Program-made: the position numbers and the translations under genes
Notes under the pieces: generated by a model
Database searches by the model: none
What the model was told of the DNA's origin: nothing
The model's input: the letters and a program-made list of their open reading frames with translations, nothing else
Assembly: GCA_947044405.1 (NCBI GenBank)
Contig: CAMRHE010000011.1
Location: forward strand, 8,139,501 to 8,203,500
Source: Leptodactylus fallax
Taxonomy: Eukaryota; Chordata; Amphibia; Anura; Leptodactylidae
Reading direction: 5' to 3'
Length of the DNA stretch: 64,000 bases
Shown: positions 1 to 64,000 of the stretch, in pieces
Layout of the letters: each line of letters opens with the position of its first letter
How positions within the stretch are numbered: position 1 is the stretch's first letter

Positions 1-66
1 ATCTGAAGGTATTAACAATTGTCTGTTTCCTCCACAAGCAACTCGCTGGGGGACTGAGAAATCCAT

Positions 67-2112
67 TTGTGCCTCTGTAATATCAAAGTCAAGGTTCTTC
101 AGGAGAAGTCTAGCTGGTCGGGAAAAGGCTTTCCGGTACGAAAAGGATACTTTTTCAAGCAGCAAAGGAGAAGAACAACGGTGACCAAGATGACAGCAGG
201 AAAAGTAAGTATGGATTTCTCAACATTAAAACACCTAGCTAAACACAGTACATTCAACCCAGTACCACCCACAACCTATAAATCAGGAGAAATGTTGTGG
301 TCTGCTTTGCTGGATCAGGCCTATGCTCATGATAAAAACTGTATTAGTAAACGGACAGTTTTTAACAAAACTTCCAAAAGATTACAAATGTTAGCAAAAC
401 TAGTGTTTACTTTTGAGGATACAATCTGGAAGCCAGAGCATGCTGAGATCCTAGCAAACATGAAAGGGACAGTGGAGAGAGCTAACAATGCAAACTCCCA
501 CTGTCATTGTTGTGTAGACAATGTCAAGCAGATTCACATGTTAGAAACTCAATTGAAAGATGAGGCACTTTGTATAATTGAGAGAGGAAAGGAGATTTGT
601 ATGTTGGAATCCAAACTCTCTGACAAAGAGAATTATTATTCTGACATGGACAAAGAACTCCTTCGATTATACACTGAGAACAATCAGTTTAGAAGTAAAA
701 TTACTTCCACAGAAGCAATGTTAGTGACACTAAGAGAGGAACAAGCGGCAAACTCGCAAATCATTGCGAATTTGCAGCAGATCATCTCTGACTTGTCACG
801 GCCTAGTACTAACAGCACGGTACCCTTGCCAACGAAACAGATTTGTGTCTCAGGAATGGCACAGGAGGGGACTGGGGCGATCAGACCCACGGCTCCTGCG
901 GATCAGAGATCCAGTAGTCCATTTTGTGATACTAGGACTCCAGTGGAGCGTGCACTACAATTCTCTCCAACACCTTTGGAGAGGAGAGACAGCGGACGCC
1001 TCCATGGACAGGACTCAAATTGGGGACTAAGTAGTGGATGGGAAACTGTACATACGGCTTCCAACCTACCTACACGTCCTGAAAGGTCAGTGGAATTTTA
1101 TCCTAGCCATAACAACATGGAAAAGATAAATTTCCTGTTACGGATCTGCAAAGAGATCCCTAAGTATGACCCTGATACAGATCCATTTACAGCCTGTGAT
1201 ATGTTTGAAGGACATTGCAGGAAATATTCTGTGCCTCCAGAATATCGTATGGAGCTGTTTAAATTGTGGTTGCCTACACACCTCAACCAAAGGTATGAGG
1301 CAACAGAGAGAACAAGTCCCAAGAATGGCCTATTTTATGATGAGGAAGAACGCCTTTCAATACTCATGAAACTGGCAACAGGACACTGGGATGTTACTCC
1401 AGAAATCCTGACAAAATTCAAACCCACCTTACAGGACGAACCTTCGTCCCTCTGTGGTCGGTTTGAAGCAATGTACAGGAAGATCACAAAGGATCAAGGT
1501 ATAGGAGTCCCACAAGGCATGGTTCGCATGTTTGTGTACAAATTCCCATACCTTGACACCGCAATTCGACTAAGTGCAGCAAGGGAACCAACGCTCACTG
1601 ATGCAGCCATGATTATTGAACAGTATAGACAAGATCTACTGCGCAATAAAAAGTCTGTGAAAATCAGGGAGCGTGGAAAGGTCCATGTCAAATCACAAGA
1701 TGAACATGGACACCACGCTAAGCCACACATGTCTGTCTACCCCACAGCTCCTCCAACTGAAAAGATGGGAGACATACGATGCTTTCTGTGTTTACAGGTT
1801 GGACACATTAAAAGAAACTGCCCTCAAGAAGTTCGCAATCGTACAAACCCAGAGAAAAATGGCAATAATAATGGTTTCAAGATGAAGCCAAATTACGCCA
1901 AACAAGTTGGGAAACAGACAGATAGCAATCAGGGACATTTGCCAGAACAGGCACAGAAACGTGTGACACTTATAAATGCCCCTGATAGACCAGAGGATAG
2001 AACATTAGGTGTAGAACATCATAAGTCTGCACAGAATGTTGAAACTCAGCAACCACAAGTGGCAGTACGTACCTCAGAGGTACCTACTGAGAATCTGGTG
2101 CAGATTGACTGA
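67..2112 (+). CDS. gag: Retroviral Gag polyprotein, ERV copy 1
   Basis: Uninterrupted 681-codon frame encoding the structural polyprotein that assembles the core. Residues about 150-245 are rich in charged and leucine residues and look like a coiled coil. A capsid-like region follows. One CCHC zinc knuckle (C-x2-C-x4-H-x4-C) occupies residues 572-585 (nt 1780-1821) and marks the nucleocapsid. No N-terminal glycine for myristoylation is seen. The ATG at 67 is shared with copy 2, whereas the Met at 190 is Ile in copy 2, so 67 or the later Met at 211 is the more likely start. AAAGTAAGT around 202-210 matches a splice donor and may serve env mRNA. The frame ends at UGA 2110-2112, with pro-pol continuing in the same frame in the undamaged arrangement. 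Compared with copy 2 (675 aa) there is a small insertion near residue 275. Confidence 0.9.
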   Translation: MCLCNIKVKVLQEKSSWSGKGFPVRKGYFFKQQRRRTTVTKMTAGKVSMDFSTLKHLAKHSTFNPVPPTTYKSGEMLWSALLDQAYAHDKNCISKRTVFNKTSKRLQMLAKLVFTFEDTIWKPEHAEILANMKGTVERANNANSHCHCCVDNVKQIHMLETQLKDEALCIIERGKEICMLESKLSDKENYYSDMDKELLRLYTENNQFRSKITSTEAMLVTLREEQAANSQIIANLQQIISDLSRPSTNSTVPLPTKQICVSGMAQEGTGAIRPTAPADQRSSSPFCDTRTPVERALQFSPTPLERRDSGRLHGQDSNWGLSSGWETVHTASNLPTRPERSVEFYPSHNNMEKINFLLRICKEIPKYDPDTDPFTACDMFEGHCRKYSVPPEYRMELFKLWLPTHLNQRYEATERTSPKNGLFYDEEERLSILMKLATGHWDVTPEILTKFKPTLQDEPSSLCGRFEAMYRKITKDQGIGVPQGMVRMFVYKFPYLDTAIRLSAAREPTLTDAAMIIEQYRQDLLRNKKSVKIRERGKVHVKSQDEHGHHAKPHMSVYPTAPPTEKMGDIRCFLCLQVGHIKRNCPQEVRNRTNPEKNGNNNGFKMKPNYAKQVGKQTDSNQGHLPEQAQKRVTLINAPDRPEDRTLGVEHHKSAQNVETQQPQVAVRTSEVPTENLVQID

Positions 2113-2118
2113 CGGTCA
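2110..2118 (+). promoter_or_regulatory. Gag-pol UGA readthrough site (copy 1)
   Basis: The gag stop is UGA followed by CGG. Downstream codons in the gag frame stay open into protease until the 13-bp deletion near 2196. The same site is in copy 2 at 37671-37663. UGA followed by C is a recognised leaky context in other viruses. Readthrough itself is inferred. Confidence 0.6.
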
Positions 2119-2483
2119 GGGATCCCTAAAGATCTGGCTCCAATATGTCACATCATACTGGATTCTTCAGGGAGACCCCACATTAAAGCCAGAATACCAA
2201 GATCATGCTCGACACTGGAGCAGAAATTTCTATTACCAATGTCAAACATGATCTACACCCCAACAGCCCTCAGTGTATGGTGATCGGATTTGATCAACAA
2301 CAAGGGGGGGTGAGAGCCCACAGGATAGATGAAGTTCTAGTTGAGCTTGACAGAAATAGGACCTTGAAGATCCCAATGTGGTATTACCCTGGTACTGATA
2401 ACATCATCGGTACCAATGTTATGACACAAAATGGATGGATAATCGATTTGGCAAACTGTATTGTTTGGAGGGGTCCAAGATGA
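2113..2483 (+). pseudogene. pro: Retroviral aspartic protease region, ERV copy 1 (broken)
   Basis: The active-site motif LDTGAEISI is at about 2208-2234 and identifies a retropepsin. Copy 2 carries 13 extra bases just upstream (between 2195 and 2196 here), so this copy has a 13-bp deletion that puts protease out of frame with gag and places a TAA at 2184. The protease frame then runs to a TGA at 2481-2483, where copy 2 has an arginine codon, so a point nonsense mutation separates protease from reverse transcriptase. The G7 run at 2304-2310 is intact here and one base shorter in copy 2. Confidence 0.85.
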
Positions 2484-2489
2484 TCAAAG

Positions 2490-5063
2490 GTGTATGTCAT
2501 ACAGCACCATTGTCTGGGACCACCCCTACCAGCAATTGAGAATTCTTCCAATGTGCTGGAACACAAATGGCCAGAGGTCTCACACAACATAGACCTTGAA
2601 CCTATTGTGTTCGAATATCCAGACTTGTGGGCTCAAAGCAAAAATGATTGTGGAAGAATGGTTGGCGTTCAGGTGGACATACAAGGGCCAGACCCTCCAC
2701 CTCAGTGTCAATACCGCTTTCCGCCTGAGGCGACACAATCAATCCTAGAGACAGTCCAAGACCTGGAAGTAAGGGGTGTGGTCATAGAGGGTAATTCAAA
2801 GTGCAATAATCCTTTATGGCCTGTGAAAAAGAAGGGTGCAGGTGTTGAAACTACATGGAGGCTTACAATAGACCTTCGCATCCTTAATAAGCACACCCCC
2901 ATGTCTGCACCTGTGGTCGCTCAGACTCCCGACATAATGGCAAGGGTAAGCGGCAAAAGTCGTATATTCTCAACCATCGATGTCGCCAATGGATTCTTTT
3001 CCATCGAACTGACAGAGAGCTGCAGGTACAAGTTCGCCTTCACAGTGGGTAACAAGCAGTATATATTCTGTGTACTGCCCCAGGGGTTTCACCGTAGTCC
3101 TACATATTTTCACCAGGCATTAGCGGCTGTATTAAGTGTGTTCTCATGGCCAGAATGTTTGCTGCAATATGTAGACGACCTTCTCCTTCACACAGAAACC
3201 ATGGAAGACCATCTGGTTCTGTTGAAGGAACTGTTAGGACTCCTGGCCCAGGCTGAACTCAAGCTGAGCCCTCATAAGGCAAACTTGGCTAGGACAGAAG
3301 TCACCTTCCTTGGTGTCCAGATTTCATATGGAGCCAAGGGCATCCTGGCTGCCCCTGTGGAAGCCATGGTGAAGATACCCAGGCCAGACTCTCTACAGAA
3401 CTTACGCAAGTTCCTAGGAGTAGCCAACTTCATGAGGGAGTTCATAGAGGATTTTGCCGTCAAAGCAAAACCACTCTATGAACTTCTTAGAGGGGAACAG
3501 CCTTCTCTGAAGGACTGGTCAGAGACACAGGAAGAGGCCTTTTCAACTCTGAAAAGAGATCTCTCATCCGCCCCAGTCCTAGCCACCCCTCACCCAGAAG
3601 GAAAACTGGCCATACAAGCCCATGCTGGCGCAGAGTCTATTTCTACGGTCCTTCTTCAAAAGATAGGATCTGAGTATAGACCTCTAGGGTACTTCTCCAG
3701 GCTCCTTTCACCAGTTGAAAGGGGTTTTGATGAATGTGCTAAACAACTGACAGCCATACACTATGCGGTTAAAGCTACCGAGCATATTGTGGGTTTCAGA
3801 CCCGTCACTGTACAGACTCCACATTCCCCGCTGGCACTCTTGCTTCGAGATACACTCCCTGGAGTCTCACAACAGAGATTTGGGAAGTGGATCATGGAGC
3901 TGAGTGGGCGAAATCTGACAGTGGACCACAAAGCAAAATATGTTCTCTCCCAGTTGTTAAATATGACAGGGATAGAACATGATTGTGGTCAACTAACGCA
4001 GGTCACTGATCCCCAGCTATTCAGGATGACCACTAATCCCGATGACAGAGTCATCTTTGTTGATGGCTCTCGATTCTGCTTGAACGGCACCTACATGACA
4101 GGATTTGCAGTGCTGGATGAGACCATGGGTACTCAGAAGCTGGTAAGGTTGACTGGTCACATGTCAGCACAATGGGCTGAACTGGAGGCCGTCAGAGAAG
4201 CCCTTCTCATTCAGCCTCCAGGGAATCGTACTATATATAGCGACAGCTCATATGTAGTCCGATCTCTCACTTTGCATCTGGACACTTGGAAACGACAAGG
4301 GTTTGTGGACAGCCAAAATAAACCTTTAGCTCATGCCTCAGTCCTGAAAGAGTTGTGGGAATGGGGCATGGCACATCCTGGGAATGCTTCAATCATAAAA
4401 ATTCCAGCACACCAGAAGGGTGATAACCCTCTGATCCGGGGTAACAACAAAGCAGATGAGTCTGCCAAATTGGTTGCAGTGTCTGGAGTCCTCCAGGAAT
4501 CAGACACTGAAGCCATACCCGTACACCAGATTAAAATCAGAAACAAACAACTCAAAGATGGTCCAGTGTCATTTGAAGAGAAACAGTCAAAGGATCCTTT
4601 GCTGGCAGCACACCTTACCAGCCCACAAGATCCCTGGACAGTCCAACAGGGCATCTTGTGTTATGACACTGGAACCAAACCACTCCCTCTACCGGTGGTC
4701 CCACAGCATCTGCAAGCAGAACTAACAAGACTCAATCATCAGTTGTTGGGTCATCTGAGTCGGGACAAACTTTTGACCCTACTCAAGGACAAATTATACT
4801 GGCCAGGTATGTCCAAGACGGTAGAGGAAGTTACACAACAATGCCTGGTATGTGCTCAGGTAAACCCAAGGGCATCCGCCCTGAAGCCAGTGTTGCAGCG
4901 GGTTCCTCCAGCGGAGGGACCATGGTCTACTTTACAAATTGATTACATAGGACCATTACCGGCAGGCAGCCGTAACTGTCGCTATGCATTGGTGGTGGTG
5001 GATGTCTTCTCAAAATGGGTAGAAGCCATCCCTACAGTAAATGACTCCGCTACTACTACTGCT
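2490..5063 (+). pseudogene. pol: Retroviral Pol: RT, RNase H and N-terminal integrase, ERV copy 1 (truncated)
   Basis: A long frame holds reverse transcriptase with YVDD at 3168-3179, RNase H starting at the DGS motif near 4061, and the integrase zinc domain (HHCC, about 4734-4860) followed by the first catalytic Asp in IDYIGPL near 4938. The frame is broken twice. TGA 2481-2483 cuts it off from protease. At 5063/5064 about 1.35 kb present in copy 2 is missing, so the integrase core and C-terminal domain and the start of env are gone. The frame then reads about 20 unrelated residues from env DNA and stops at 5126. No functional integrase can be made. Confidence 0.92.
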
Positions 5064-6695
5064 CGGTTATTTCATCACCTATGCACACTGGGAACCAGAC
5101 ACTCAGATGGTAATGTCAGACTCTAACCCATGGAGATGGGATATAGTCTGTAACGGAGTGGATTCTCCAATAATTGATGTATGGATGGATGGGACCCCTA
5201 TGACTGAGGAATACCGGAATAGATATGTATCTTCTGATTGGAAGGATCCCAGAGGCAGAGATATTAACTTTGCTATCAATATTGATGGTTCATTTAAATG
5301 GCCATTTTGTGAGGCAGTCGATGAGGGGTGTTGGACATTTACACAGTGGGTTTATCTTTCCACAACTAAACCCATCTGGAATCTCGTATTAGAGACTGGA
5401 GAAGGTGACCAATGGTATCCATTTAAAGGAAGAGGTAAAGTATGTGTGACTGTGGTAAGGGTCCCTTATGAAACTGAAGTTCTTCAGCCAGTAAAACCCC
5501 ACAGGGATTCCTGTAATGCCCCAACCTATCAAATGGCTGATCCCATAGCTCCACAGTTAGCATCTCCCTGGAAAATCATCACCAAAACCAAATTCGTCCT
5601 ATATACCTGGAGGATTTCGGTTGATGATTTTAGAGTAGACCACTGGGACCATAGATGTATGGAGTTTGTGAGGAATCAGATCGATATGATAAAAGGATGG
5701 GTAGAGGTGGGACAAGAAGTAAGGAAGGATGCTACCAGATACAGGGTTTAGGAGGAGGTGCAATGGGAATAGGGGCACTGAACACATATAGATGCCACTA
5801 GCTCCCTATCTTCTGCTTTACGAGAGAAGTTTACACTATTAGTCATGGGTCTCCTGGAAGAACAGGATAGAGCTCAGCTTGCTCTGGCATGTACTCAGGT
5901 TCAGGGTGAACTTTCCAGCAACCTTAAACATATTGTGTCCTCACTGTATAATGGACACTACCCTTTTAACCTCCAGCAAAGGGTGAGTCCTTTTATCACT
6001 CCTTTTGCTGCCAACCATACTAACTGGTGGGTCATTCAGTGGCATGGGTGCCATAATCTCACTTGCACTGCTTCATCCCTGGCACCTGTCTCTGGCAATG
6101 TGAGACGTGGGTATGGTGCTATCAACCTAGGTATAATGCATATACCATTTATACAACTAACTGCACCGAAAGAGGTGAACTCCTCCCAGGAGCATATTGT
6201 ACCCTTTATCCCGTTCTAGGTGTCGATGTAGCAGAGCAGAAGGGGAGAACACCGATTACCCCAGAGAAGAGGTTGGATATCCATCCAGATACTCCTGTAA
6301 GGCTCCAGAGGATCCCTCTTGGTTTTGACAGAAAACTGAGACACCTGCTACTAGACTTCACTAAGGAGGAAGGTGTCATAGAGAAGCTCAAAGACTCTGA
6401 AAAGCAGGCCACCATCTTATTGAAACATGACCAGTCAAAGATAACAGAGATGGTTCATGCCCTGGAGAAGGACTCAGCCGTATCTTGGTGGGAGAGTCTG
6501 TTCGGATATAGCCCCAAAGCAACATCATTCTTCAATCTGCTTGTACACCCAGCCATAGTCCTCCTCGTCCTAGTGGCCATTATGTATATAGGAATGATCT
6601 TCATCTATAGGAAGATAAAAGGCCTGGCCCGTCAGCTTCAAAAGGGCCAGGCCGTACATCACGAACTTACCCGAAGGCAGGGACTAAGGACTTGA
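5064..6695 (+). pseudogene. env: Retroviral Env remnant, ERV copy 1 (four deletions)
   Basis: Begins in mid surface subunit at the pol-env deletion joint and ends with the transmembrane tail at 6695. Against copy 2 it lacks: the N-terminal third; 34 bp at about 5746, which removes the basic RGRR cleavage site and part of the fusion-peptide region and shifts the frame to a TAG at 5749; a segment at about 5784; and roughly 270 bp at about 6139. Open pieces are 5041-5751, 5845-6219 and 6063-6695. The last piece keeps a hydrophobic membrane anchor near 6540-6615 and a short basic cytoplasmic tail. No complete Env is encoded. Confidence 0.9.
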
Positions 6696-7925
6696 TACCA
6701 ATACAGTCCCAGCCTTAACTTGTAAATAATGTTTTCAATGTAATTTTCTATATTCTTATACATTTTTGCATTTTTGTGTGTGCACATAGACACTTCAGGT
6801 GTAAGTGCCTGTTATGGTCTGTACAACAACATAATCCTCCCACACTGAACACTGAGTGTGTTTGTGTATAGACATACTTGCATTTGCATCTTTTAGTGTA
6901 ATTCCCATCTACACCTGGGTCTGAAGATTCATGTGTTTATGGATGAGTAGGAAACACGTGCTCTTGTGGCAGGAGTCTCTATGTGCACCAATACCAGCAC
7001 ATCCTTTTATTTTTATTGCCTTGATATATAGGGGGGTGGAAATTTGTGTGTTTGGTGGATGAGTGGGATATATATATATATGTTCTTGATCTATAGGGGG
7101 GTGGGAATTTGTGTGTTTGGTGGATGAGTGGGATATATATATATGTTCTTAATCTATAGGGGGGTGGGAATTTGTGTGTTTGGTGGATGAGTGGGATATA
7201 TATATAAGTTACATTAATTTCTGTTAGGTAAAGGGGTGTAAGGATCCTTAGGGACAGGTAAGGTACCCCTACACTGTAAGGTAATTGCCACCTCGGCCAT
7301 ATAAAATGGTATGGTTCATAATGGATGGATTGAATGTCAGGTACAGGGGACATGGGAAGCAGTGCCTCTCCCCACAATTCGATTTTAGGTCCTGGGACAT
7401 CATTTCAGATGCAGGTTCACAGACCTGCCTTGATAAAAGTCCAGGTTTTTCTGTTCATGGAGGCCGGTGACAACTTCACTGGTGACCTGTGCTTAAGTAC
7501 AGGTAGAGGTCCTGTAGAACAGTTGGTGTCATGTGGCAAGGTGGTCTAACCCTGCGTGAGCTTCAGTCCGGACCAAAGGTGGTGCTGCATGTACCGTGAC
7601 AATGGACTGTGGTTTAAAGGTCTTACCTGACTAACTGTGGGATGGATAAAAATGTTCCCGTCCAGGTCAGTGTGACATATTGGGGTGGATCATAGAAAGT
7701 ATCACTGACACCGCAAATCAGGACGCGCAAAAGACGTTTTCTGTGAGCAGAGGATATTGGGCGACAGTCATAGGTGGGAAAGTGTCCCTGGAAATGATCG
7801 ATGTCTTGGTATCTAAATCCAAATTATACTTCACTCCATCCTGAACCATTACCAGGAATGAATAGGGCTGATGGGGCAATAATGACCAAACAAACACTTC
7901 CTCAAATTACATTGTCGTGTTCCCG
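6696..7925 (+). other. ERV copy 1 region between env and 3' LTR
   Basis: About 1.2 kb of non-coding-looking sequence shared with copy 2. It contains a 63-65-bp tandem repeat (7022-7208) and a 71-codon open frame at 7334-7549 that is also open in copy 2 (30800-30585). The two 71-residue products differ at about five positions, so I see no sign of protein constraint and do not call a gene. Confidence 0.6.
7022..7208 (+). repeat. 63-65-bp tandem repeat in ERV 3' UTR
   Basis: Three copies of a unit that starts near a G6 run (G runs at 7031, 7096 and 7159) and includes a TATATATA tract. Copy 2 has a single unit at about 30925-30985, so the array expanded in copy 1 or contracted in copy 2. Confidence 0.85.
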
Positions 7926-7938
7926 ACAACAGGGGGAT
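7926..7938 (+). promoter_or_regulatory. Polypurine tract, ERV copy 1
   Basis: ACAACAGGGGGAT abuts the 3' LTR, the expected position for plus-strand DNA priming. The identical tract is in copy 2. Confidence 0.8.
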
Positions 7939-8290
7939 TGTAAAGGGAAGTGCTTACCACAAACATTAATATATATATATTTATCTATTATCTCAATCAT
8001 TCCATTCAGAACTTCTGAACATAAGTGTCTGCATGCTACAAAACCTGTTTTCTAACAGACATCAAGCATGGGCCAGGAAGACTTTTGTTTAACATAATGA
8101 GATGGAATATGCTAATGAGACCTCCATAGTGATGTTAATCAGACCCAGAGATAAGCCACTGAACAAGGAGTCAGATGGGGGAGGTAGGTCATTACCCCTA
8201 GGCCAAGGATCAATTTTAAGTGTTAGAGCGCCATCCCAAGACTCATAAGAAGTATTGCATCTAAACTTATATTACAATACCAAGAGCCTG

Positions 8291-8337
8291 ATTGGAGTGA
8301 CAACATCTAGGTGGGCGGAGTTGTGGGCCATATATAT
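8291..8337 (+). promoter_or_regulatory. LTR core promoter (CCAAT, GC box, TATA)
   Basis: ATTGG at 8291, GGGCGG at 8313 and TATATAT at 8331 are spaced as in a retroviral U3 promoter. Transcription would start roughly 25-30 bp downstream, near 8360. Confidence 0.65.
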
Positions 8338-8738
8338 GATGGGCCAAAAGCTCTCCCCCCTCTCTCTCTCTCTTCACCACCAGCCCTTGGGAGATGGATT
8401 GACCAGCTTCACCTAGACAAGCTCCATATACCACCAGAGCATGCATAATAAGGCTTAAGTATAACTTTCTCTCTCTATCCATCTATCCACCCATCATCCA
8501 TCTATTATCTATCTATCTATTTATCTATCAGTCACCCTCTATTAATCTGTATTACTACTGCTGTGTTCCTTACAGAAAGGGTCAGTTAGTAAATTGTCCA
8601 GGGGTTGTATGTGTGTGGTTGTATGTGTGTGTGTATGTAGCGATATCTGTAGGTTTTTAATTGGGTTCTGTACTTATTGTATTGCACTGTGTTAATACTG
8701 TTTTGTATTATTCTATAACCTAGTTCCATCATATTAAT

Positions 8739-8744
8739 AATAAA
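8739..8744 (+). terminator. LTR polyadenylation signal
   Basis: AATAAA about 400 bp downstream of the TATA box. The same signal is in copy 2 (29327-29332 on the minus strand). Confidence 0.6.
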
Positions 8745-8942
8745 CGTATTTTATGATTAATATTGTGGGGTAAATTATCGTACATGCAAACCAGTCAAGG
8801 AAACAGATAAGTAGATATACCTAAGGAGAAAGGAGGGAAATTGGTGAATATTAATTAGTAGTAACACCCAGATCTCTCTAACATAATGATGAAACAAGTC
8901 AGAAGTGAGGAATATTAATTATTAAGATTCATCTCCTTAACA

Positions 8943-10350
8943 CTCAGTATTTAAGTTTTTTTCATTTTTTTTTATTATTTATTAAACATTTTTGAAATGG
9001 AGAATTAATGTTTTTCTTTTAACTTTCATTCATTTTTCCAGCACACTGTGCACACGGTCAGGTGCATGTGGCCTTAAGCAGATTTCCTACAAACAACATG
9101 ATCTTATAAGTTAGCACAAAGAGATATGCTAACTATCTTATTTGTGTCTAGTTGTATTCCCCTCTGGGTATGAAGGAGTACCTGTGAAGGCTTTTAAGGC
9201 TTTTGTTAGCATGCTGTGATAGTGTATTAAATCGGGTTCATGCAAAATTGCATAGGTTAACTAAATTGGAAAAGTTCATAGTTATGTTTGAACATTTCCA
9301 TATGTATGCAAAGAATCACATTGCAGTTCGGGTAATCTATAATTATAATAATGATAACATGTGAAGGGTAAGTGCACAATACAAACAATTTTAATAATTA
9401 AAAGCAAACAACATTGTACCTACTTTCATTAGTTTAAATGCTTTTGTATGTCATAATATAAATCAATGTTCATTGGAGTAATTTCATATCAAAAACCTTT
9501 GGGATGCAAACATCCTATATAAACTTTTATTTTAATTCTAATATACTGTAATAATATAAATCAATGTTCATTGGAGTAATTTCATATCAAAAACCTTTGG
9601 GATGCAAACATCCTATATAAACTTTTATTTTAATTCTAATATACTTTAAATTATGAAATTATATTCCTAGCAAATGCAGTGTAAATTTCAAATGACATAA
9701 ATAACCTAGGGTTATCATTCAATCAAATAGTATAGTTACAATTATAAAGATGAATTGGATTAAAGACAGCAAACACAATAAAATATTTAAATTTAATATT
9801 TCAGAGATTGCTTCATTTTAATACAAATGTCCTTGTAAGATTTTTATGAAAACGAGGTTACTTCTAAAATTGCTTTTATCTATTCACTGCTTTGTTGTCT
9901 TGTAGAATGCAATTCCCAAATCATTATACATAGAATAATTTTATCTGCATCATCTTATATTTCCATAAGACTAAGTGCAAAAAAAAAGCGAATAAAAAGT
10001 TAAAAAAAAAAAAAAAAGTTGTAAAAATGGAAGTAGCACAAAATTTACAACTTAAAAATGAAATTACACATGACATTTTTTTACTTCATAGCATTTAGTG
10101 TTATGTGGAGAGAGGTTAAATATCTGATAAAATAATATGCACATAGTTAAGAAAGCACAAAACATATTTTACCTTTCTGCTTGTGTTTCTTAAAGCCTTC
10201 AAATTGCTTTGTGAAAAACAAGGTATGGAAAATTTCAGGTATTTTGAAGCAGATTTTTGAAGAAAAAGTCAGATGTGGATCCTAAATGGAGGTATTATGT
10301 ATGAAGGACAGATGATACTTCTCTCGTAGTATACCTTCTTTGCTAAGTGC
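8943..10350. other. AT-rich non-coding DNA
   Basis: No credible coding region. Holds poly-A-rich stretches (9980-10020) and the 98-bp tandem duplication listed separately. Confidence 0.7.
9453..9648. repeat. 98-bp tandem duplication
   Basis: 9453-9547 is repeated without change at 9551-9645, a head-to-tail duplication with a 98-bp period. The identity points to a recent event. Confidence 0.9.
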
Positions 10351-10354
10351 TTAA

Positions 10355-11291
10355 AGGGGTTTCCCACAAAGCAAGAACGGGTAGACCTGTCTCCACTGCA
10401 CATTCAGCAGTCAGCCTAATATGGAAGTGACTGGTGGTGGATGGCGCTCCTAATCGCTTCAATGGGAGTGGCGGAGGCAGTCGAAGTTTAAACACTTGTG
10501 TAAGGGAATTGCCTATTAAGCAATTCCCCAGAAGCTGCTGCAGGAACCTGGGAGGAAGGGGAAGGACAGAGACAGTGAGCCCTGAAACTACCCACCCCGA
10601 AGTCTCTACCTACTTGCCTCAACTACCCTAAGCGGTAGAGGACAATTGGGTGACGGTCCCTTCCTATAATAAGTGAACACTGAAAGCAGACAAGACAAAC
10701 AACAAAAAACGGTGGTCATGCTATCCAAGGGATCGGAATCGGACAGGCAACTGGGTAAAAAATCAGAATCCAAAAGCATAGTCAAGAGAGAAAAGTCAAG
10801 GTCAGAATATAGATAATCAAAAAAATAGTAAATGCTAGCGTGCTCAAAGAGGCTAATAGCAAGCACCCATAAGAGGACTAATGGGCTGTATATAGGAAGC
10901 CCGGAATCCTCTCCAGACATGATAGGAAGGCAAGTTGTCAATCAAAGAGCAACAGACGTTAACTCTCAGCAAACCAGAAGGAACTCAGAGTACTGGCTGG
11001 GCTGATACACTGCAATGAACTCTCAGTAGTGCTACAACAGAATACAACAGGAGGCCCAGGAGCAGGGAATCATAAGTGGACACACCTCCTGCGCCGTAGC
11101 ATTCGGCCGGAGGATGGCACAGAAGTCCGAACGGGCGCGGATGTTACAACTTGGCTATCTCTGGCACTCCCATCGAAGTGAATGGGACTGTCGTCCACCA
11201 CCAGTCACACCCATATTCAGCCTGACTGCTGTCAGACTGAATGTGCAGTGAGAGAAAGGTCCTCCCGCTCTTGCTTCATGGCATAACCCCT
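10355..11291. mobile_element. TTAA-type MITE split by a solo LTR
   Basis: Inverted arms begin AGGGGTTTCCCAC (10355) and end with the complement near 11291. TTAA flanks the left end and TTTA the right. Without the LTR insertion the element would be about 280 bp. TTAA targeting and end sequence suggest a piggyBac-type non-autonomous family. Confidence 0.65.
10499..11148 (-). repeat. Solo LTR (650 bp) with 5-bp target duplication
   Basis: Ends TG...CA and is flanked by ACTTG on both sides (10494-10498 and 11149-11153). No internal retroelement sequence is present, so the provirus has recombined away. It shares both ends and body with the solo LTR at 13373-14031 in the opposite orientation. A TATATA near 10875 read on the minus strand suggests minus orientation. 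Family not identified; Ty3/gypsy is possible. Confidence 0.8.
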
Positions 11292-11295
11292 TTTA

Positions 11296-13372
11296 GTGCT
11301 GCTAGAAAGTATTGTATAGACACCTTCAGGGTCTATTTGATCCTTAGTTTCCTTCCAGGATCTTATCAGTTAAGCTAGAAGCTGAATCCTTTTAGCCTTG
11401 CAAACTTTCAAATTTTTTTTCAATTCTGTCTATATACTATATGGGATTTATTTATTTAAATGTTGATCCAAGGAAATAGGAAATAGCTGTCCCCAAGGGA
11501 GGGATGCAACTAGTTCTCCCTTATTCTGCTGCCCCGAATGTTTAAATTACTGCCAGTTTGGAGAACCAGAGTGCTGCCTAAGGCCTATGGCCTAAAAGAT
11601 GCCAGAAACACAAAGATGTCTCAGTCCAAGAACAGGTTCACAATGACATCACTGCATTGCACTAACTCTGCTGGGACACTCATGTCCCATTTTTGTTGCG
11701 TGCATAGGGGAATGAGAGGTAGACGAGTATGATTTTTAATGTTATCCTGCACATTAAGAGGGAATATTTACATAAGGAAACACCAAAGGACATTGGGTGC
11801 CATTAGAGATCATTGAGGGGAATAATAATATAGAGTGGGATCAGGGAACATTAGAGGGGACAGACGTCTGATTAATGTGATGTCTATAACAAGTTGTCCA
11901 TCACATGACCATGGACTGATTTTCATCCACAAGAAGTAAGGAGAATGAATGGCAGCAAACAGAGATCTATAAAGCCGTAAGGAATTGATACAGAAAGCAT
12001 ATTGGAAAAATTGTATAACTTTATACAAACTATAACATTTGTGTGATGATGAGAGCCCCAGTTATAGATTTCCAGTCAGATATTGGTCTTTCATGTCTTA
12101 TCACTTGGTCATAATAAACCATCTAGTGCCAGGAATGCGGTCATTCTGCTTTGCGCCAAGTCCCCTTTGTTGTTCTGTCCCTGGCTCAATTAGCATACAC
12201 TTGTTAATCTCATTATCCCAGCAGGGGGTTCCTGCAAACCTGTGGCTGGAAAGACCTCAGAATACACAAAATCCAGACTCCATGTCTCCAGGCCACAGTA
12301 CAAAGGGAATATTGTTTTATGGCAATATTTCCCCAGCAGAACCACCTATCGTCGCACTGATAAATTCCTCGGGTGCACCAGGCACAGACGAACGCTCCAA
12401 ATCTAAACTCGGTACCATGGGACACAGGGAAAAGGTCCAGATTCTGATCTCATTACCCAAGGAGGATTTGGGGTGTGATTCTTGGTGTCTACATGATGGG
12501 GATCTTGCCCCGAATTACATCATACCCCTTGCCTGACTCTATGGTCATTGGGCGAGGAGATATGATGAATCATGGTTATTGAGATTTCAAGTGGAGGGTG
12601 GGGCTTCCCCTCCTAGTGACATCACTCAGGGAGGAGACTGGGAGAGTTATATGGTCTCATCTGGGAAACAAAGGAGTTCTTATCATGGAGAATATGTGAG
12701 GGCATGTCATGCTGTGGACAGAAGCAAGGGCTGAGGCCTAGCAATGAGGCCTGAAGCCTTCTTCTTGTTGCAGGTCAGCATGTAGGGAACACATGCTCTT
12801 TTATGGACTTAAGCAAGCGCCCTAGGTCAAAACTGCTGAGGCCTACAGAAATGGACTAACAATTTGTTCTGGTATTTATATATCTTTTATTCCCATTTTA
12901 TTTTCTGTACTGTATTTTGTTTTTACCTGTATTTGTTTGATAATCCGTTGATACAGTATGTATTTCTGTATATGTTAGGGCTAGTACCGACCCACTCGGG
13001 TTAATAAATATATAAAATATATAAAGCTCATTTCATATTATCCTATGAACCTGGTCCACTCACGGCATGCGAGTGGGAGGTAAGAAGGTTGATCGCAGGT
13101 CTTCCAAGCGGCTTGGCAAAGTGAGATCCTTCACAATTTGTCTCTCAATATTTGTTTGAAACTGGACCGCCACTTTTATATAAGGACATATAAAAGGGGA
13201 ACAATAATGTGAGGGACAGGGGATGCTCATAGGAACAAATAGTACTGTAGGTACTCCAAAAGAGGGTGTGAATTTGCAGTAAATGAGGAATGGCCTGAAA
13301 ATCACTCTCTCCTATATTATTCAAATAGTTACCATCAATAAAAATATAGGATTATAAAATAAAACCTCCTCT
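11296..13372. other. Non-coding DNA, possible decayed LTR
   Basis: No supported gene. The stretch 12600-13020 has a TATA-like site near 12650 and AATAAA near 13005, as an old LTR would, but I could not find paired ends or a target duplication. The 165-codon frame at 12039-12536 has no recognisable domain. Confidence 0.4.
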
Positions 13373-14031
13373 TGTAACATCTCTGCGCCAACCTCCACTC
13401 GCACGCTGCGGCGCAGGAGGCGTGTTCAGTTTTATTCCTTGCGTAGGGTTCTTCTTTCTCCATCTGAACACTGTCCTAGTATCTCTTGTCTGTAATTGAA
13501 TTTCAGCCACACCCGTCTCCTGAACCTTTGTTTCTCTCCGCTCCTCTAACAGTTAATCTTAGCCTTGCCTGTGTGATTGACAGCCTGTCTATCAATCAAG
13601 TATGGGACTGATTCTGGATATCCTATAAACAGGTCATCAGCTCACACATGGTCGCTGGCTATTGCTACTCTGTCCTGTGACATTGTTCCTTGCTAGATGT
13701 GCTCTTACTGTTGTTATTATTATTCTGACCTCTGACCTTTGGCTTCCCTTGTGACTACTCTTTTGGATTATGATTTTGTACTGCTTTCTCTCTCTGACTT
13801 TGACCCTTGGCTTGCTTACTCCTCTTCTGTGTTGTTTGTCTTGTCTTGTTCTGTGTGTCACTTATTTCTAGGAAGGGTTTTGCCGTCCAGTTGCTCCTGT
13901 CATTAGGACAGTGTGGCAATTAGGTAGGGACAGGATCTGGGTTGAGCTTAGGACTCACTAACCTGGCTTCCCCTTCTTCCATTGTTCCAGCAGCAGTACT
14001 AGGGAATTGCACAACTAGCAATTCCCTTACA
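13373..14031 (+). repeat. Solo LTR (659 bp), same family as 10499-11148
   Basis: Begins TGTAACATC and ends CCCTTACA, flanked by CCTCT (13368-13372) and CCTGT (14032-14036), a 5-bp duplication with one mismatch. TATAAA near 13624 sets the likely orientation. No internal region is seen. Confidence 0.75.
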
Positions 14032-14036
14032 CCTGT

Positions 14037-15659
14037 TCAATATACATTAATTGTATCACATCTTTTTTGAGGGTTGTTTGCTCATTGTGCTTTATTTTTG
14101 ATGCATTTGCACTTTTTTTTCCATTGCCACTTTTGCTTTTTGGAGAAGAAAGTGGGCATGGCCAAAATGGCGTTTACTTTCTTGCCATTTTTATAACTTG
14201 CACCTATTTAAAGAGGCACAGAAAACAGCAAAGTATATGAACAACATATAAAAAAAAACTGTCATGTCACACAGAAGTGGAATCAAAATTCCATGCGGTA
14301 CATTTTGCGCAAAATTTATTACACAATAATTTACACACAACGTGCATATGGCCAAAAAAGGCTCACATAAAATAACTAACATGTGCTTAACATTTATCAA
14401 GGAACTGTGCCTAGTTAATAAATATTCACTACCGATAAAGCTGAGAAAATAAAGGTGCAATTGTGAGAGTTTCAGATGAAAAAAGGCACAGTTAATAAGT
14501 AACTCATTTTATGTTTTTCTGGATGAATTACTATAAAGTTACAAATACTTTATTCTGTGTTTACCCTTCTGTCTAACGATGTCTGTGGATTAGACAGAAT
14601 AAACTTGCTCACTGGTTGCTTTACATTTGAATTATTATTGTTTTGAATGAGCAAAAATGGATAACACCTAAAAAAATCAATTCAATAAAAATTGCATTGG
14701 TTTGTTAATTTTTTTTTTTAATAAGGATCATGTGATAAAATCCATCTGCTAACAAAAAATTTTTCTACTCTCAGAATAATTAAATTAGTGTCTTGTGGTT
14801 CTCTGGATAAATATGCAAGCTGTTTACCTAAGGAACAGTTAACAAGGTAAATTGTATTGCTTTTACCTTCCAACTCTATTCTAAGCATTTGTACTCAAGA
14901 TGCTGGTTCACGGAGATGAAATTGCCTCTATTTTTTTCTACGAAAGTTTGAGCTAAGATTAATTTTTCTTTTAGTTGTGCTTATATTATTATATATTTCA
15001 CCATTTATTTTTGCTTCTCATAGCGAAGTATTTTCTTAATGCAAAAATGAAAGTGAATTACTTTTTTTATAGTTTGCCATCAATATTTACATTTATAACG
15101 CAATCATTTATGACCAAATATTTGTCTTCTATTGGTATGTTTTTCAAGTGAAATACACATTTGCTTTACAGAATATTTTTTTCTGTGTATTTTGACTTGT
15201 TCTTGACCAGATTTTGGTGAATGCTATTGAAAAAGTGACAAAACAGATGTGTCCTTTCCTACTTGTCCTCTTGTCTGGTCATATACATATATCTATATCA
15301 CAAGTTAAGCAGATTTGTTATGAAATTTTGGTACAAAATGTTACACTTCAAGCCACACCCCTTTTCTCACTAAATCACACCCCTTTGCTAAGCTGATCAA
15401 AAGAATGGACCAAAACTAGATTTGACATTTTCTGATAGAAATGCACAAAGTTGTGGTACATTTTACACCACATTTTAGTCCAAATAGATTAGCAAATCTG
15501 CCTGTCTGTACACTCCATATTTCATCCTAAATAAACAGAAAGAAACTTTCTACTAAATTCACTGCCTGCAAACACATATTGAAAATTAAGATCACTTTTA
15601 GATCACCATATTTTAATCTGGCATATTCAGCATGTAAAATCTTTTAAATGTACTGCTAG
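14037..15659. other. AT-rich non-coding DNA
   Basis: No gene recognised. 15200-15500 has the look of a decayed dispersed repeat (alternating CACACCCC blocks) but I cannot classify it. Confidence 0.55.
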
Positions 15660-15673
15660 AAATATTATAAGAG
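15660..15673 (+). repeat. LINE 5' target-site duplication
   Basis: AAATATTATAAGAG, repeated exactly at 21701-21714. It brackets the LINE and fixes its boundaries. Confidence 0.92.
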
Positions 15674-15826
15674 GGGGGCGTGGCTTGGAGCCAACCAAGA
15701 TGGCCGCTGATCTGTAAAGCTCTGAGGCCTCACACTCCTTCAACGGCTCAAAGCAACTACTTGGCGCCGGTGAAACCGGGATATTAGAGCACGGAAGGGT
15801 CCTCTGCTGCTCAGGACTGTGGGGAT

Positions 15827-17118
15827 ATGGCGAAACGAGGGAAGAAAGACCCCCCCCGAAGCGGCTCACTGACTTTTTCGCAGCGCCAGCCTCGGCCCAA
15901 GATGGTGCCGGCGAATCCTCCCTTCACCCGCTGCAGCGGGCGGCGGGTCACTCCTGCGCGGAATACAACGGCACTCCAGGTGAGCAGCTACCTAAACTCA
16001 CACCATCACATCTGGAGGCCTCTGGTGACAGTCCTGGCTCCCAGGACAATCAGAAAAGGGCATTAGAAGGCCAGCAGCAAGCTCCAAAGAGGGGACTACA
16101 ACCCCCATCTTCACCCACTTCAGCCCTTGTCAGCCATCCGGAGGTTTCTCCTGTAGAAGCATCCTCCCAGGCAGATAGCATTACTCCCACACAAAGCCCT
16201 GTAAAGCAAAAGATGAGATGGGATACCACGTTCTGTTTTGAATCTCGCCAGGCTGTGGAAGATCCCCAATTAGGTGATTCGGATGTGCTCCAGGCTATCC
16301 CTGCAGGTACCCAATCGGCTTCTGAATCCTTCTTGAAGGATATAATGCTAGCATTGCACAGATCTATTCAGAAGGATATCACTAAGGCGATTACATCCGT
16401 ATCCTCCACGGTTGATTCTCTTGGCAACAGGATAGACCACATTGAGAATAAAATGAGTGAATTTGCTGCGGCACACAACACTATAGTGGATGCCCATAAT
16501 GATCTTGAGGAAGAATTAGCGGCGGTCAAACTTAAACTTGCCGACATGGAAGATAGGAATAGACGGAATAATGTCAAGTTTCGTGGCATACCAGAGTCAG
16601 TCGCTGCCAGGGACCTGACTTCTTATCTGCAACGATTAATGAAAGTAATCCTGCCACAATGCTCTGATGCGGATCTTATAATAGACAGGGCTCACCGCTT
16701 GCCGAAGCCGAAGGGGATGCCTGATCATATTCCCAGAGACACCCTCGCCCGCATGCATTTCTACCATGTCAAAGATCGTCTCATGCTTGAGTCAAGGAAA
16801 AGACCATCTTTGCCTGAGCCATTTAAAGAAATCCAACTTTATGCAGACCTTTCTCAGGCTACTATTGCTGCCAGAAGAGAGCTGGCTCCTGTTATAGCGG
16901 TCCTCCGTCAACACAACATTCCCTACAAGTGGGGATTCCCAACTAAAGTCATCGTTATTAGAAATGGAATGACTTTTACATTTAACTCCTTTGACACCGG
17001 AAGAAACCTGCTACACCAGTGGAACCTGCCGCCACCTGCGCCTAATGTCCAGAAATCTTCAAGGGCCGAGTCCCATAAGTTGGACCCTCCGTGGAAATCT
17101 ACCACCTCTGCCGAGTGA
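15827..17118 (+). pseudogene. LINE ORF1 nucleic-acid-binding protein (one frameshift)
   Basis: Starts MAKRGKKDPP and shifts frame at the C8 run 15850-15857. After the run the other frame continues with an L1-like LTDFF motif and stays open to 17118. The long intact part starts at Met 16213 (301 aa). It has a heptad-like coiled coil (about 16390-16540), then RRNNVKFRGIPE (about 16559-16594), the start of the L1-type RRM, and a C-terminal domain with the PYKWGFP motif near 16921. ORF1p normally trimerises and coats LINE RNA. A single homopolymer length change accounts for the damage, which could be real or a sequencing error. Confidence 0.87.
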
Positions 17119-17384
17119 ATAGCTCAATATGGACATACTGTAAGTCACCTGTGGCGTGTTTTGTATCTCCTATTCTATAGCAAACTTCCCCCCAAGTTTG
17201 CGCAGTATTTCACTGCTCGGTTGTGTAACATTATTTTCTCTTCCCTTACTGTTAACTAATTTTATGTTGAATAATGTCGTTAATGGATTGTTTTCCTCTA
17301 GGCCTAAGAGATGTCATTTTAGCGTTACTCTCCTATATGACCCTTTCTGCTACCAGTCTATATTGCTAATTCTTGAAAGTATCA

Positions 17385-20300
17385 ATGGGTGTTAAATTAC
17401 TGTCACTTAACGCGAGGGGACTAAATAGTCCCTTTAAGCGTTCATTGTTGTGGAAAGAGGCTCTCAGATCTGCAGCAGATGTAATTTGCATACAGGAGAC
17501 GCATTTCTGTGACTCTCATCCGCCAAAGCTTTCTCACAAATTGTTCCCTCATGTCTTCTGTTCCAATGCCGCCAAGAAGGTTGCGGGTGTCCTCATAGCG
17601 ATAAAGCATACAGTGTCATTTCAGTTAATACATGTCAGTTCAGACCCCAAGGGCCGCTATGTAGCTCTCACCTGTTTGCTTGATAACTGCCCCATCACTA
17701 TTGTAAACGTATACTGTCCTAATGCATCTCAGATTCCCTTTTCAAACTCGGTATTGAAGAAGTGTAGGAAGCGTGCTCAGGGCCAGGTTCTATTTTGCGG
17801 TGATTTCAATATTGTACATAACGCTGCTGCTGATTCCACTTATCGCGGCAAGCATCCACCTCAACAATTAGGACCTTGGCTCCGGCAGACGGAACTTCAC
17901 GATGTTTGGCGGTGCTTCCATTCCTCAGAAAAGGACTATACGTACTATTCTGCTCGGCACCAATCCTACTCCAGAATAGACATGTTCCTAGTCCAGGGTG
18001 ATCTGCTTCTTAGAGTACAAAGTTGTGAAATAGGGAATATCACGTGATCATACTTAGCATCCACTTAGTTGGCACGGTGGCCCCCCCGTGTCGTGGCGAA
18101 ACAATACCTATGTCATGTCTCTGAAACCGATAACCAAGAAATTGAACACTGACAGTGCCAAATTCTTTAACATTAATTCCCCCTCGGTAGATGGTAAGTT
18201 TTGCCTCTGGAATTCACATAAGGCATTTGTTAGGGGTCTAATGATTCAGCATACCTCGCGCTTTAAGCGCAACCGATTGCAAGCGATGAAGGAGCTACTT
18301 ACTTCTATTGCAACTCTAGAGCAGAAGCATAAAATTTACCCTAATCCTGCCCTATTGAATGCTTTGCGGAAGGCTAGGGATGACTTGAGCGCCCACCTAC
18401 TGGTGGACTTTGAAAAACACTCTAAACGCTTGAAAACCTCTTATTACCGGTTGTACAATAAAGCCAGCAAGCTAATGGCACAGAGAGTTAAGGCAGCAAG
18501 GAATAAATCTAAAATCCCATTTCTTGTGTCTAAATCGACCACAGCAAAAATCTTCCACCCTCAACAAATTGCTGATGAATTCAGTAAATATTATCAGGAC
18601 TTGTATAACTTGAGAGATGACGCGGATACCACGCAGCCTTCAAGTATAGATATTAACCGATTCCTATGCTCTTTGCACCTTCCCTCTGTTACCCCTGCAC
18701 AGCTGCAGTCTTTAAATGTTTCTATTTCCACCCAGAAAGTGGCTAAGGCGATTGATGGCTTAAAACTTAATAAATCTCCAGGTCCAGATGGGTTCTCTGG
18801 GGGAATACTACAAGCTGTTCAAGCCACTTATTCTTGCTCACCTTACTGAGGTTTTTAATTTAGCAATGGTGACAGGAAAATTTCCCCTTGAGATGCTATC
18901 CGCAACGATTGTGACTCTACCCAAACCAGGCAAAGACCCCTCCCGACCCTCTATCGGCCCATATCACTATTAAATGCGGATGTTAAGTTGTTCGCGAAGG
19001 TACTTGCGAACAGACTCCTCGATGTCATGCCCACACTGATAGGCGGGGATCAGGTTGGATTCACTAAGGGGAGACAGGCCCCAGACGGCATGAGACGTGT
19101 GGTCGCGCTGGTTGCGGCGGCCCGGGCTCAGCGGGCGCCTTCTCTGCTCCTGTCCCTGGATGCGGAGAAGGCGCTTGATAGAGTGCATTGGGGGTATCTT
19201 TTTGAGGTTCTCCATAAATTTGGTTTTTCTGGCACCATAGCTACTGCAATCTCTGCACTCTACTTTAACCCTTCCGCGCGAGTGCTGGCGAATGGAGTCC
19301 TGTCCCGCCCCTTCGCCATTACCAATGGCACGAGACAGGGGTGCCCATTGTCCCCTTTGATATTCTCATTAGTAATGGAGCCTCTGGCTGAAAGGATCAG
19401 GACGCATCCGGGCCTGTCTGGTATCAGGTTGGATTGGACAGACCACAGAATTAATTTATTCGCGGATGATGTGATTCTGTCCCTTTCCTACTCTAATAAC
19501 ATGCTCGGTACTGTATCTCAAATTCTGAAAGATTAATGAATCTAAGTCCCAGATTTTGGGAATTGGTCTGTCTCAAAACAATATACACCACATCAAAAAC
19601 ACATCGCCCTATCAATGGTGCTCGCACTCTATACCCTATCTGGGAATACGGCTCACCCCAAACCCAAAAGATTTAGTTAAGGCCAACTTTCCAGGCCTGC
19701 TGGCTACCCTTCAGAAGGAGCTTGATGGGTTAACTAAATTTGAGCATAGTTGGATGGGAAGAATAGTATTATACAAAATGTTGATCCTTCCCAAGATACT
19801 TTACTATTTAAGAACAGTAGTGATACCGATACCCAAGTCCACCTTCCTGAGTTTCCAAAAACAAATGATGTCCTTTATATGGAATGGTGGTAAACCCAGA
19901 GTAGCACTACATACACTGTTTAAAGCAAGAGATAATGGGGGTATGGGTGTACCAAACTTGTACCATTATTATTTAGCCATAGTTTTGGGTCAACTCCAAT
20001 TTTGGTTTACAACGAACCATGACAAACTGTGGCCAGCTATGGAGGCCCAAATGGCTCGGCCTACCGATTGGGAGGGATACCTGCTAGCGTCAGGACCCAG
20101 GAGCGGATCTTCCATATCTGCTCCACCGGCTGTACAGGCTACGATTGGGGCATGGCATGCATTGTGTGCTATGCAGGGTGGGGATGCTCCTAAGGTAACA
20201 CTAAATCTGCCCATTATGACGCTCCCTCTCGAGATACCGCATTTATCCCTAGACGTGTGGCGTAGATGTGGGGTAAAGTATGTCTCTGACCTGTATTGGG

Positions 20301-21112
20301 GAGGTACTATAGCACCCTTCTCCGTGCTGCAGGAGACATATGGTCTACCCGCAAAGGAGGCATATACCTATAGTAGATTGACTTCCTACTTGTCTGACAC
20401 TACCTCGGCTCAGCTGCGCTTACCGCAGCCGGCCGCCGACCTCTTACACCCACAGGCTTTCCCAGCGGCTTATAATACTAAAACCCTGTATCGAACTTTA
20501 AATATGGATTGCACCTTTCGCAAGACTAAACACATGAGCCTTTGGGAAGTGGACATAGGCAGCAGATTTGAGGCCGGCCACTGGCAGGAAGCGATCAGAT
20601 GGGCTAAGCGATCCACAGTATGTGCCTCACATTGGGAGCAATATAGCAAACTACTTCTACGCTGGTATTACCCTCCTTTATGCCTAGCTAAGTTCTACCC
20701 ATCATGTTCACCTCGCTGTTGGAGGGGATGTGGGGAGAACGGCTCTTTATTCCACGTGTTCTGGCACTGTCCACTCATTCAGCCCTTTTGGGTTTCTGTG
20801 TTTTCCTTGGTTAATAGCCTGTGTGGTGGAGTGGTGGGGTGTACACCTGAACTGGCACTCCTCCTGCTGGGAATCCACTTGATACCGGGTAGACATAGGA
20901 CAGTTGTATGTCAGGTACTAGGGGCTGCCCGTCTACTTATTGCAAGAAGATGGAAGTCTACTTCATGTCCGACATTGACAGAGTTGATCTCAGAGGTGTC
21001 ACTGAACTATCAATACGAGCATATTTGTGCATGTAATGGAGGGGGCCTGGATAGATTCAGGACACACTGGGAGTTGTGGGCAGAGGCATTCCCCCCACCG
21101 TACACTCATTGA
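17385..21112 (+). pseudogene. LINE ORF2: endonuclease-reverse transcriptase (frameshifted)
   Basis: Pieces in order: an apurinic endonuclease (LLSLNARGLNSPFKR, then CIQETH, then GDFNI), 17385-18047; a linker and the start of RT (NKSPGPDGFSGG), 18088-18849; 18788-18973; the RT core with QVGFTKGRQ, LDAEKALDRVHW and FADD (about 19456), 18988-19536; and the thumb and C-terminus, 19556-21112, with a CCHC motif C-x3-C-x7-H-x4-C near 20716-20769. There is a TGA at 18045 and frame changes near 18060, 18800, 18980 and 19540. The intact length would be about 1240 codons, normal for L1/Tx1. The start MGVKLL at 17385 is chosen because it is next to the endonuclease core. Confidence 0.9.
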
Positions 21113-21700
21113 CGGACTATACGCCGTGGCCTTTCCTGACACTACGGTATTACATTTTACTTTACTTCTGTAAACTCTTGGGGCCACTCTGCTTGGTTAC
21201 TCCTGGAACACCTATATGCTATCTAATTAAGTAATTGGAAAGTGGATACCTGGTAGCTGATGGGTCTCCCCCTTTGTTTGCAGGGCGGGTTACCTACTCT
21301 GTGGGCTGGGGGATGTGATCCAACTTTATTCGTTCTCTAGGCCTGGACTATGTTTTGTGTTTTATGTTCTTTTGTTGTTTTGCCCTCCGCTTTTCACTTT
21401 ATCCTCCACTAGCCCGTTCCCCTCCCCCTCCTTCTCATGGCAAAACTCGATTGTCGCTCCATACAGCCTTATCGTGTTAGGTTTATCATATGTTTGGAAA
21501 GACTTACATGCTCTTACTATGCATTATTACTATATGTATTTTATTCATGGATGTACTTCACTTGAGTATATTGTATTGTACTGTGATTACGATATGTGTG
21601 AGGCCATAATTGTGCCCTTGTTCCTTGATGTGTTTACGACTTGTAATGTATTCCTGTTAAAAATTTCAATAAAAAACTATTGAAACAAAAAATAAAAAAT

Positions 21701-21714
21701 AAATATTATAAGAG
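21701..21714 (+). repeat. LINE 3' target-site duplication
   Basis: Second copy of AAATATTATAAGAG, directly after the A-rich tail. Confidence 0.92.
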
Positions 21715-21849
21715 CTTTTATATAACGTTATAAAAAATATATATTTTAAATCGCTGAAAAAGTTTAGGGATAAAAGAAGGTTGTCATGAATCATGAGTGT
21801 AAAAGCTGCCATTGTTTCATTACAATGTACAGTATGTCTTGAAGATTAA

Positions 21850-22343
21850 AGGGGTATTTCCACGAACATAACCATTTTTAAATTTGTAGATAATTAAACG
21901 TTAAACATTTTTGCAAATATAAGTAATTAAACATTTTGCAGAGTTTTAAAGATTTTCTCTAAATATCTTGTGGTTACAAGTTGTTGTATTGATAGGTTGC
22001 CAGTGGATACGACCATGAATGCAGGAACTTCCTAAGGTCATAAAATCCGCCATGATTTCCTTATTGTGGCCAGGATATCTTCTGATACATGTAGTGTCCC
22101 TGCCTGATAACCCACTATAATAATGACATCATGGCTGGGTTTCCTAAAAGTCCCAGACCATAGAAAGTTTCTGCATTTGTGGTCGTATCCATTGGCAACC
22201 GATCAAGACAAGACTGTCACCACTAAGATGGTTAGAGAAAATCTTTAAAACTCTGCAGAATTTTTATCTACTTATATTTGCAAAATGTTTAACTTTTCAT
22301 TATCTACAAATATAGATATGATTATGTTCATGGGAATACACCG
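21850..22343. mobile_element. TTAA-flanked MITE
   Basis: Left end AGGGGTATTTCCACGAACAT and a right end complementary to it, each flanked by TTAA (21846-21849, 22344-22347). Arms of about 140 bp pair imperfectly. No coding capacity. Resembles T2/piggyBac-type MITEs of frogs. Confidence 0.8.
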
Positions 22344-22347
22344 TTAA

Positions 22348-23444
22348 TTTTGGATTAAGTCTTGAAACATCTGCTTTGGCTACTAATTGTTTGCATGTGA
22401 AAACATATTCAACTGTTCCATTTGCAAAATCTTTGATGTACAGATTTTTCTTATCTAAACCATATACTGTAATATATTGATTAATTTATTTTGAAACATT
22501 ACAATCATAAGTTAAACAATTATACAGCTCAAAAAGAATGGAAAGTCACTTACTCTTTCTGAAGTCCGATTAATCTAGACTGTAAAGATAAATCAGTGAA
22601 GATAAAACCTGATATATTTACCATACATGTTGTGTGCTCTGATGCAAATTGAATGCACTAACCATTGGGTCTGTGCTATCTCACACAGCAGGGACCCGAT
22701 AGCATTGCCCGTAATCATAGATGACTCTGATGCGACCACGGTTTCTGAGTGGTTACTTTCGCTTTCTGTATGACGATCAGTAATGTGACAGCTCCCTTTC
22801 CCCCCATAGCGATTTGGCGGGAGCTGTTCCATTACCATGGCAGCTGTGAGCCTTCTAAAGGTTCCCAGGCCTGCCATCGTAATGTAACTACTGAAGCCTG
22901 CCTGCTGGGAATCTGTCATAGACTGAAATACAGTAATATTGCAGTCTATGGCACAAGTGGACTGAGGATCACATGTTCAAGCCCCTTAGGGGGTTAAAAA
23001 AAAAAAAATCATCCCTCTTTCCCTAGATCACATATTAATATAAATAAATAAAAGTAAACATAAGCACATTAGGCATCTCTAAGTCCAAAAATGCCCAAAC
23101 TTTTAAAATATAAAAACACCAAACACCGTACAAAGAAAAAAAAAAATCAAAATGGCTGAATTGGTGTTTTTTCGCCACTTTGCCTCCCTAAAAAAATGGA
23201 ATAAAAAGTGATCAAAACATCAAGCATTCCCCAACATGGTATCAATAAAAACTACATATTGTCCATCAAAAAAAGACACCTTACACAGATCCGTACTCTG
23301 AAATATAAAAAAAGTACAGGTGTCAGAATATGGTGATTCAAAGAATTTTTTTTTCTTCAAAACTTTTAATTTTTGTAAAGTTATTAAAGCATGAAAAGAA
23401 CTATATAAATGTGGTATCACCGTGATCGTACCGACCCGGAGAAT
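22348..23444. other. Dispersed repeat, left half (host of the nested LINE)
   Basis: No gene. From about 22590 the sequence looks like a high-copy repeat. It includes a tRNA B-box-like GTTCAAGCCCC near 22975 and A-rich blocks. The sequence resumes at 45806-46120 beyond the LINE insertion. Class not determined; similarity to a common frog repeat is from memory only. Confidence 0.4.
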
Positions 23445-23455
23445 AAAGCATTTTT
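23445..23455 (-). repeat. Target-site duplication of nested LINE (3' side)
   Basis: AAAGCATTTTT, matching 45806-45816 on the far side of the whole nest. The right edge merges with the LINE poly-A tract. Confidence 0.8.
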
Positions 23456-23679
23456 TTTTCCCAATAAAAGTTTTATTGAAATTTTGCAAAAAGGGTGGCA
23501 TAACATAAACCACAATTGAAAATAGGGGGGAGGGGGAGGGAAGCAGGGGAACATTGGGGGAAACAACATCAGGGAAGTAAAGAAGGGGTAAAAGGGCAAG
23601 AGAACAAATAAATACTCTGACGCAGCAGTGTCCAACAGTAAATCCTAACAAAAAGGAGCATAAACAAGGCAAAACACTG

Positions 23680-26030
23680 TGAAGGCCTTCTCCGCATCCA
23701 GGGAAAGTAACATCATGGGGGTTGGGAGCGATGAGCATGATGGATCGCAGATAAGGCCCTCAAGGTATTATCACAGGCCTCCCTATGAGATATAAAGCCC
23801 ACCTGATCACGGTGCACCAGTCCTCCATATTTTGACCCAATGTTAGTGATAAGCTTGGCATAGAACTTTGCATCACTATTGATGGGGGATATGGGTCTAT
23901 AACTTGGGCAGAGCAGGGTATCTTTGCCCTCCTTAGGGAGTACAGTAACATGTGCGTGTAGGAAAGAGGGGGGAGGGAAAGGTGTGTCTGGTGACACAGA
24001 GTTGAAAGCTCGTAGCAGAAGGGGAGTTGAGGTCTGTTTGCAAGGTTTTGTAAAAACAGGCTGCAAATCCTCCGGGACCGGGGCTTTTGCCCATCTGTAG
24101 CAATGAGATGTCAAGTTCCAGTTCCTAAGCAGTAAAGGGAGTCTCTAGAAGGGCAATATCATCAGATGCAAGAGAGGGGATGGCCATATTTGCTATATAC
24201 TGGGGAAGGGGAGTAATGTATTGGGCTTCGGGTTAGCGGCTCGTGGGGAAGGAAGGCCATATAGAGAGCCATAATAGTCGCGAAACTCCATCGCTATGTC
24301 TGCATTGAGATTGGAGGTATCACCTGACGGGCGCTTGATGGCCATAATGTGAGAGGTGGCCTGTCACTCCCGGACTGCACACGCCAGTAGACACCCACGC
24401 CTTGTGCTTAAACAAGGACCTGATCTCCTGACGAGTGGCAGTCAGAGAGGCAAGAGTAGATTCCTGAAGGGTTTGTTTGTGCTGAGCCTCCAGAGTAGTA
24501 AAATCTTGGAGACAGTGGCGTAACTAGGAATGGCTGGGCCCCAAGGCGAACATTTGACATGACCCCAGACCCCAGAGTATAATGATCGGAGACCCAGGGG
24601 AGGATAGAAACATAGAAAACACTGCAACTTACCTCTCCCTCGCTCCGGTGCACTCCCGTGCGCTACCTCGGCCATCTTCAATGTCGGACCGGATCTTGCG
24701 CGATCCAGGCCGGCGTCGCGACGTATAATGACGTCGGCTGACGTCTGGGACGTCACCAAACAGGCCCGAAGCCTGCGGAGCGGCGGAGAGGTGAGTTACA
24801 GTGTTTTTTATGTTCGCTCACCTCCCCTGGACCTCCGATTGTTATACTCCGGGGTCTCAAAAGACCCCGGAGTATAACGATAGCAGTGATTGTGGGGTTC
24901 GCGGTAGCAACTGCCCCAGGGCTCCGGGCCCCGTAATGTTCCGGGCCCTGTGGCAGTCGTTACCACTGCTACCCCGGTAGTTACGCCCCTGCTTGGAGAA
25001 GTGAGTTGAATCTCAGAATCGCTTCCCTCTTGATTCTAGCCCCCTGTTTGATCAGAACACCTCTAAGGACACATTTCAGGGCTTCCCATTGTATAGGGGG
25101 AGCCGTAGTATCAGTAGAGTGATCCAGAACAAAATTGGAGACAGTGAGTTTGAGATCTGCCTGACATTGAGCATCAAGCAACAACGATTCATTGAATTTT
25201 CTAAGAATTGGCACGTTTGTCGCGGAGGGAGAAGCTTGAATGAGCAAAAGACAGGTGAGTGGTCAGAGAGGAAAGCTGAGCCTATCTTAGCCACCGACAC
25301 CTGTGGCAATAGAGCGTGAGAAATGAAAATGTAGTCTACCCTGCTATATGAACTGTGAGGATGGGACTAGAAAGTAAAATCTTTGTCAGCAGGAAAGAGA
25401 ATACGCCAGGCATCACACAGTAGCATAGAATGGAGCAACTTGCAGAGTTTGTTTAGCGCATTATAGGGTACATGTATTTTGCCTTCAGAGGTGTCTAGAA
25501 CAGAATTGAAGTCACTGCACAGAATATTGTGACCCCTAGAAAAGGATTGGAGGGTAGAGAGAGAGTGGAAATTAGGAAAGGGACCTGATTGGCGTTGGGG
25601 GAATATACATTAGCTATAGTTTATACTAACCCATAGATTTCGCAAATCTGGCGTTCTGATCTACCTGGGAGTCAAGTATCTTAACTGGTAGGTTTTTATT
25701 AAAAAAATATAGCTACCCCCTTGGACTTTCCCTGCGAAGTACTGCTATGTGATCACAGAGGGAAATAACGATTCTTGATCGTGGGCATGTGTGTCTCCAG
25801 AAAGTGTGTTTCTTGCAGACAAAGAATGTGAACCTTGCGCTTGTGAGCATCACATAAAATGTGGGAACGCTTCTATTTAATCCCTTGACATCGAAGGATG
25901 AGATAGTAATGTCTGCTATGTATAGCAAATGGGTAGGGCAGCGAGGATAAGACAGGTAGAAAAGGTAGGAGAGATGTAAACAGAAGATACCGATAAGAGA
26001 CCAGGGAAGGAAAAAGGAAGTCAAGAGGGA
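23680..26030 (-). pseudogene. LINE ORF2 remnant (endonuclease and partial RT)
   Basis: Minus-strand pieces: the endonuclease start (SFDVKGLNRS, 25900s), the endonuclease end with SDHSPV (about 25240), a linker with a WEALKCVLRGVLIKQGAR-type motif (about 25100-25050), then after the hAT insertion an RT block (SYRPISPINSDAKFYAK, then DQVGF, 23713-24114) ending at DAEKAF. Frames shift repeatedly and the RT core after DAEKAF is missing. It cannot encode an active enzyme. Confidence 0.8.
24513..24991. mobile_element. hAT-type MITE inserted in LINE ORF2
   Basis: Terminal inverted repeats CAGTGGCGTAACTA and TAGTTACGCCCCTG, with an exact 8-bp duplication CTTGGAGA (24505-24512, 24992-24999), which is diagnostic of hAT. 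The body contains an inverted AGACCCC/GAGTATAA module also found in two other elements of this window. No transposase. Confidence 0.92.
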
Positions 26031-26307
26031 AGAAGAGAAGAGAAACAGAGGGCAGAAAGGGCACCTTCAGTAGGTCTACAGGGTGGGAGCGCACGTCTCC
26101 AGACAATCCCACACAGCGGGATCCACACTATGTGGGGAAGAGGAAGGTGAATACGTGCCAGGCAATTATATATAAAGAGAAGTGAGTCAGAGAGAAAGAA
26201 AGCTACCCGGCCCTTATAGGAAAGCAGCTGAGAAGAAATGTGAATGGGGAATCTACACCACATGTACAATTATGAAAACAGGCAAATAATACAGGTAAAT
26301 TAAACTA

Positions 26308-26520
26308 GAGTCCCTGATAGCTTATCCATGTTGTGGAGTCAAAAGCTTATAACCTGACTTTAAATTCATCCATTTTTTTTTAGAAATGACTCATATGAAA
26401 GCTGAAACCCTCCCAAATGATTTTTTGGTTAAGAAAATAAATTGGCTTCACTGCTGAAATATTGATCATTTAATGAACATAGAAAGGTCAGATTTTGGCA
26501 AGACAAAAGTTTTATCGCAC
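26308..26520. repeat. Left terminal inverted repeat of nested Tc1
   Basis: Pairs with 43840-44054 over most of its length (AGCTTATCCATGTTGTGGA near 26318, then TTATAACCTGACTTTAAAT). Confidence 0.88.
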
Positions 26521-26620
26521 ACATAAAGTAATGTGAAAATCAAACCAATAAATCTGTTCAAAAACAAAGATATGTTTTATAATATTGGTGAATGAAGTTG
26601 TGGTGCTATTAGAGCCATAT

Positions 26621-27690
26621 TTAATATTTTGTGTGACTTCCATGAGCTTGAAGGACTGCATCCATGCGTTTCAACAATGATTCATACAATTTATTGATGA
26701 AGTCATCAGGAATAACAAAGAATGCAGTCTTACGTGCCTCCCAGAGTTCATCAAGATTCTTTGGTTTTGTCTGCCAAGCTTCCTCTTTCATCCTACCCCA
26801 AACATGCTCAATGATGTTCATGTCTGGTGACTGGGCTGGCCAGTCCTGGAGCACCTTGATCTTCTTTGCCTTGAGGAACTTTAATGTAGAGATGGATGTA
26901 TGAGATGGAGCACCATCCTGCTGCAAAATTTGACCCCTTTTATGATTGGGAATGTAAGAGGAAGCTAATACTTCTTGATATTTTAGGCTATTGATATTGC
27001 CTTCCACCTTGCAAATGTTTCGCACACCCCCATACTGAATGTAACCCCAGACCATGATCTTTCCACTACCAAACTTAACTGTTTTCTGGGTGTATCTTGA
27101 ATCCATACGGGCTCCAGTAGGTCTCCTGCAGTATTTGCGGTGGCTGTGGAGTAATTCAACTGAAGATGCATCTGAGAAATCCACCTTCTGCCACTTTTCC
27201 AGTGTACATCCATTTAGCAGGCTGTGGGCTTTGGCAAATGCCACACTTTTTTTAATTGCCTTTTGTTTAGTGCTGGCTTCTGGGCTCTGATTCGACCATG
27301 GAGGCCATTTCGAGACAGAATCCTACAAACTGTTCTAGTTGACACAGGGACTTGAGGTGACCAGGCCTGTTGGAGCTCTGCTGCAGTGGAAGAGGGGCTG
27401 GCTTTTGATTTTCTAACCAACAAACGTTCCTCCTGAGCAGTTGTCTTGCGGGGTCTGCCGGACCTGGGCTTGTCAAAAACATCTCCAGTCTGCTCAAATC
27501 TTTTTTTAATTCTTTGTACTTGACACAGAGACACATTAAAGGTGCCAGCCACCTCTGCAGTGGATCTGGTCTTCAGCCTCTTAATAATCAAGGCTTTGGT
27601 TGCAGGGTTGATTTTTGGCATGTTGTCAGAGGTGAAGTTGCAGTTCAAGTGAAGGTATGGGGTGCTGGAGTTCTTTTTATACACACCCAC
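26621..27690 (-). pseudogene. Tc1-like transposase (one frameshift)
   Basis: The N-terminal part, 27690-27214, has a helix-turn-helix DNA-binding region (Met at 27618, MPKINPATKALII) and the GRPRK AT-hook-like motif. The C-terminal part, 27244-26621, carries the DDE catalytic domain: first Asp in FSDAS, second in QQDGAPSH, third in SPDMNIIEHVW. The two parts overlap in different frames at the T7 run 27247-27253 (an A run on the coding strand). The enzyme would cut and paste at TA sites. Apart from this shift the frame looks complete, near the usual 340 residues. Confidence 0.9.
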
Positions 27691-28019
27691 TATTTAACCG
27701 ATCAATTAGTGAGCACAGGTGAGGCTTTAACTCTAGAAGTCCCAGAAATTTCGAGCTCCCCCTTGAAGTCCTGAAAGAGGGTCAAATGACCCTTAGTCCA
27801 AACTGACAACTCTGATGGCTCCAATTAGCATTTCCTTTCATTTGTAAATGTGGCCATTGTCTGAGGAATCTGCAGGGGGGAATTGTGTTGATCCACCTCA
27901 GGTCTTGTAAGAGAGTGTAAAGAAAAAAATGTAAGCTGCTCCTGAGTGTCTGCCCACCCCCCAGCTGCATTGTTGTGCTGGGAATATTTGCTAACACCTT
28001 AGCAAATTTGCATGCAGCC

Positions 28020-28920
28020 TTTTGTGCTGTGGGGGATGTGACTGCTTCTCAAAGTAGTCTGCGATTTGAAATCAAAGTACATCTGTAATGTCCTCCCATA
28101 TCTTGGCAAGGACCCCAGTCGTCCCAGCGGGGAGAGACTGTCCGAAACTGTAGTGATGAGGCTGATGGAATCATTCATGGACAAGGGCAGAACTGTAACC
28201 ACGAACAATTTCTTTACATCATTGTCACTTGCACAATGACTGCTTAGCCGGAAAACCACTATCCTCGGCACAGTCAACAAGAGTCGCCGGGAAATTCCTT
28301 AATCCGCTAGACAGATGGACCGCACTGAATTCACCACTCAGGTGTTTTCAACCACTGATGCCACACTGACAGTGTATGCACCCAAACGAAAGAAGGCCGT
28401 CTACATTCTCAGCAGCATGCACAGCGTGGTTGAGACTAAGGATACCAACAAAAGAAAGCCAAACACGGTCACACAATACAACCACACAAAGTGCGGTGTG
28501 GATGTAATGGACCAAATGGTGCGGGAGTACAGCCTGCATGCAGGAACACGGAGATGGCCATTCGCCGTGTTCTACAACATGATTGACATGGCAGCACTGA
28601 ATGCTCATGTTCTTTATCAGGCATGCACTGGGGTGCAGGAGAGACGGGTGGACTTCCTGGTTGAGTTTGCAAAAGAGTTAGGTGGCTCTCATGTGACTGA
28701 AAAGAAGGCACGCAAGGAGAAACTCCTTCGGCAACAACCTTCCACACCCAGCCCTGGCAAAAGGGCGAAGTGTCAGGTCAACCATCGATGCACGAACAAT
28801 TGTGCAACTGAGAGATGTGTTTACTGCTACAAATACACGTGTGGCAAATGTACCAGGGACATACCCAGGCAGTGGCAGGTATGTTCCGACAGTGCAGACA
28901 GACTGCTGAGTGAGTGCTGA
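28020..28920 (+). pseudogene. piggyBac transposase, C-terminal half (degraded)
   Basis: The open part at 28315-28920 (201 aa) includes GVDVMDQMVREYSLH, with the third catalytic Asp, and ends in a cysteine-rich zinc domain (CTNNC, CVYCYKYTCGKC), typical of piggyBac transposases. Upstream, 28020-28310 reads through shifted frames and stops. In the segment normally carrying the second catalytic Asp (TTxNFFTS near 28198) the residue is Asn. The N-terminal half is not recognisable. Inactive. Confidence 0.85.
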
Positions 28921-29069
28921 AATGCTAGTCACACAAGAAGGACATGCCACTCACACACACACACGCAGCCCCCCACAGCAGCCTATTGTAAATATGTGTG
29001 GAATTGTTTTATTCCTTGTATTTTTTTTATTATTTTCATAACAAAAATAAAAAGCATAGAAACAAATAA

Positions 29070-29074
29070 CAGTT
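29070..29074. repeat. ERV copy 2 target duplication (left)
   Basis: CAGTT, repeated at 41110-41114. A 5-bp duplication is produced by the retroviral integrase. Confidence 0.9.
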
Positions 29075-29109
29075 TGTTAAAGATGAATATTAATAATTAA
29101 TATTCATCA

Positions 29110-29127
29110 CTCCTGGCTGACTCGTCA
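29110..29127 (-). other. Fossil PBS-like sequence inside the LTR (3' LTR)
   Basis: On the coding strand TGACGAGTCAGCCAGGAG, preceded by TTAACATAA just as the working PBS is. It matches the recalled complement of the vertebrate tRNA-Arg(ACG) 3' end at 16 of 18 bases, both differences being transitions. Copied in the 5' LTR at 40028-40045. Confidence 0.6.
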
Positions 29128-29528
29128 TTATGTTAAGGGTGATGTTAACAATTACTATTTCCTCCCTTTTGACTTGTTTCACCATTAGGTATGAGAGATC
29201 TGGGTGTTACTACTAATTAATATTCACCAATTTCCCTCCTTTCTCCTTAGGTATATCTACTTATCTGTTTCCTTGACTGGTTTGCATGTACGATAATTTA
29301 CCCCACAATATTAATCATAAAATACGTTTATTATTAATATGATGGAACTAGGTTATAGAATAATACAAAACAGTATTAACACAGTGCAATACAATAAGTA
29401 CAGAACCCAATTAAAAACCTACAGATATCGCTACATACACACACACATACAACCCCTGGACAATTTACTAACTGACCCTTTCTGTAAGGAACACAGCAGT
29501 AGTAATACAGATTAATAAAGGGTGACTG

Positions 29529-29577
<49 letters not shown>

Positions 29578-29673
29578 GAATAGAGAGAGAGAAAGGTATA
29601 CTTAAGTCTTATTAAGCATGCTCTGGTGGTATATGGAGCTTGTCTAGGTGAAGCTGGTCAATCCATGGGGTCT

Positions 29674-29805
29674 GGTGAAGAGAGAAGATCAAGAGAGCTG
29701 GTGAAGAGAGAAGATCAAGAGAGCTGGTGAAGAGAGAAGATCAAGAGAGCTGGTGAAGAGAGAAGATCAAGAGAGAGCTGGTGAAGAGAGAAGATCAAGA
29801 GAGAG
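29674..29805. repeat. 26-bp tandem repeats in LTR
   Basis: About five units of GGTGAAGAGAGAAGATCAAG plus six bases, downstream of the TATA tract in the transcribed direction. The 5' LTR has the same array at about 40587-40718; copy 1 has no array. Confidence 0.85.
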
Positions 29806-30194
29806 AGAAAGGGCTTTTGGCCCATTATATATATGGCCCACAACTCCGCCCACCTAGATGTTGTCACTCCAATCAGGCTCTTGGTATTGTAATATAAGTT
29901 TAGATGCAATACTTCTTATGAGTCTTGGGATGGCGCTCTAACACTTAAAATTGATCCGTGGCCTAGGGCTAATGACCTACCTCCCCCATCTGCTCTGGGT
30001 CTGATTTAACATCACTATGGTGGCCTCATTAGCATATTCCATCTCATTATGTTAAACAAAAGACTTCCTGGCCCATGCGGGATGTCTGTTAGAAAACCGG
30101 TTTTGTAGCCTGCAGACAATAGCTCAGAAGTTCTGAATGGACAGCCAGATAAATATATATATATTAATGTCTGTGGTAAGCACTTCCCTTTACA

Positions 30195-30207
30195 ATCCCC
30201 CTGTTGT
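30195..30207 (-). promoter_or_regulatory. Polypurine tract, ERV copy 2
   Basis: Reads ACAACAGGGGGAT on the coding strand, directly upstream of the 3' LTR. Confidence 0.8.
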
Positions 30208-31311
30208 CGGGAACACGACAATGTAATTTGAGGAAGTGTTTGTTTGGTCGTTATTGCCCCCTCAGCCCTATTCATTCCTGGCAATGGTTCAGGATGGAGT
30301 GAAGTATAATTTGGATTTAGGTACCAAGACATCGATCGTTTCCAGGGACACTTTCCCACCTATGACTGTCGCCCAATATCCTTTGCTCACAGAAAACGTC
30401 TTTTGCGCGTCCTGATTTACGGTGTCAGTGATACTTTCTACGGTCCACCCCAATATGTCACACTGACCTGGACGGGAACATTTTTATCCATCCCACAGAT
30501 AGTCAGGTAAGACCTTTAAACCACAGTCCATTGTCACGGTACATGCAGCACCACCTTTTGGTCCGGACTGAAGCTCTCGCAGGGTTAGACCACCTTGCCA
30601 CATGACACCAACTGTCCTATAGGACCGCTACCTGTACTTAAGCACAGGTCACCAGTGAAGTTGTCACCGGCCTCCATGAACAGAAAAACCTGGACTTTTA
30701 TCAAGGCAGGTCTGTGAACCTGCATCTGAAATGATGTCTCAGAACCTAAAATCGAATTGTGGGGAGAGGCACTGCTTCCCATGTCCCCTGTACCTGACAT
30801 TCAATCCATCCATTATGAACCATACCATTTTATATGGCCGAGGTGGCAATTACCTTACAGTGTAGGGGTACCTTACCTGTCCCTAAGGATCCTTACACCC
30901 CTTTACCTAACAGAAATTAATGTAACATATATATATATATCCCACTCATCCACCAAACACACAAATTCCCACCCCCCTATAGATCAAGGCGATAAAAATA
31001 AAAGGATGTGCTGGTATTGGTGCACATAGAGACTCCTGCCACAAGAGCACGTGTTTCCTACTCATCCATAAACACATGAATCTTCAGACCCAGGTGTAGA
31101 TGGGAATTACACTAAAAGATGCAAATGCAAGTATGTCTATACACAAACACACTCAGTGTTCAGTGTGGGAGGCGTATGTTGTTGTACAGACCATAACAGG
31201 CACTTACACCTGAAGTGTCTATGTGCACACACAAAAATGCAAAATAATACAAGAATATGAAAATTACATTGAAAACATTATTTACAAGTTAAGGCTGGGA
31301 CTGTATTGGTA
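30208..31311 (-). other. ERV copy 2 region between env and 3' LTR
   Basis: 1.1 kb without a supported gene. A 71-codon frame at 30800-30585 corresponds to 7334-7549 of copy 1. Confidence 0.6.
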
Positions 31312-33987
31312 TCAAGTCCTTAGTCCCTGCTTTCGGGTAAGTTCGTGATGTACGGCCTGGCCCTGTTGAAGCTCACGGGTCAGGCCTTTTATCTTCCTAT
31401 AGATGAAGATCATTCCTATATACATAATGGCCACTAGGACGAGGAGGACTATGACTGGGTGTACAAGCAGATTGAAGAATGATGTTGCTTTGGGGCTATA
31501 TCCGAACAGACTCTCCCACCAAGATACGGCTGAGTCCTTCTCCAGGGCATGAACCATCTCTGTTATCTTTGACTGGTCATGTTTCAATAAGATGGTGGCC
31601 TGCTTTTCAGAGTCTTTGAGCTTCTCTATGACACTTTCCTCCTTATTGAAGTCTAGTAGCAGGTGTCTCAGTTTTCTGCCAAAACCAAGAGGGATCCTCT
31701 GGAGCCTTACAGGAGTATCTGGACGGATATCCAACCTCTTCTCTGGGGTAATCGGTGTTCTCCCCTTCTGCTCTGCTACATCGACACCTATAACGGGATA
31801 AAGGGTACAATATGCTCCTGGGAGGAGTTCACCTCTTTCGGTGCAGTTAGTTGTATAAATGGTATATGATACATTAACGGACTGGTACCAACACCAATAA
31901 CCTTGACCCAAGTACTTCAAACTAGATGGAGGTATTGAGCTGCTTTTCATCTCACAGAACCCCTCATTATCCCAACACTGGTGTCTGAGCACCCGATCAT
32001 GATCCCCTTGGCAGAGGATAGCATCCTCTTTCCTCCAACATCCATCTGTATCAAACAGATAAGGATGGCCGGTCTCATAGGTCAGGATATCTGAGGAGAG
32101 CTGTGGATGTAACACTGTTCTGTTATTCATCATTATACCTAGGTTGATAGCACTATACCCACGTCTCACGTTGCCAGAGACAGGTGCCAGGGATGAAGCA
32201 GTGCAAGTGAGATTATGGCACCCATGCCACTGAATGACCCACCAGTTAGTATGGTTGGCAGCAAAAGGAGTGATAAAAGGACTCACCCTTTGCTGGAGGT
32301 TAAAAGGGTAGTGTCCATTATACAGTGAGGACACAATATGTTTAAGGTTGCTGGAAAGTTCACCCTGCACCTGAGTACATGCCAGAGCAAGCTGAGCTCT
32401 ATCCTGTTCTTCCAGGAGACCCACGACTAATAGTCTAAACTTCTCTCGTAACGCAGAAGATAGGGAGCTAGTGGCATCTATATGTGAGTGTTGTAAATCC
32501 TCCAAAACATGATTTACATCAACCTGGGTCTTGAGGCCTTCCCCAGTATGTTTCGCCAGATTCCCGAGTTTGTTTCTCAGGACTTCCAGGTCCATAGTGT
32601 TCAGTGCCCCTATTCCCATTGCACCTCCTCCTAAACCCATGGCAATCAAATCCCTTCTCCCCCTGTACTTCCTGTATCTGGTAGCATCCTTCCTTACTTC
32701 TTGTCCCATCTCTACCCATCCTTTTATCATATCGATCTGATTCCTCACAAACTCCTCACATCTATGGTCCCAGTGGTCTACTCTAAAATCATCAACCGAA
32801 ATCCTCCAGGTATATAGGACGAATTTGGTTTTGGTGATGATTTTCCAGGGAGATGCTAACTGTGGAGCTATGGGATCAGCCATTTGATAGGTTGGGGCAT
32901 TACAGGAATCCCTGTGGGGTTTTACTGGCTGAAGAACTTCAGTTTCATAAGGGACCCTTACCACAGTCACACATACTTTACCTCTTCCTTTAAATGGATA
33001 CCATTGGTCACCTTCTCCAGTCTCTAATACGAGATTCCGGATGGGTTTAGTTGTGGAAAGATAAACCCACTGTGTAAATGTCCAACACCCCTCATCGACT
33101 GCCTCACAAAATGGCCATTTAAATGAACCATCAATATTGATAGCAAAGTTAATATCTCTGCCTCTGGGATCCTTCCAATCAGAAGATACATATCTATTCC
33201 GGTATTCCTCAGTCATAGGGGTCCCATCCATCCATACATCAATTATTGGAGAATCCACTCCGTTACAGACTATATCCCATCTCCATGGGTTAGAGTCTAA
33301 CATTACCATCTGAGTGTCTGGTTCCCAGTGTGCATAGGTGATGAAATAATGTCCTGTCACATCTGGTACACAAGCATCCCTCATAATGGTAATCATAAAA
33401 GATCGAATGGATGGAGATCCCTCCAGCTGAGTATACCTCTGATCCTTCGCATCAGCTCGTACCTTCAAAACTGTGGCTCTGTATAGGCCTTCAAGTTTTA
33501 CTGGGCCGCTCTGATTGTTCCATAATACTTGTCCAGATTTACTGCAGTTTAACTTTAAAATCAATATGCTGGTCCTTAAATAGTCCGTGGACACATGTCC
33601 TTGAGCATATTTGGATTCCCTAGTTATTACCATATGAGAATCCCTTAGCATACAGTACGCCTTCAGGGTGCCCTTTACTGGTATGGGTCTATCAAAGTAT
33701 GTCCTAACTCTTAAGCTATCCTGACTGGTATGTTTCAGAAAAGTGGCTTTTAGAATGTACCATCCACTGTACTCTGCCCCAGTGACATCTTCAGGACTCA
33801 GGACTCCTGCTTTGGTGCACAGCACCTTTGTTGTGTTTACTATCACTGGCCTATAAGGATGTAAGTGGGGATTTCTAGACACCCATCTTACTGATTTGAT
33901 AGCTGTTGGTTCTGTGATCTGGTAAAGAATAACATGATAATATGAAATGTTTTGATACACCTTTGACCTACTACCCCCCCCCTTCAC
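31312..33987 (-). CDS. env: Retroviral Env glycoprotein, ERV copy 2 (long open frame)
   Basis: Uninterrupted 891-codon frame for a membrane fusion glycoprotein. The surface subunit is about residues 1-444, with many N-x-S/T sites. A basic RGRR motif near residue 442 (about 32665-32654) is a likely furin site and is followed by a glycine-rich hydrophobic fusion-peptide-like stretch. The transmembrane subunit is long (about 446 residues), with an anchor near the end (IVLLVLVAIMYIGMIFIY) and a short tail. I see no CX6CC motif of gamma-type Env. The frame opens at a GTG with no signal peptide; the nearest ATG (34003) is in another frame across a C9 run (33974-33982 on the + strand), so the true N-terminus is uncertain or spliced. 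It lies 20 bp after the pol stop. Confidence 0.88.
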   Translation of the reverse strand: MKGGGSRSKVYQNISYYHVILYQITEPTAIKSVRWVSRNPHLHPYRPVIVNTTKVLCTKAGVLSPEDVTGAEYSGWYILKATFLKHTSQDSLRVRTYFDRPIPVKGTLKAYCMLRDSHMVITRESKYAQGHVSTDYLRTSILILKLNCSKSGQVLWNNQSGPVKLEGLYRATVLKVRADAKDQRYTQLEGSPSIRSFMITIMRDACVPDVTGHYFITYAHWEPDTQMVMLDSNPWRWDIVCNGVDSPIIDVWMDGTPMTEEYRNRYVSSDWKDPRGRDINFAINIDGSFKWPFCEAVDEGCWTFTQWVYLSTTKPIRNLVLETGEGDQWYPFKGRGKVCVTVVRVPYETEVLQPVKPHRDSCNAPTYQMADPIAPQLASPWKIITKTKFVLYTWRISVDDFRVDHWDHRCEEFVRNQIDMIKGWVEMGQEVRKDATRYRKYRGRRDLIAMGLGGGAMGIGALNTMDLEVLRNKLGNLAKHTGEGLKTQVDVNHVLEDLQHSHIDATSSLSSALREKFRLLVVGLLEEQDRAQLALACTQVQGELSSNLKHIVSSLYNGHYPFNLQQRVSPFITPFAANHTNWWVIQWHGCHNLTCTASSLAPVSGNVRRGYSAINLGIMMNNRTVLHPQLSSDILTYETGHPYLFDTDGCWRKEDAILCQGDHDRVLRHQCWDNEGFCEMKSSSIPPSSLKYLGQGYWCWYQSVNVSYTIYTTNCTERGELLPGAYCTLYPVIGVDVAEQKGRTPITPEKRLDIRPDTPVRLQRIPLGFGRKLRHLLLDFNKEESVIEKLKDSEKQATILLKHDQSKITEMVHALEKDSAVSWWESLFGYSPKATSFFNLLVHPVIVLLVLVAIMYIGMIFIYRKIKGLTRELQQGQAVHHELTRKQGLRT

Positions 33988-34007
33988 CCAACTCTATACT
34001 CATGACC

Positions 34008-37000
34008 TTATTGAGTTGGGGAGGCACGGGTAGCCTTTGCTTGGTCAATGTGGATCCAAAACCCTGCCTTTCTTCTATGTGAGCGTTTTTTTGTTGAGAT
34101 TGGCCTTTGTACTTTCAGCATAGTGCTACCCATTACTTCCAGGACCTGGTAGGGTCCTTCCCAGTTTGCATCCCAGGGCCCGGCCTTGCGGAATACTTTG
34201 ACCATGACCATTTCCCCTACAGAGGGCATGGGAGTTTCCCCCTGTAGGTACGGTTTATTCATCTTTATTGCTGCATACGGTAGCAATTCCTTCAGGTTCT
34301 GCTGAACCTGTTGGAGAAACACATCTCTAGCAATAGCATGGGTGTAGAAATTTGGGGTTCACTTGGCCAACATATAGACATCTTGCGCCCGGTCATAAGT
34401 TCAAATGGTGTTATGCCGGTTGTTGTTGCCTCTGTGGCCCGGATACCCATCAGTACTGCTGGAAGGGAAGTTACCCAAGTGGAACCCCTTTCCAACAGTG
34501 CTTTGGAGAGCTGAGTTTTGATAGTTCGGTTCATCCGCTCCACAATGCCTGCTGACTGTGGATGATAAGGTACATGAAATCTTTGCTTTATGTCCAGAAG
34601 TCCACAAAGTGCTTTCATAACCTTGCCTGTAAAATGGGTTCCCCGATCTGATTCAATCACTCGGGGGGATTCCCCACCGTGATAGAATGTGCTCCCACAG
34701 AACCCGAGCAGTAGTAGTAGCGGAGTCATTTACTGTAGGGATGGCTTCTACCCATTTTGAGAAGACATCCACCACCACCAATGCATAGCGACAGTTACGG
34801 CTGCCTGCCGGTAATGGTCCTATGTAATCAATTTGTAAAGTAGACCATGGTCCCTCCGCTGGAGGAACCCGCTGCAACACTGGCTTCAGGGCGGATGCCC
34901 TTGGGTTTACCTGAGCACACGCCAGGCATTGTTGCGTAACTTCCTCTACCGTCTTGGACATACCTGGCCAGTATAATTTGTCCTTGAGTAGGGTCAAAAG
35001 TTTGTCCCGACTCAGATGACCCAACAACTGATGATTGAGTCTTGTTAGTTCTGCTTGCAGATGCTGTGGGACCACCGGTAGAGGGAGTGGTTTGGTTCCA
35101 GTGTCATAACACAAGATGCCCTGTTGGACTGTCCAGGGATCTTGTGGGCTGGTAAGGTGTGCTGCCAGCAAAGGATCCTTTGACTGTTCCTCTTCAAATG
35201 ACACTGGACCATCTTTGAGTTGTTTGTTTCTGATTTTAATCTGGTGTACGGGTATGGCTTCAGTGTCTGATTCCTGGAGGACTCCAGACACTGCAGCCAA
35301 TTTGGCAGACTCATCTGCTTTGTTGTTACCCCGGATCAGAGGGTTATCACCCTTCTGGTGTGCTGGAATTTTTATGATTGAAGCATTCCCAGGATGTGCC
35401 ATGCCCCATTCCCACAACTCTTTCAGGACTGAGGCATGAGCTAAAGGTTTATTTTGGCTGTCCACAAACCCTCGTCGTTTCCAAGTGTCCAGATGCAAAG
35501 TGAGAGATCGGACTACATATGAGCTGTCGCTATATATAGTACGATTCCCTGGAGGCTGAATGAGAAGGGCTTCTCTGACGGCCTCCAGTTCAGCCCGTTG
35601 TGCTGACATGTGACCAGGCAACTTTACCAGCTTCTGAGTACCCATGGTCTCATCCAAAACTGCAAATCCTGTCATGTAGGTGCCGTTCAAGCAGAATCGA
35701 GAGCCATCAACAAAGATGACTCTGTCATCGGGATTAGTGGTCATCCTGAAAGCTGGGGATCAGTGACCTGCGTTAGTTGACCACAATCATGTTCTATCCC
35801 TGTCATATTTAACAACTGGGAGAGAACATATTTTGCTTTGTGGTCCACTGTCAGATTTCGCCCACTCAGCTCCATGATCCACTTCCCAAATCTCTGTTGT
35901 GAGACTCCAGGGAGTGTATCTCGAAGCAAGAGTGCCAGCGGGGAATGTGGAGTCTGTACAGTGAGGGGCCTGAAACCCACAATATGCTCGGTAGCTTTAA
36001 CCGCATAGTGTATGGCTGTCAGTTGTTTAGCACATTCATCAAAACCCCTTTCAACTGGTGAAAGGAGCCTGGAGAAGTACCCTAGAGGTCTATACTCAGA
36101 TCCTATCTTTTGAAGAAGGACTGTAGAAATAGACTCTGCGCCAGCATGGGCTTGTATGGCCAGTTTTCCTTCTGGGTGAGGGGTGGCTAGGACTGGGGCG
36201 GATGAGAGATCTCTTTTCAGAGTTGAAAAGGCCTCTTCCTGTGTCTCTGACCAGTCCTTCAGAGAAGGCTGTTCCCCTCTAAGAAGTTCATAGAGTGGTT
36301 TTGCTTTGACAGCAAAATCCTCTATGAACTCCCTCATGAAGTTGGCTACTCCTAGGAACTTGCGTAAGTTCTGTAGAGAGTCTGGCCTGGGTATCTTCAC
36401 CATGGCTTCCACAGGGGCAGCCAGGATGCCCTTGGCTCCATATGAAATCTGGACACCAAGGAAGGTGACTTCTGTCCTAGCCAAGTTTGCCTTATGAGGG
36501 CTCAGCTTGAGTCCAGCCTGGGCCAGGAGTCCCAACAGTTCCTTCAACAGAACCAGATGGTCTTCCATGGTTTCTGTGTGAAGGAGAAGGTCGTCTACAT
36601 ATTGCAGCAGACATTCTGGCCGTGAGAACACACTTAATACAGCCGCTAATGCCTGGTGAAAATATGTACGACTACTGTGAAACCCCTGGGGCAGTACACA
36701 GAACATATACTGCTTGTTACCCACTGTGAAGGCGAACTTGTACCTGCAGCTCTCTGTCAGTTCAATGGAAAAGAATCCATTGGCGACATCGATGGTTGAG
36801 AATATGCGACTTTTGCCGCTTACCCTTGCCATTATGTCGGGAGTCTGAGCGACCACAGGTGCAGACATGGGGGTGTACTTATTAAGGATGCGAAGGTCTA
36901 TTGTAAGCCTCCATGTAGTTTCAACACCTGCACCCTTCTTTTTCACAGGCCATAAAGGATTATTGCACTTTGAATTACCCTCTATGACCACACCCCTTAC

Positions 37001-37668
37001 TTCCAGGTCTTGGACTGTCTCTAGAATTGATTGTGTTGCCTCAGGCGGAAAGCGGTATTGACGCTGAGGTGGAGGGTCTGGCCCTTGTATGTCCACCTGA
37101 ACGTCAACCATTCTTCCACAATCATTTTTGCTTTGAGCCCACAAGTCTGGATATTCGAACACAATAGGTTCAAGGTCTATGTTGTGTGAGACCTCTGGCC
37201 ATTTGTGTTCCAGCACATTGGAAGAATTCTCAATTGCTGGTAGGGGTGGTCCCAGACATTGGTGCTGTATGACATACACCTTTGATCGTCTTGGACCCCT
37301 CCAAACAATACAGTTTGCCAAATCGATTATCCATCCATTTTGTGTCATTACATCGGTACCGATGATGTTATCAGTACCAGGGTAATACCACATTGGGATC
37401 TTCAAGGTCCTATTTCTGTCAAGCTCAACTAGAACTTCATCTATCCTGTGGGCTCTCACCCCCCTTGTTGGTGATCAAATCCGATCACCATACACTGAGG
37501 GCTGTTGGGGTGTAGATCATGTTTGACATTGGTAATAGAAATTTCTGCTCCAGTGTCGAGCATGATCTTGGTATCGTGGTCTTTTATTCTGGCTTTAATG
37601 TGGGGTCTCCCTGAAGAATCCAGTATGATGTGACATATTGGAGCCAGATCTTTAGGGATCCCTGACCG
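34008..37668 (-). pseudogene. pol: Retroviral Pro-Pol, ERV copy 2 (frameshifted)
   Basis: Protease starts in frame after the gag UGA (DTGA at about 37557-37546). Breaks seen: the C6 run 37459-37464, one base shorter than copy 1; a one-base loss near 35748 in the RT-RNase H linker; a G6 run at 34663-34668 in the integrase core; and a shift near 34350 before the integrase C-terminal domain. Open pieces are 37459-35741 (RT with YVDD), 35744-34653 (RNase H, integrase zinc domain and first Asp), 34729-34292 (integrase core with ESDRGTHF and the E-containing helix) and 34322-34008 (SH3-like C-terminal domain). All domains are present, unlike copy 1. Confidence 0.92.
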
Positions 37669-37671
37669 TCA
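37663..37671 (-). promoter_or_regulatory. Gag-pol UGA readthrough site (copy 2)
   Basis: Gag stop UGA then CGG. The Met of the protease LDTGA segment is exactly 108 nt (36 codons) downstream of the stop's first base, so the two frames are the same. Every codon between is open. Confidence 0.7.
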
Positions 37672-39696
37672 GTCAATCTGCATCAGATTCTCAGTAGGTA
37701 CCTCTGAGGTACGTACTGCCACTTGTGGTTGCTGAGTTTCAACATTCTGTGCAGACTTATGATGTTCTACACCTAATGTTCTATCCTCTGGTCTATCAGG
37801 GGCATTTACAAGTGCCACACGTTTCAGTGCCTGTTCTGGCAAATGTCCCTGATTGCTATCTGTCTGTTTCCCAGCTTGTTTGGCATAATTAGGCTTCATC
37901 TTGAAACCATTATTATTGCCATTTTTCTCTGGGTTTGTACGATTGCGAACTACTTGAGGGCAGTTTCTTTTAATGTGTCCAACCTGTGAACACAGAAAGC
38001 ATCGTATGTCTCCCATCTTTTCTGCTGGAGGAGCTGTGGGGTAGACAGACATGTGTGGCTTAGTGTGGTGTCCACGTTCATCTTGTGATTTGACATGGAC
38101 CTTTCCACGCTCCCTGATTTTCACAGACTTTTTATTGCGCAGTAGATCTTGTCTATACTGTTCAATAATCATGGCTGCATCAGTGAGCGTTGGCTCCCTT
38201 GCTGCACTTAGCCTAATTGCGGTGTCAAGGTATGGGAATTTGTACACAAACATGCGAACCATGCCTTGTGGGACTCCTATACCTTGATCCTTTGTGATCT
38301 TCCTGTACATTGCTTCAAACCGACCACAGAGGGACGAAGGTTCGTCCTGTAAGGTGGGTTTGAATTTGTTCAGGATTTCTGGAGTAACATCCCAATGTCC
38401 TGTTGCCAGTTTCATGAGTATTGAAAGGCGTTCTTCCTCATCATAAAATAGGCCATTCTTGGGACTTGTTCTCTCTGTTGCCTCATACCTTTGGTTGAGG
38501 TGTGTAGGCAACCACAATTTAAACAGCTCCATACGATATTCTGGAGGCACAGAATATTTCCTGCAATGTCCTTCAAACATATCACAGGCTGTAAATGGAT
38601 CTGTATTAGGGTCATACTTAGGGATCTCTTTGCAGATCCGTAACAGGAAATTTATCTTTTCCATGTTGTTATGGCTAGGATAAAATTCCACTGACCTTTC
38701 AGGACGTGTAGGTAGGTTGGAAGCCGTATGTACAGTTTCCCATCCACTACTTAGTCCCCAATTTGAGTCCTGTCCATGGAGGCGTCCGCTGTCTCTCCTC
38801 TCCAAAGGTGTTGGAGAGAATTGTAGTGCACGCTCCACTGGACTCCTACTATCACAAAATGGACTAATGGATCTCTGATCCACAGTCCCCTCCTGTGCCA
38901 TTCCTGAGACACAAATCTGTTTAGTTGGCAAGGGTACCGTGCTGTTAGTTCTAGGCCGTGACAAGTCAGAGATGATCTGCTGCAAATTCGCAATGATTTG
39001 CGAGTTTGCCGCTTGTTCCTCTCTTAGTGTCACTAACATTGCTTCTGTGGAAGTAATTTTACTTCTAAACTGATTGTTCTCAGTGTATAATCGAAGGAGT
39101 TCTTTGTCCATGTCAGAATAATAATTCTCTTTGTCAGAGAGTTTGGATTCCAACACACAAATCTCCTTTCCTCTCTCAATTATACAAAGTGCCTCATCTT
39201 TCAATTGAGTTTCTAACATGTGAATCTGCTTGACATTGTCTACACAACAATGACAGTGGGGGTTTGCATTGTTAGCTCGCTCCACTGTCCCTTTCATGTT
39301 TGCTAGGATCTCAGCATGCTCTGGCTTCCAGATTGTATCCTCAAAAGTATATACAAGTTTTGCTAACATTTGTAATCTTTTGGAAGTTTTGTTAAAAACT
39401 GTCCGTTTACTAATACAGTTTTTATCATGAGCATAGGCCTGATCCAGCAAAGCAGACCACAACATTTCTCCTGATTTATAGGTTGTGGGTGGTACTGGGT
39501 TGAATGTACTGTGTTTAGCTAGGTGTTTTAATGTTGAGAAATCCATACTTACTTTTCCTGCTGTAATCTTGGTCACCGTTGTCTTCCTACTTGTCTTTTG
39601 CTGCTTGAAAAAGTATCCTTTTCGTACCGGAAAGCCTTTTCCCGACCAGCTGGACTTCTCCTGAAGAACCTTGACTTTGATATTACAGAGGCACAA
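37669..39696 (-). CDS. gag: Retroviral Gag polyprotein, ERV copy 2
   Basis: 675-codon intact frame. Coiled-coil-like region, capsid-like region and a single CCHC knuckle (CFLCSQVGHIKRNC) as in copy 1. It differs from copy 1 by a few residues, a replaced tract near residue 34 (KTSRK) and absence of the short insertion near residue 275. A splice-donor-like AAAGTAAGT lies just before the internal Met of MDFSTLK (about 39555). It ends at UGA 37671-37669. Confidence 0.92.
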   Translation of the reverse strand: MCLCNIKVKVLQEKSSWSGKGFPVRKGYFFKQQKTSRKTTVTKITAGKVSMDFSTLKHLAKHSTFNPVPPTTYKSGEMLWSALLDQAYAHDKNCISKRTVFNKTSKRLQMLAKLVYTFEDTIWKPEHAEILANMKGTVERANNANPHCHCCVDNVKQIHMLETQLKDEALCIIERGKEICVLESKLSDKENYYSDMDKELLRLYTENNQFRSKITSTEAMLVTLREEQAANSQIIANLQQIISDLSRPRTNSTVPLPTKQICVSGMAQEGTVDQRSISPFCDSRSPVERALQFSPTPLERRDSGRLHGQDSNWGLSSGWETVHTASNLPTRPERSVEFYPSHNNMEKINFLLRICKEIPKYDPNTDPFTACDMFEGHCRKYSVPPEYRMELFKLWLPTHLNQRYEATERTSPKNGLFYDEEERLSILMKLATGHWDVTPEILNKFKPTLQDEPSSLCGRFEAMYRKITKDQGIGVPQGMVRMFVYKFPYLDTAIRLSAAREPTLTDAAMIIEQYRQDLLRNKKSVKIRERGKVHVKSQDERGHHTKPHMSVYPTAPPAEKMGDIRCFLCSQVGHIKRNCPQVVRNRTNPEKNGNNNGFKMKPNYAKQAGKQTDSNQGHLPEQALKRVALVNAPDRPEDRTLGVEHHKSAQNVETQQPQVAVRTSEVPTENLMQID

Positions 39697-39971
39697 ATGG
39701 ATTTCTCAGTCTCCCAGCGAGTTGTTTGTGGAGGAAACAGACAATTGTTAATACCTTCAGATAAATACAAATAAACAATAGGTTCACTGTTATTAATTAT
39801 TTTAAGTGAAGCTTTAAGCAAACTGGGTTAGCCGTGCAAACTTCAATCTGGGCATACAGTGTAACTCAACACTTCAGTGTGTACCAATATTACCTGTCCA
39901 CGCCCCTCCACTTGATAGTTCACGGTATAACACAGTTTTGCCAGAAGACAACACGCAAAAATATTAAAACA

Positions 39972-39989
39972 GTACGGGCCGGCTCGCCA
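39972..39989 (-). promoter_or_regulatory. Primer binding site, ERV copy 2
   Basis: On the coding strand TGGCGAGCCGGCCCGTAC, three bases after the 5' LTR. Its first nine bases match the recalled complement of tRNA-Arg(ACG) CCA end; overall about 14 of 18 match. Priming by tRNA-Arg is inferred. Confidence 0.65.
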
Positions 39990-39992
39990 TTA

Positions 39993-40445
39993 TGTTAAGG
40001 ATGAATATTAATAATTAATATTCATCACTCCTGGCTGACTCGTCATTATGTTAAGGGTGATGTTAACAATTACTATTTCCTCCCTTTTGACTTGTTTCAC
40101 CATTAGGTATGAGAGATCTGGGTGTTACTACTAATTAATATTCACCAATTTCCCTCCTTTCTCCTTAGGTATATCTACTTATCTGTTTCCTTGACTGGTT
40201 TGCATGTACGATAATTTACCCCACAATATTAATCATAAAATACGTTTATTATTAATATGATGGAACTAGGTTATAGAATAATACAAAACAGTATTAACAC
40301 AGTGCAATACAATAAGTACAGAACCCAATTAAAAACCTACAGATATCGCTACATACACACACACATACAACCCCTGGACAATTTACTAACTGACCCTTTC
40401 TGTAAGGAACACAGCAGTAGTAATACAGATTAATAAAGGGTGACT

Positions 40446-40492
<47 letters not shown>

Positions 40493-41109
40493 GAATAGAG
40501 AGAGAGAAAGGTATACTTAAGTCTTATTAAGCATGCTCTGGTGGTATATGGAGCTTGTCTAGGTGAAGCTGGTCAATCCATGGGGTCTGGTGAAGAGAGA
40601 AGATCAAGAGAGCTGGTGAAGAGAGAAGATCAAGAGAGCTGGTGAAGAGAGAAGATCAAGAGAGCTGGTGAAGAGAGAAGATCAAGAGAGAGCTGGTGAA
40701 GAGAGAAGATCAAGAGAGAGAGAAAGGGCTTTTGGCCCATTATATATATGGCCCACAACTCCGCCCACCTAGATGTTGTCACTCCAATCAGGCTCTTGGT
40801 ATTGTAATATAAGTTTAGATGCAATACTTCTTATGAGTCTTGGGATGGCGCTCTAACACTTAAAATTGATCCGTGGCCTAGGGCTAATGACCTACCTCCC
40901 CCATCTGCTCTGGGTCTGATTTAACATCACTATGGTGGCCTCATTAGCATATTCCATCTCATTATGTTAAACAAAAGACTTCCTGGCCCATGCGGGATGT
41001 CTGTTAGAAAACCGGTTTTGTAGCCTGCAGACAATAGCTCAGAAGTTCTGAATGGACAGCCAGATAAATATATATATATTAATGTCTGTGGTAAGCACTT
41101 CCCTTTACA
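39993..41109 (-). repeat. 5' LTR of ERV copy 2
   Basis: 1117 bp, nearly identical to the 3' LTR. TATA tract near 40741-40749, GATA microsatellite about 40446-40491, 26-bp repeats about 40587-40718, fossil PBS-like stretch 40028-40045. Confidence 0.93.
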
Positions 41110-41114
41110 CAGTT
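41110..41114. repeat. ERV copy 2 target duplication (right)
   Basis: CAGTT, matching 29070-29074. Confidence 0.9.
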
Positions 41115-41453
41115 GTTCTTTTGTATATTTACATTTTTGTATATTTAGATTCAAGTCAATGGGTGCAGAAAAAAAAAAAAAAATCGCAAAAAAAATCACA
41201 GCTACTTGCGATATTTTTGTGATCTGTCCCATTGGTCATATAGATCACTCCTCTGGGATTTTTTCGCACGAAAAAAATCGCACAAAAAAAAAAAAAATCG
41301 CAGGAAAATCGCACCTATGAAAAAAAATCGCACGAAAAAAAAATCGCAGGTGTGCTTGGTGCCATTGAAATACATTGGCAAATCGCAGAAAAAAATTGCA
41401 TCGCATTGTGATGCGATTTTCGCGCAATTTTTTTTTCGCTAGTGTGCTTGAGG
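41115..41453. other. piggyBac interior with AAAAATCGCA low-complexity block
   Basis: No gene. Repeated poly-A/TCGCA motifs between 41165 and 41440 ending in GCTAGTGTGCTTGAGGCC. May be part of another small element, but I could not define its left end. Confidence 0.5.
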
Positions 41454-41461
41454 CCTTAGAC

Positions 41462-43435
41462 CAGGGGTCGGCAACCTATGGCACGCGTGCCACTCTTGGC
41501 ACGCGAGGCTTATTCCCCTGGCACGGCAGCGGACTCCTCACCCAGCAGTTTCGATCGGACCAAACACGGCCGAAACAAAACTGCTATTATTATACTGTGG
41601 GGTCTCTTCAGACCCCCCGAGTATAATAAGCGGAGCCCCCGGGGAGATGATCAAACATAAAAAACAATGTACTCACTATTCCACGCTCCGCAGCCGCTCT
41701 GTACTCTTCGGGCGCTTCTGCCTGCAGGGGCCACTATAGAGCATAATACTGTGTGCAGGGACCACTATGGGACATATACCGTGTGCAGGGGCCACTATGG
41801 GACATATACCGTGTGCAGGGGCCACTATGGGACATATACCGTGTGCAGGGGCCACTATGGAGCATAATACCGTGTGCAGGGACCACTATGGGACATATAC
41901 CGTGTGCAGGGGCCACTATGGAGCATAATACCGTGTGCAGGGGCCACTATGGGACATAATACCGTGTGCAGGGACCGCTATGGGACATATACCGTGTGCA
42001 GGGGCCACTATGGGACATATACCGTGTGCAGGGGCCACTATGGGACATATACCGTGTGCAGGGGCCACTATGGAGCATAATACCGTGTGCAGGGGCCACT
42101 ATAGAGCATAATACCGTGTGCAGGGACCACTATGGGACATATACCGTGTGCAGGGGCCACTATGGAGCATAATACCGTGTGCAGGGGCCACTATGGAGCA
42201 TAATACCGTGTGCAGGGGCCACTATGGAGCATAATACTGTGTGCAGGGGCCACTATGGAGCATAATACCGTGTGCAGGGACCGCTATGGGACATATACCG
42301 TGTGCAGGGGCCACTATGGAGCATAATACCATGTGCAGGGGCCACTATGGAGCATAATACCATGTGCAGGGGCCGCTATGGGACATATACCGTGTGCAGG
42401 GGCCACTATGGGACAAATACTGTGTGCAGGGGCAGCTATGGGACAAATACCGTGTGTAGGGGCCGCTATGGGACATAATACCGTGTGCAGGGGCCGCTAT
42501 GGGACAAATACCGTGTGCAGAGGACGCTATGGGACATAATACCGTGTGCAGGGGCCACTATGGAGCATAATACCATGTGCAGGGGCCGCTATGGGACAAA
42601 TACTGTGTGCAGGGGCAGCTATGGGACAAATACTGTGTGTTGGGGCCGCTATGGGACATAATACCGGGCAGGGGCCGCATGGGACAAATACCGGTGCAGG
42701 GCCGCTATGGGACATAATACCGTGTGCAGGGGCCGCTATGGGACATATACCGTGTGCAGGGTCTGCTATGGGACATATACGGTGTGTAGGGGCCGTTATG
42801 GGACATATTGCTGTGTGCAGGGGCCGCTATGGGACAAATACTGTGTGCAGGGACTGCTATGGGACAAATACTGTGTGCAGAGGCAGCTATGGGACAAATG
42901 CCGTGTGCAGAGGCAGCTATGGGACATATACCATGTTGAAGGGGCCGCTATGGGACATAATACCGTGTGCAGGGACCACTATGGGACATTATTCTGTATA
43001 ACGGTGTGTTTTCTATATTAAGGATGTGTTTTTGCACAGAAAACTCCGGCTTTGTTTTTTTTTGTGCAAAAATGCACCAGTTTTACATTGAATGAAAAAG
43101 TTCCAAATATAGCTGCATCCAGATACATAGTGTGTATTCACCATAAGGATGCCGCCATACGGGGCTCCTGGACACAATAAATTTACCACTAATTGGGGGC
43201 TGCACATGGACTTTCATTGCTTCTAATCAGAAAGTACAGGAGTGTCCCAGGAAATAGCAGTAAACGCATGTGTCCTAAAGCATCTGGTGGCAGCACTTCT
43301 GTGTTATGGTTTGTGGTATATGACTTTAGTTTAGGGGTCGTCAGACTTACAATTATTGACCGGCACTCCGAGTACCTAATCTTTGATTTTTTTATTAAAA
43401 TCGGCACGCCGAACAAAAAAGGTTGCCTACCCCTG
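41462..43435. mobile_element. hAT-type element with internal minisatellite
   Basis: Ends CAGGGGTCGGCAACCT and AGGTTGCCTACCCCTG (the right end as read on the + strand is GGTTGCCTACCCCTG), inverted, with an exact 8-bp duplication CCTTAGAC (41454-41461, 43436-43443). The left part shares the AGACCCC/GAGTATAAT module with the MITE at 24513. Most of the element is a 30-31-bp array (41724-42990). No transposase, so non-autonomous. It is inserted in piggyBac DNA next to the ERV. Confidence 0.9.
41724..42990. repeat. 30/31-bp minisatellite (about 41 units)
   Basis: Head-to-tail units built on GTGCAGGGGCCACTATGG, in two forms: one with GGGACATATACC (30 bp) and one with GGAGCATAATACC (31 bp). Units drift toward the right (GCAGCTATGG, GCCGCTATGG). 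The open frames in this stretch are by-products of the repeat. Confidence 0.95.
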
Positions 43436-43839
43436 CCTTAGACAAATGCTTCTGGTCATTACTCACAGCTGTACCTTGCTCTAAAATTTCTAATTCTATT
43501 TAAAATATATAAAAAATGATTAATTGTTTCAGTGCTTTTTTGCTCAAATAAAACTAAACTTAATACAATATGTATAGTCTTTATATTATCAAATACAATA
43601 AACTGAATAGAACTAACTAGACACTAAATGGCTAAACTCAATGGAAAACAACAACCTCCTGTGGTGTGACAGTAATGGCCTTAATTACAGAACAAAAGAC
43701 GGTGATTATAGGATGTTAGATAAAATCCTTCAGGTCATTCGACCCGTCTCTGGGTTCCAAAGGTAGAAATGTTAAATGACCCCTCTCTGGGACTTCTAGT
43801 GTTAAACTAGGATTGGGTGCATTATATGAGAAGGCGACA

Positions 43840-44054
43840 AAACTTTTGTCTTGCCAAAATCTGACCTTTCTGTGTTCATTAAATGATCAATATTTCAGCA
43901 GTGAAGTCAATTTATTTTCTTAACCAAAAAATCATTTGGGAGGGTTTCAGCTTTCATATGAGTCATTTCTAAAACCAATGGATGAATTTAAAGTCAGGTT
44001 ATAAGCTTTTGATTCCACAACATGGATAAGCGACAGAACTTCTGTCAGGGACTG
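43840..44054. repeat. Right terminal inverted repeat of nested Tc1
   Basis: Complement of 26308-26520, ending TTCTGTCAGGGACTG before TA. Confidence 0.88.
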
Positions 44055-44114
44055 TATAGTGTAACAATAGCAGGCAAAAGTCCAGTAGGGGAGAATCACC
44101 TAAATGAAAGCAGT

Positions 44115-45726
44115 TCAAGTCGGACGATCTCGGTCTGGAGCCGGTCTCCGTCTACGGCGAGGTCTCTGGGACCTGTGCGGAGTAAGGTCACATTCTTCGG
44201 TGGGGGCCCGTGGTTGCAGGAGGGCTCCAGGATGATCAGGGTCGTCCAGTAATGAGTCCCATGCTGGAAAACAGATAGATGGAAGGCCAAGACATCCGAG
44301 GAAGTCCAGGAGGCCACTTGGAGAATTGAGGGAGAGTAGTTTGTCTTTCATTCGGACCTGAAGAGCGAATGGGAAACCCCAGCGGTAGGGAATCCCATGC
44401 TTCTGGAGAAGAGCAAGCAGGGGTTTCAGCGCCGCCCGTTGATGCAGAGTATGCCTGGAGAGATCCAGAAAGATGGAGAGTGGAGCACCATCAAAGTCAA
44501 TAGTCTTAAGTCTCCTGGCTTTGAGCATAATCTCCTCTTTCACATCCCGTGGTTTCTCGGGGTCCTAGCTGCGAGGTCTAAGCGCATGATGCACACGGTC
44601 AATCTCTATAGGACTGTCAGGGAATCTCCCCAGGAGAGAGTTAAAAATACCAGTGAGAGTGGGCACCAAGTCTGCAGACTGCGTGGCTTCAGGCAGGCTG
44701 TGGATCCTAATATTATTGCGGTGGTTTCTATATTGTCCATTTGGGAAATTATCTTATGGTAGTGAGCCGTATGGGCAGAGGAGAAGAGATTCAGGTTCTG
44801 GGGAGAAGTGGAAGTAGAGGACTGAGACTGCTCCAATGCCGCCACTCATTGTTGTAAGACCATATGTCAGATTTGACCACCTGTAGGTGTTGGTGCCACG
44901 CTCGCTTCAGGTCATAGGCTACATCGTCCACGTCCGTTTTGCTGGGGAGCAGGGCGAGCAGGGCTTGTAGTTCCGGATTCCCCTGAAGGGTGTGAACCAC
45001 TTCCTCAGTTGGTGGCAAGTGAGATACAAAAGATGGTTGCACAATGTGGTTGGCGGAGGAAGCAGGATGGGATCTTGGCAGTTTCTTGCAGGTAACAAGT
45101 GGCTCGGCTTCATCCCCAGAGGACATGTCAGACTGAAACTGAGGAGGTATCTCGCCGGAGCCCAGGCCCCGACTGGACAGCCAAAACAGGGTTTTTTGGG
45201 GCTGGAACCCCAATCAACATCTCTGGAGTACCTTGCAGGGTGAGAGATGCCTAATTTGAAGGAAGGTGGAGTGATTGGCAGGCCTGGGGGGCTTTCCCAT
45301 CCCCCCCAGTAGCCTCAGAAGACTTAGAGGCTGTATTAGCAGTAGGGATCAGCAGCTCCCAGTTTGCCTCTGATCACTGCAGGGAGAGGGAAGATGGCCA
45401 CTTGGGGCCCACAGATGGTATGGGAGAGGAGGATAATGGAGCTGGGAGGTCCGGTGGAAGAGTTGTTTGGAGGGAGGATTGGCGCTTGCAGGGAGAAGAG
45501 GCACAAAGGAGAACACAGCGCTTTTCTGCTGTGCAGGAGGGAGAATATGTGTCTGCAGCACTGGTTGTGCCTGCGCCTCCAGGCCAGCCCCGCTATCTGA
45601 TGACCTCCGCAGGTCCCCGAGGGGGAGAAAATAGTTAGATATTGGGCCCTCCGTGATTGTGGAGGGAGCAGGGTCCCCTACCTGCTTTCTGGCTCGGGTC
45701 TTGCCCATATCGTCAGCCGGATTCAA
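44115..45726 (-). pseudogene. LINE ORF1 of the outer nested LINE (frameshifted)
   Basis: The start is near 45708 (MGKTRARK, then a basic, proline-rich region), followed by a middle coiled-coil-like part (QMDNIE, 44700s) and a C-terminal domain at 44543-44115 with HGIPYRWGFPF near 44400, typical of L1/Tx1 ORF1. At least four frame pieces (45726-45349, 45213-44791, 44845-44606, 44543-44115). It belongs to the LINE whose ORF2 is at 26030-23680; the Tc1 insertion fell between the two ORFs. Confidence 0.8.
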
Positions 45727-45805
45727 CCCTTAATAAAGGGCATAGAGGAGAGCTGCTAGTATGTGCTGCCCTGCCGGGATCATGCCAAGCCTCGTCCCCC
45801 CGAAC

Positions 45806-46120
45806 AAAGCATTTTTACTGCACAGTGAAAGCTGTATAAACAAAACCTGTAAGAATATGGTGGTTCTGCATATATTTTTTTCAATTCCAACTCATTCTGA
45901 ATTTTTTTTCCTTCTTCCCAGTACATTGTATAGAATAATAATTGGTAGCAGGAACTCTTGCCCAAAAAAGTCCTTAACAAAACATTTTTCACTACCGGAA
46001 TTGTCTTGTCAGTAAAAAATTGCTGTATTGCACAAGTGAAAGAGTTAACTGTCTGTGTAAGCAGCATCAACAGAAGACGCACAGATTCCCCCAGTCTCCC
46101 ACTGTCTATGAACCTGTCCT
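45806..46120. other. Dispersed repeat, right half, beginning with the LINE target duplication
   Basis: Starts with AAAGCATTTTT (45806-45816), the second copy of 23445-23455. Continues the A/T-rich repeat interrupted by the LINE. No gene. Confidence 0.45.
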
Positions 46121-47100
46121 ATCACTAATCTGCCCTGTATAATTGCTTGATTCTCTAAATTCTCTTAGTTCACTAACTATTGATGGGATTCCTATTGCTT
46201 TTCTAAATAGTATTACTAAACCTATAACCGATGTGGCAGTGAGATGGATCACAGATCTATTTGTATGTCTACCATTTACAGCAACTAAAGGCTGAAAACG
46301 AATGCACAAGCTTTTTATACACCATATGACATCAGTACTGTAATGTCCACCTACCACTGTCTATTGGCTGAGAGTCTGTCAGATGTTGCTACAATGTCAC
46401 ACAGTGTGTAAGTCATTGCGGCCTGTAATGACAGACGTTACATAGTTATATATATTGACAATAGATTGATTGTTATATACATAAAGCAGTTGGCTCTGTG
46501 GCCTGTATAGTGGCAGGGTGCTGGTACTGCAGCTAAGCTTCCATTTACTTTAACGAGACTTGAGCTGCAGTAGTGGTTACAGACCACTATAATGGAACCG
46601 GAGCTATTTGCTTCCTGTAACCCCAGGCAGATGTGATGTTGAAATCAGGGCTCTGTACTGTGGCCTACATCATCACTTCCAGGACTCCACCTATAATGAT
46701 AAATTATTACTGGCCCTTAGAAGGTCTTACAATTACTGTAGGTAACTACACCTTTAGATGAACAACAGCATCCGGCACTCTGTCTCTGCCTCATCGGTCA
46801 TGTCTGGCACTCTCCTGTGATATGTGTCCATGGTCACCAGTGAGGCCTGTCATTGGACCTCAGTGGTGACATGGCCACGCCAAGCTTCATGGCCTCCCAG
46901 GAGAGCGCCAGATGCTACAAAGAGGCCCAAAAGAGATAAATAAAGGTGAGTATGAATGGGTTTTTTTTTTTTTTTTTTTTGTTTTTTGTCATCTCCCCAG
47001 AGTATAATGCATTAGCCATTTTAGTTCACTCGAAAAAAATCTCCATTTGTTTGGTTTCATTAAAAAACAAAAAAAACAAAAAAAACAATTTGGAATATTT
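46121..47100. other. Non-coding DNA with a hAT-MITE-like body
   Basis: No gene. 46780-46945 resembles 47420-47690 (shared blocks such as GCCAGATGCTACAAAGAGG / GCCAGAAGCTGCAAGGAGG), indicating two decayed copies of one repeat. Poly-T at 46960-46981. Confidence 0.5.
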
Positions 47101-47104
47101 GGGT

Positions 47105-48030
47105 CGAATGGAGTTTGCTACAAGTCAGTTTGCCAATCTTTGGTGAAGACCAAACACAGCATATCAGCACAAATGCATCATACCAGCTGTTAAGCACAGT
47201 GGTGGAGAGATGATGATTTTGGCTTTTTTTGTAGCCACAGGACCTTGTCACCGTGTAGTCATTGTGTTGACTATGAACTCCTCTGTAATGATAGCTGAAC
47301 CTCAAAAGATTAATTTAACCAAAGTGCTATTATTCTTTTTTAGGGTCTTCAGACCCCAGGTATAATAGGTGGAGGCCCAGGCGAGGTGTTAGAAAACAAT
47401 TATAATCACCTTCACTCACCTATTTTGGGTCTCCTCATGGCATCCGGCGCTCTCCTAGTGATGTCACGCACCTGGGGTCACCGCTGAAGCCTGTGATTGG
47501 GCCACAGCAGTTACATGGACATGCTGAGCATTGTTAAGTCATGACATTAGGTGTGCCCATGCCACCGCTGAGGCCCCTGTGATTGGGTTTCAGCGATGAC
47601 CATGGGCTCATGATGTCACCGAGAAGACTGAGAGCGAGCGCCAGAAGCTGCAAGGAGGCCCAAATGAGGTGAGGGAGGGTGAGTATAAATGTTTTTTTTT
47701 TTTACTTTTTACATCTCCACTGGGCCCCCACCCATTATTCTCTTGGGTCTGAAAAGACCCCAGATTATATAATAATTTCACTTCCAGTTCTATCTGAACA
47801 GGAATCTGAACCCAAGACAAAAGAAATCTTAAAAAGTTCACCCATCTCTATTAACACATCTCTACTCTGTATATCAAACATGAGGTCAACTATCCAACAT
47901 CTAAAGCTTTGCTAAAACTGGGACAATGGTCCCAAACACGCCAGCAAATCTACAATAGAATTTCTAAACAAGAAAAGAATCAAGGTGTTTGATAGCCAAA
48001 AGGTCAGACTTCAACCTAATTGAAATGCTA
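47105..48030 (+). pseudogene. Old Tc1-like transposase remnant, split by a repeat
   Basis: 47150-47310 reads, with stops, as the GGGxVMxWxxFxATGPG-type block of Tc1 transposases; 47900-48030 reads as the following DNDPKH...SPDLNxIExLW-type block. Both on the + strand, heavily mutated. The 47340-47780 repeat separates them. Confidence 0.55.
47340..47780. repeat. hAT-MITE-like repeat in the Tc1 remnant
   Basis: Bounded by AGGGTCTTCAGACCCC (left) and GGTCTGAAAAGACCCC (right), the module also seen at 24546-24890 and 41590-41640. Ends and duplication not resolved. Confidence 0.5.
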
Positions 48031-50040
48031 TAGCTGGAACTTAACCCCTCCCAACGGATTTTTCGATTTTTGATTCCTTGCCTTCCAAACTCCATAACTT
48101 TTCTATTTTTCCGTTCACAGAGCCATATGAATGATTAATGTTTGTATGTACTGGGAAGCTGGAAAACCTTTCAGAATGGGGTGGAATTGGAGAAAACCTG
48201 CATTTGTGAAACATTCTTACAGACTTTGGTTTTATAGCATTCACTGTGCAGCCAAATTGACATGTCACCTGTATTCTATGGGTTGGTATGGGGATACCAA
48301 ATTTACATAGTTTTATTTACGTTTCATTCTTCATATTCTGACACCCCTAACTTTTTTTATATATTGGTGTTCGGGGATGCACAAGGCATCTTTTTTTGTG
48401 GGCCAGGTGTACTTAGTTATTCTAATAAATTTTTAAGAGAGGCTACGTGGTTTGGCTTTTTAAAGTGTCAGTTTGGCACTTTAGATTTTTTTTTCTCTCC
48501 ATGGCATTTGCTGTATGGGTGAAATATTTTTAGAAGTTTGCAGACTGGATGTTGTTAGGCACAGGAATACCTAATGTGTATGTGATTCAAACTTTTAGTT
48601 CTTTTCATTTATTTTTTTATATATTTTTATTTATAGTATTTTTTTTTTATTTATTCTTTTTTTTTATTTATATTTACTGTAATGATTGATCCTTTTGGGG
48701 TCTTGAACTCCAGGGTGTCTGATCAATAATGCAATGCATTGCAATACATTTGTATTAAAAGCTGCCCAAAATGGCAGCGCCCATACACTACCAGAAAAAT
48801 GGTGCCTTAATGCTGTCGATCACTGCAGTACTGATTGCGGGCATTATTCCCAGGTCTACTCTGTATAATAAAGGGGAGATGAATTGGCTATGGTGGCCGC
48901 TCAGGAGCTTATTTTATTACCCTACATCTGCCATACTATTATGGCAGATGTTGGGAAAGGTTTAAGAGAGCTGTACACAAACAAATGCCCAGAAGCCTCA
49001 ATGAATTGCAGAAATGTTGTACAGAAGAGTGGGTCAAAATTACTTCAGAATGATGTGAGGGACAAATAATGTTATACAGAAGACCATTTTTTCTACAAGC
49101 TATTGATTCATGGGTTGTATTTAATTTTTTTCACATATGGCTCTTCCATTTTGACTTAATTTTTCTTAAATAAATAATGGGTCAGAAGGGGTACTATGTC
49201 ACCTTAAGTAGACCGCCTTTACAGGCCACCTTATAGTGTGTATAGTCTAACAGACCTTGAATTCTTGACTAGGAATTCTTGGAAAGGAATATGGTATATG
49301 AGATTAAAGCCAAACAAGAACATCTCTTCCAAAAAGAAAGGAGACAAAGGATAAATTGCTCACCTTTAATTAAGGCTTGGATATCTATATTAGCTTTTTA
49401 CAATTCAGTATAATATGTATTTTATTACGTTCAGCTAAGGCGCAGTCCAGAAATCTAGTTTTAAGTAACTCTTCTCCATTCATATTCTAAATAAATAATG
49501 TTAGTTTCTGTATAATTATCTATTTAAAATACAGCATGTAGCTGTAACATCTCCAGGCAAACAATAATATAAAATTTTTAATTTTTAACATTATTATTAG
49601 TTAAAAATTTATTAACTCTATTAAAATAAATTCTGTCTGAAAAATCTAATACAGTACAAGTGAATAATAACTTTTCACACAAGTCTTGTCTCTAGTCAAT
49701 AATTAAAATCTCCCTAGTGCTGCAATCTCATTATTAATATCTTCAAGGTACCTTATACAGCATAATAAAAAGTAAGTTTAGTGCTAAATATTCATTAAAA
49801 GAGTCTAGATGTAAATACTTTTGTTGGTCAAGATTCATTTTATGCATCTATAAATTTGAATCCGTGCCCTGGTTATCTTGATTCTTGTACTATAATCACT
49901 ATAAAAAATTCGAATACCTTTCATAGACTTCTTTTAAAACAAATATTAGATCTGTTTGAAACACAAACTTTAACTTTGTAAAACAAAATAAAAATACTAC
50001 TGCAACCTATTACATTTTAAGATTTTATATACAGTATTAA
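48031..50040. other. Non-coding DNA, dispersed-repeat-like then AT-rich
   Basis: 48040-48770 looks like a degraded high-copy repeat (TTAACCCCTCCCAACGG at the left); 49070-50040 is AT-rich. No gene recognised. Confidence 0.5.

Positions 50041-50041
<1 letters not shown>

Positions 50042-50093
<52 letters not shown>
50042..50093. repeat. (TATC)n microsatellite
   Basis: About 13 uninterrupted TATC units. Confidence 0.95.
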
Positions 50094-50094
<1 letters not shown>

Positions 50095-50102
50095 ATCATA
50101 TA

Positions 50103-50475
50103 CAGGTACATCTCAATAAATTCGAATATCTTTGAAACGTTTATTTCTTTCTGAAATTAAATTAAAAAAGTGACCTCCTATATTTTCTAGATTCTTTACA
50201 CACAGTTCTATTTCAAGTGTTTTATTTCTGTAAATATTGATTATGGATTACAGGTAATGAAAACCAAAATCTAAGAAAATTTGAATATTGTAAAAAAGTA
50301 CAGTATTGTAAATTCAGTGTGTCACCTGCCAAGGTTTCCTAAGCCTTTAAATGGTCCCTCAGTCTGGTTCAGTAGGACACACAGTCATGGAAGACTGCGG
50401 ATTATGAATTGTATTACTGAATTACTGAAATGAATGAACATTTCAAAAATATTCTAATTTATTGAGACGCACCTG
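50103..50475. mobile_element. Tc1/mariner MITE
   Basis: Inverted ends CAGGTACATCTCAATAAATT and AATTTATTGAGACGCACCTG, flanked by TA (50101-50102, 50476-50477). 373 bp, no coding capacity. Confidence 0.88.
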
Positions 50476-50569
50476 TATAAGTATCATGCTTAAAGAAAAA
50501 ACATTGTCATTAAAAGACATACATGCAAGCAAACTGTATATAAAATAAAACAGAATAACAAAGAAACAA

Positions 50570-52300
50570 ACCTCGTTTTTGTACATTTTTTATGTATAGA
50601 TATTTCAATACAAAAAGTGGCATATAACATATAACAGAGTGGCATAGCATACTACAGTAGTCTATGCATACTAGCATTAATGAGACATGTATAGAATAGT
50701 ACAGTCAGCTTAGTTCATAGTAGAGGGGGGTAAAATAAGAGACCATAATTTAAAATTCCATTAGGAAAAAAGGAGGGGTAAGGGAGAGTGAATAGGAGAG
50801 ATAGTGTTGGAGTAGTACAAAATAAGTGAAGAGGATGCGGCCTAAGTTCCAGTACCTACAGTGCTAGAGTTGAAGGTCCAGACATTATACAATGTATATG
50901 TAGTGCAACATGTGGAGTGGAGTTGGAAGGAGGTTGAGGGGGGGCATGAGGGAAGGATTCTCAAATAAGGGCAATTTTAATCATACATATTACTAAACCA
51001 GCATAATGCATCAACCATATCATCAGTCAAAAAGGGTATCAAAGTGAAAAGAACAATAGGTAGACCGGTGTCCCGACGCTCCACCACATGTAAGACTTAA
51101 GGCAATCAAAAAGATAAGAGAAAGAGATTTACCAATATGTTAGGGTATAAACTGTAGTTTCAACTGCAGTCACAGCAAAGTGATATAGTTTGTTGGGAAG
51201 GGGGGGTAAGGATAGGAGGGTCAAATTACAGTGTCCCCAGAAAATGGACACACCTAGAAAAGCCATGGGCCCCAGGTGTTAAGAAAGGAGCTCCTTCAAA
51301 ATGGCATTTCTGAGGGAGTTTTGCCTTCCATGCCCCAATGGAAGGGGGATTAACCTGACACTACTTTGTGAGAATAAAAAATGTTGCAACCGCAATGATT
51401 ATTGTAGGGAGATTATTAGTTGAGTATGAAGCTTTATCTGGGTTTTACAGATGTCATTTATCGACTGTTCAACCTGTTTCCAATAGTTCTTGATTAATGC
51501 GCAGTGGTACCAGGTGTGAGATCGTGCCTATCTCACGGCCACAGCGTGATGGGTGTGATACCATCTATTGATAAGTTTGTAGAAGCTCTCCTGAAAGCTA
51601 GCACATTTCAAAAATCCATAAGAATGTGTTAATATAAACTGCTTATCAGAGGCAGACAGATGCATGTTTAATTCCCGTTCCAAAGCTAAGAGATAGCAAG
51701 GCTTTGTGGGTGCTCCGTGTAGAAAAATGCCTTGATATATCTTAGATAATGCCTTGTGAAGGAGCTTTGGGAGAAGGACATAATTCTCCAATCAGGTAGG
51801 ATCTGGATATGGTGAGGGTTTGACCTTGTTAAATTGCCTACAAACATTCTAAAAATCAATATTATGCAGTATGGATGGGAAATATCGCCTCTCCTCTCCA
51901 AGAAGAGACGTTAATTATGGCAGGGATGGGGGGATTAAACAAAGGGGAAAGTGCCATGTCTCCCAAAAGTGGCCAAAGGCCAGATTGGGTTGGGAGTGGC
52001 AGGATGCTCTTTTAAGCCTGGCTGCAAAGCTCAGGAGGGAGTTGTATAGACTTGAAGCTTAGTTATAGCTTCAAGTATCTGACTAAGGGGTTCCTATCAA
52101 TGAACTAATTTTGAAGGAACCCTTAACCAGACCCCTTTCAGGGAATCTACCACCTAAGACCGAGGCTGGATAATTACATGCACCAAGTCCACAATGGGAT
52201 ACTACTCCTACTGTGGATATAGTAAATTGGGAGGATGGGACACGAGCATTAGCTGCAGCATATGACAATCGCTGCTTGCAAACAGTCCCTGCACTTAGCT
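50570..52300 (-). pseudogene. LINE 3' fragment (ORF2 C-terminus), L1/Tx1-like
   Basis: Frame 51791-51528 ends in a C-terminal ORF2 block (ERELNMHLSASDKQF, then FYKLINRWYHT). 51850-52080 reads as related ORF2 sequence through shifts, and lower coordinates would be the 3' UTR. Limits approximate. Confidence 0.5.
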
Positions 52301-52568
52301 AGTTCCAGCTTCATAACACTGCCTGTGCGCAGGTTTAAAAAGATCCCCCCCTTCCTCCTCACACGGAACTAACTGGCTGTCCAGACGACGTGTGGAGGAG
52401 GATGTGTGCAGGAACGCACAGTTATCAGTCCTGCCATACAGCAAGTTACCTATTCTACGTCTCTGAACTCAGCAAAGCATCCACAATATATTTGTCTTTT
52501 TTGTATAAAACACGTATATTTAATATTTATATGTGTGCAATATATAAATTTGTTTACAGTGTGTTTAC

Positions 52569-52574
<6 letters not shown>

Positions 52575-52618
<44 letters not shown>
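52575..52618. repeat. (TA)n microsatellite
   Basis: Continuous TA dinucleotides that supply the TA target of the next element. Confidence 0.95.
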
Positions 52619-53555
<937 letters not shown>

Positions 53556-53792
53556 TATATACAGTGGGGAAAAAAAGTATTTAGTCAGCCAGCAATTGTG
53601 CAAGTTCTCCCACTTAAAAAGATGAGAGAGGCCTGTAATTGACATCATAGGTAGACCTCAACTATGAGAGACAAAATGAGAAAACAAATCCAGAAAATCA
53701 CATTGTCTGATTTTTAAAGAATTTATTTGCAAATTATGGTGGGAAATAAGTATTTGGTCAATAACAAAAGTTCATCTTAATACTTTGTTATA

Positions 53793-53795
<3 letters not shown>

Positions 53796-53851
<56 letters not shown>

Positions 53852-54190
53852 GTCCTTTAATAGTCCCACAATGGGGAAATTCAGTGTGTTACAGCAGCAA
53901 AGATAAGATAAGCAGATACAAATACAAATACAACATGTACAGGAATGTTCCAAGGTAAGAGGCATTACATTGATAGCAGACAGACAGATAGGAAGTAGCA
54001 GAGGGGGGGGGGGGGATTTAACAGGCAGAAAGATATTTTAGCTCTCTGTGTGTAATGATCTCCGCTTTGGTCGATGTTGGTTGTACAGCCTAACCGCGGT
54101 GGGGAGGAAGGACTTACGATAGCGCTCCTTCTCACACTTAGGGTGGAGCAGTCGGTCACTGACAGTACTGCCCAGCGCGATCACAGTCTC
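53796..54190 (-). mobile_element. 5'-truncated LINE fragment (L2/CR1-type)
   Basis: Minus strand reads ORF2 C-terminus (SDRLLHPKCEKERYRKSF, about 54165-54100), a short 3' UTR with GAATTTCCCCATTGTGGGAC and a (TTA)n tail (53851-53796). TTATA flanks both sides, a possible short target duplication. Confidence 0.6.
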
Positions 54191-55220
54191 ATGCATGGGA
54201 TGGGACTTCTTATATATCCTTTGTTGGCAATGACAGAGGTCAAACGTTTTCTGTAAGTCTTCACAAGGTTGGCACACACTGTTGCTGGTATGTTGGCCCA
54301 TTCCTCCATGCAGATCTCCTCTAGAGCAGTGATGTTTTGGGGCTGTCGCTGGGCAACACGGACTTTCAACTCCCTCCAAAGGTTTTCTATGGGGTTGTGA
54401 TCTGGAGACTGGCTAGGCCACTCCAGGACCTTGCAATGCTTCTTACGAAGCCACTCCTTCATTGCCCTGGTGGTGTGCTTGGGATCAATGTCATGCTGAA
54501 AGACCCAGCCATGTTTCATCTTCAATGCCCTTGCTGATGGAAGTAGGTTTGCACTCAAAATCTCACAATACCTGGCCCCATTCATTATTTCATGTACACG
54601 GATCAGTCTTCCTGGTCCCTTTGCAGAGAAACAGCCCAAAGCATAATGTTGCCACCCCGATGCTTCACAGTAGGTATGGTGTTCTTTGGATGCAACTCAG
54701 CATTCACTCTCCTCCAAACACGGCGAGTTGTGTTTCTACCAAAGAGTTCTACTTTGGTTTCATCTTTCCATATGACATTCTCCCAATACTCTTCTGGAAC
54801 ATCCAAATGCTCTCTAGCAAACTTCAGACTGGCCTGGATATGTACTGGCTTAAGCAGGGGGACACGTCTGGCACTGCAGTATCTGAGTCCCTGGCGGCGT
54901 AGTGTGTTACTGACGGTAGCCTTTGTTACGTTAGTCCCAGCTTTCTGCAGGTCATTCACTAGTTCCCCCCATGTGGTTCTGGGATTTTTGCTCACCATTC
55001 TTGTGATCATTTTGACCCCACAGGGTAAGATCTTGCGTGGAGCCCCTGATCGAGGGAGATTATCAGTGGTCTTGTATGTCTTCCATTTTCTAATTATTGC
55101 TCCTACAGTTGATTTCTTCACACCAAGCTGCTTGCCTATTGCAGATTCAGTCTTTCCAGCCTGGTGCAGGTCTACAATTTTGTTTCTGGTGTCTTTCCAC
55201 AGCTCTTTGGTCTTCACCAT
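54181..55220 (-). pseudogene. Tc1-like transposase (frameshift, C-terminus interrupted)
   Basis: 55220-54603 covers the N-terminal helix-turn-helix ([20 protein letters not shown]), linker and first catalytic Asp (IWKDET). 54639-54181 continues in another frame with [20 protein letters not shown] (second Asp) and [11 protein letters not shown] (third). The frame changes between about 54630 and 54655. The last residues are displaced by the LINE fragment. Otherwise nearly complete. Confidence 0.87.
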
Positions 55221-55583
55221 AGTGGAGTTTGAAGTGTGACTGTTTGAGGTTGTGGACAGGTGTCTTTTATACTGATAACAATTTCAAACAGGTGCTATTA
55301 CTACAGGTAATGAGTGGAGGACAGAGGAGCCTCTTAAAGAAGTTACAGGTCTGTGAGAGCCAGAAATCTTGCTTGTTTGTAGGTGACCAAATACTTATTT
55401 TCCACCATAATTTGCAAATAAATTCTTAAAAAATCTGACAATGTGATTTTCTAGATATGTTTTCTCATTTTGTCTCTCATAGTTGAGGTCTACCAATGAT
55501 GTCAATTACAGGCCTCTCTCATCTTTTTAAGTGGGAGAACTTGCACAATTGCTGGCTGACTAAATACTTTTTTTCCCACTGTA

Positions 55584-56209
55584 GCTAACCTTAAAGAGCA
55601 ATACAGTGTACAATCCACGGCAAGAGCCAAGAGCTAAGACACATACAATATGGTCAGAAGTATGATCGCTATTCATTTCTAACAAAGGATGTGCAATATA
55701 GACGATTTGAGGAACGGCAATGTACTGCCACAGAGGACATATAAAACAGCAGAGAAAACCTCAGTAAACATTGTTTAAACATGGAGTGAGAAGGCTCATG
55801 GAGGAGCGGGGACAGCGCTAACTGGAAGTGGTAAGTAAGCAAATCGTCTGTGCTGACCGACTCCCCCGCAGGCCAAACGACTGCAACAGAACTCAGACTA
55901 GGACCACAGCCACAACCATGCTTCGAGATCAGTACCTATAGACAGTGGACAGTGCAAATATAACAACCTAGCAGGTGAAACCAATGAATGAGAGAAGGAT
56001 ACAATAGCATATCTCCCAGCATGTCCATGAGAGAAGAAGCAGGACAGCTGTTTCAAGCAGAGAGTTCACAATTGGGTGCCACTGCAGTCGCCAGGTGACA
56101 CTAAGGGGAGGACAAGCCTTGGTTCTGGATGGATTGTCAGGCGATTTAGACTTTTGGATGTTTCCAGTGAGGACCTTTGAGTGAGCACGGCAGCGGGTCT
56201 AACGCTAAG
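55584..56209. other. Non-coding stretch, unclassified
   Basis: No frame or repeat recognised; probably 3' continuation of the adjoining LINE remnant, but I cannot show it. Confidence 0.4.
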
Positions 56210-57230
56210 GCATCCATGATGGAATCTCGAGGAGAGGCATTTTCAGTGCTTCCCAGATGGCTCCCAGATCAGAAGGGGTATGCACAATCAGCCCGTGGCC
56301 GTTCAATGGAATAGAGAGGCCAAAGGGGATATTGGATATGTCACTTCTGCAGGACATACAAAAGGGACTTCAGTAACCTCCTCTTCCAAAGGGTCAAGGT
56401 GGCCAAATCCTGAAAAAAGTAAGCACTGACTCACTGAGTTTGACATCTTTCTTCACCTTCACAGCTGGCAATATGTCTACAGTGTCTGCTGTGGACAGGA
56501 AGCCACAAATGATATCCCTTGGAAGGGTCATCAGGCCCAGGTTTAGGTCTCAAACACCTGTGTGCTCTCGCTATAGAAATCATGTTAGCTCTCTCAGGTC
56601 CAAGAAGTATGCAAAAGATTTCCAAGAGGGCAGGGCGAGGTGAGTCAGAGGTGCAGGATTTCGGGAGACCTTTAATTCGGAGGTTTCTTCTCCTACTACG
56701 ATTCTTCTGGTCTTCCAGGAGTGTAAGGGCTCGATCAAGATAATCTTTCTGGATAGCCGTCTGGGCCACCAGCGCCTTGCAGGAGTGAGCAAGGTCCAAG
56801 CAAGCGGACTGAGAGTAGTGAGTTCAATCTTAATCTCTGCTAGGTCTGAGAGGACAGGCTGGAGGGCCTGGGTGAGAATTTTCTTCAGGAAGACCTTACA
56901 GTAGATGCTGGACTACGAGGAAAGGTTAGCATCCTCATCTTCCACACTATGATGATCAGAATCGCACAGCAGCCAGTGCCATGTTGCCCATGCTCGGCCA
57001 GGAGTGCGGGCTGCCTTTCCTCAAGAATTTTTGCAGGTACGCTTGGAGTTTTGTTGAGGTAGAGGTACCAGGAAGGTCAATGGGTCTTTCTCTGCTAATT
57101 TTAACCATCGCCACAGTTGGAAAACTTATAGAAGGTACCACAACCACCCCTGTATGACAGAGCTGTAGGCTCAGCAGACTATCACCATCAGTGGTCAGGC
57201 TCCGCCCCCTGCCTACCCAAAAATTCTGCC
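56210..57230 (-). pseudogene. LINE ORF1 remnant, L1/Tx1-like
   Basis: Frame 56799-56431 has RRRNLRIKGLPK followed by ARAHRCLRPKPG, the start of an L1-type RRM domain. 56400-56210 reads as the ORF1 C-terminal domain with stops. The region near 57225 (GGGGGCGGAGCCTGAC on the minus strand) looks like a LINE 5' end. Several frameshifts. Confidence 0.7.
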
Positions 57231-58399
57231 TGATACTACTCTTTAGGATGTCCTAGCTCGATTACATTTCTAGAACATTAAAGATGCTGTCATTAAGATC
57301 TCTAAAAGAAAAGAAGGACTATCCCCTCCATATAGTTACATGAAATTAAATGCAGACCTCTTTGCCACCACAGTGAGCAGGTAGATGCTTCCAATTACTT
57401 CCTTCTTAAGAGCACATTCTATCACTTATCATTGAGGCTTCCTCATGAAAGTTCTTATAAAACAAAATGGTTCCATATATTCCTTCCCCTTGCTGAAAGA
57501 TGGGACAAAACTATTACAAGCTTGGGACATTCTGATACAGGAACCCATTGAAGAGCTTTGACAAACCTCAGACAATTTGCCCCCCTTCCTACAACAGTTG
57601 GACATTCCTCCATGCAGCCTCCATGGGAAGCACTCATCAGATACCTCACTCAACCTCCACACCAACCACCTAACTGGGATACTGAAGAGGGCCCAGGAAC
57701 AGGTACGGCCTGTTGTGACAATGAGCACTGAACGCCATCTTTTTCCAGCTCAATAGGCCCTGTGGCAAGCAGACACTTGATATTCTATAAGAATTATAGG
57801 TATATAAGGTTACTCTTTGTTGTCATCCCCTATCTGTAAGTTCCCCTATCCTCTAGCAGCAACACTACCCCCTTTACCACTTGTGGGCAGATACCAATTT
57901 TTGACTTCACTTTTACTGCTTCATTTGCACTAGTGGATCTCGTTAGTTAACGAACGTGTTTATGTACGTCTCTAACCATTAGAAGTATTCTATTATCAAT
58001 TTAGAAATCCTAGTGGCCCCCGACCACTTATATGCATCTATCAGGTCAGTGGTTCAGGAGCCTGATGCAACTTCACAAAATAAGACAATGCTGAATTATC
58101 TTAACCCTGATAGACCTGTATTAAGCAACTATGTAGCAGTACTTGATCACAATTACTACACTCAATCTTTTTATATCTACTCTGTCTCCACCATAACCAA
58201 AAGAGGAAGAAGAGCTCCACCAAAAAAATTGGCTGACTTTTTTCTCCTTCAAACCAATGCCAAAAAGGTTCTGAGTCCCCAACTTCCCAAGCCTCTTTAT
58301 ATTCCTCAACCATGCAGATCCCGGCCACACAGATGTCTGGGGAAGTTTCTTAGAGCAGGCATACTGGTGTTGTGTTCCAGGTCAATCAAGGAAGGTTAG
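57231..58399. other. No supported gene
   Basis: Contains moderate open frames without recognisable domains. Possibly old LINE sequence, not shown. Confidence 0.4.
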
Positions 58400-58700
58400 A
58401 GCAATTTCAGTCGGTTGCCACTAGTTTAGCATAGAGCTTGACATCAACATTTAGTAAGGAGATGGGGAGGTAGCTACTACATTTGGTAGGGTCTTTACTT
58501 TCCTTAGAAATAATAGAGATATGAGCTTTTAGAGCATGGAGTGGAAAACACCTTTATTACCGTGCATATAATATTTGTGAGTAGAGGATAAAGTTTTGGT
58601 GGTCTTCAGGAGTGATTATATTTTTGCATACACTGTTGGCCAACACCATCAGCACCCCAGGAATAGGTAACATTTAAATCTCTGACCATGCTCCTTTACA
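58400..58700 (-). pseudogene. LINE reverse-transcriptase fragment
   Basis: The minus strand around 58540-58430 reads, across stops, as an RT block including SYLPISLLNVDVKLYAKL, the L1/Tx1-type RPISLLNxDxK motif. Too degraded to place limits. Confidence 0.5.
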
Positions 58701-58739
58701 TTTCACACTGAAGACATCTCCAAAAACTAATCACCAATT

Positions 58740-59480
58740 CACCTTAAAACTGAATGAATCCTTGCTGTTGGACTCGTAATGTGACAGATAGAAATTTGAC
58801 AAATAGGTTCCTAGGAGCACCAACAGTGTTCCACACTATGTTTTAACCCAATGTAAGGTGAGGTTCATACCAAAGTTGTTCAACCTGAAACAAATCTTGG
58901 TTCTGAGACAAACAAACCGGAAATGAAATAAATCTTGAGAGGTTTGCACTTCTCCAGGAGGAAGCTATTGGGTTGCATTATAGTCCCGGCAACCCCATAG
59001 AAGTGAATAGAGACCTTAGGGGGACTTTCGGTCTCCCATTTCCTGATCATAAGGCCTCCATTAATCGGATACTTATCCCCTTTCATATGGTTAGGGGATA
59101 AATGTCCATAACTGAACAATTGGACCATTGGACATTTTGGTTAAGTTTTCTATATTCTATAGCTGACACTCATACTGATTTCAAGACCTACAATGTATTT
59201 TTCTATGTTATTTGTGTTATACTATAAAATTCTTCACTATAAAGATACTGATTTGAAAAAAGATATCACGTGTAGAGATTGGCAAACCTCTAAAGATTGG
59301 TTTTGTTTCAGGTTGGGTGGCTTATGTCCAAGAATCGTTTCGGGTCAAACAAGCTTGGTATGAACCACATCTTAAAATGACTTATAACATATGTAGAACA
59401 GTTTCAGGGCTCCTAGGAACTTATCAATCCAGTTTCTAGCTCTCTAAGGCAAACACAGCCGAAGTTATTACTTGTACAAC
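58740..59480. repeat. Large imperfect inverted repeat (decayed MITE)
   Basis: Arms about 58740-58960 and 59270-59480 pair imperfectly, for example GGTTCATACC at 58862 with GGTATGAACC near 59355, and GGTTCCTAGGAGC with GCTCCTAGGAAC. No gene within. Confidence 0.65.
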
Positions 59481-59858
59481 TATGGAAAAACGGATGGTAA
59501 GCAGTGCATACAATCTCCGAATTTAACCATACACTGTACTGCTACTCACTTTTATGCATTTTAACATTTAAAAAACTTCAAAAATTACCATTTTATTGGA
59601 GAAATGTGGTTGTGAGCTACTTGAAAAGTGATGAAGAATTGGCTTTTAAAAAAAAAAGACACCAAAAAAGACCCCTTTATTAGAACAGAATACTGCACCA
59701 ACATTACATTGGTATTGGAAGAAACAATGGTGGGGTTGTTCGTTTTATTTTAATTTTGTTACAGAGTGGCAATGACACATGACACTGCCAGCTATAGAAT
59801 TTAAAGAAAAATTTGGGGCACACTATCAGCTTTCTTGGCCTGCCAGCTAGCAAAGTAA

Positions 59859-60273
59859 GGGTGGGTTCACACCTGCGTTCCAGTCCGTTCGTTGCCAATC
59901 CAGTGAAAATCTCGGCGAACTGGATTGGCATCGGATACAGACAGGTCAGCGACGCATTGGTTAAAAACCCATTCATTTGAATGGGTTTTTAAAGCAATGC
60001 GCGGGTGTGCGCTTACACCCTCTGCGCTGCGAATCCTTTTTTTTCGTCGGAAACAAAGTCGGACACGCAGGACTTCGTGTCCGACGAAAAAAAACGGCTT
60101 TGCAGCGCAGAGGGTGCAATCGGACACCCGCGCATTGCTTTAAAAACCCATTCAAATGAATGGGTTTTTAACCAATGCGTCGCTGACCGGTCTGTATCCG
60201 ATGCCAATCCCGTTCGCCAAGATTTTCACTGGATTGGCAATGGACGGACTGGAACGCAGGTGTGAACCCACCC
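59859..60273. mobile_element. Hairpin MITE, Harbinger-like (TAA duplication)
   Basis: Nearly the whole 415 bp is one inverted repeat centred near 60066. Ends GGGTGGGTTCACACCTGCGT and its complement. Flanked by TAA on both sides (59856-59858, 60274-60276), which fits PIF/Harbinger. Open frames in it are mirror-image by-products. Confidence 0.85.
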
Positions 60274-60276
60274 TAA

Positions 60277-60840
60277 GAAAACCTTCTGAAATGGAAAGGT
60301 TTCTATTTCTAACTCTGAAGACAACACTTGGGATGGGAGCAAATGGCACATCAACATCACGTAAGCGAAGTGACAATTTTAAAAATTTCAAGAAATAATT
60401 GGATCACACTATTATTTTCTAAAACCAAAACAGATCATCATGATTCATGAATAAAGGTAGAAACTCTTCTTCTTCTCCTCACAAATCAGTTATCCACTCC
60501 ATTGTGCCTGTGGTTTGCTGCATGCAGTAATCATATACTGCTGCTCAAATTGACGCACCAGCATATGTAACAGTGCCACTTAATATGCACTTCACTTTGC
60601 AATCATGAAAGGAGGGAGAGGAGTGTAACAAATGGTTTGCCCTGGTGAAGTTGGGGGTGGGAAATGGTCCAGTTTGTAGTAACTGGAGAAGGTGGATGGA
60701 TCCTGCCTGATGTTGAAACTGTCTGTCCTGCATCCATGAGGTGATGTCAATAAATACTAAAAAGCACCAGGCCTTGCTGGGTTTCTATACTGTGGCCTCT
60801 GACGCTCAAAACATTGACTCAGTGGGCCATGACAGCTATG
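60277..60840. other. Non-coding stretch
   Basis: No gene recognised. Could be part of the hAT-like remnant seen beyond the next transposon. Confidence 0.4.
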
Positions 60841-60842
60841 TA

Positions 60843-62409
60843 CAGTCATGGCCAAAAGTTTTGAGAATGACACAAATATTATATTTTCACATGATCTGCT
60901 GCCCTCTGGTTTTTATGTGTGTTTGTCAGATGTTTTTATCACATACAGAAATATAATTGCATTCATATTATGAGTAACAGAAGCTTATATTGACAGTTAG
61001 AATGAGTTAATGCAGCAAGTCAATATTTGCAGTGTTGACCCTTCTTCTTCAGGACCTCTGCAATTCTCCCTGGCATGCTCTCAATCAACTTCTGGACCAA
61101 ATCCTGACTGATAGCAGTCCATTCTTGCAGAATCAATGCTTTAATTTTGTCTGAATTTGTTGGTTTTTGTTTGTCCACCCGTCTCTTGATGATTGACCAC
61201 AAGTTCTCAATGGGATTAAGATCTGGGGAGTTTCCAGGCCATGGACCCAAAATCTCTATGTTTTGTTCCCTGAGCCATTTAGTTATCACCTTTGCTTTAT
61301 GGCAAGGTGCTCCATCATGCTGGAAAAGGCATTGTTGAGCGCCAAACTGCTCTTGGACGGTTGGGAGAAGTTGCTCTTGGAGGACATTCTGGTACCATTC
61401 TTTATTCATAGCTGTGTTTTTAGGCAAGACTGTGAGAGAGCCGATTCCCTTGGCTGAGAAGCAACCCCACACATGAATGGTTTCAGGATGCTTTACAGTT
61501 GGCATGAGACAAGACTGGTGGTAGCGCTCACCTCTTCTTCTCCGAATAAGCTGTTTTCCAGATGTTCCAAACAATCGAAAAGGGGATTCATCAGAGAAAA
61601 TGACTTTACCCCAGTCCTCAGCAGTCCACTCCCTGTACCTTTTGCAGAATATCAGTCTGTCCCTGATGTTTTTTCTGGAGAGAAGTGGCTTCTTTGCTGC
61701 CCTCCTTGAGACCAGGCCTTGCTCCAAGAGTCTCCACCTCACAGTGCGTGCAGATGCACTCACACCTGCCTGCTGCCATTCCTCAGCAAGCTCTGCACTG
61801 CTGGTAGCCCGATCCCGCTGCTGAAACACTTTTAAGAGACGGTCCTGCCGCTTGCTGGTCTTTCTTGGGCGCCCTGGAGCCTTTTTGGCACCAATGGAAC
61901 CTCTCTCCTTGAAGTTCTTGATGATGCGATAGATTGTTGACTGAGGTGCAATCTTTCTAGCTGCAATACTCTTCCCAGTTAGGCCATTTTTGTGCAGTGC
62001 AATGATGACTGCACGTGTTTCTTTAGAGATAACCATGGTTAACAGAAGAGAAACAATGATGGCAAGCACCAGCCTCCTTTTAAAGTGTCCAGTGGTGTCA
62101 TTCTTACTTAATCATAACAGATTGATCTCCAGCCCTGTCCTCATCAACACCCACACCTGTGTTAATGGAGCAATCACTGAAACGATGTTAGGTGGTCCTT
62201 TTAAGGCAGGGCTGCAATGATGTTGAAATGTGTTTTGGGGGATAAAGTTCATTTTCTAGGCAAATATTGACTTTGCAAGTAATTGCTGTTAAGCTGATCA
62301 CTCTTTATAACATTCTGGAGTATATGCAAATTGCCATTAGAAAAACTGAAGCAGTAGACTTTGTAAAAATTAATATTTGTATCATTCTCAAAACTTTTGG
62401 CCATGACTG
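60843..62409 (-). mobile_element. Tc1-like transposon, apparently intact
   Basis: Inverted ends CAGTCATGGCCAAAAGTTTT on both sides, flanked by TA (60841-60842, 62410-62411). 1567 bp. Beyond the first 40 bases the arms pair less well, but CAATATTTGC recurs near the inner edge of both arms, recalling the IR/DR design of some Tc1 elements. Encloses one uninterrupted transposase gene. Confidence 0.95.
61020..62036 (-). CDS. Tc1-like transposase (intact frame)
   Basis: 338 residues from the Met at 62036 (MVISKETRAVII), the usual Tc1 start and length; the frame is open 11 codons further to a Met at 62069. Domains: paired-type helix-turn-helix (residues about 1-110, with GRPRKTSKRQ between the two parts), then the DDE domain with the first Asp in IFSDESPF, the second in FQHDGAPCH and the third acidic residue in [11 protein letters not shown], spaced as in DD34E enzymes. 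It would bind the inverted ends and move the element to TA sites. No stops or shifts are seen and all three catalytic residues are present, so activity is plausible but unproven. Confidence 0.95.
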   Translation of the reverse strand: MVISKETRAVIIALHKNGLTGKSIAARKIAPQSTIYRIIKNFKERGSIGAKKAPGRPRKTSKRQDRLLKVFQQRDRATSSAELAEEWQQAGVSASARTVRWRLLEQGLVSRRAAKKPLLSRKNIRDRLIFCKRYREWTAEDWGKVIFSDESPFRLFGTSGKQLIRRRRGERYHQSCLMPTVKHPETIHVWGCFSAKGIGSLTVLPKNTAMNKEWYQNVLQEQLLPTVQEQFGAQQCLFQHDGAPCHKAKVITKWLREQNIEILGPWPGNSPDLNPIENLWSIIKRRVDKQKPTNSDKIKALILQEWTAISQDLVQKLIESMPGRIAEVLKKKGQHCKY

Positions 62410-62411
62410 TA

Positions 62412-63600
62412 TTATCTCTATCCAAGTGCCCTTAAGTGCTGCTTCACATATTGATGGTGGTGTGCACATTTCTCCACACGGACATTTACACAGAGAGTCC
62501 TATATGGCGATATGAAGCAGGGACAACTTTCCTAGCGAAACAACGGTGACTAGATATTCTCCATTGAGACTGCCATGAGTTGGCGAAGTGCAGCGGATTC
62601 CATTAAGTGGCATGGCAGCGACTGTACCACCCGTAACTTTGCTTGGTGCGAGTTAAGTTGCAAGACCATCTGGATGACTGGATGCAAATTGCTGTTTACT
62701 GGACAGACACATATTCCTTTATTTATGATGACTGACGTTGGAATGGAAGAGGAGGAGGAGAAAGAAGAGAAACAGATGGAGATGATGGTGAATAATGTAA
62801 AAAATAATGATGATAATGTGATAGCTGTGGATGTGGCCTGCCTACAAAGACGATTATGGCAAGAAAGAATAGAATGGTCTTCCTCACTTGGTGGTACTGG
62901 CAATTCCATTTTGCAAAATTAGCTGGTTACATCATTTCATGTGAGTATGGAGAGACTTAGTTCCAAATTGTAATTCTCTGCTTGCAGATCTTACACCTTG
63001 CCATCAATTTCTCATTTAGTCATTTACAACAAAATTTCCATACAGGAGATAGCATAGCTGCTGACACCAAAATCAGCAGCAGTGGAAATCTGTCTGCCAG
63101 TGCCACCACCACCTGATCTTGCTGCAACCCAGCCAGTTGCCAGGTCTTCTCTGTAATAGAATCATCATCTGTAATGTCATAACCTTTATCACTTTTTTGT
63201 GACTTATCATGGCAATGGGATTCCTTTAAGCCCTTACAATTCCTAACAGATTTCCCCCTAGTGCTCCTTCCAGCACTACCACCAGTATCCCACCCCCTGC
63301 TACTATTACCTCCACCACATAAAAAAACAATGGCATTTCTCATCCAAATCATCAAAAAGAGAAGGAACAAGAGGAAGTCTTTGGCTATGAAGAATATCTC
63401 TCTCTGCAGATGCCACATGACTACTAGAGAGTGGCATCTGTATCAGTGAAGATAAAGAAGAAGATATGTTTGACAGTACAGAACGACAGCATGGTAAATT
63501 ACATGTTAAGGAGGAACAAACAGAACCCTCACTCAATATTTGTGGTTTACTGCTTTCAAAAGCGTTTTTATTCTCATTAAGTATGATTATACTGCCATCC
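62412..63600 (-). pseudogene. Possible hAT transposase remnant
   Basis: The minus strand near 62620-62500 reads SLPCHLMESAALRQLMAV and, after a frameshift, KVVPASYRHIGLSV, which resembles the block after the zinc finger in hAT/ZBED-type transposases. Upstream (63600-62900) no BED finger is clear. Low certainty. The acidic frame at 62575-62922 on the + strand is its shadow. Confidence 0.3.
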
Positions 63601-63752
63601 ACACTATTATTGTTAGTAGTACTTACCTTTCTTGTTGCCCTGTTTTTTTCCAGTCATTTTTTTTTACTGCACACACTGCTTAATTTAATTATAGTGATTG
63701 GCATCAATTCTGGCTTGTTTTTTTACAAACAAATATTTCAGAAAAAACTTTT

Positions 63753-64000
63753 CAGATTAGAGCTGGCTAGATTGTATATTGGGTGAGCTGAACACAACAA
63801 AAAAAAAAAGCTTACATAATGGAGATTTTTTTAAAATTAGGAATATTGTATATACAGTATGTGCAGCAAAAAAAAAATCAGATTAACAATACTGTCACAC
63901 TGTGTTTTTGGTGTTGGTGAGCAGAATAGAAAATAAAAAACATTAAAAAATAAGAGTTTTTTTCAGATTAGCACAGGCTAGACTGTATATTGGGTGGACA
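63753..64000. repeat. Start of a 211-bp repeat at window edge
   Basis: CAGATTAG...GGCTAGA.TGTATATTGGGTG occurs at 63753 and again at 63964. Only one full period is visible, so tandem organisation beyond the window is a guess. Confidence 0.6.

What the first reader, a model, noticed from the sequence alone, without database searches (positions are those of the whole stretch)
23445..45816. Four-level nest of different transposon classes with every target duplication preserved
A minus-strand LINE (11-bp duplication AAAGCATTTTT) contains a Tc1-like element (TA), which contains piggyBac (TTAA), which contains a full retrovirus (CAGTT) and a hAT element (CCTTAGAC). A second hAT MITE (CTTGGAGA) sits in the LINE too, and the LINE itself appears to have landed in an older dispersed repeat. 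Removing each layer restores the layer below. This gives a relative chronology of five mobile DNA classes at one locus: repeat, LINE, Tc1, piggyBac, then ERV and hAT.
Basis: seen in the sequence. Interest (0 to 1): 0.75.

Follow-up and report, generated by a model that had tools for sequence, protein, structure and literature searches.

The report
Four-deep transposon nest in a frog
In what looks like frog DNA, several kinds of jumping gene have landed one inside another, each leaving its exact landing scar, so the order of arrival can be read like layers of sediment; the case is unusually clean but of a well-known kind.

Summary
All six insertions carry exact target-site duplications: an internally deleted L1-type LINE (11 bp), a hAT-type MITE (8 bp), a Tc1-like element (TA), a piggyBac (TTAA), a 12-kb endogenous retrovirus (5 bp) and a hAT-like element (8 bp). 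Two of the six joints were tested directly: the LINE target rejoins into an older repeat with a relative elsewhere in the window, and LINE ORF2 is restored across the MITE with exactly one duplication copy. A third has indirect support: L1 ORF1 and ORF2 relatives flank the Tc1 in the right order and strand. The piggyBac, retrovirus and inner hAT joints fall in non-coding DNA and rest on duplications and terminal repeats. The chronology is a partial order: repeat, LINE, Tc1, piggyBac, then retrovirus and hAT; MITE versus Tc1 and its guests, and retrovirus versus hAT, are not ordered. The LTRs differ by 1 mismatch and 3 gap columns, so the retrovirus is recent. A possible extra layer sits in the piggyBac. 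Nested transposons are well known; this is a tidy member of a known kind.

The parts
22995..23444 (.). left part of the older dispersed repeat that the LINE hit
   Evidence: joined with the right flank, aligns across the joint to window 48653-48130 (minus)
45817..45943 (.). right part of the same older repeat
23445..23455 (.). LINE target duplication, left copy (AAAGCATTTTT)
45806..45816 (.). LINE target duplication, right copy
23456..45805 (-). L1-type LINE with all its guests; own sequence 4114 bp; ORF1 relative at 44115-44564, ORF2 remnants at about 25950-23645 (ends by eye), reverse transcriptase cut short after the LDAEKAF motif
24505..24999 (.). hAT-type MITE (24513-24991) with CTTGGAGA duplications
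26306..26307 (.). Tc1 duplication TA, left
44055..44056 (.). Tc1 duplication TA, right
26308..44054 (-). Tc1-like element with its guests; own length 1672; TIRs about 225-235 bp; transposase in two overlapping ORFs 26621-27690
   Evidence: Pfam DDE_3 and HTH_Tnp_Tc3_2
27727..27730 (.). piggyBac duplication TTAA, left
43802..43805 (.). piggyBac duplication TTAA, right
27731..43801 (+). piggyBac-like element with its guests; own length 2049 (includes the candidate extra layer); a C-terminal transposase ORF at 28315-28920
   Evidence: Pfam DDE_Tnp_1_7; PDB 6x67 residues 400-509
29070..29074 (.). provirus duplication CAGTT, left
41110..41114 (.). provirus duplication CAGTT, right
29075..41109 (-). 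endogenous retrovirus, 12035 bp; LTRs 29075-30194 and 39993-41109; ORFs gag 37669-39696, RT 35741-37459, RNase H-integrase 34653-35744, integrase piece 34292-34729, putative env 31312-33987
   Evidence: env named by position and motifs only
41145..41460 (.). candidate extra layer in the piggyBac: CpG-rich fold-back stretch between TTAGA 41145-41149 and 41456-41460
   Evidence: not proven
41454..43443 (.). hAT-like element (41462-43435) with CCTTAGAC duplications; contains a 30-31-bp minisatellite 41723-42989 (41.7 copies)

Best explanation
Successive independent insertions built the nest. An L1-type LINE entered an older repeat by target-primed reverse transcription (11-bp duplication, TTTTT/AC context on the strand opposite to the LINE). 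A Tc1-like element then cut and pasted into a TA between the LINE's two ORFs, a piggyBac into a TTAA between the Tc1's TIR and its transposase gene, and later a retrovirus integrated (5-bp duplication) and a hAT-like element inserted (8-bp duplication) into the piggyBac. At a time after the LINE that cannot be placed, a hAT-type MITE entered LINE ORF2. Shown: boundaries, duplications, TIRs or LTRs, protein identities, frame restoration at the MITE, continuity of the target repeat. Inferred: the transposition mechanisms (from family knowledge) and continuity at the Tc1, piggyBac, provirus and inner hAT joints.
For: Exact duplications at six of six insertions. Target repeat: joined flanks score 232 against the relative at 48653-48130, left alone 137, right alone 104; best of 200 simple shuffles 59 and 49; the halves end 17 bases apart in the relative, 8 bases apart in the joined flanks. 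MITE: with one duplication copy the ORF2 frame runs through, the 0- and 2-copy joins shift frame; of 7 relatives aligned (of 18 found), 6 align without a gap over the joint, and in 4 of the 7 the right half aligned alone also lands directly behind the left half. LINE sides: an ORF2 segment hits LINE-1 ORF2 proteins first (5 of 6 listed, E 0.022-0.057); the right side hits LINE-1 ORF1 proteins first (3 of 19 listed, E 0.012-0.021). Transposase and retroviral domains. LTR pair: 1116 identities, 1 mismatch, 3 gap columns.
Against: No other copy of the Tc1, piggyBac, MITE or hAT showed up in the window's self-comparison and no frog genome could be searched, so three joints are untested beyond short duplications and termini. 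LINE ORF1 pieces and endonuclease pieces gave no Pfam hit; the RT hit of the LINE (19.1 bits) is below Pfam's cut-off of 29.6; the PDB E-values for both LINE sides are weak, and chymotrypsin inhibitors follow at E 0.043 on another stretch of the ORF1 piece. In one search one of the 7 relatives (P0134) needs gaps near the MITE joint, and in 3 of 7 (P0133, P0134, P0135) the right half alone aligns best elsewhere, with weak scores of 28-31. The piggyBac TIR match is no better than the best shuffle by score.
Confidence: 0.95

Rival explanations
1. The nest is one level deeper: a fold-back, CpG-rich repeat (about 41150-41455) entered the piggyBac with a TTAGA duplication before the hAT landed on its right edge.
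For: TTAGA on both sides; 16 CpG in 339 bases against 1 in 149 and 3 in 358 in the neighbouring piggyBac pieces and 11 in 584 in the left piece; DNA fold z-score -2.84, 1 of 100 shuffles as good; arm alignment score 43 against a maximum of 38 in 500 simple shuffles.
Against: A 5-base match between zones of 51 and 69 bases is expected often by chance, and the same scan also gave T-run matches of 5-6 bases; the arms are largely A/T runs; no second copy in the window by self-BLAST with low-complexity filter or by its two end motifs with up to 3 mismatches.
Confidence: 0.5
2. Parts of the nest moved together: for example, the piggyBac carried the hAT or the provirus when it entered the Tc1, so the order piggyBac then provirus would not date events at this locus.
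For: Nesting orders who is inside whom; it does not show that the inner insertion happened here. Moving a composite is possible in principle.
Against: With both guests inside, the composite would be 16071 bp, far above normal piggyBac sizes (recalled); the near-identical LTRs make the provirus recent.
Confidence: 0.07
3. Assembly error or rearrangement joined unrelated fragments that mimic nesting.
For: The window holds a second copy of the same retrovirus in the opposite orientation, the kind of repeat that can mislead assemblies.
Against: Such a join would not give matched duplications at all six insertions or restore a reading frame.
Confidence: 0.02

Closest known systems
Nested transposon clusters in Drosophila melanogaster (PMC1794594, passages read)
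   Same: Serial insertion of elements of different classes into each other; order read from nesting.
   Different: There 263 of 294 nests have path length one, 25 two and 6 three; here the longest path is four with the target repeat as the outermost layer, three without it, with every duplication intact.
TE defragmentation and interruption chronology methods (REANNOTATE PMC2672092, TinT PMC3014933, interruption analysis PMC2517846; search listing and abstract openings only)
   Same: Use nested or interrupted elements to order activity of families.
   Different: Genome-wide methods; this is one locus checked to the base.
XtERV-S, class III frog retrovirus (PMC8278194; abstract and first of three parts of the Results read)
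   Same: Anuran provirus with gag, pol and env.
   Different: XtERV-S: 8012 bp, 705-bp LTRs, 530-aa gag without Cys-His box, YIDD, env motifs up to residue 441 with CX6CC. Here: 12035 bp, 1.12-kb LTRs, 675-aa gag with a CCHC knuckle, YVDD, an 891-aa env ORF without CX6CC.
Foamy-like endogenous retroviruses of amphibians and fish (PMC5512871; passages read)
   Same: The RT's best solved relatives are listed as Pr125Pol, which I recall as foamy virus Pol (172 bits; other retroviral RTs follow at 168 and 161 bits).
   Different: In the passages read only pol was found in Xenopus tropicalis; no tree was built here, so membership is open.

Membership tests
L1-clade LINE | ORF1p and ORF2p relatives in order on one strand | tested here: met
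   weak PDB E-values, strong to the Xenopus tropicalis relative P0130 (E 1.7e-85, 39% over 76%)
L1-clade LINE | A-rich 3' tail and a target duplication at a TTTT/A-like site | tested here: met
   site consensus recalled
L1-clade LINE | complete reverse transcriptase (a working copy) | tested here: not met
   RT ends after LDAEKAF and runs straight into the 3' end; a deleted copy of the family
Tc1/mariner | TA duplication, TIRs, DDE and HTH transposase | tested here: met
   transposase split over two ORFs
piggyBac | TTAA duplication and DDE_Tnp_1_7 transposase | tested here: met
   only a C-terminal ORF found
hAT (inner element, 41462-43435) | 8-bp duplication and short CAG..CTG TIRs | tested here: met
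   15 of 16 TIR bases; score 27, best of 300 shuffles 20
hAT (MITE, 24513-24991) | 8-bp duplication and short CAG..CTG TIRs | tested here: met
   13 of 14 TIR bases; score 23, best of 300 shuffles 21
hAT (both) | hAT transposase | not tested
   no profile search inside these elements; no ORF of 120 aa or more lies in the MITE, and the one in the inner element (42546-43001) lies almost wholly in the minisatellite
Endogenous retrovirus | paired LTRs, gag, RT, RNase H, integrase, short duplication | tested here: met
   the two rve (integrase core) hits are below Pfam's cut-off, the zinc-binding domain is above it
Foamy-like (spuma) retrovirus | phylogenetic placement with spumaviruses | not tested
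   only pairwise scores
Foamy-like (spuma) retrovirus | env related to foamy env | tested here: inconclusive
   sequence search of PDB: none at E up to 1; profile search: only two ubiquitin hydrolase chains at E 0.41

The most novel reading that the evidence does not exclude
The innermost provirus belongs to an undescribed retroviral lineage (foamy-leaning RT, CCHC gag, an env family with no solved relative by sequence) that has spread among distantly related frogs, and the nest, one level deeper if the fold-back layer is real, places its arrival after three other element families and an older repeat at one locus.
Probability: 0.3. Interest if true: 0.45.

Novelty: new member of a known kind. 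Interest (0 to 1): 0.22.

Why it matters
It is a clean, base-level record of the order in which several mobile-DNA classes inserted in one frog lineage, with the youngest retroviral layer datable from its LTRs. That is useful as a test case for nested-repeat annotation, and it offers stepwise presence/absence markers for related frogs. It changes no principle.

Tried and rejected
Own-genome search for other copies of the LINE: five identical requests did not complete, so no whole-genome copies were compared. Pfam: one search took 10 of the 15 ORFs; one search took 10 of the 72 stop-to-stop ORFs and gave one sub-threshold hit (DUF1970, E 0.048); one search gave none. PDB search with the Tc1 N-terminal ORF found nothing at E up to 0.001. 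PDB searches with the env ORF and its family profile found no envelope relative. Literature: 'nested transposable elements' with 'frog genome' gave 0 papers; a six-term search with 'amphibian' and 'nested' gave 8, none with a title on nests in frogs and none opened; broader searches gave known methods and the Drosophila survey (25 listed of 957 and of 120). A search on hAT duplication consensus listed 8 of 19 papers, none opened. For the provirus, (11 of 12 and 10 of 108 papers listed) gave XtERV-S and foamy-like papers, neither shown to match; that is no proof that it is undescribed. The RT search (only the 7997 candidates sharing most words were scored) gave 44% identity over 91% at best apart from shorter matches (46% over 41%; 82% over 10% in a Bufo ALP1-like protein); the tool excludes proteins over 1001 aa for this query, so longer pol models could not appear. 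I considered and dropped the idea that the LINE is two unrelated pieces, because ORF1 and ORF2 relatives are in the right order and strand between one pair of duplications.
Full report
Observation. The window has no N. Its proteins point to a frog: 9 of 9 env relatives bear frog names, and the best LINE ORF2 relative is from Xenopus tropicalis. The species was not identified. The six duplications were checked to the base and all are exact.

LINE. It runs on the minus strand, 23456-45805, with 4114 bp of its own. The A-rich tail abuts the left duplication, and the empty site reads TTTTT/ACTG on the opposite strand, as expected for L1-type target-primed reverse transcription (consensus recalled). 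A piece right of the Tc1 (44115-44564) has LINE-1 ORF1 proteins as its first three PDB hits (E 0.012-0.021), with chymotrypsin inhibitors behind at E 0.043 on another stretch. ORF2 pieces lie left: a segment hits LINE-1 ORF2 proteins (5 of 6 listed, E 0.022-0.057), and a frame mosaic finds 18 relatives, best E 1.7e-85. Pfam is thin here: a sub-threshold RT hit, nothing for ORF1 or the endonuclease pieces. The reverse transcriptase stops after LDAEKAF and runs into the 3' end, so the copy is internally deleted as well as frameshifted. Whether the loss came before or after insertion is unknown.

Target repeat. The joined flanks align to 48653-48130 (minus strand): score 232 against 137 and 104 for the halves; simple shuffles reached at most 59 and 49 (200 each). 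The halves end 17 bases apart in the relative and 8 apart in the joined flanks, so the match runs across the site. Much of the left part is A/T-rich and gapped, so the support is best near the joint.

MITE in the LINE. Removing 24513-24991 and one duplication copy leaves one open frame across the joint; the 0- and 2-copy versions shift frame, as an 8-bp change must. Of the 18 LINE relatives I aligned 7 around the joint (P0130-P0136): 6 pass it without a gap; P0134 needs gaps. Aligned alone, the right half lands directly behind the left half in 4 of 7; in P0133, P0134 and P0135 it lands elsewhere with weak scores of 28-31. This is the strongest single test in the nest.

Tc1 in the LINE. TA at 26306 and 44055; TIRs of 212 identities, 9 mismatches and 17 gap columns; own length 1672; transposase domains in two ORFs. 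It lies between the ORF1 and ORF2 relatives, in non-coding LINE sequence, so no frame test is possible there.

piggyBac in the Tc1. TTAA at 27727 and 43802. The 16-base termini differ at one position. By score alone the TIR match only equals the best of 300 shuffles, but it is in register at both exact ends. A C-terminal transposase ORF remains, matching PDB 6x67 residues 400-509 (E 3.2e-15).

Provirus in the piggyBac. 29075-41109, minus strand, CAGTT duplications, LTR ends TG and CA. The LTRs have 1116 identities, 1 mismatch and 3 gap columns. With a recalled amphibian rate near 0.8e-9 per site per year, one substitution means roughly half a million years, with an upper bound near 3 million; the rate is from no call. 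Domains: CCHC gag, RT, RNase H, integrase split over two ORFs, and an 891-aa env ORF, so called from its place and motifs. The RT scores best with entries named Pr125Pol (recalled as foamy virus), by a small margin over other retroviral RTs (172, 168 and 161 bits). Env has 9 relatives: 7 at 73-82% identity (Engystomops 82% over 94% of the query, Bufo 77% over 98%, Xenopus laevis 76% over 71%), the other two at 49% and 44%. PDB offers none. A second copy of the same family lies at 1-8942 on the other strand, with stretches missing; 97.7% identical over its longest block and 86.2-98.3% in the other blocks over 300 bases.

hAT-like element in the piggyBac. 41462-43435, CCTTAGAC duplications, 15 of 16 TIR bases, and a minisatellite of 41.7 copies of 30-31 bp. 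Neither this element nor the MITE was tested for a transposase by profile.

Order. Strict: repeat, LINE, Tc1, piggyBac, then provirus and hAT. Not ordered: MITE against Tc1 and everything inside it; provirus against hAT. Nesting orders containment; that each inner element arrived at this locus, not inside a moving host element, is inference.

A possible further layer. The stretch 41150-41455 is CpG-rich for its neighbourhood and folds back (z -2.84), with TTAGA on each side. If real, the hAT landed on its right edge and the path to the hAT gains a level. Chance is not excluded.

Setting. In Drosophila melanogaster 263 of 294 nests have path length one, 25 two and 6 three (PMC1794594, passages). 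Here the path is three counted from the LINE and four counted from the target repeat. DNA transposons, LINEs and LTR elements take up a large part of anuran genomes (PMC10324214, passages), so such depth is no great surprise there (inference). Two searches showed no study of nests in frog genomes by title, which does not show that none exists.

Verdict. A real, very clean nest; ordinary in kind.

Noticed in passing
1-8942: A second copy of the same retrovirus family on the plus strand, cut off by the window start and with stretches missing, 97.7% identical over its longest block, with a tandem repeat at 7020-7206.
   Followed up: partly
41145-41460: CpG-rich fold-back stretch with TTAGA on both sides inside the piggyBac: possible unreported layer.
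   Followed up: partly
24773-24887 and 41580-41693: The two hAT-type elements share a 116-column module at 80% in inverted orientation; by eye, similar text at about 46860-47030 and 47330-47790.
   Followed up: no
41723-42989: A 30-31-bp minisatellite of about 42 copies makes up 1267 of the 1974 bp of the inner hAT-like element.
   Followed up: no
31312-33987: An 891-aa env ORF with 9 frog relatives, 7 of them at 73-82% identity, Xenopus laevis included, with no Pfam hit and no PDB relative; may mean a retrovirus that crossed between distant frogs.
   Followed up: partly
23645-23767: The LINE's reverse transcriptase is cut after LDAEKAF and runs straight into the 3' end: an internal deletion in a copy that keeps its ORF1.
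   Followed up: no
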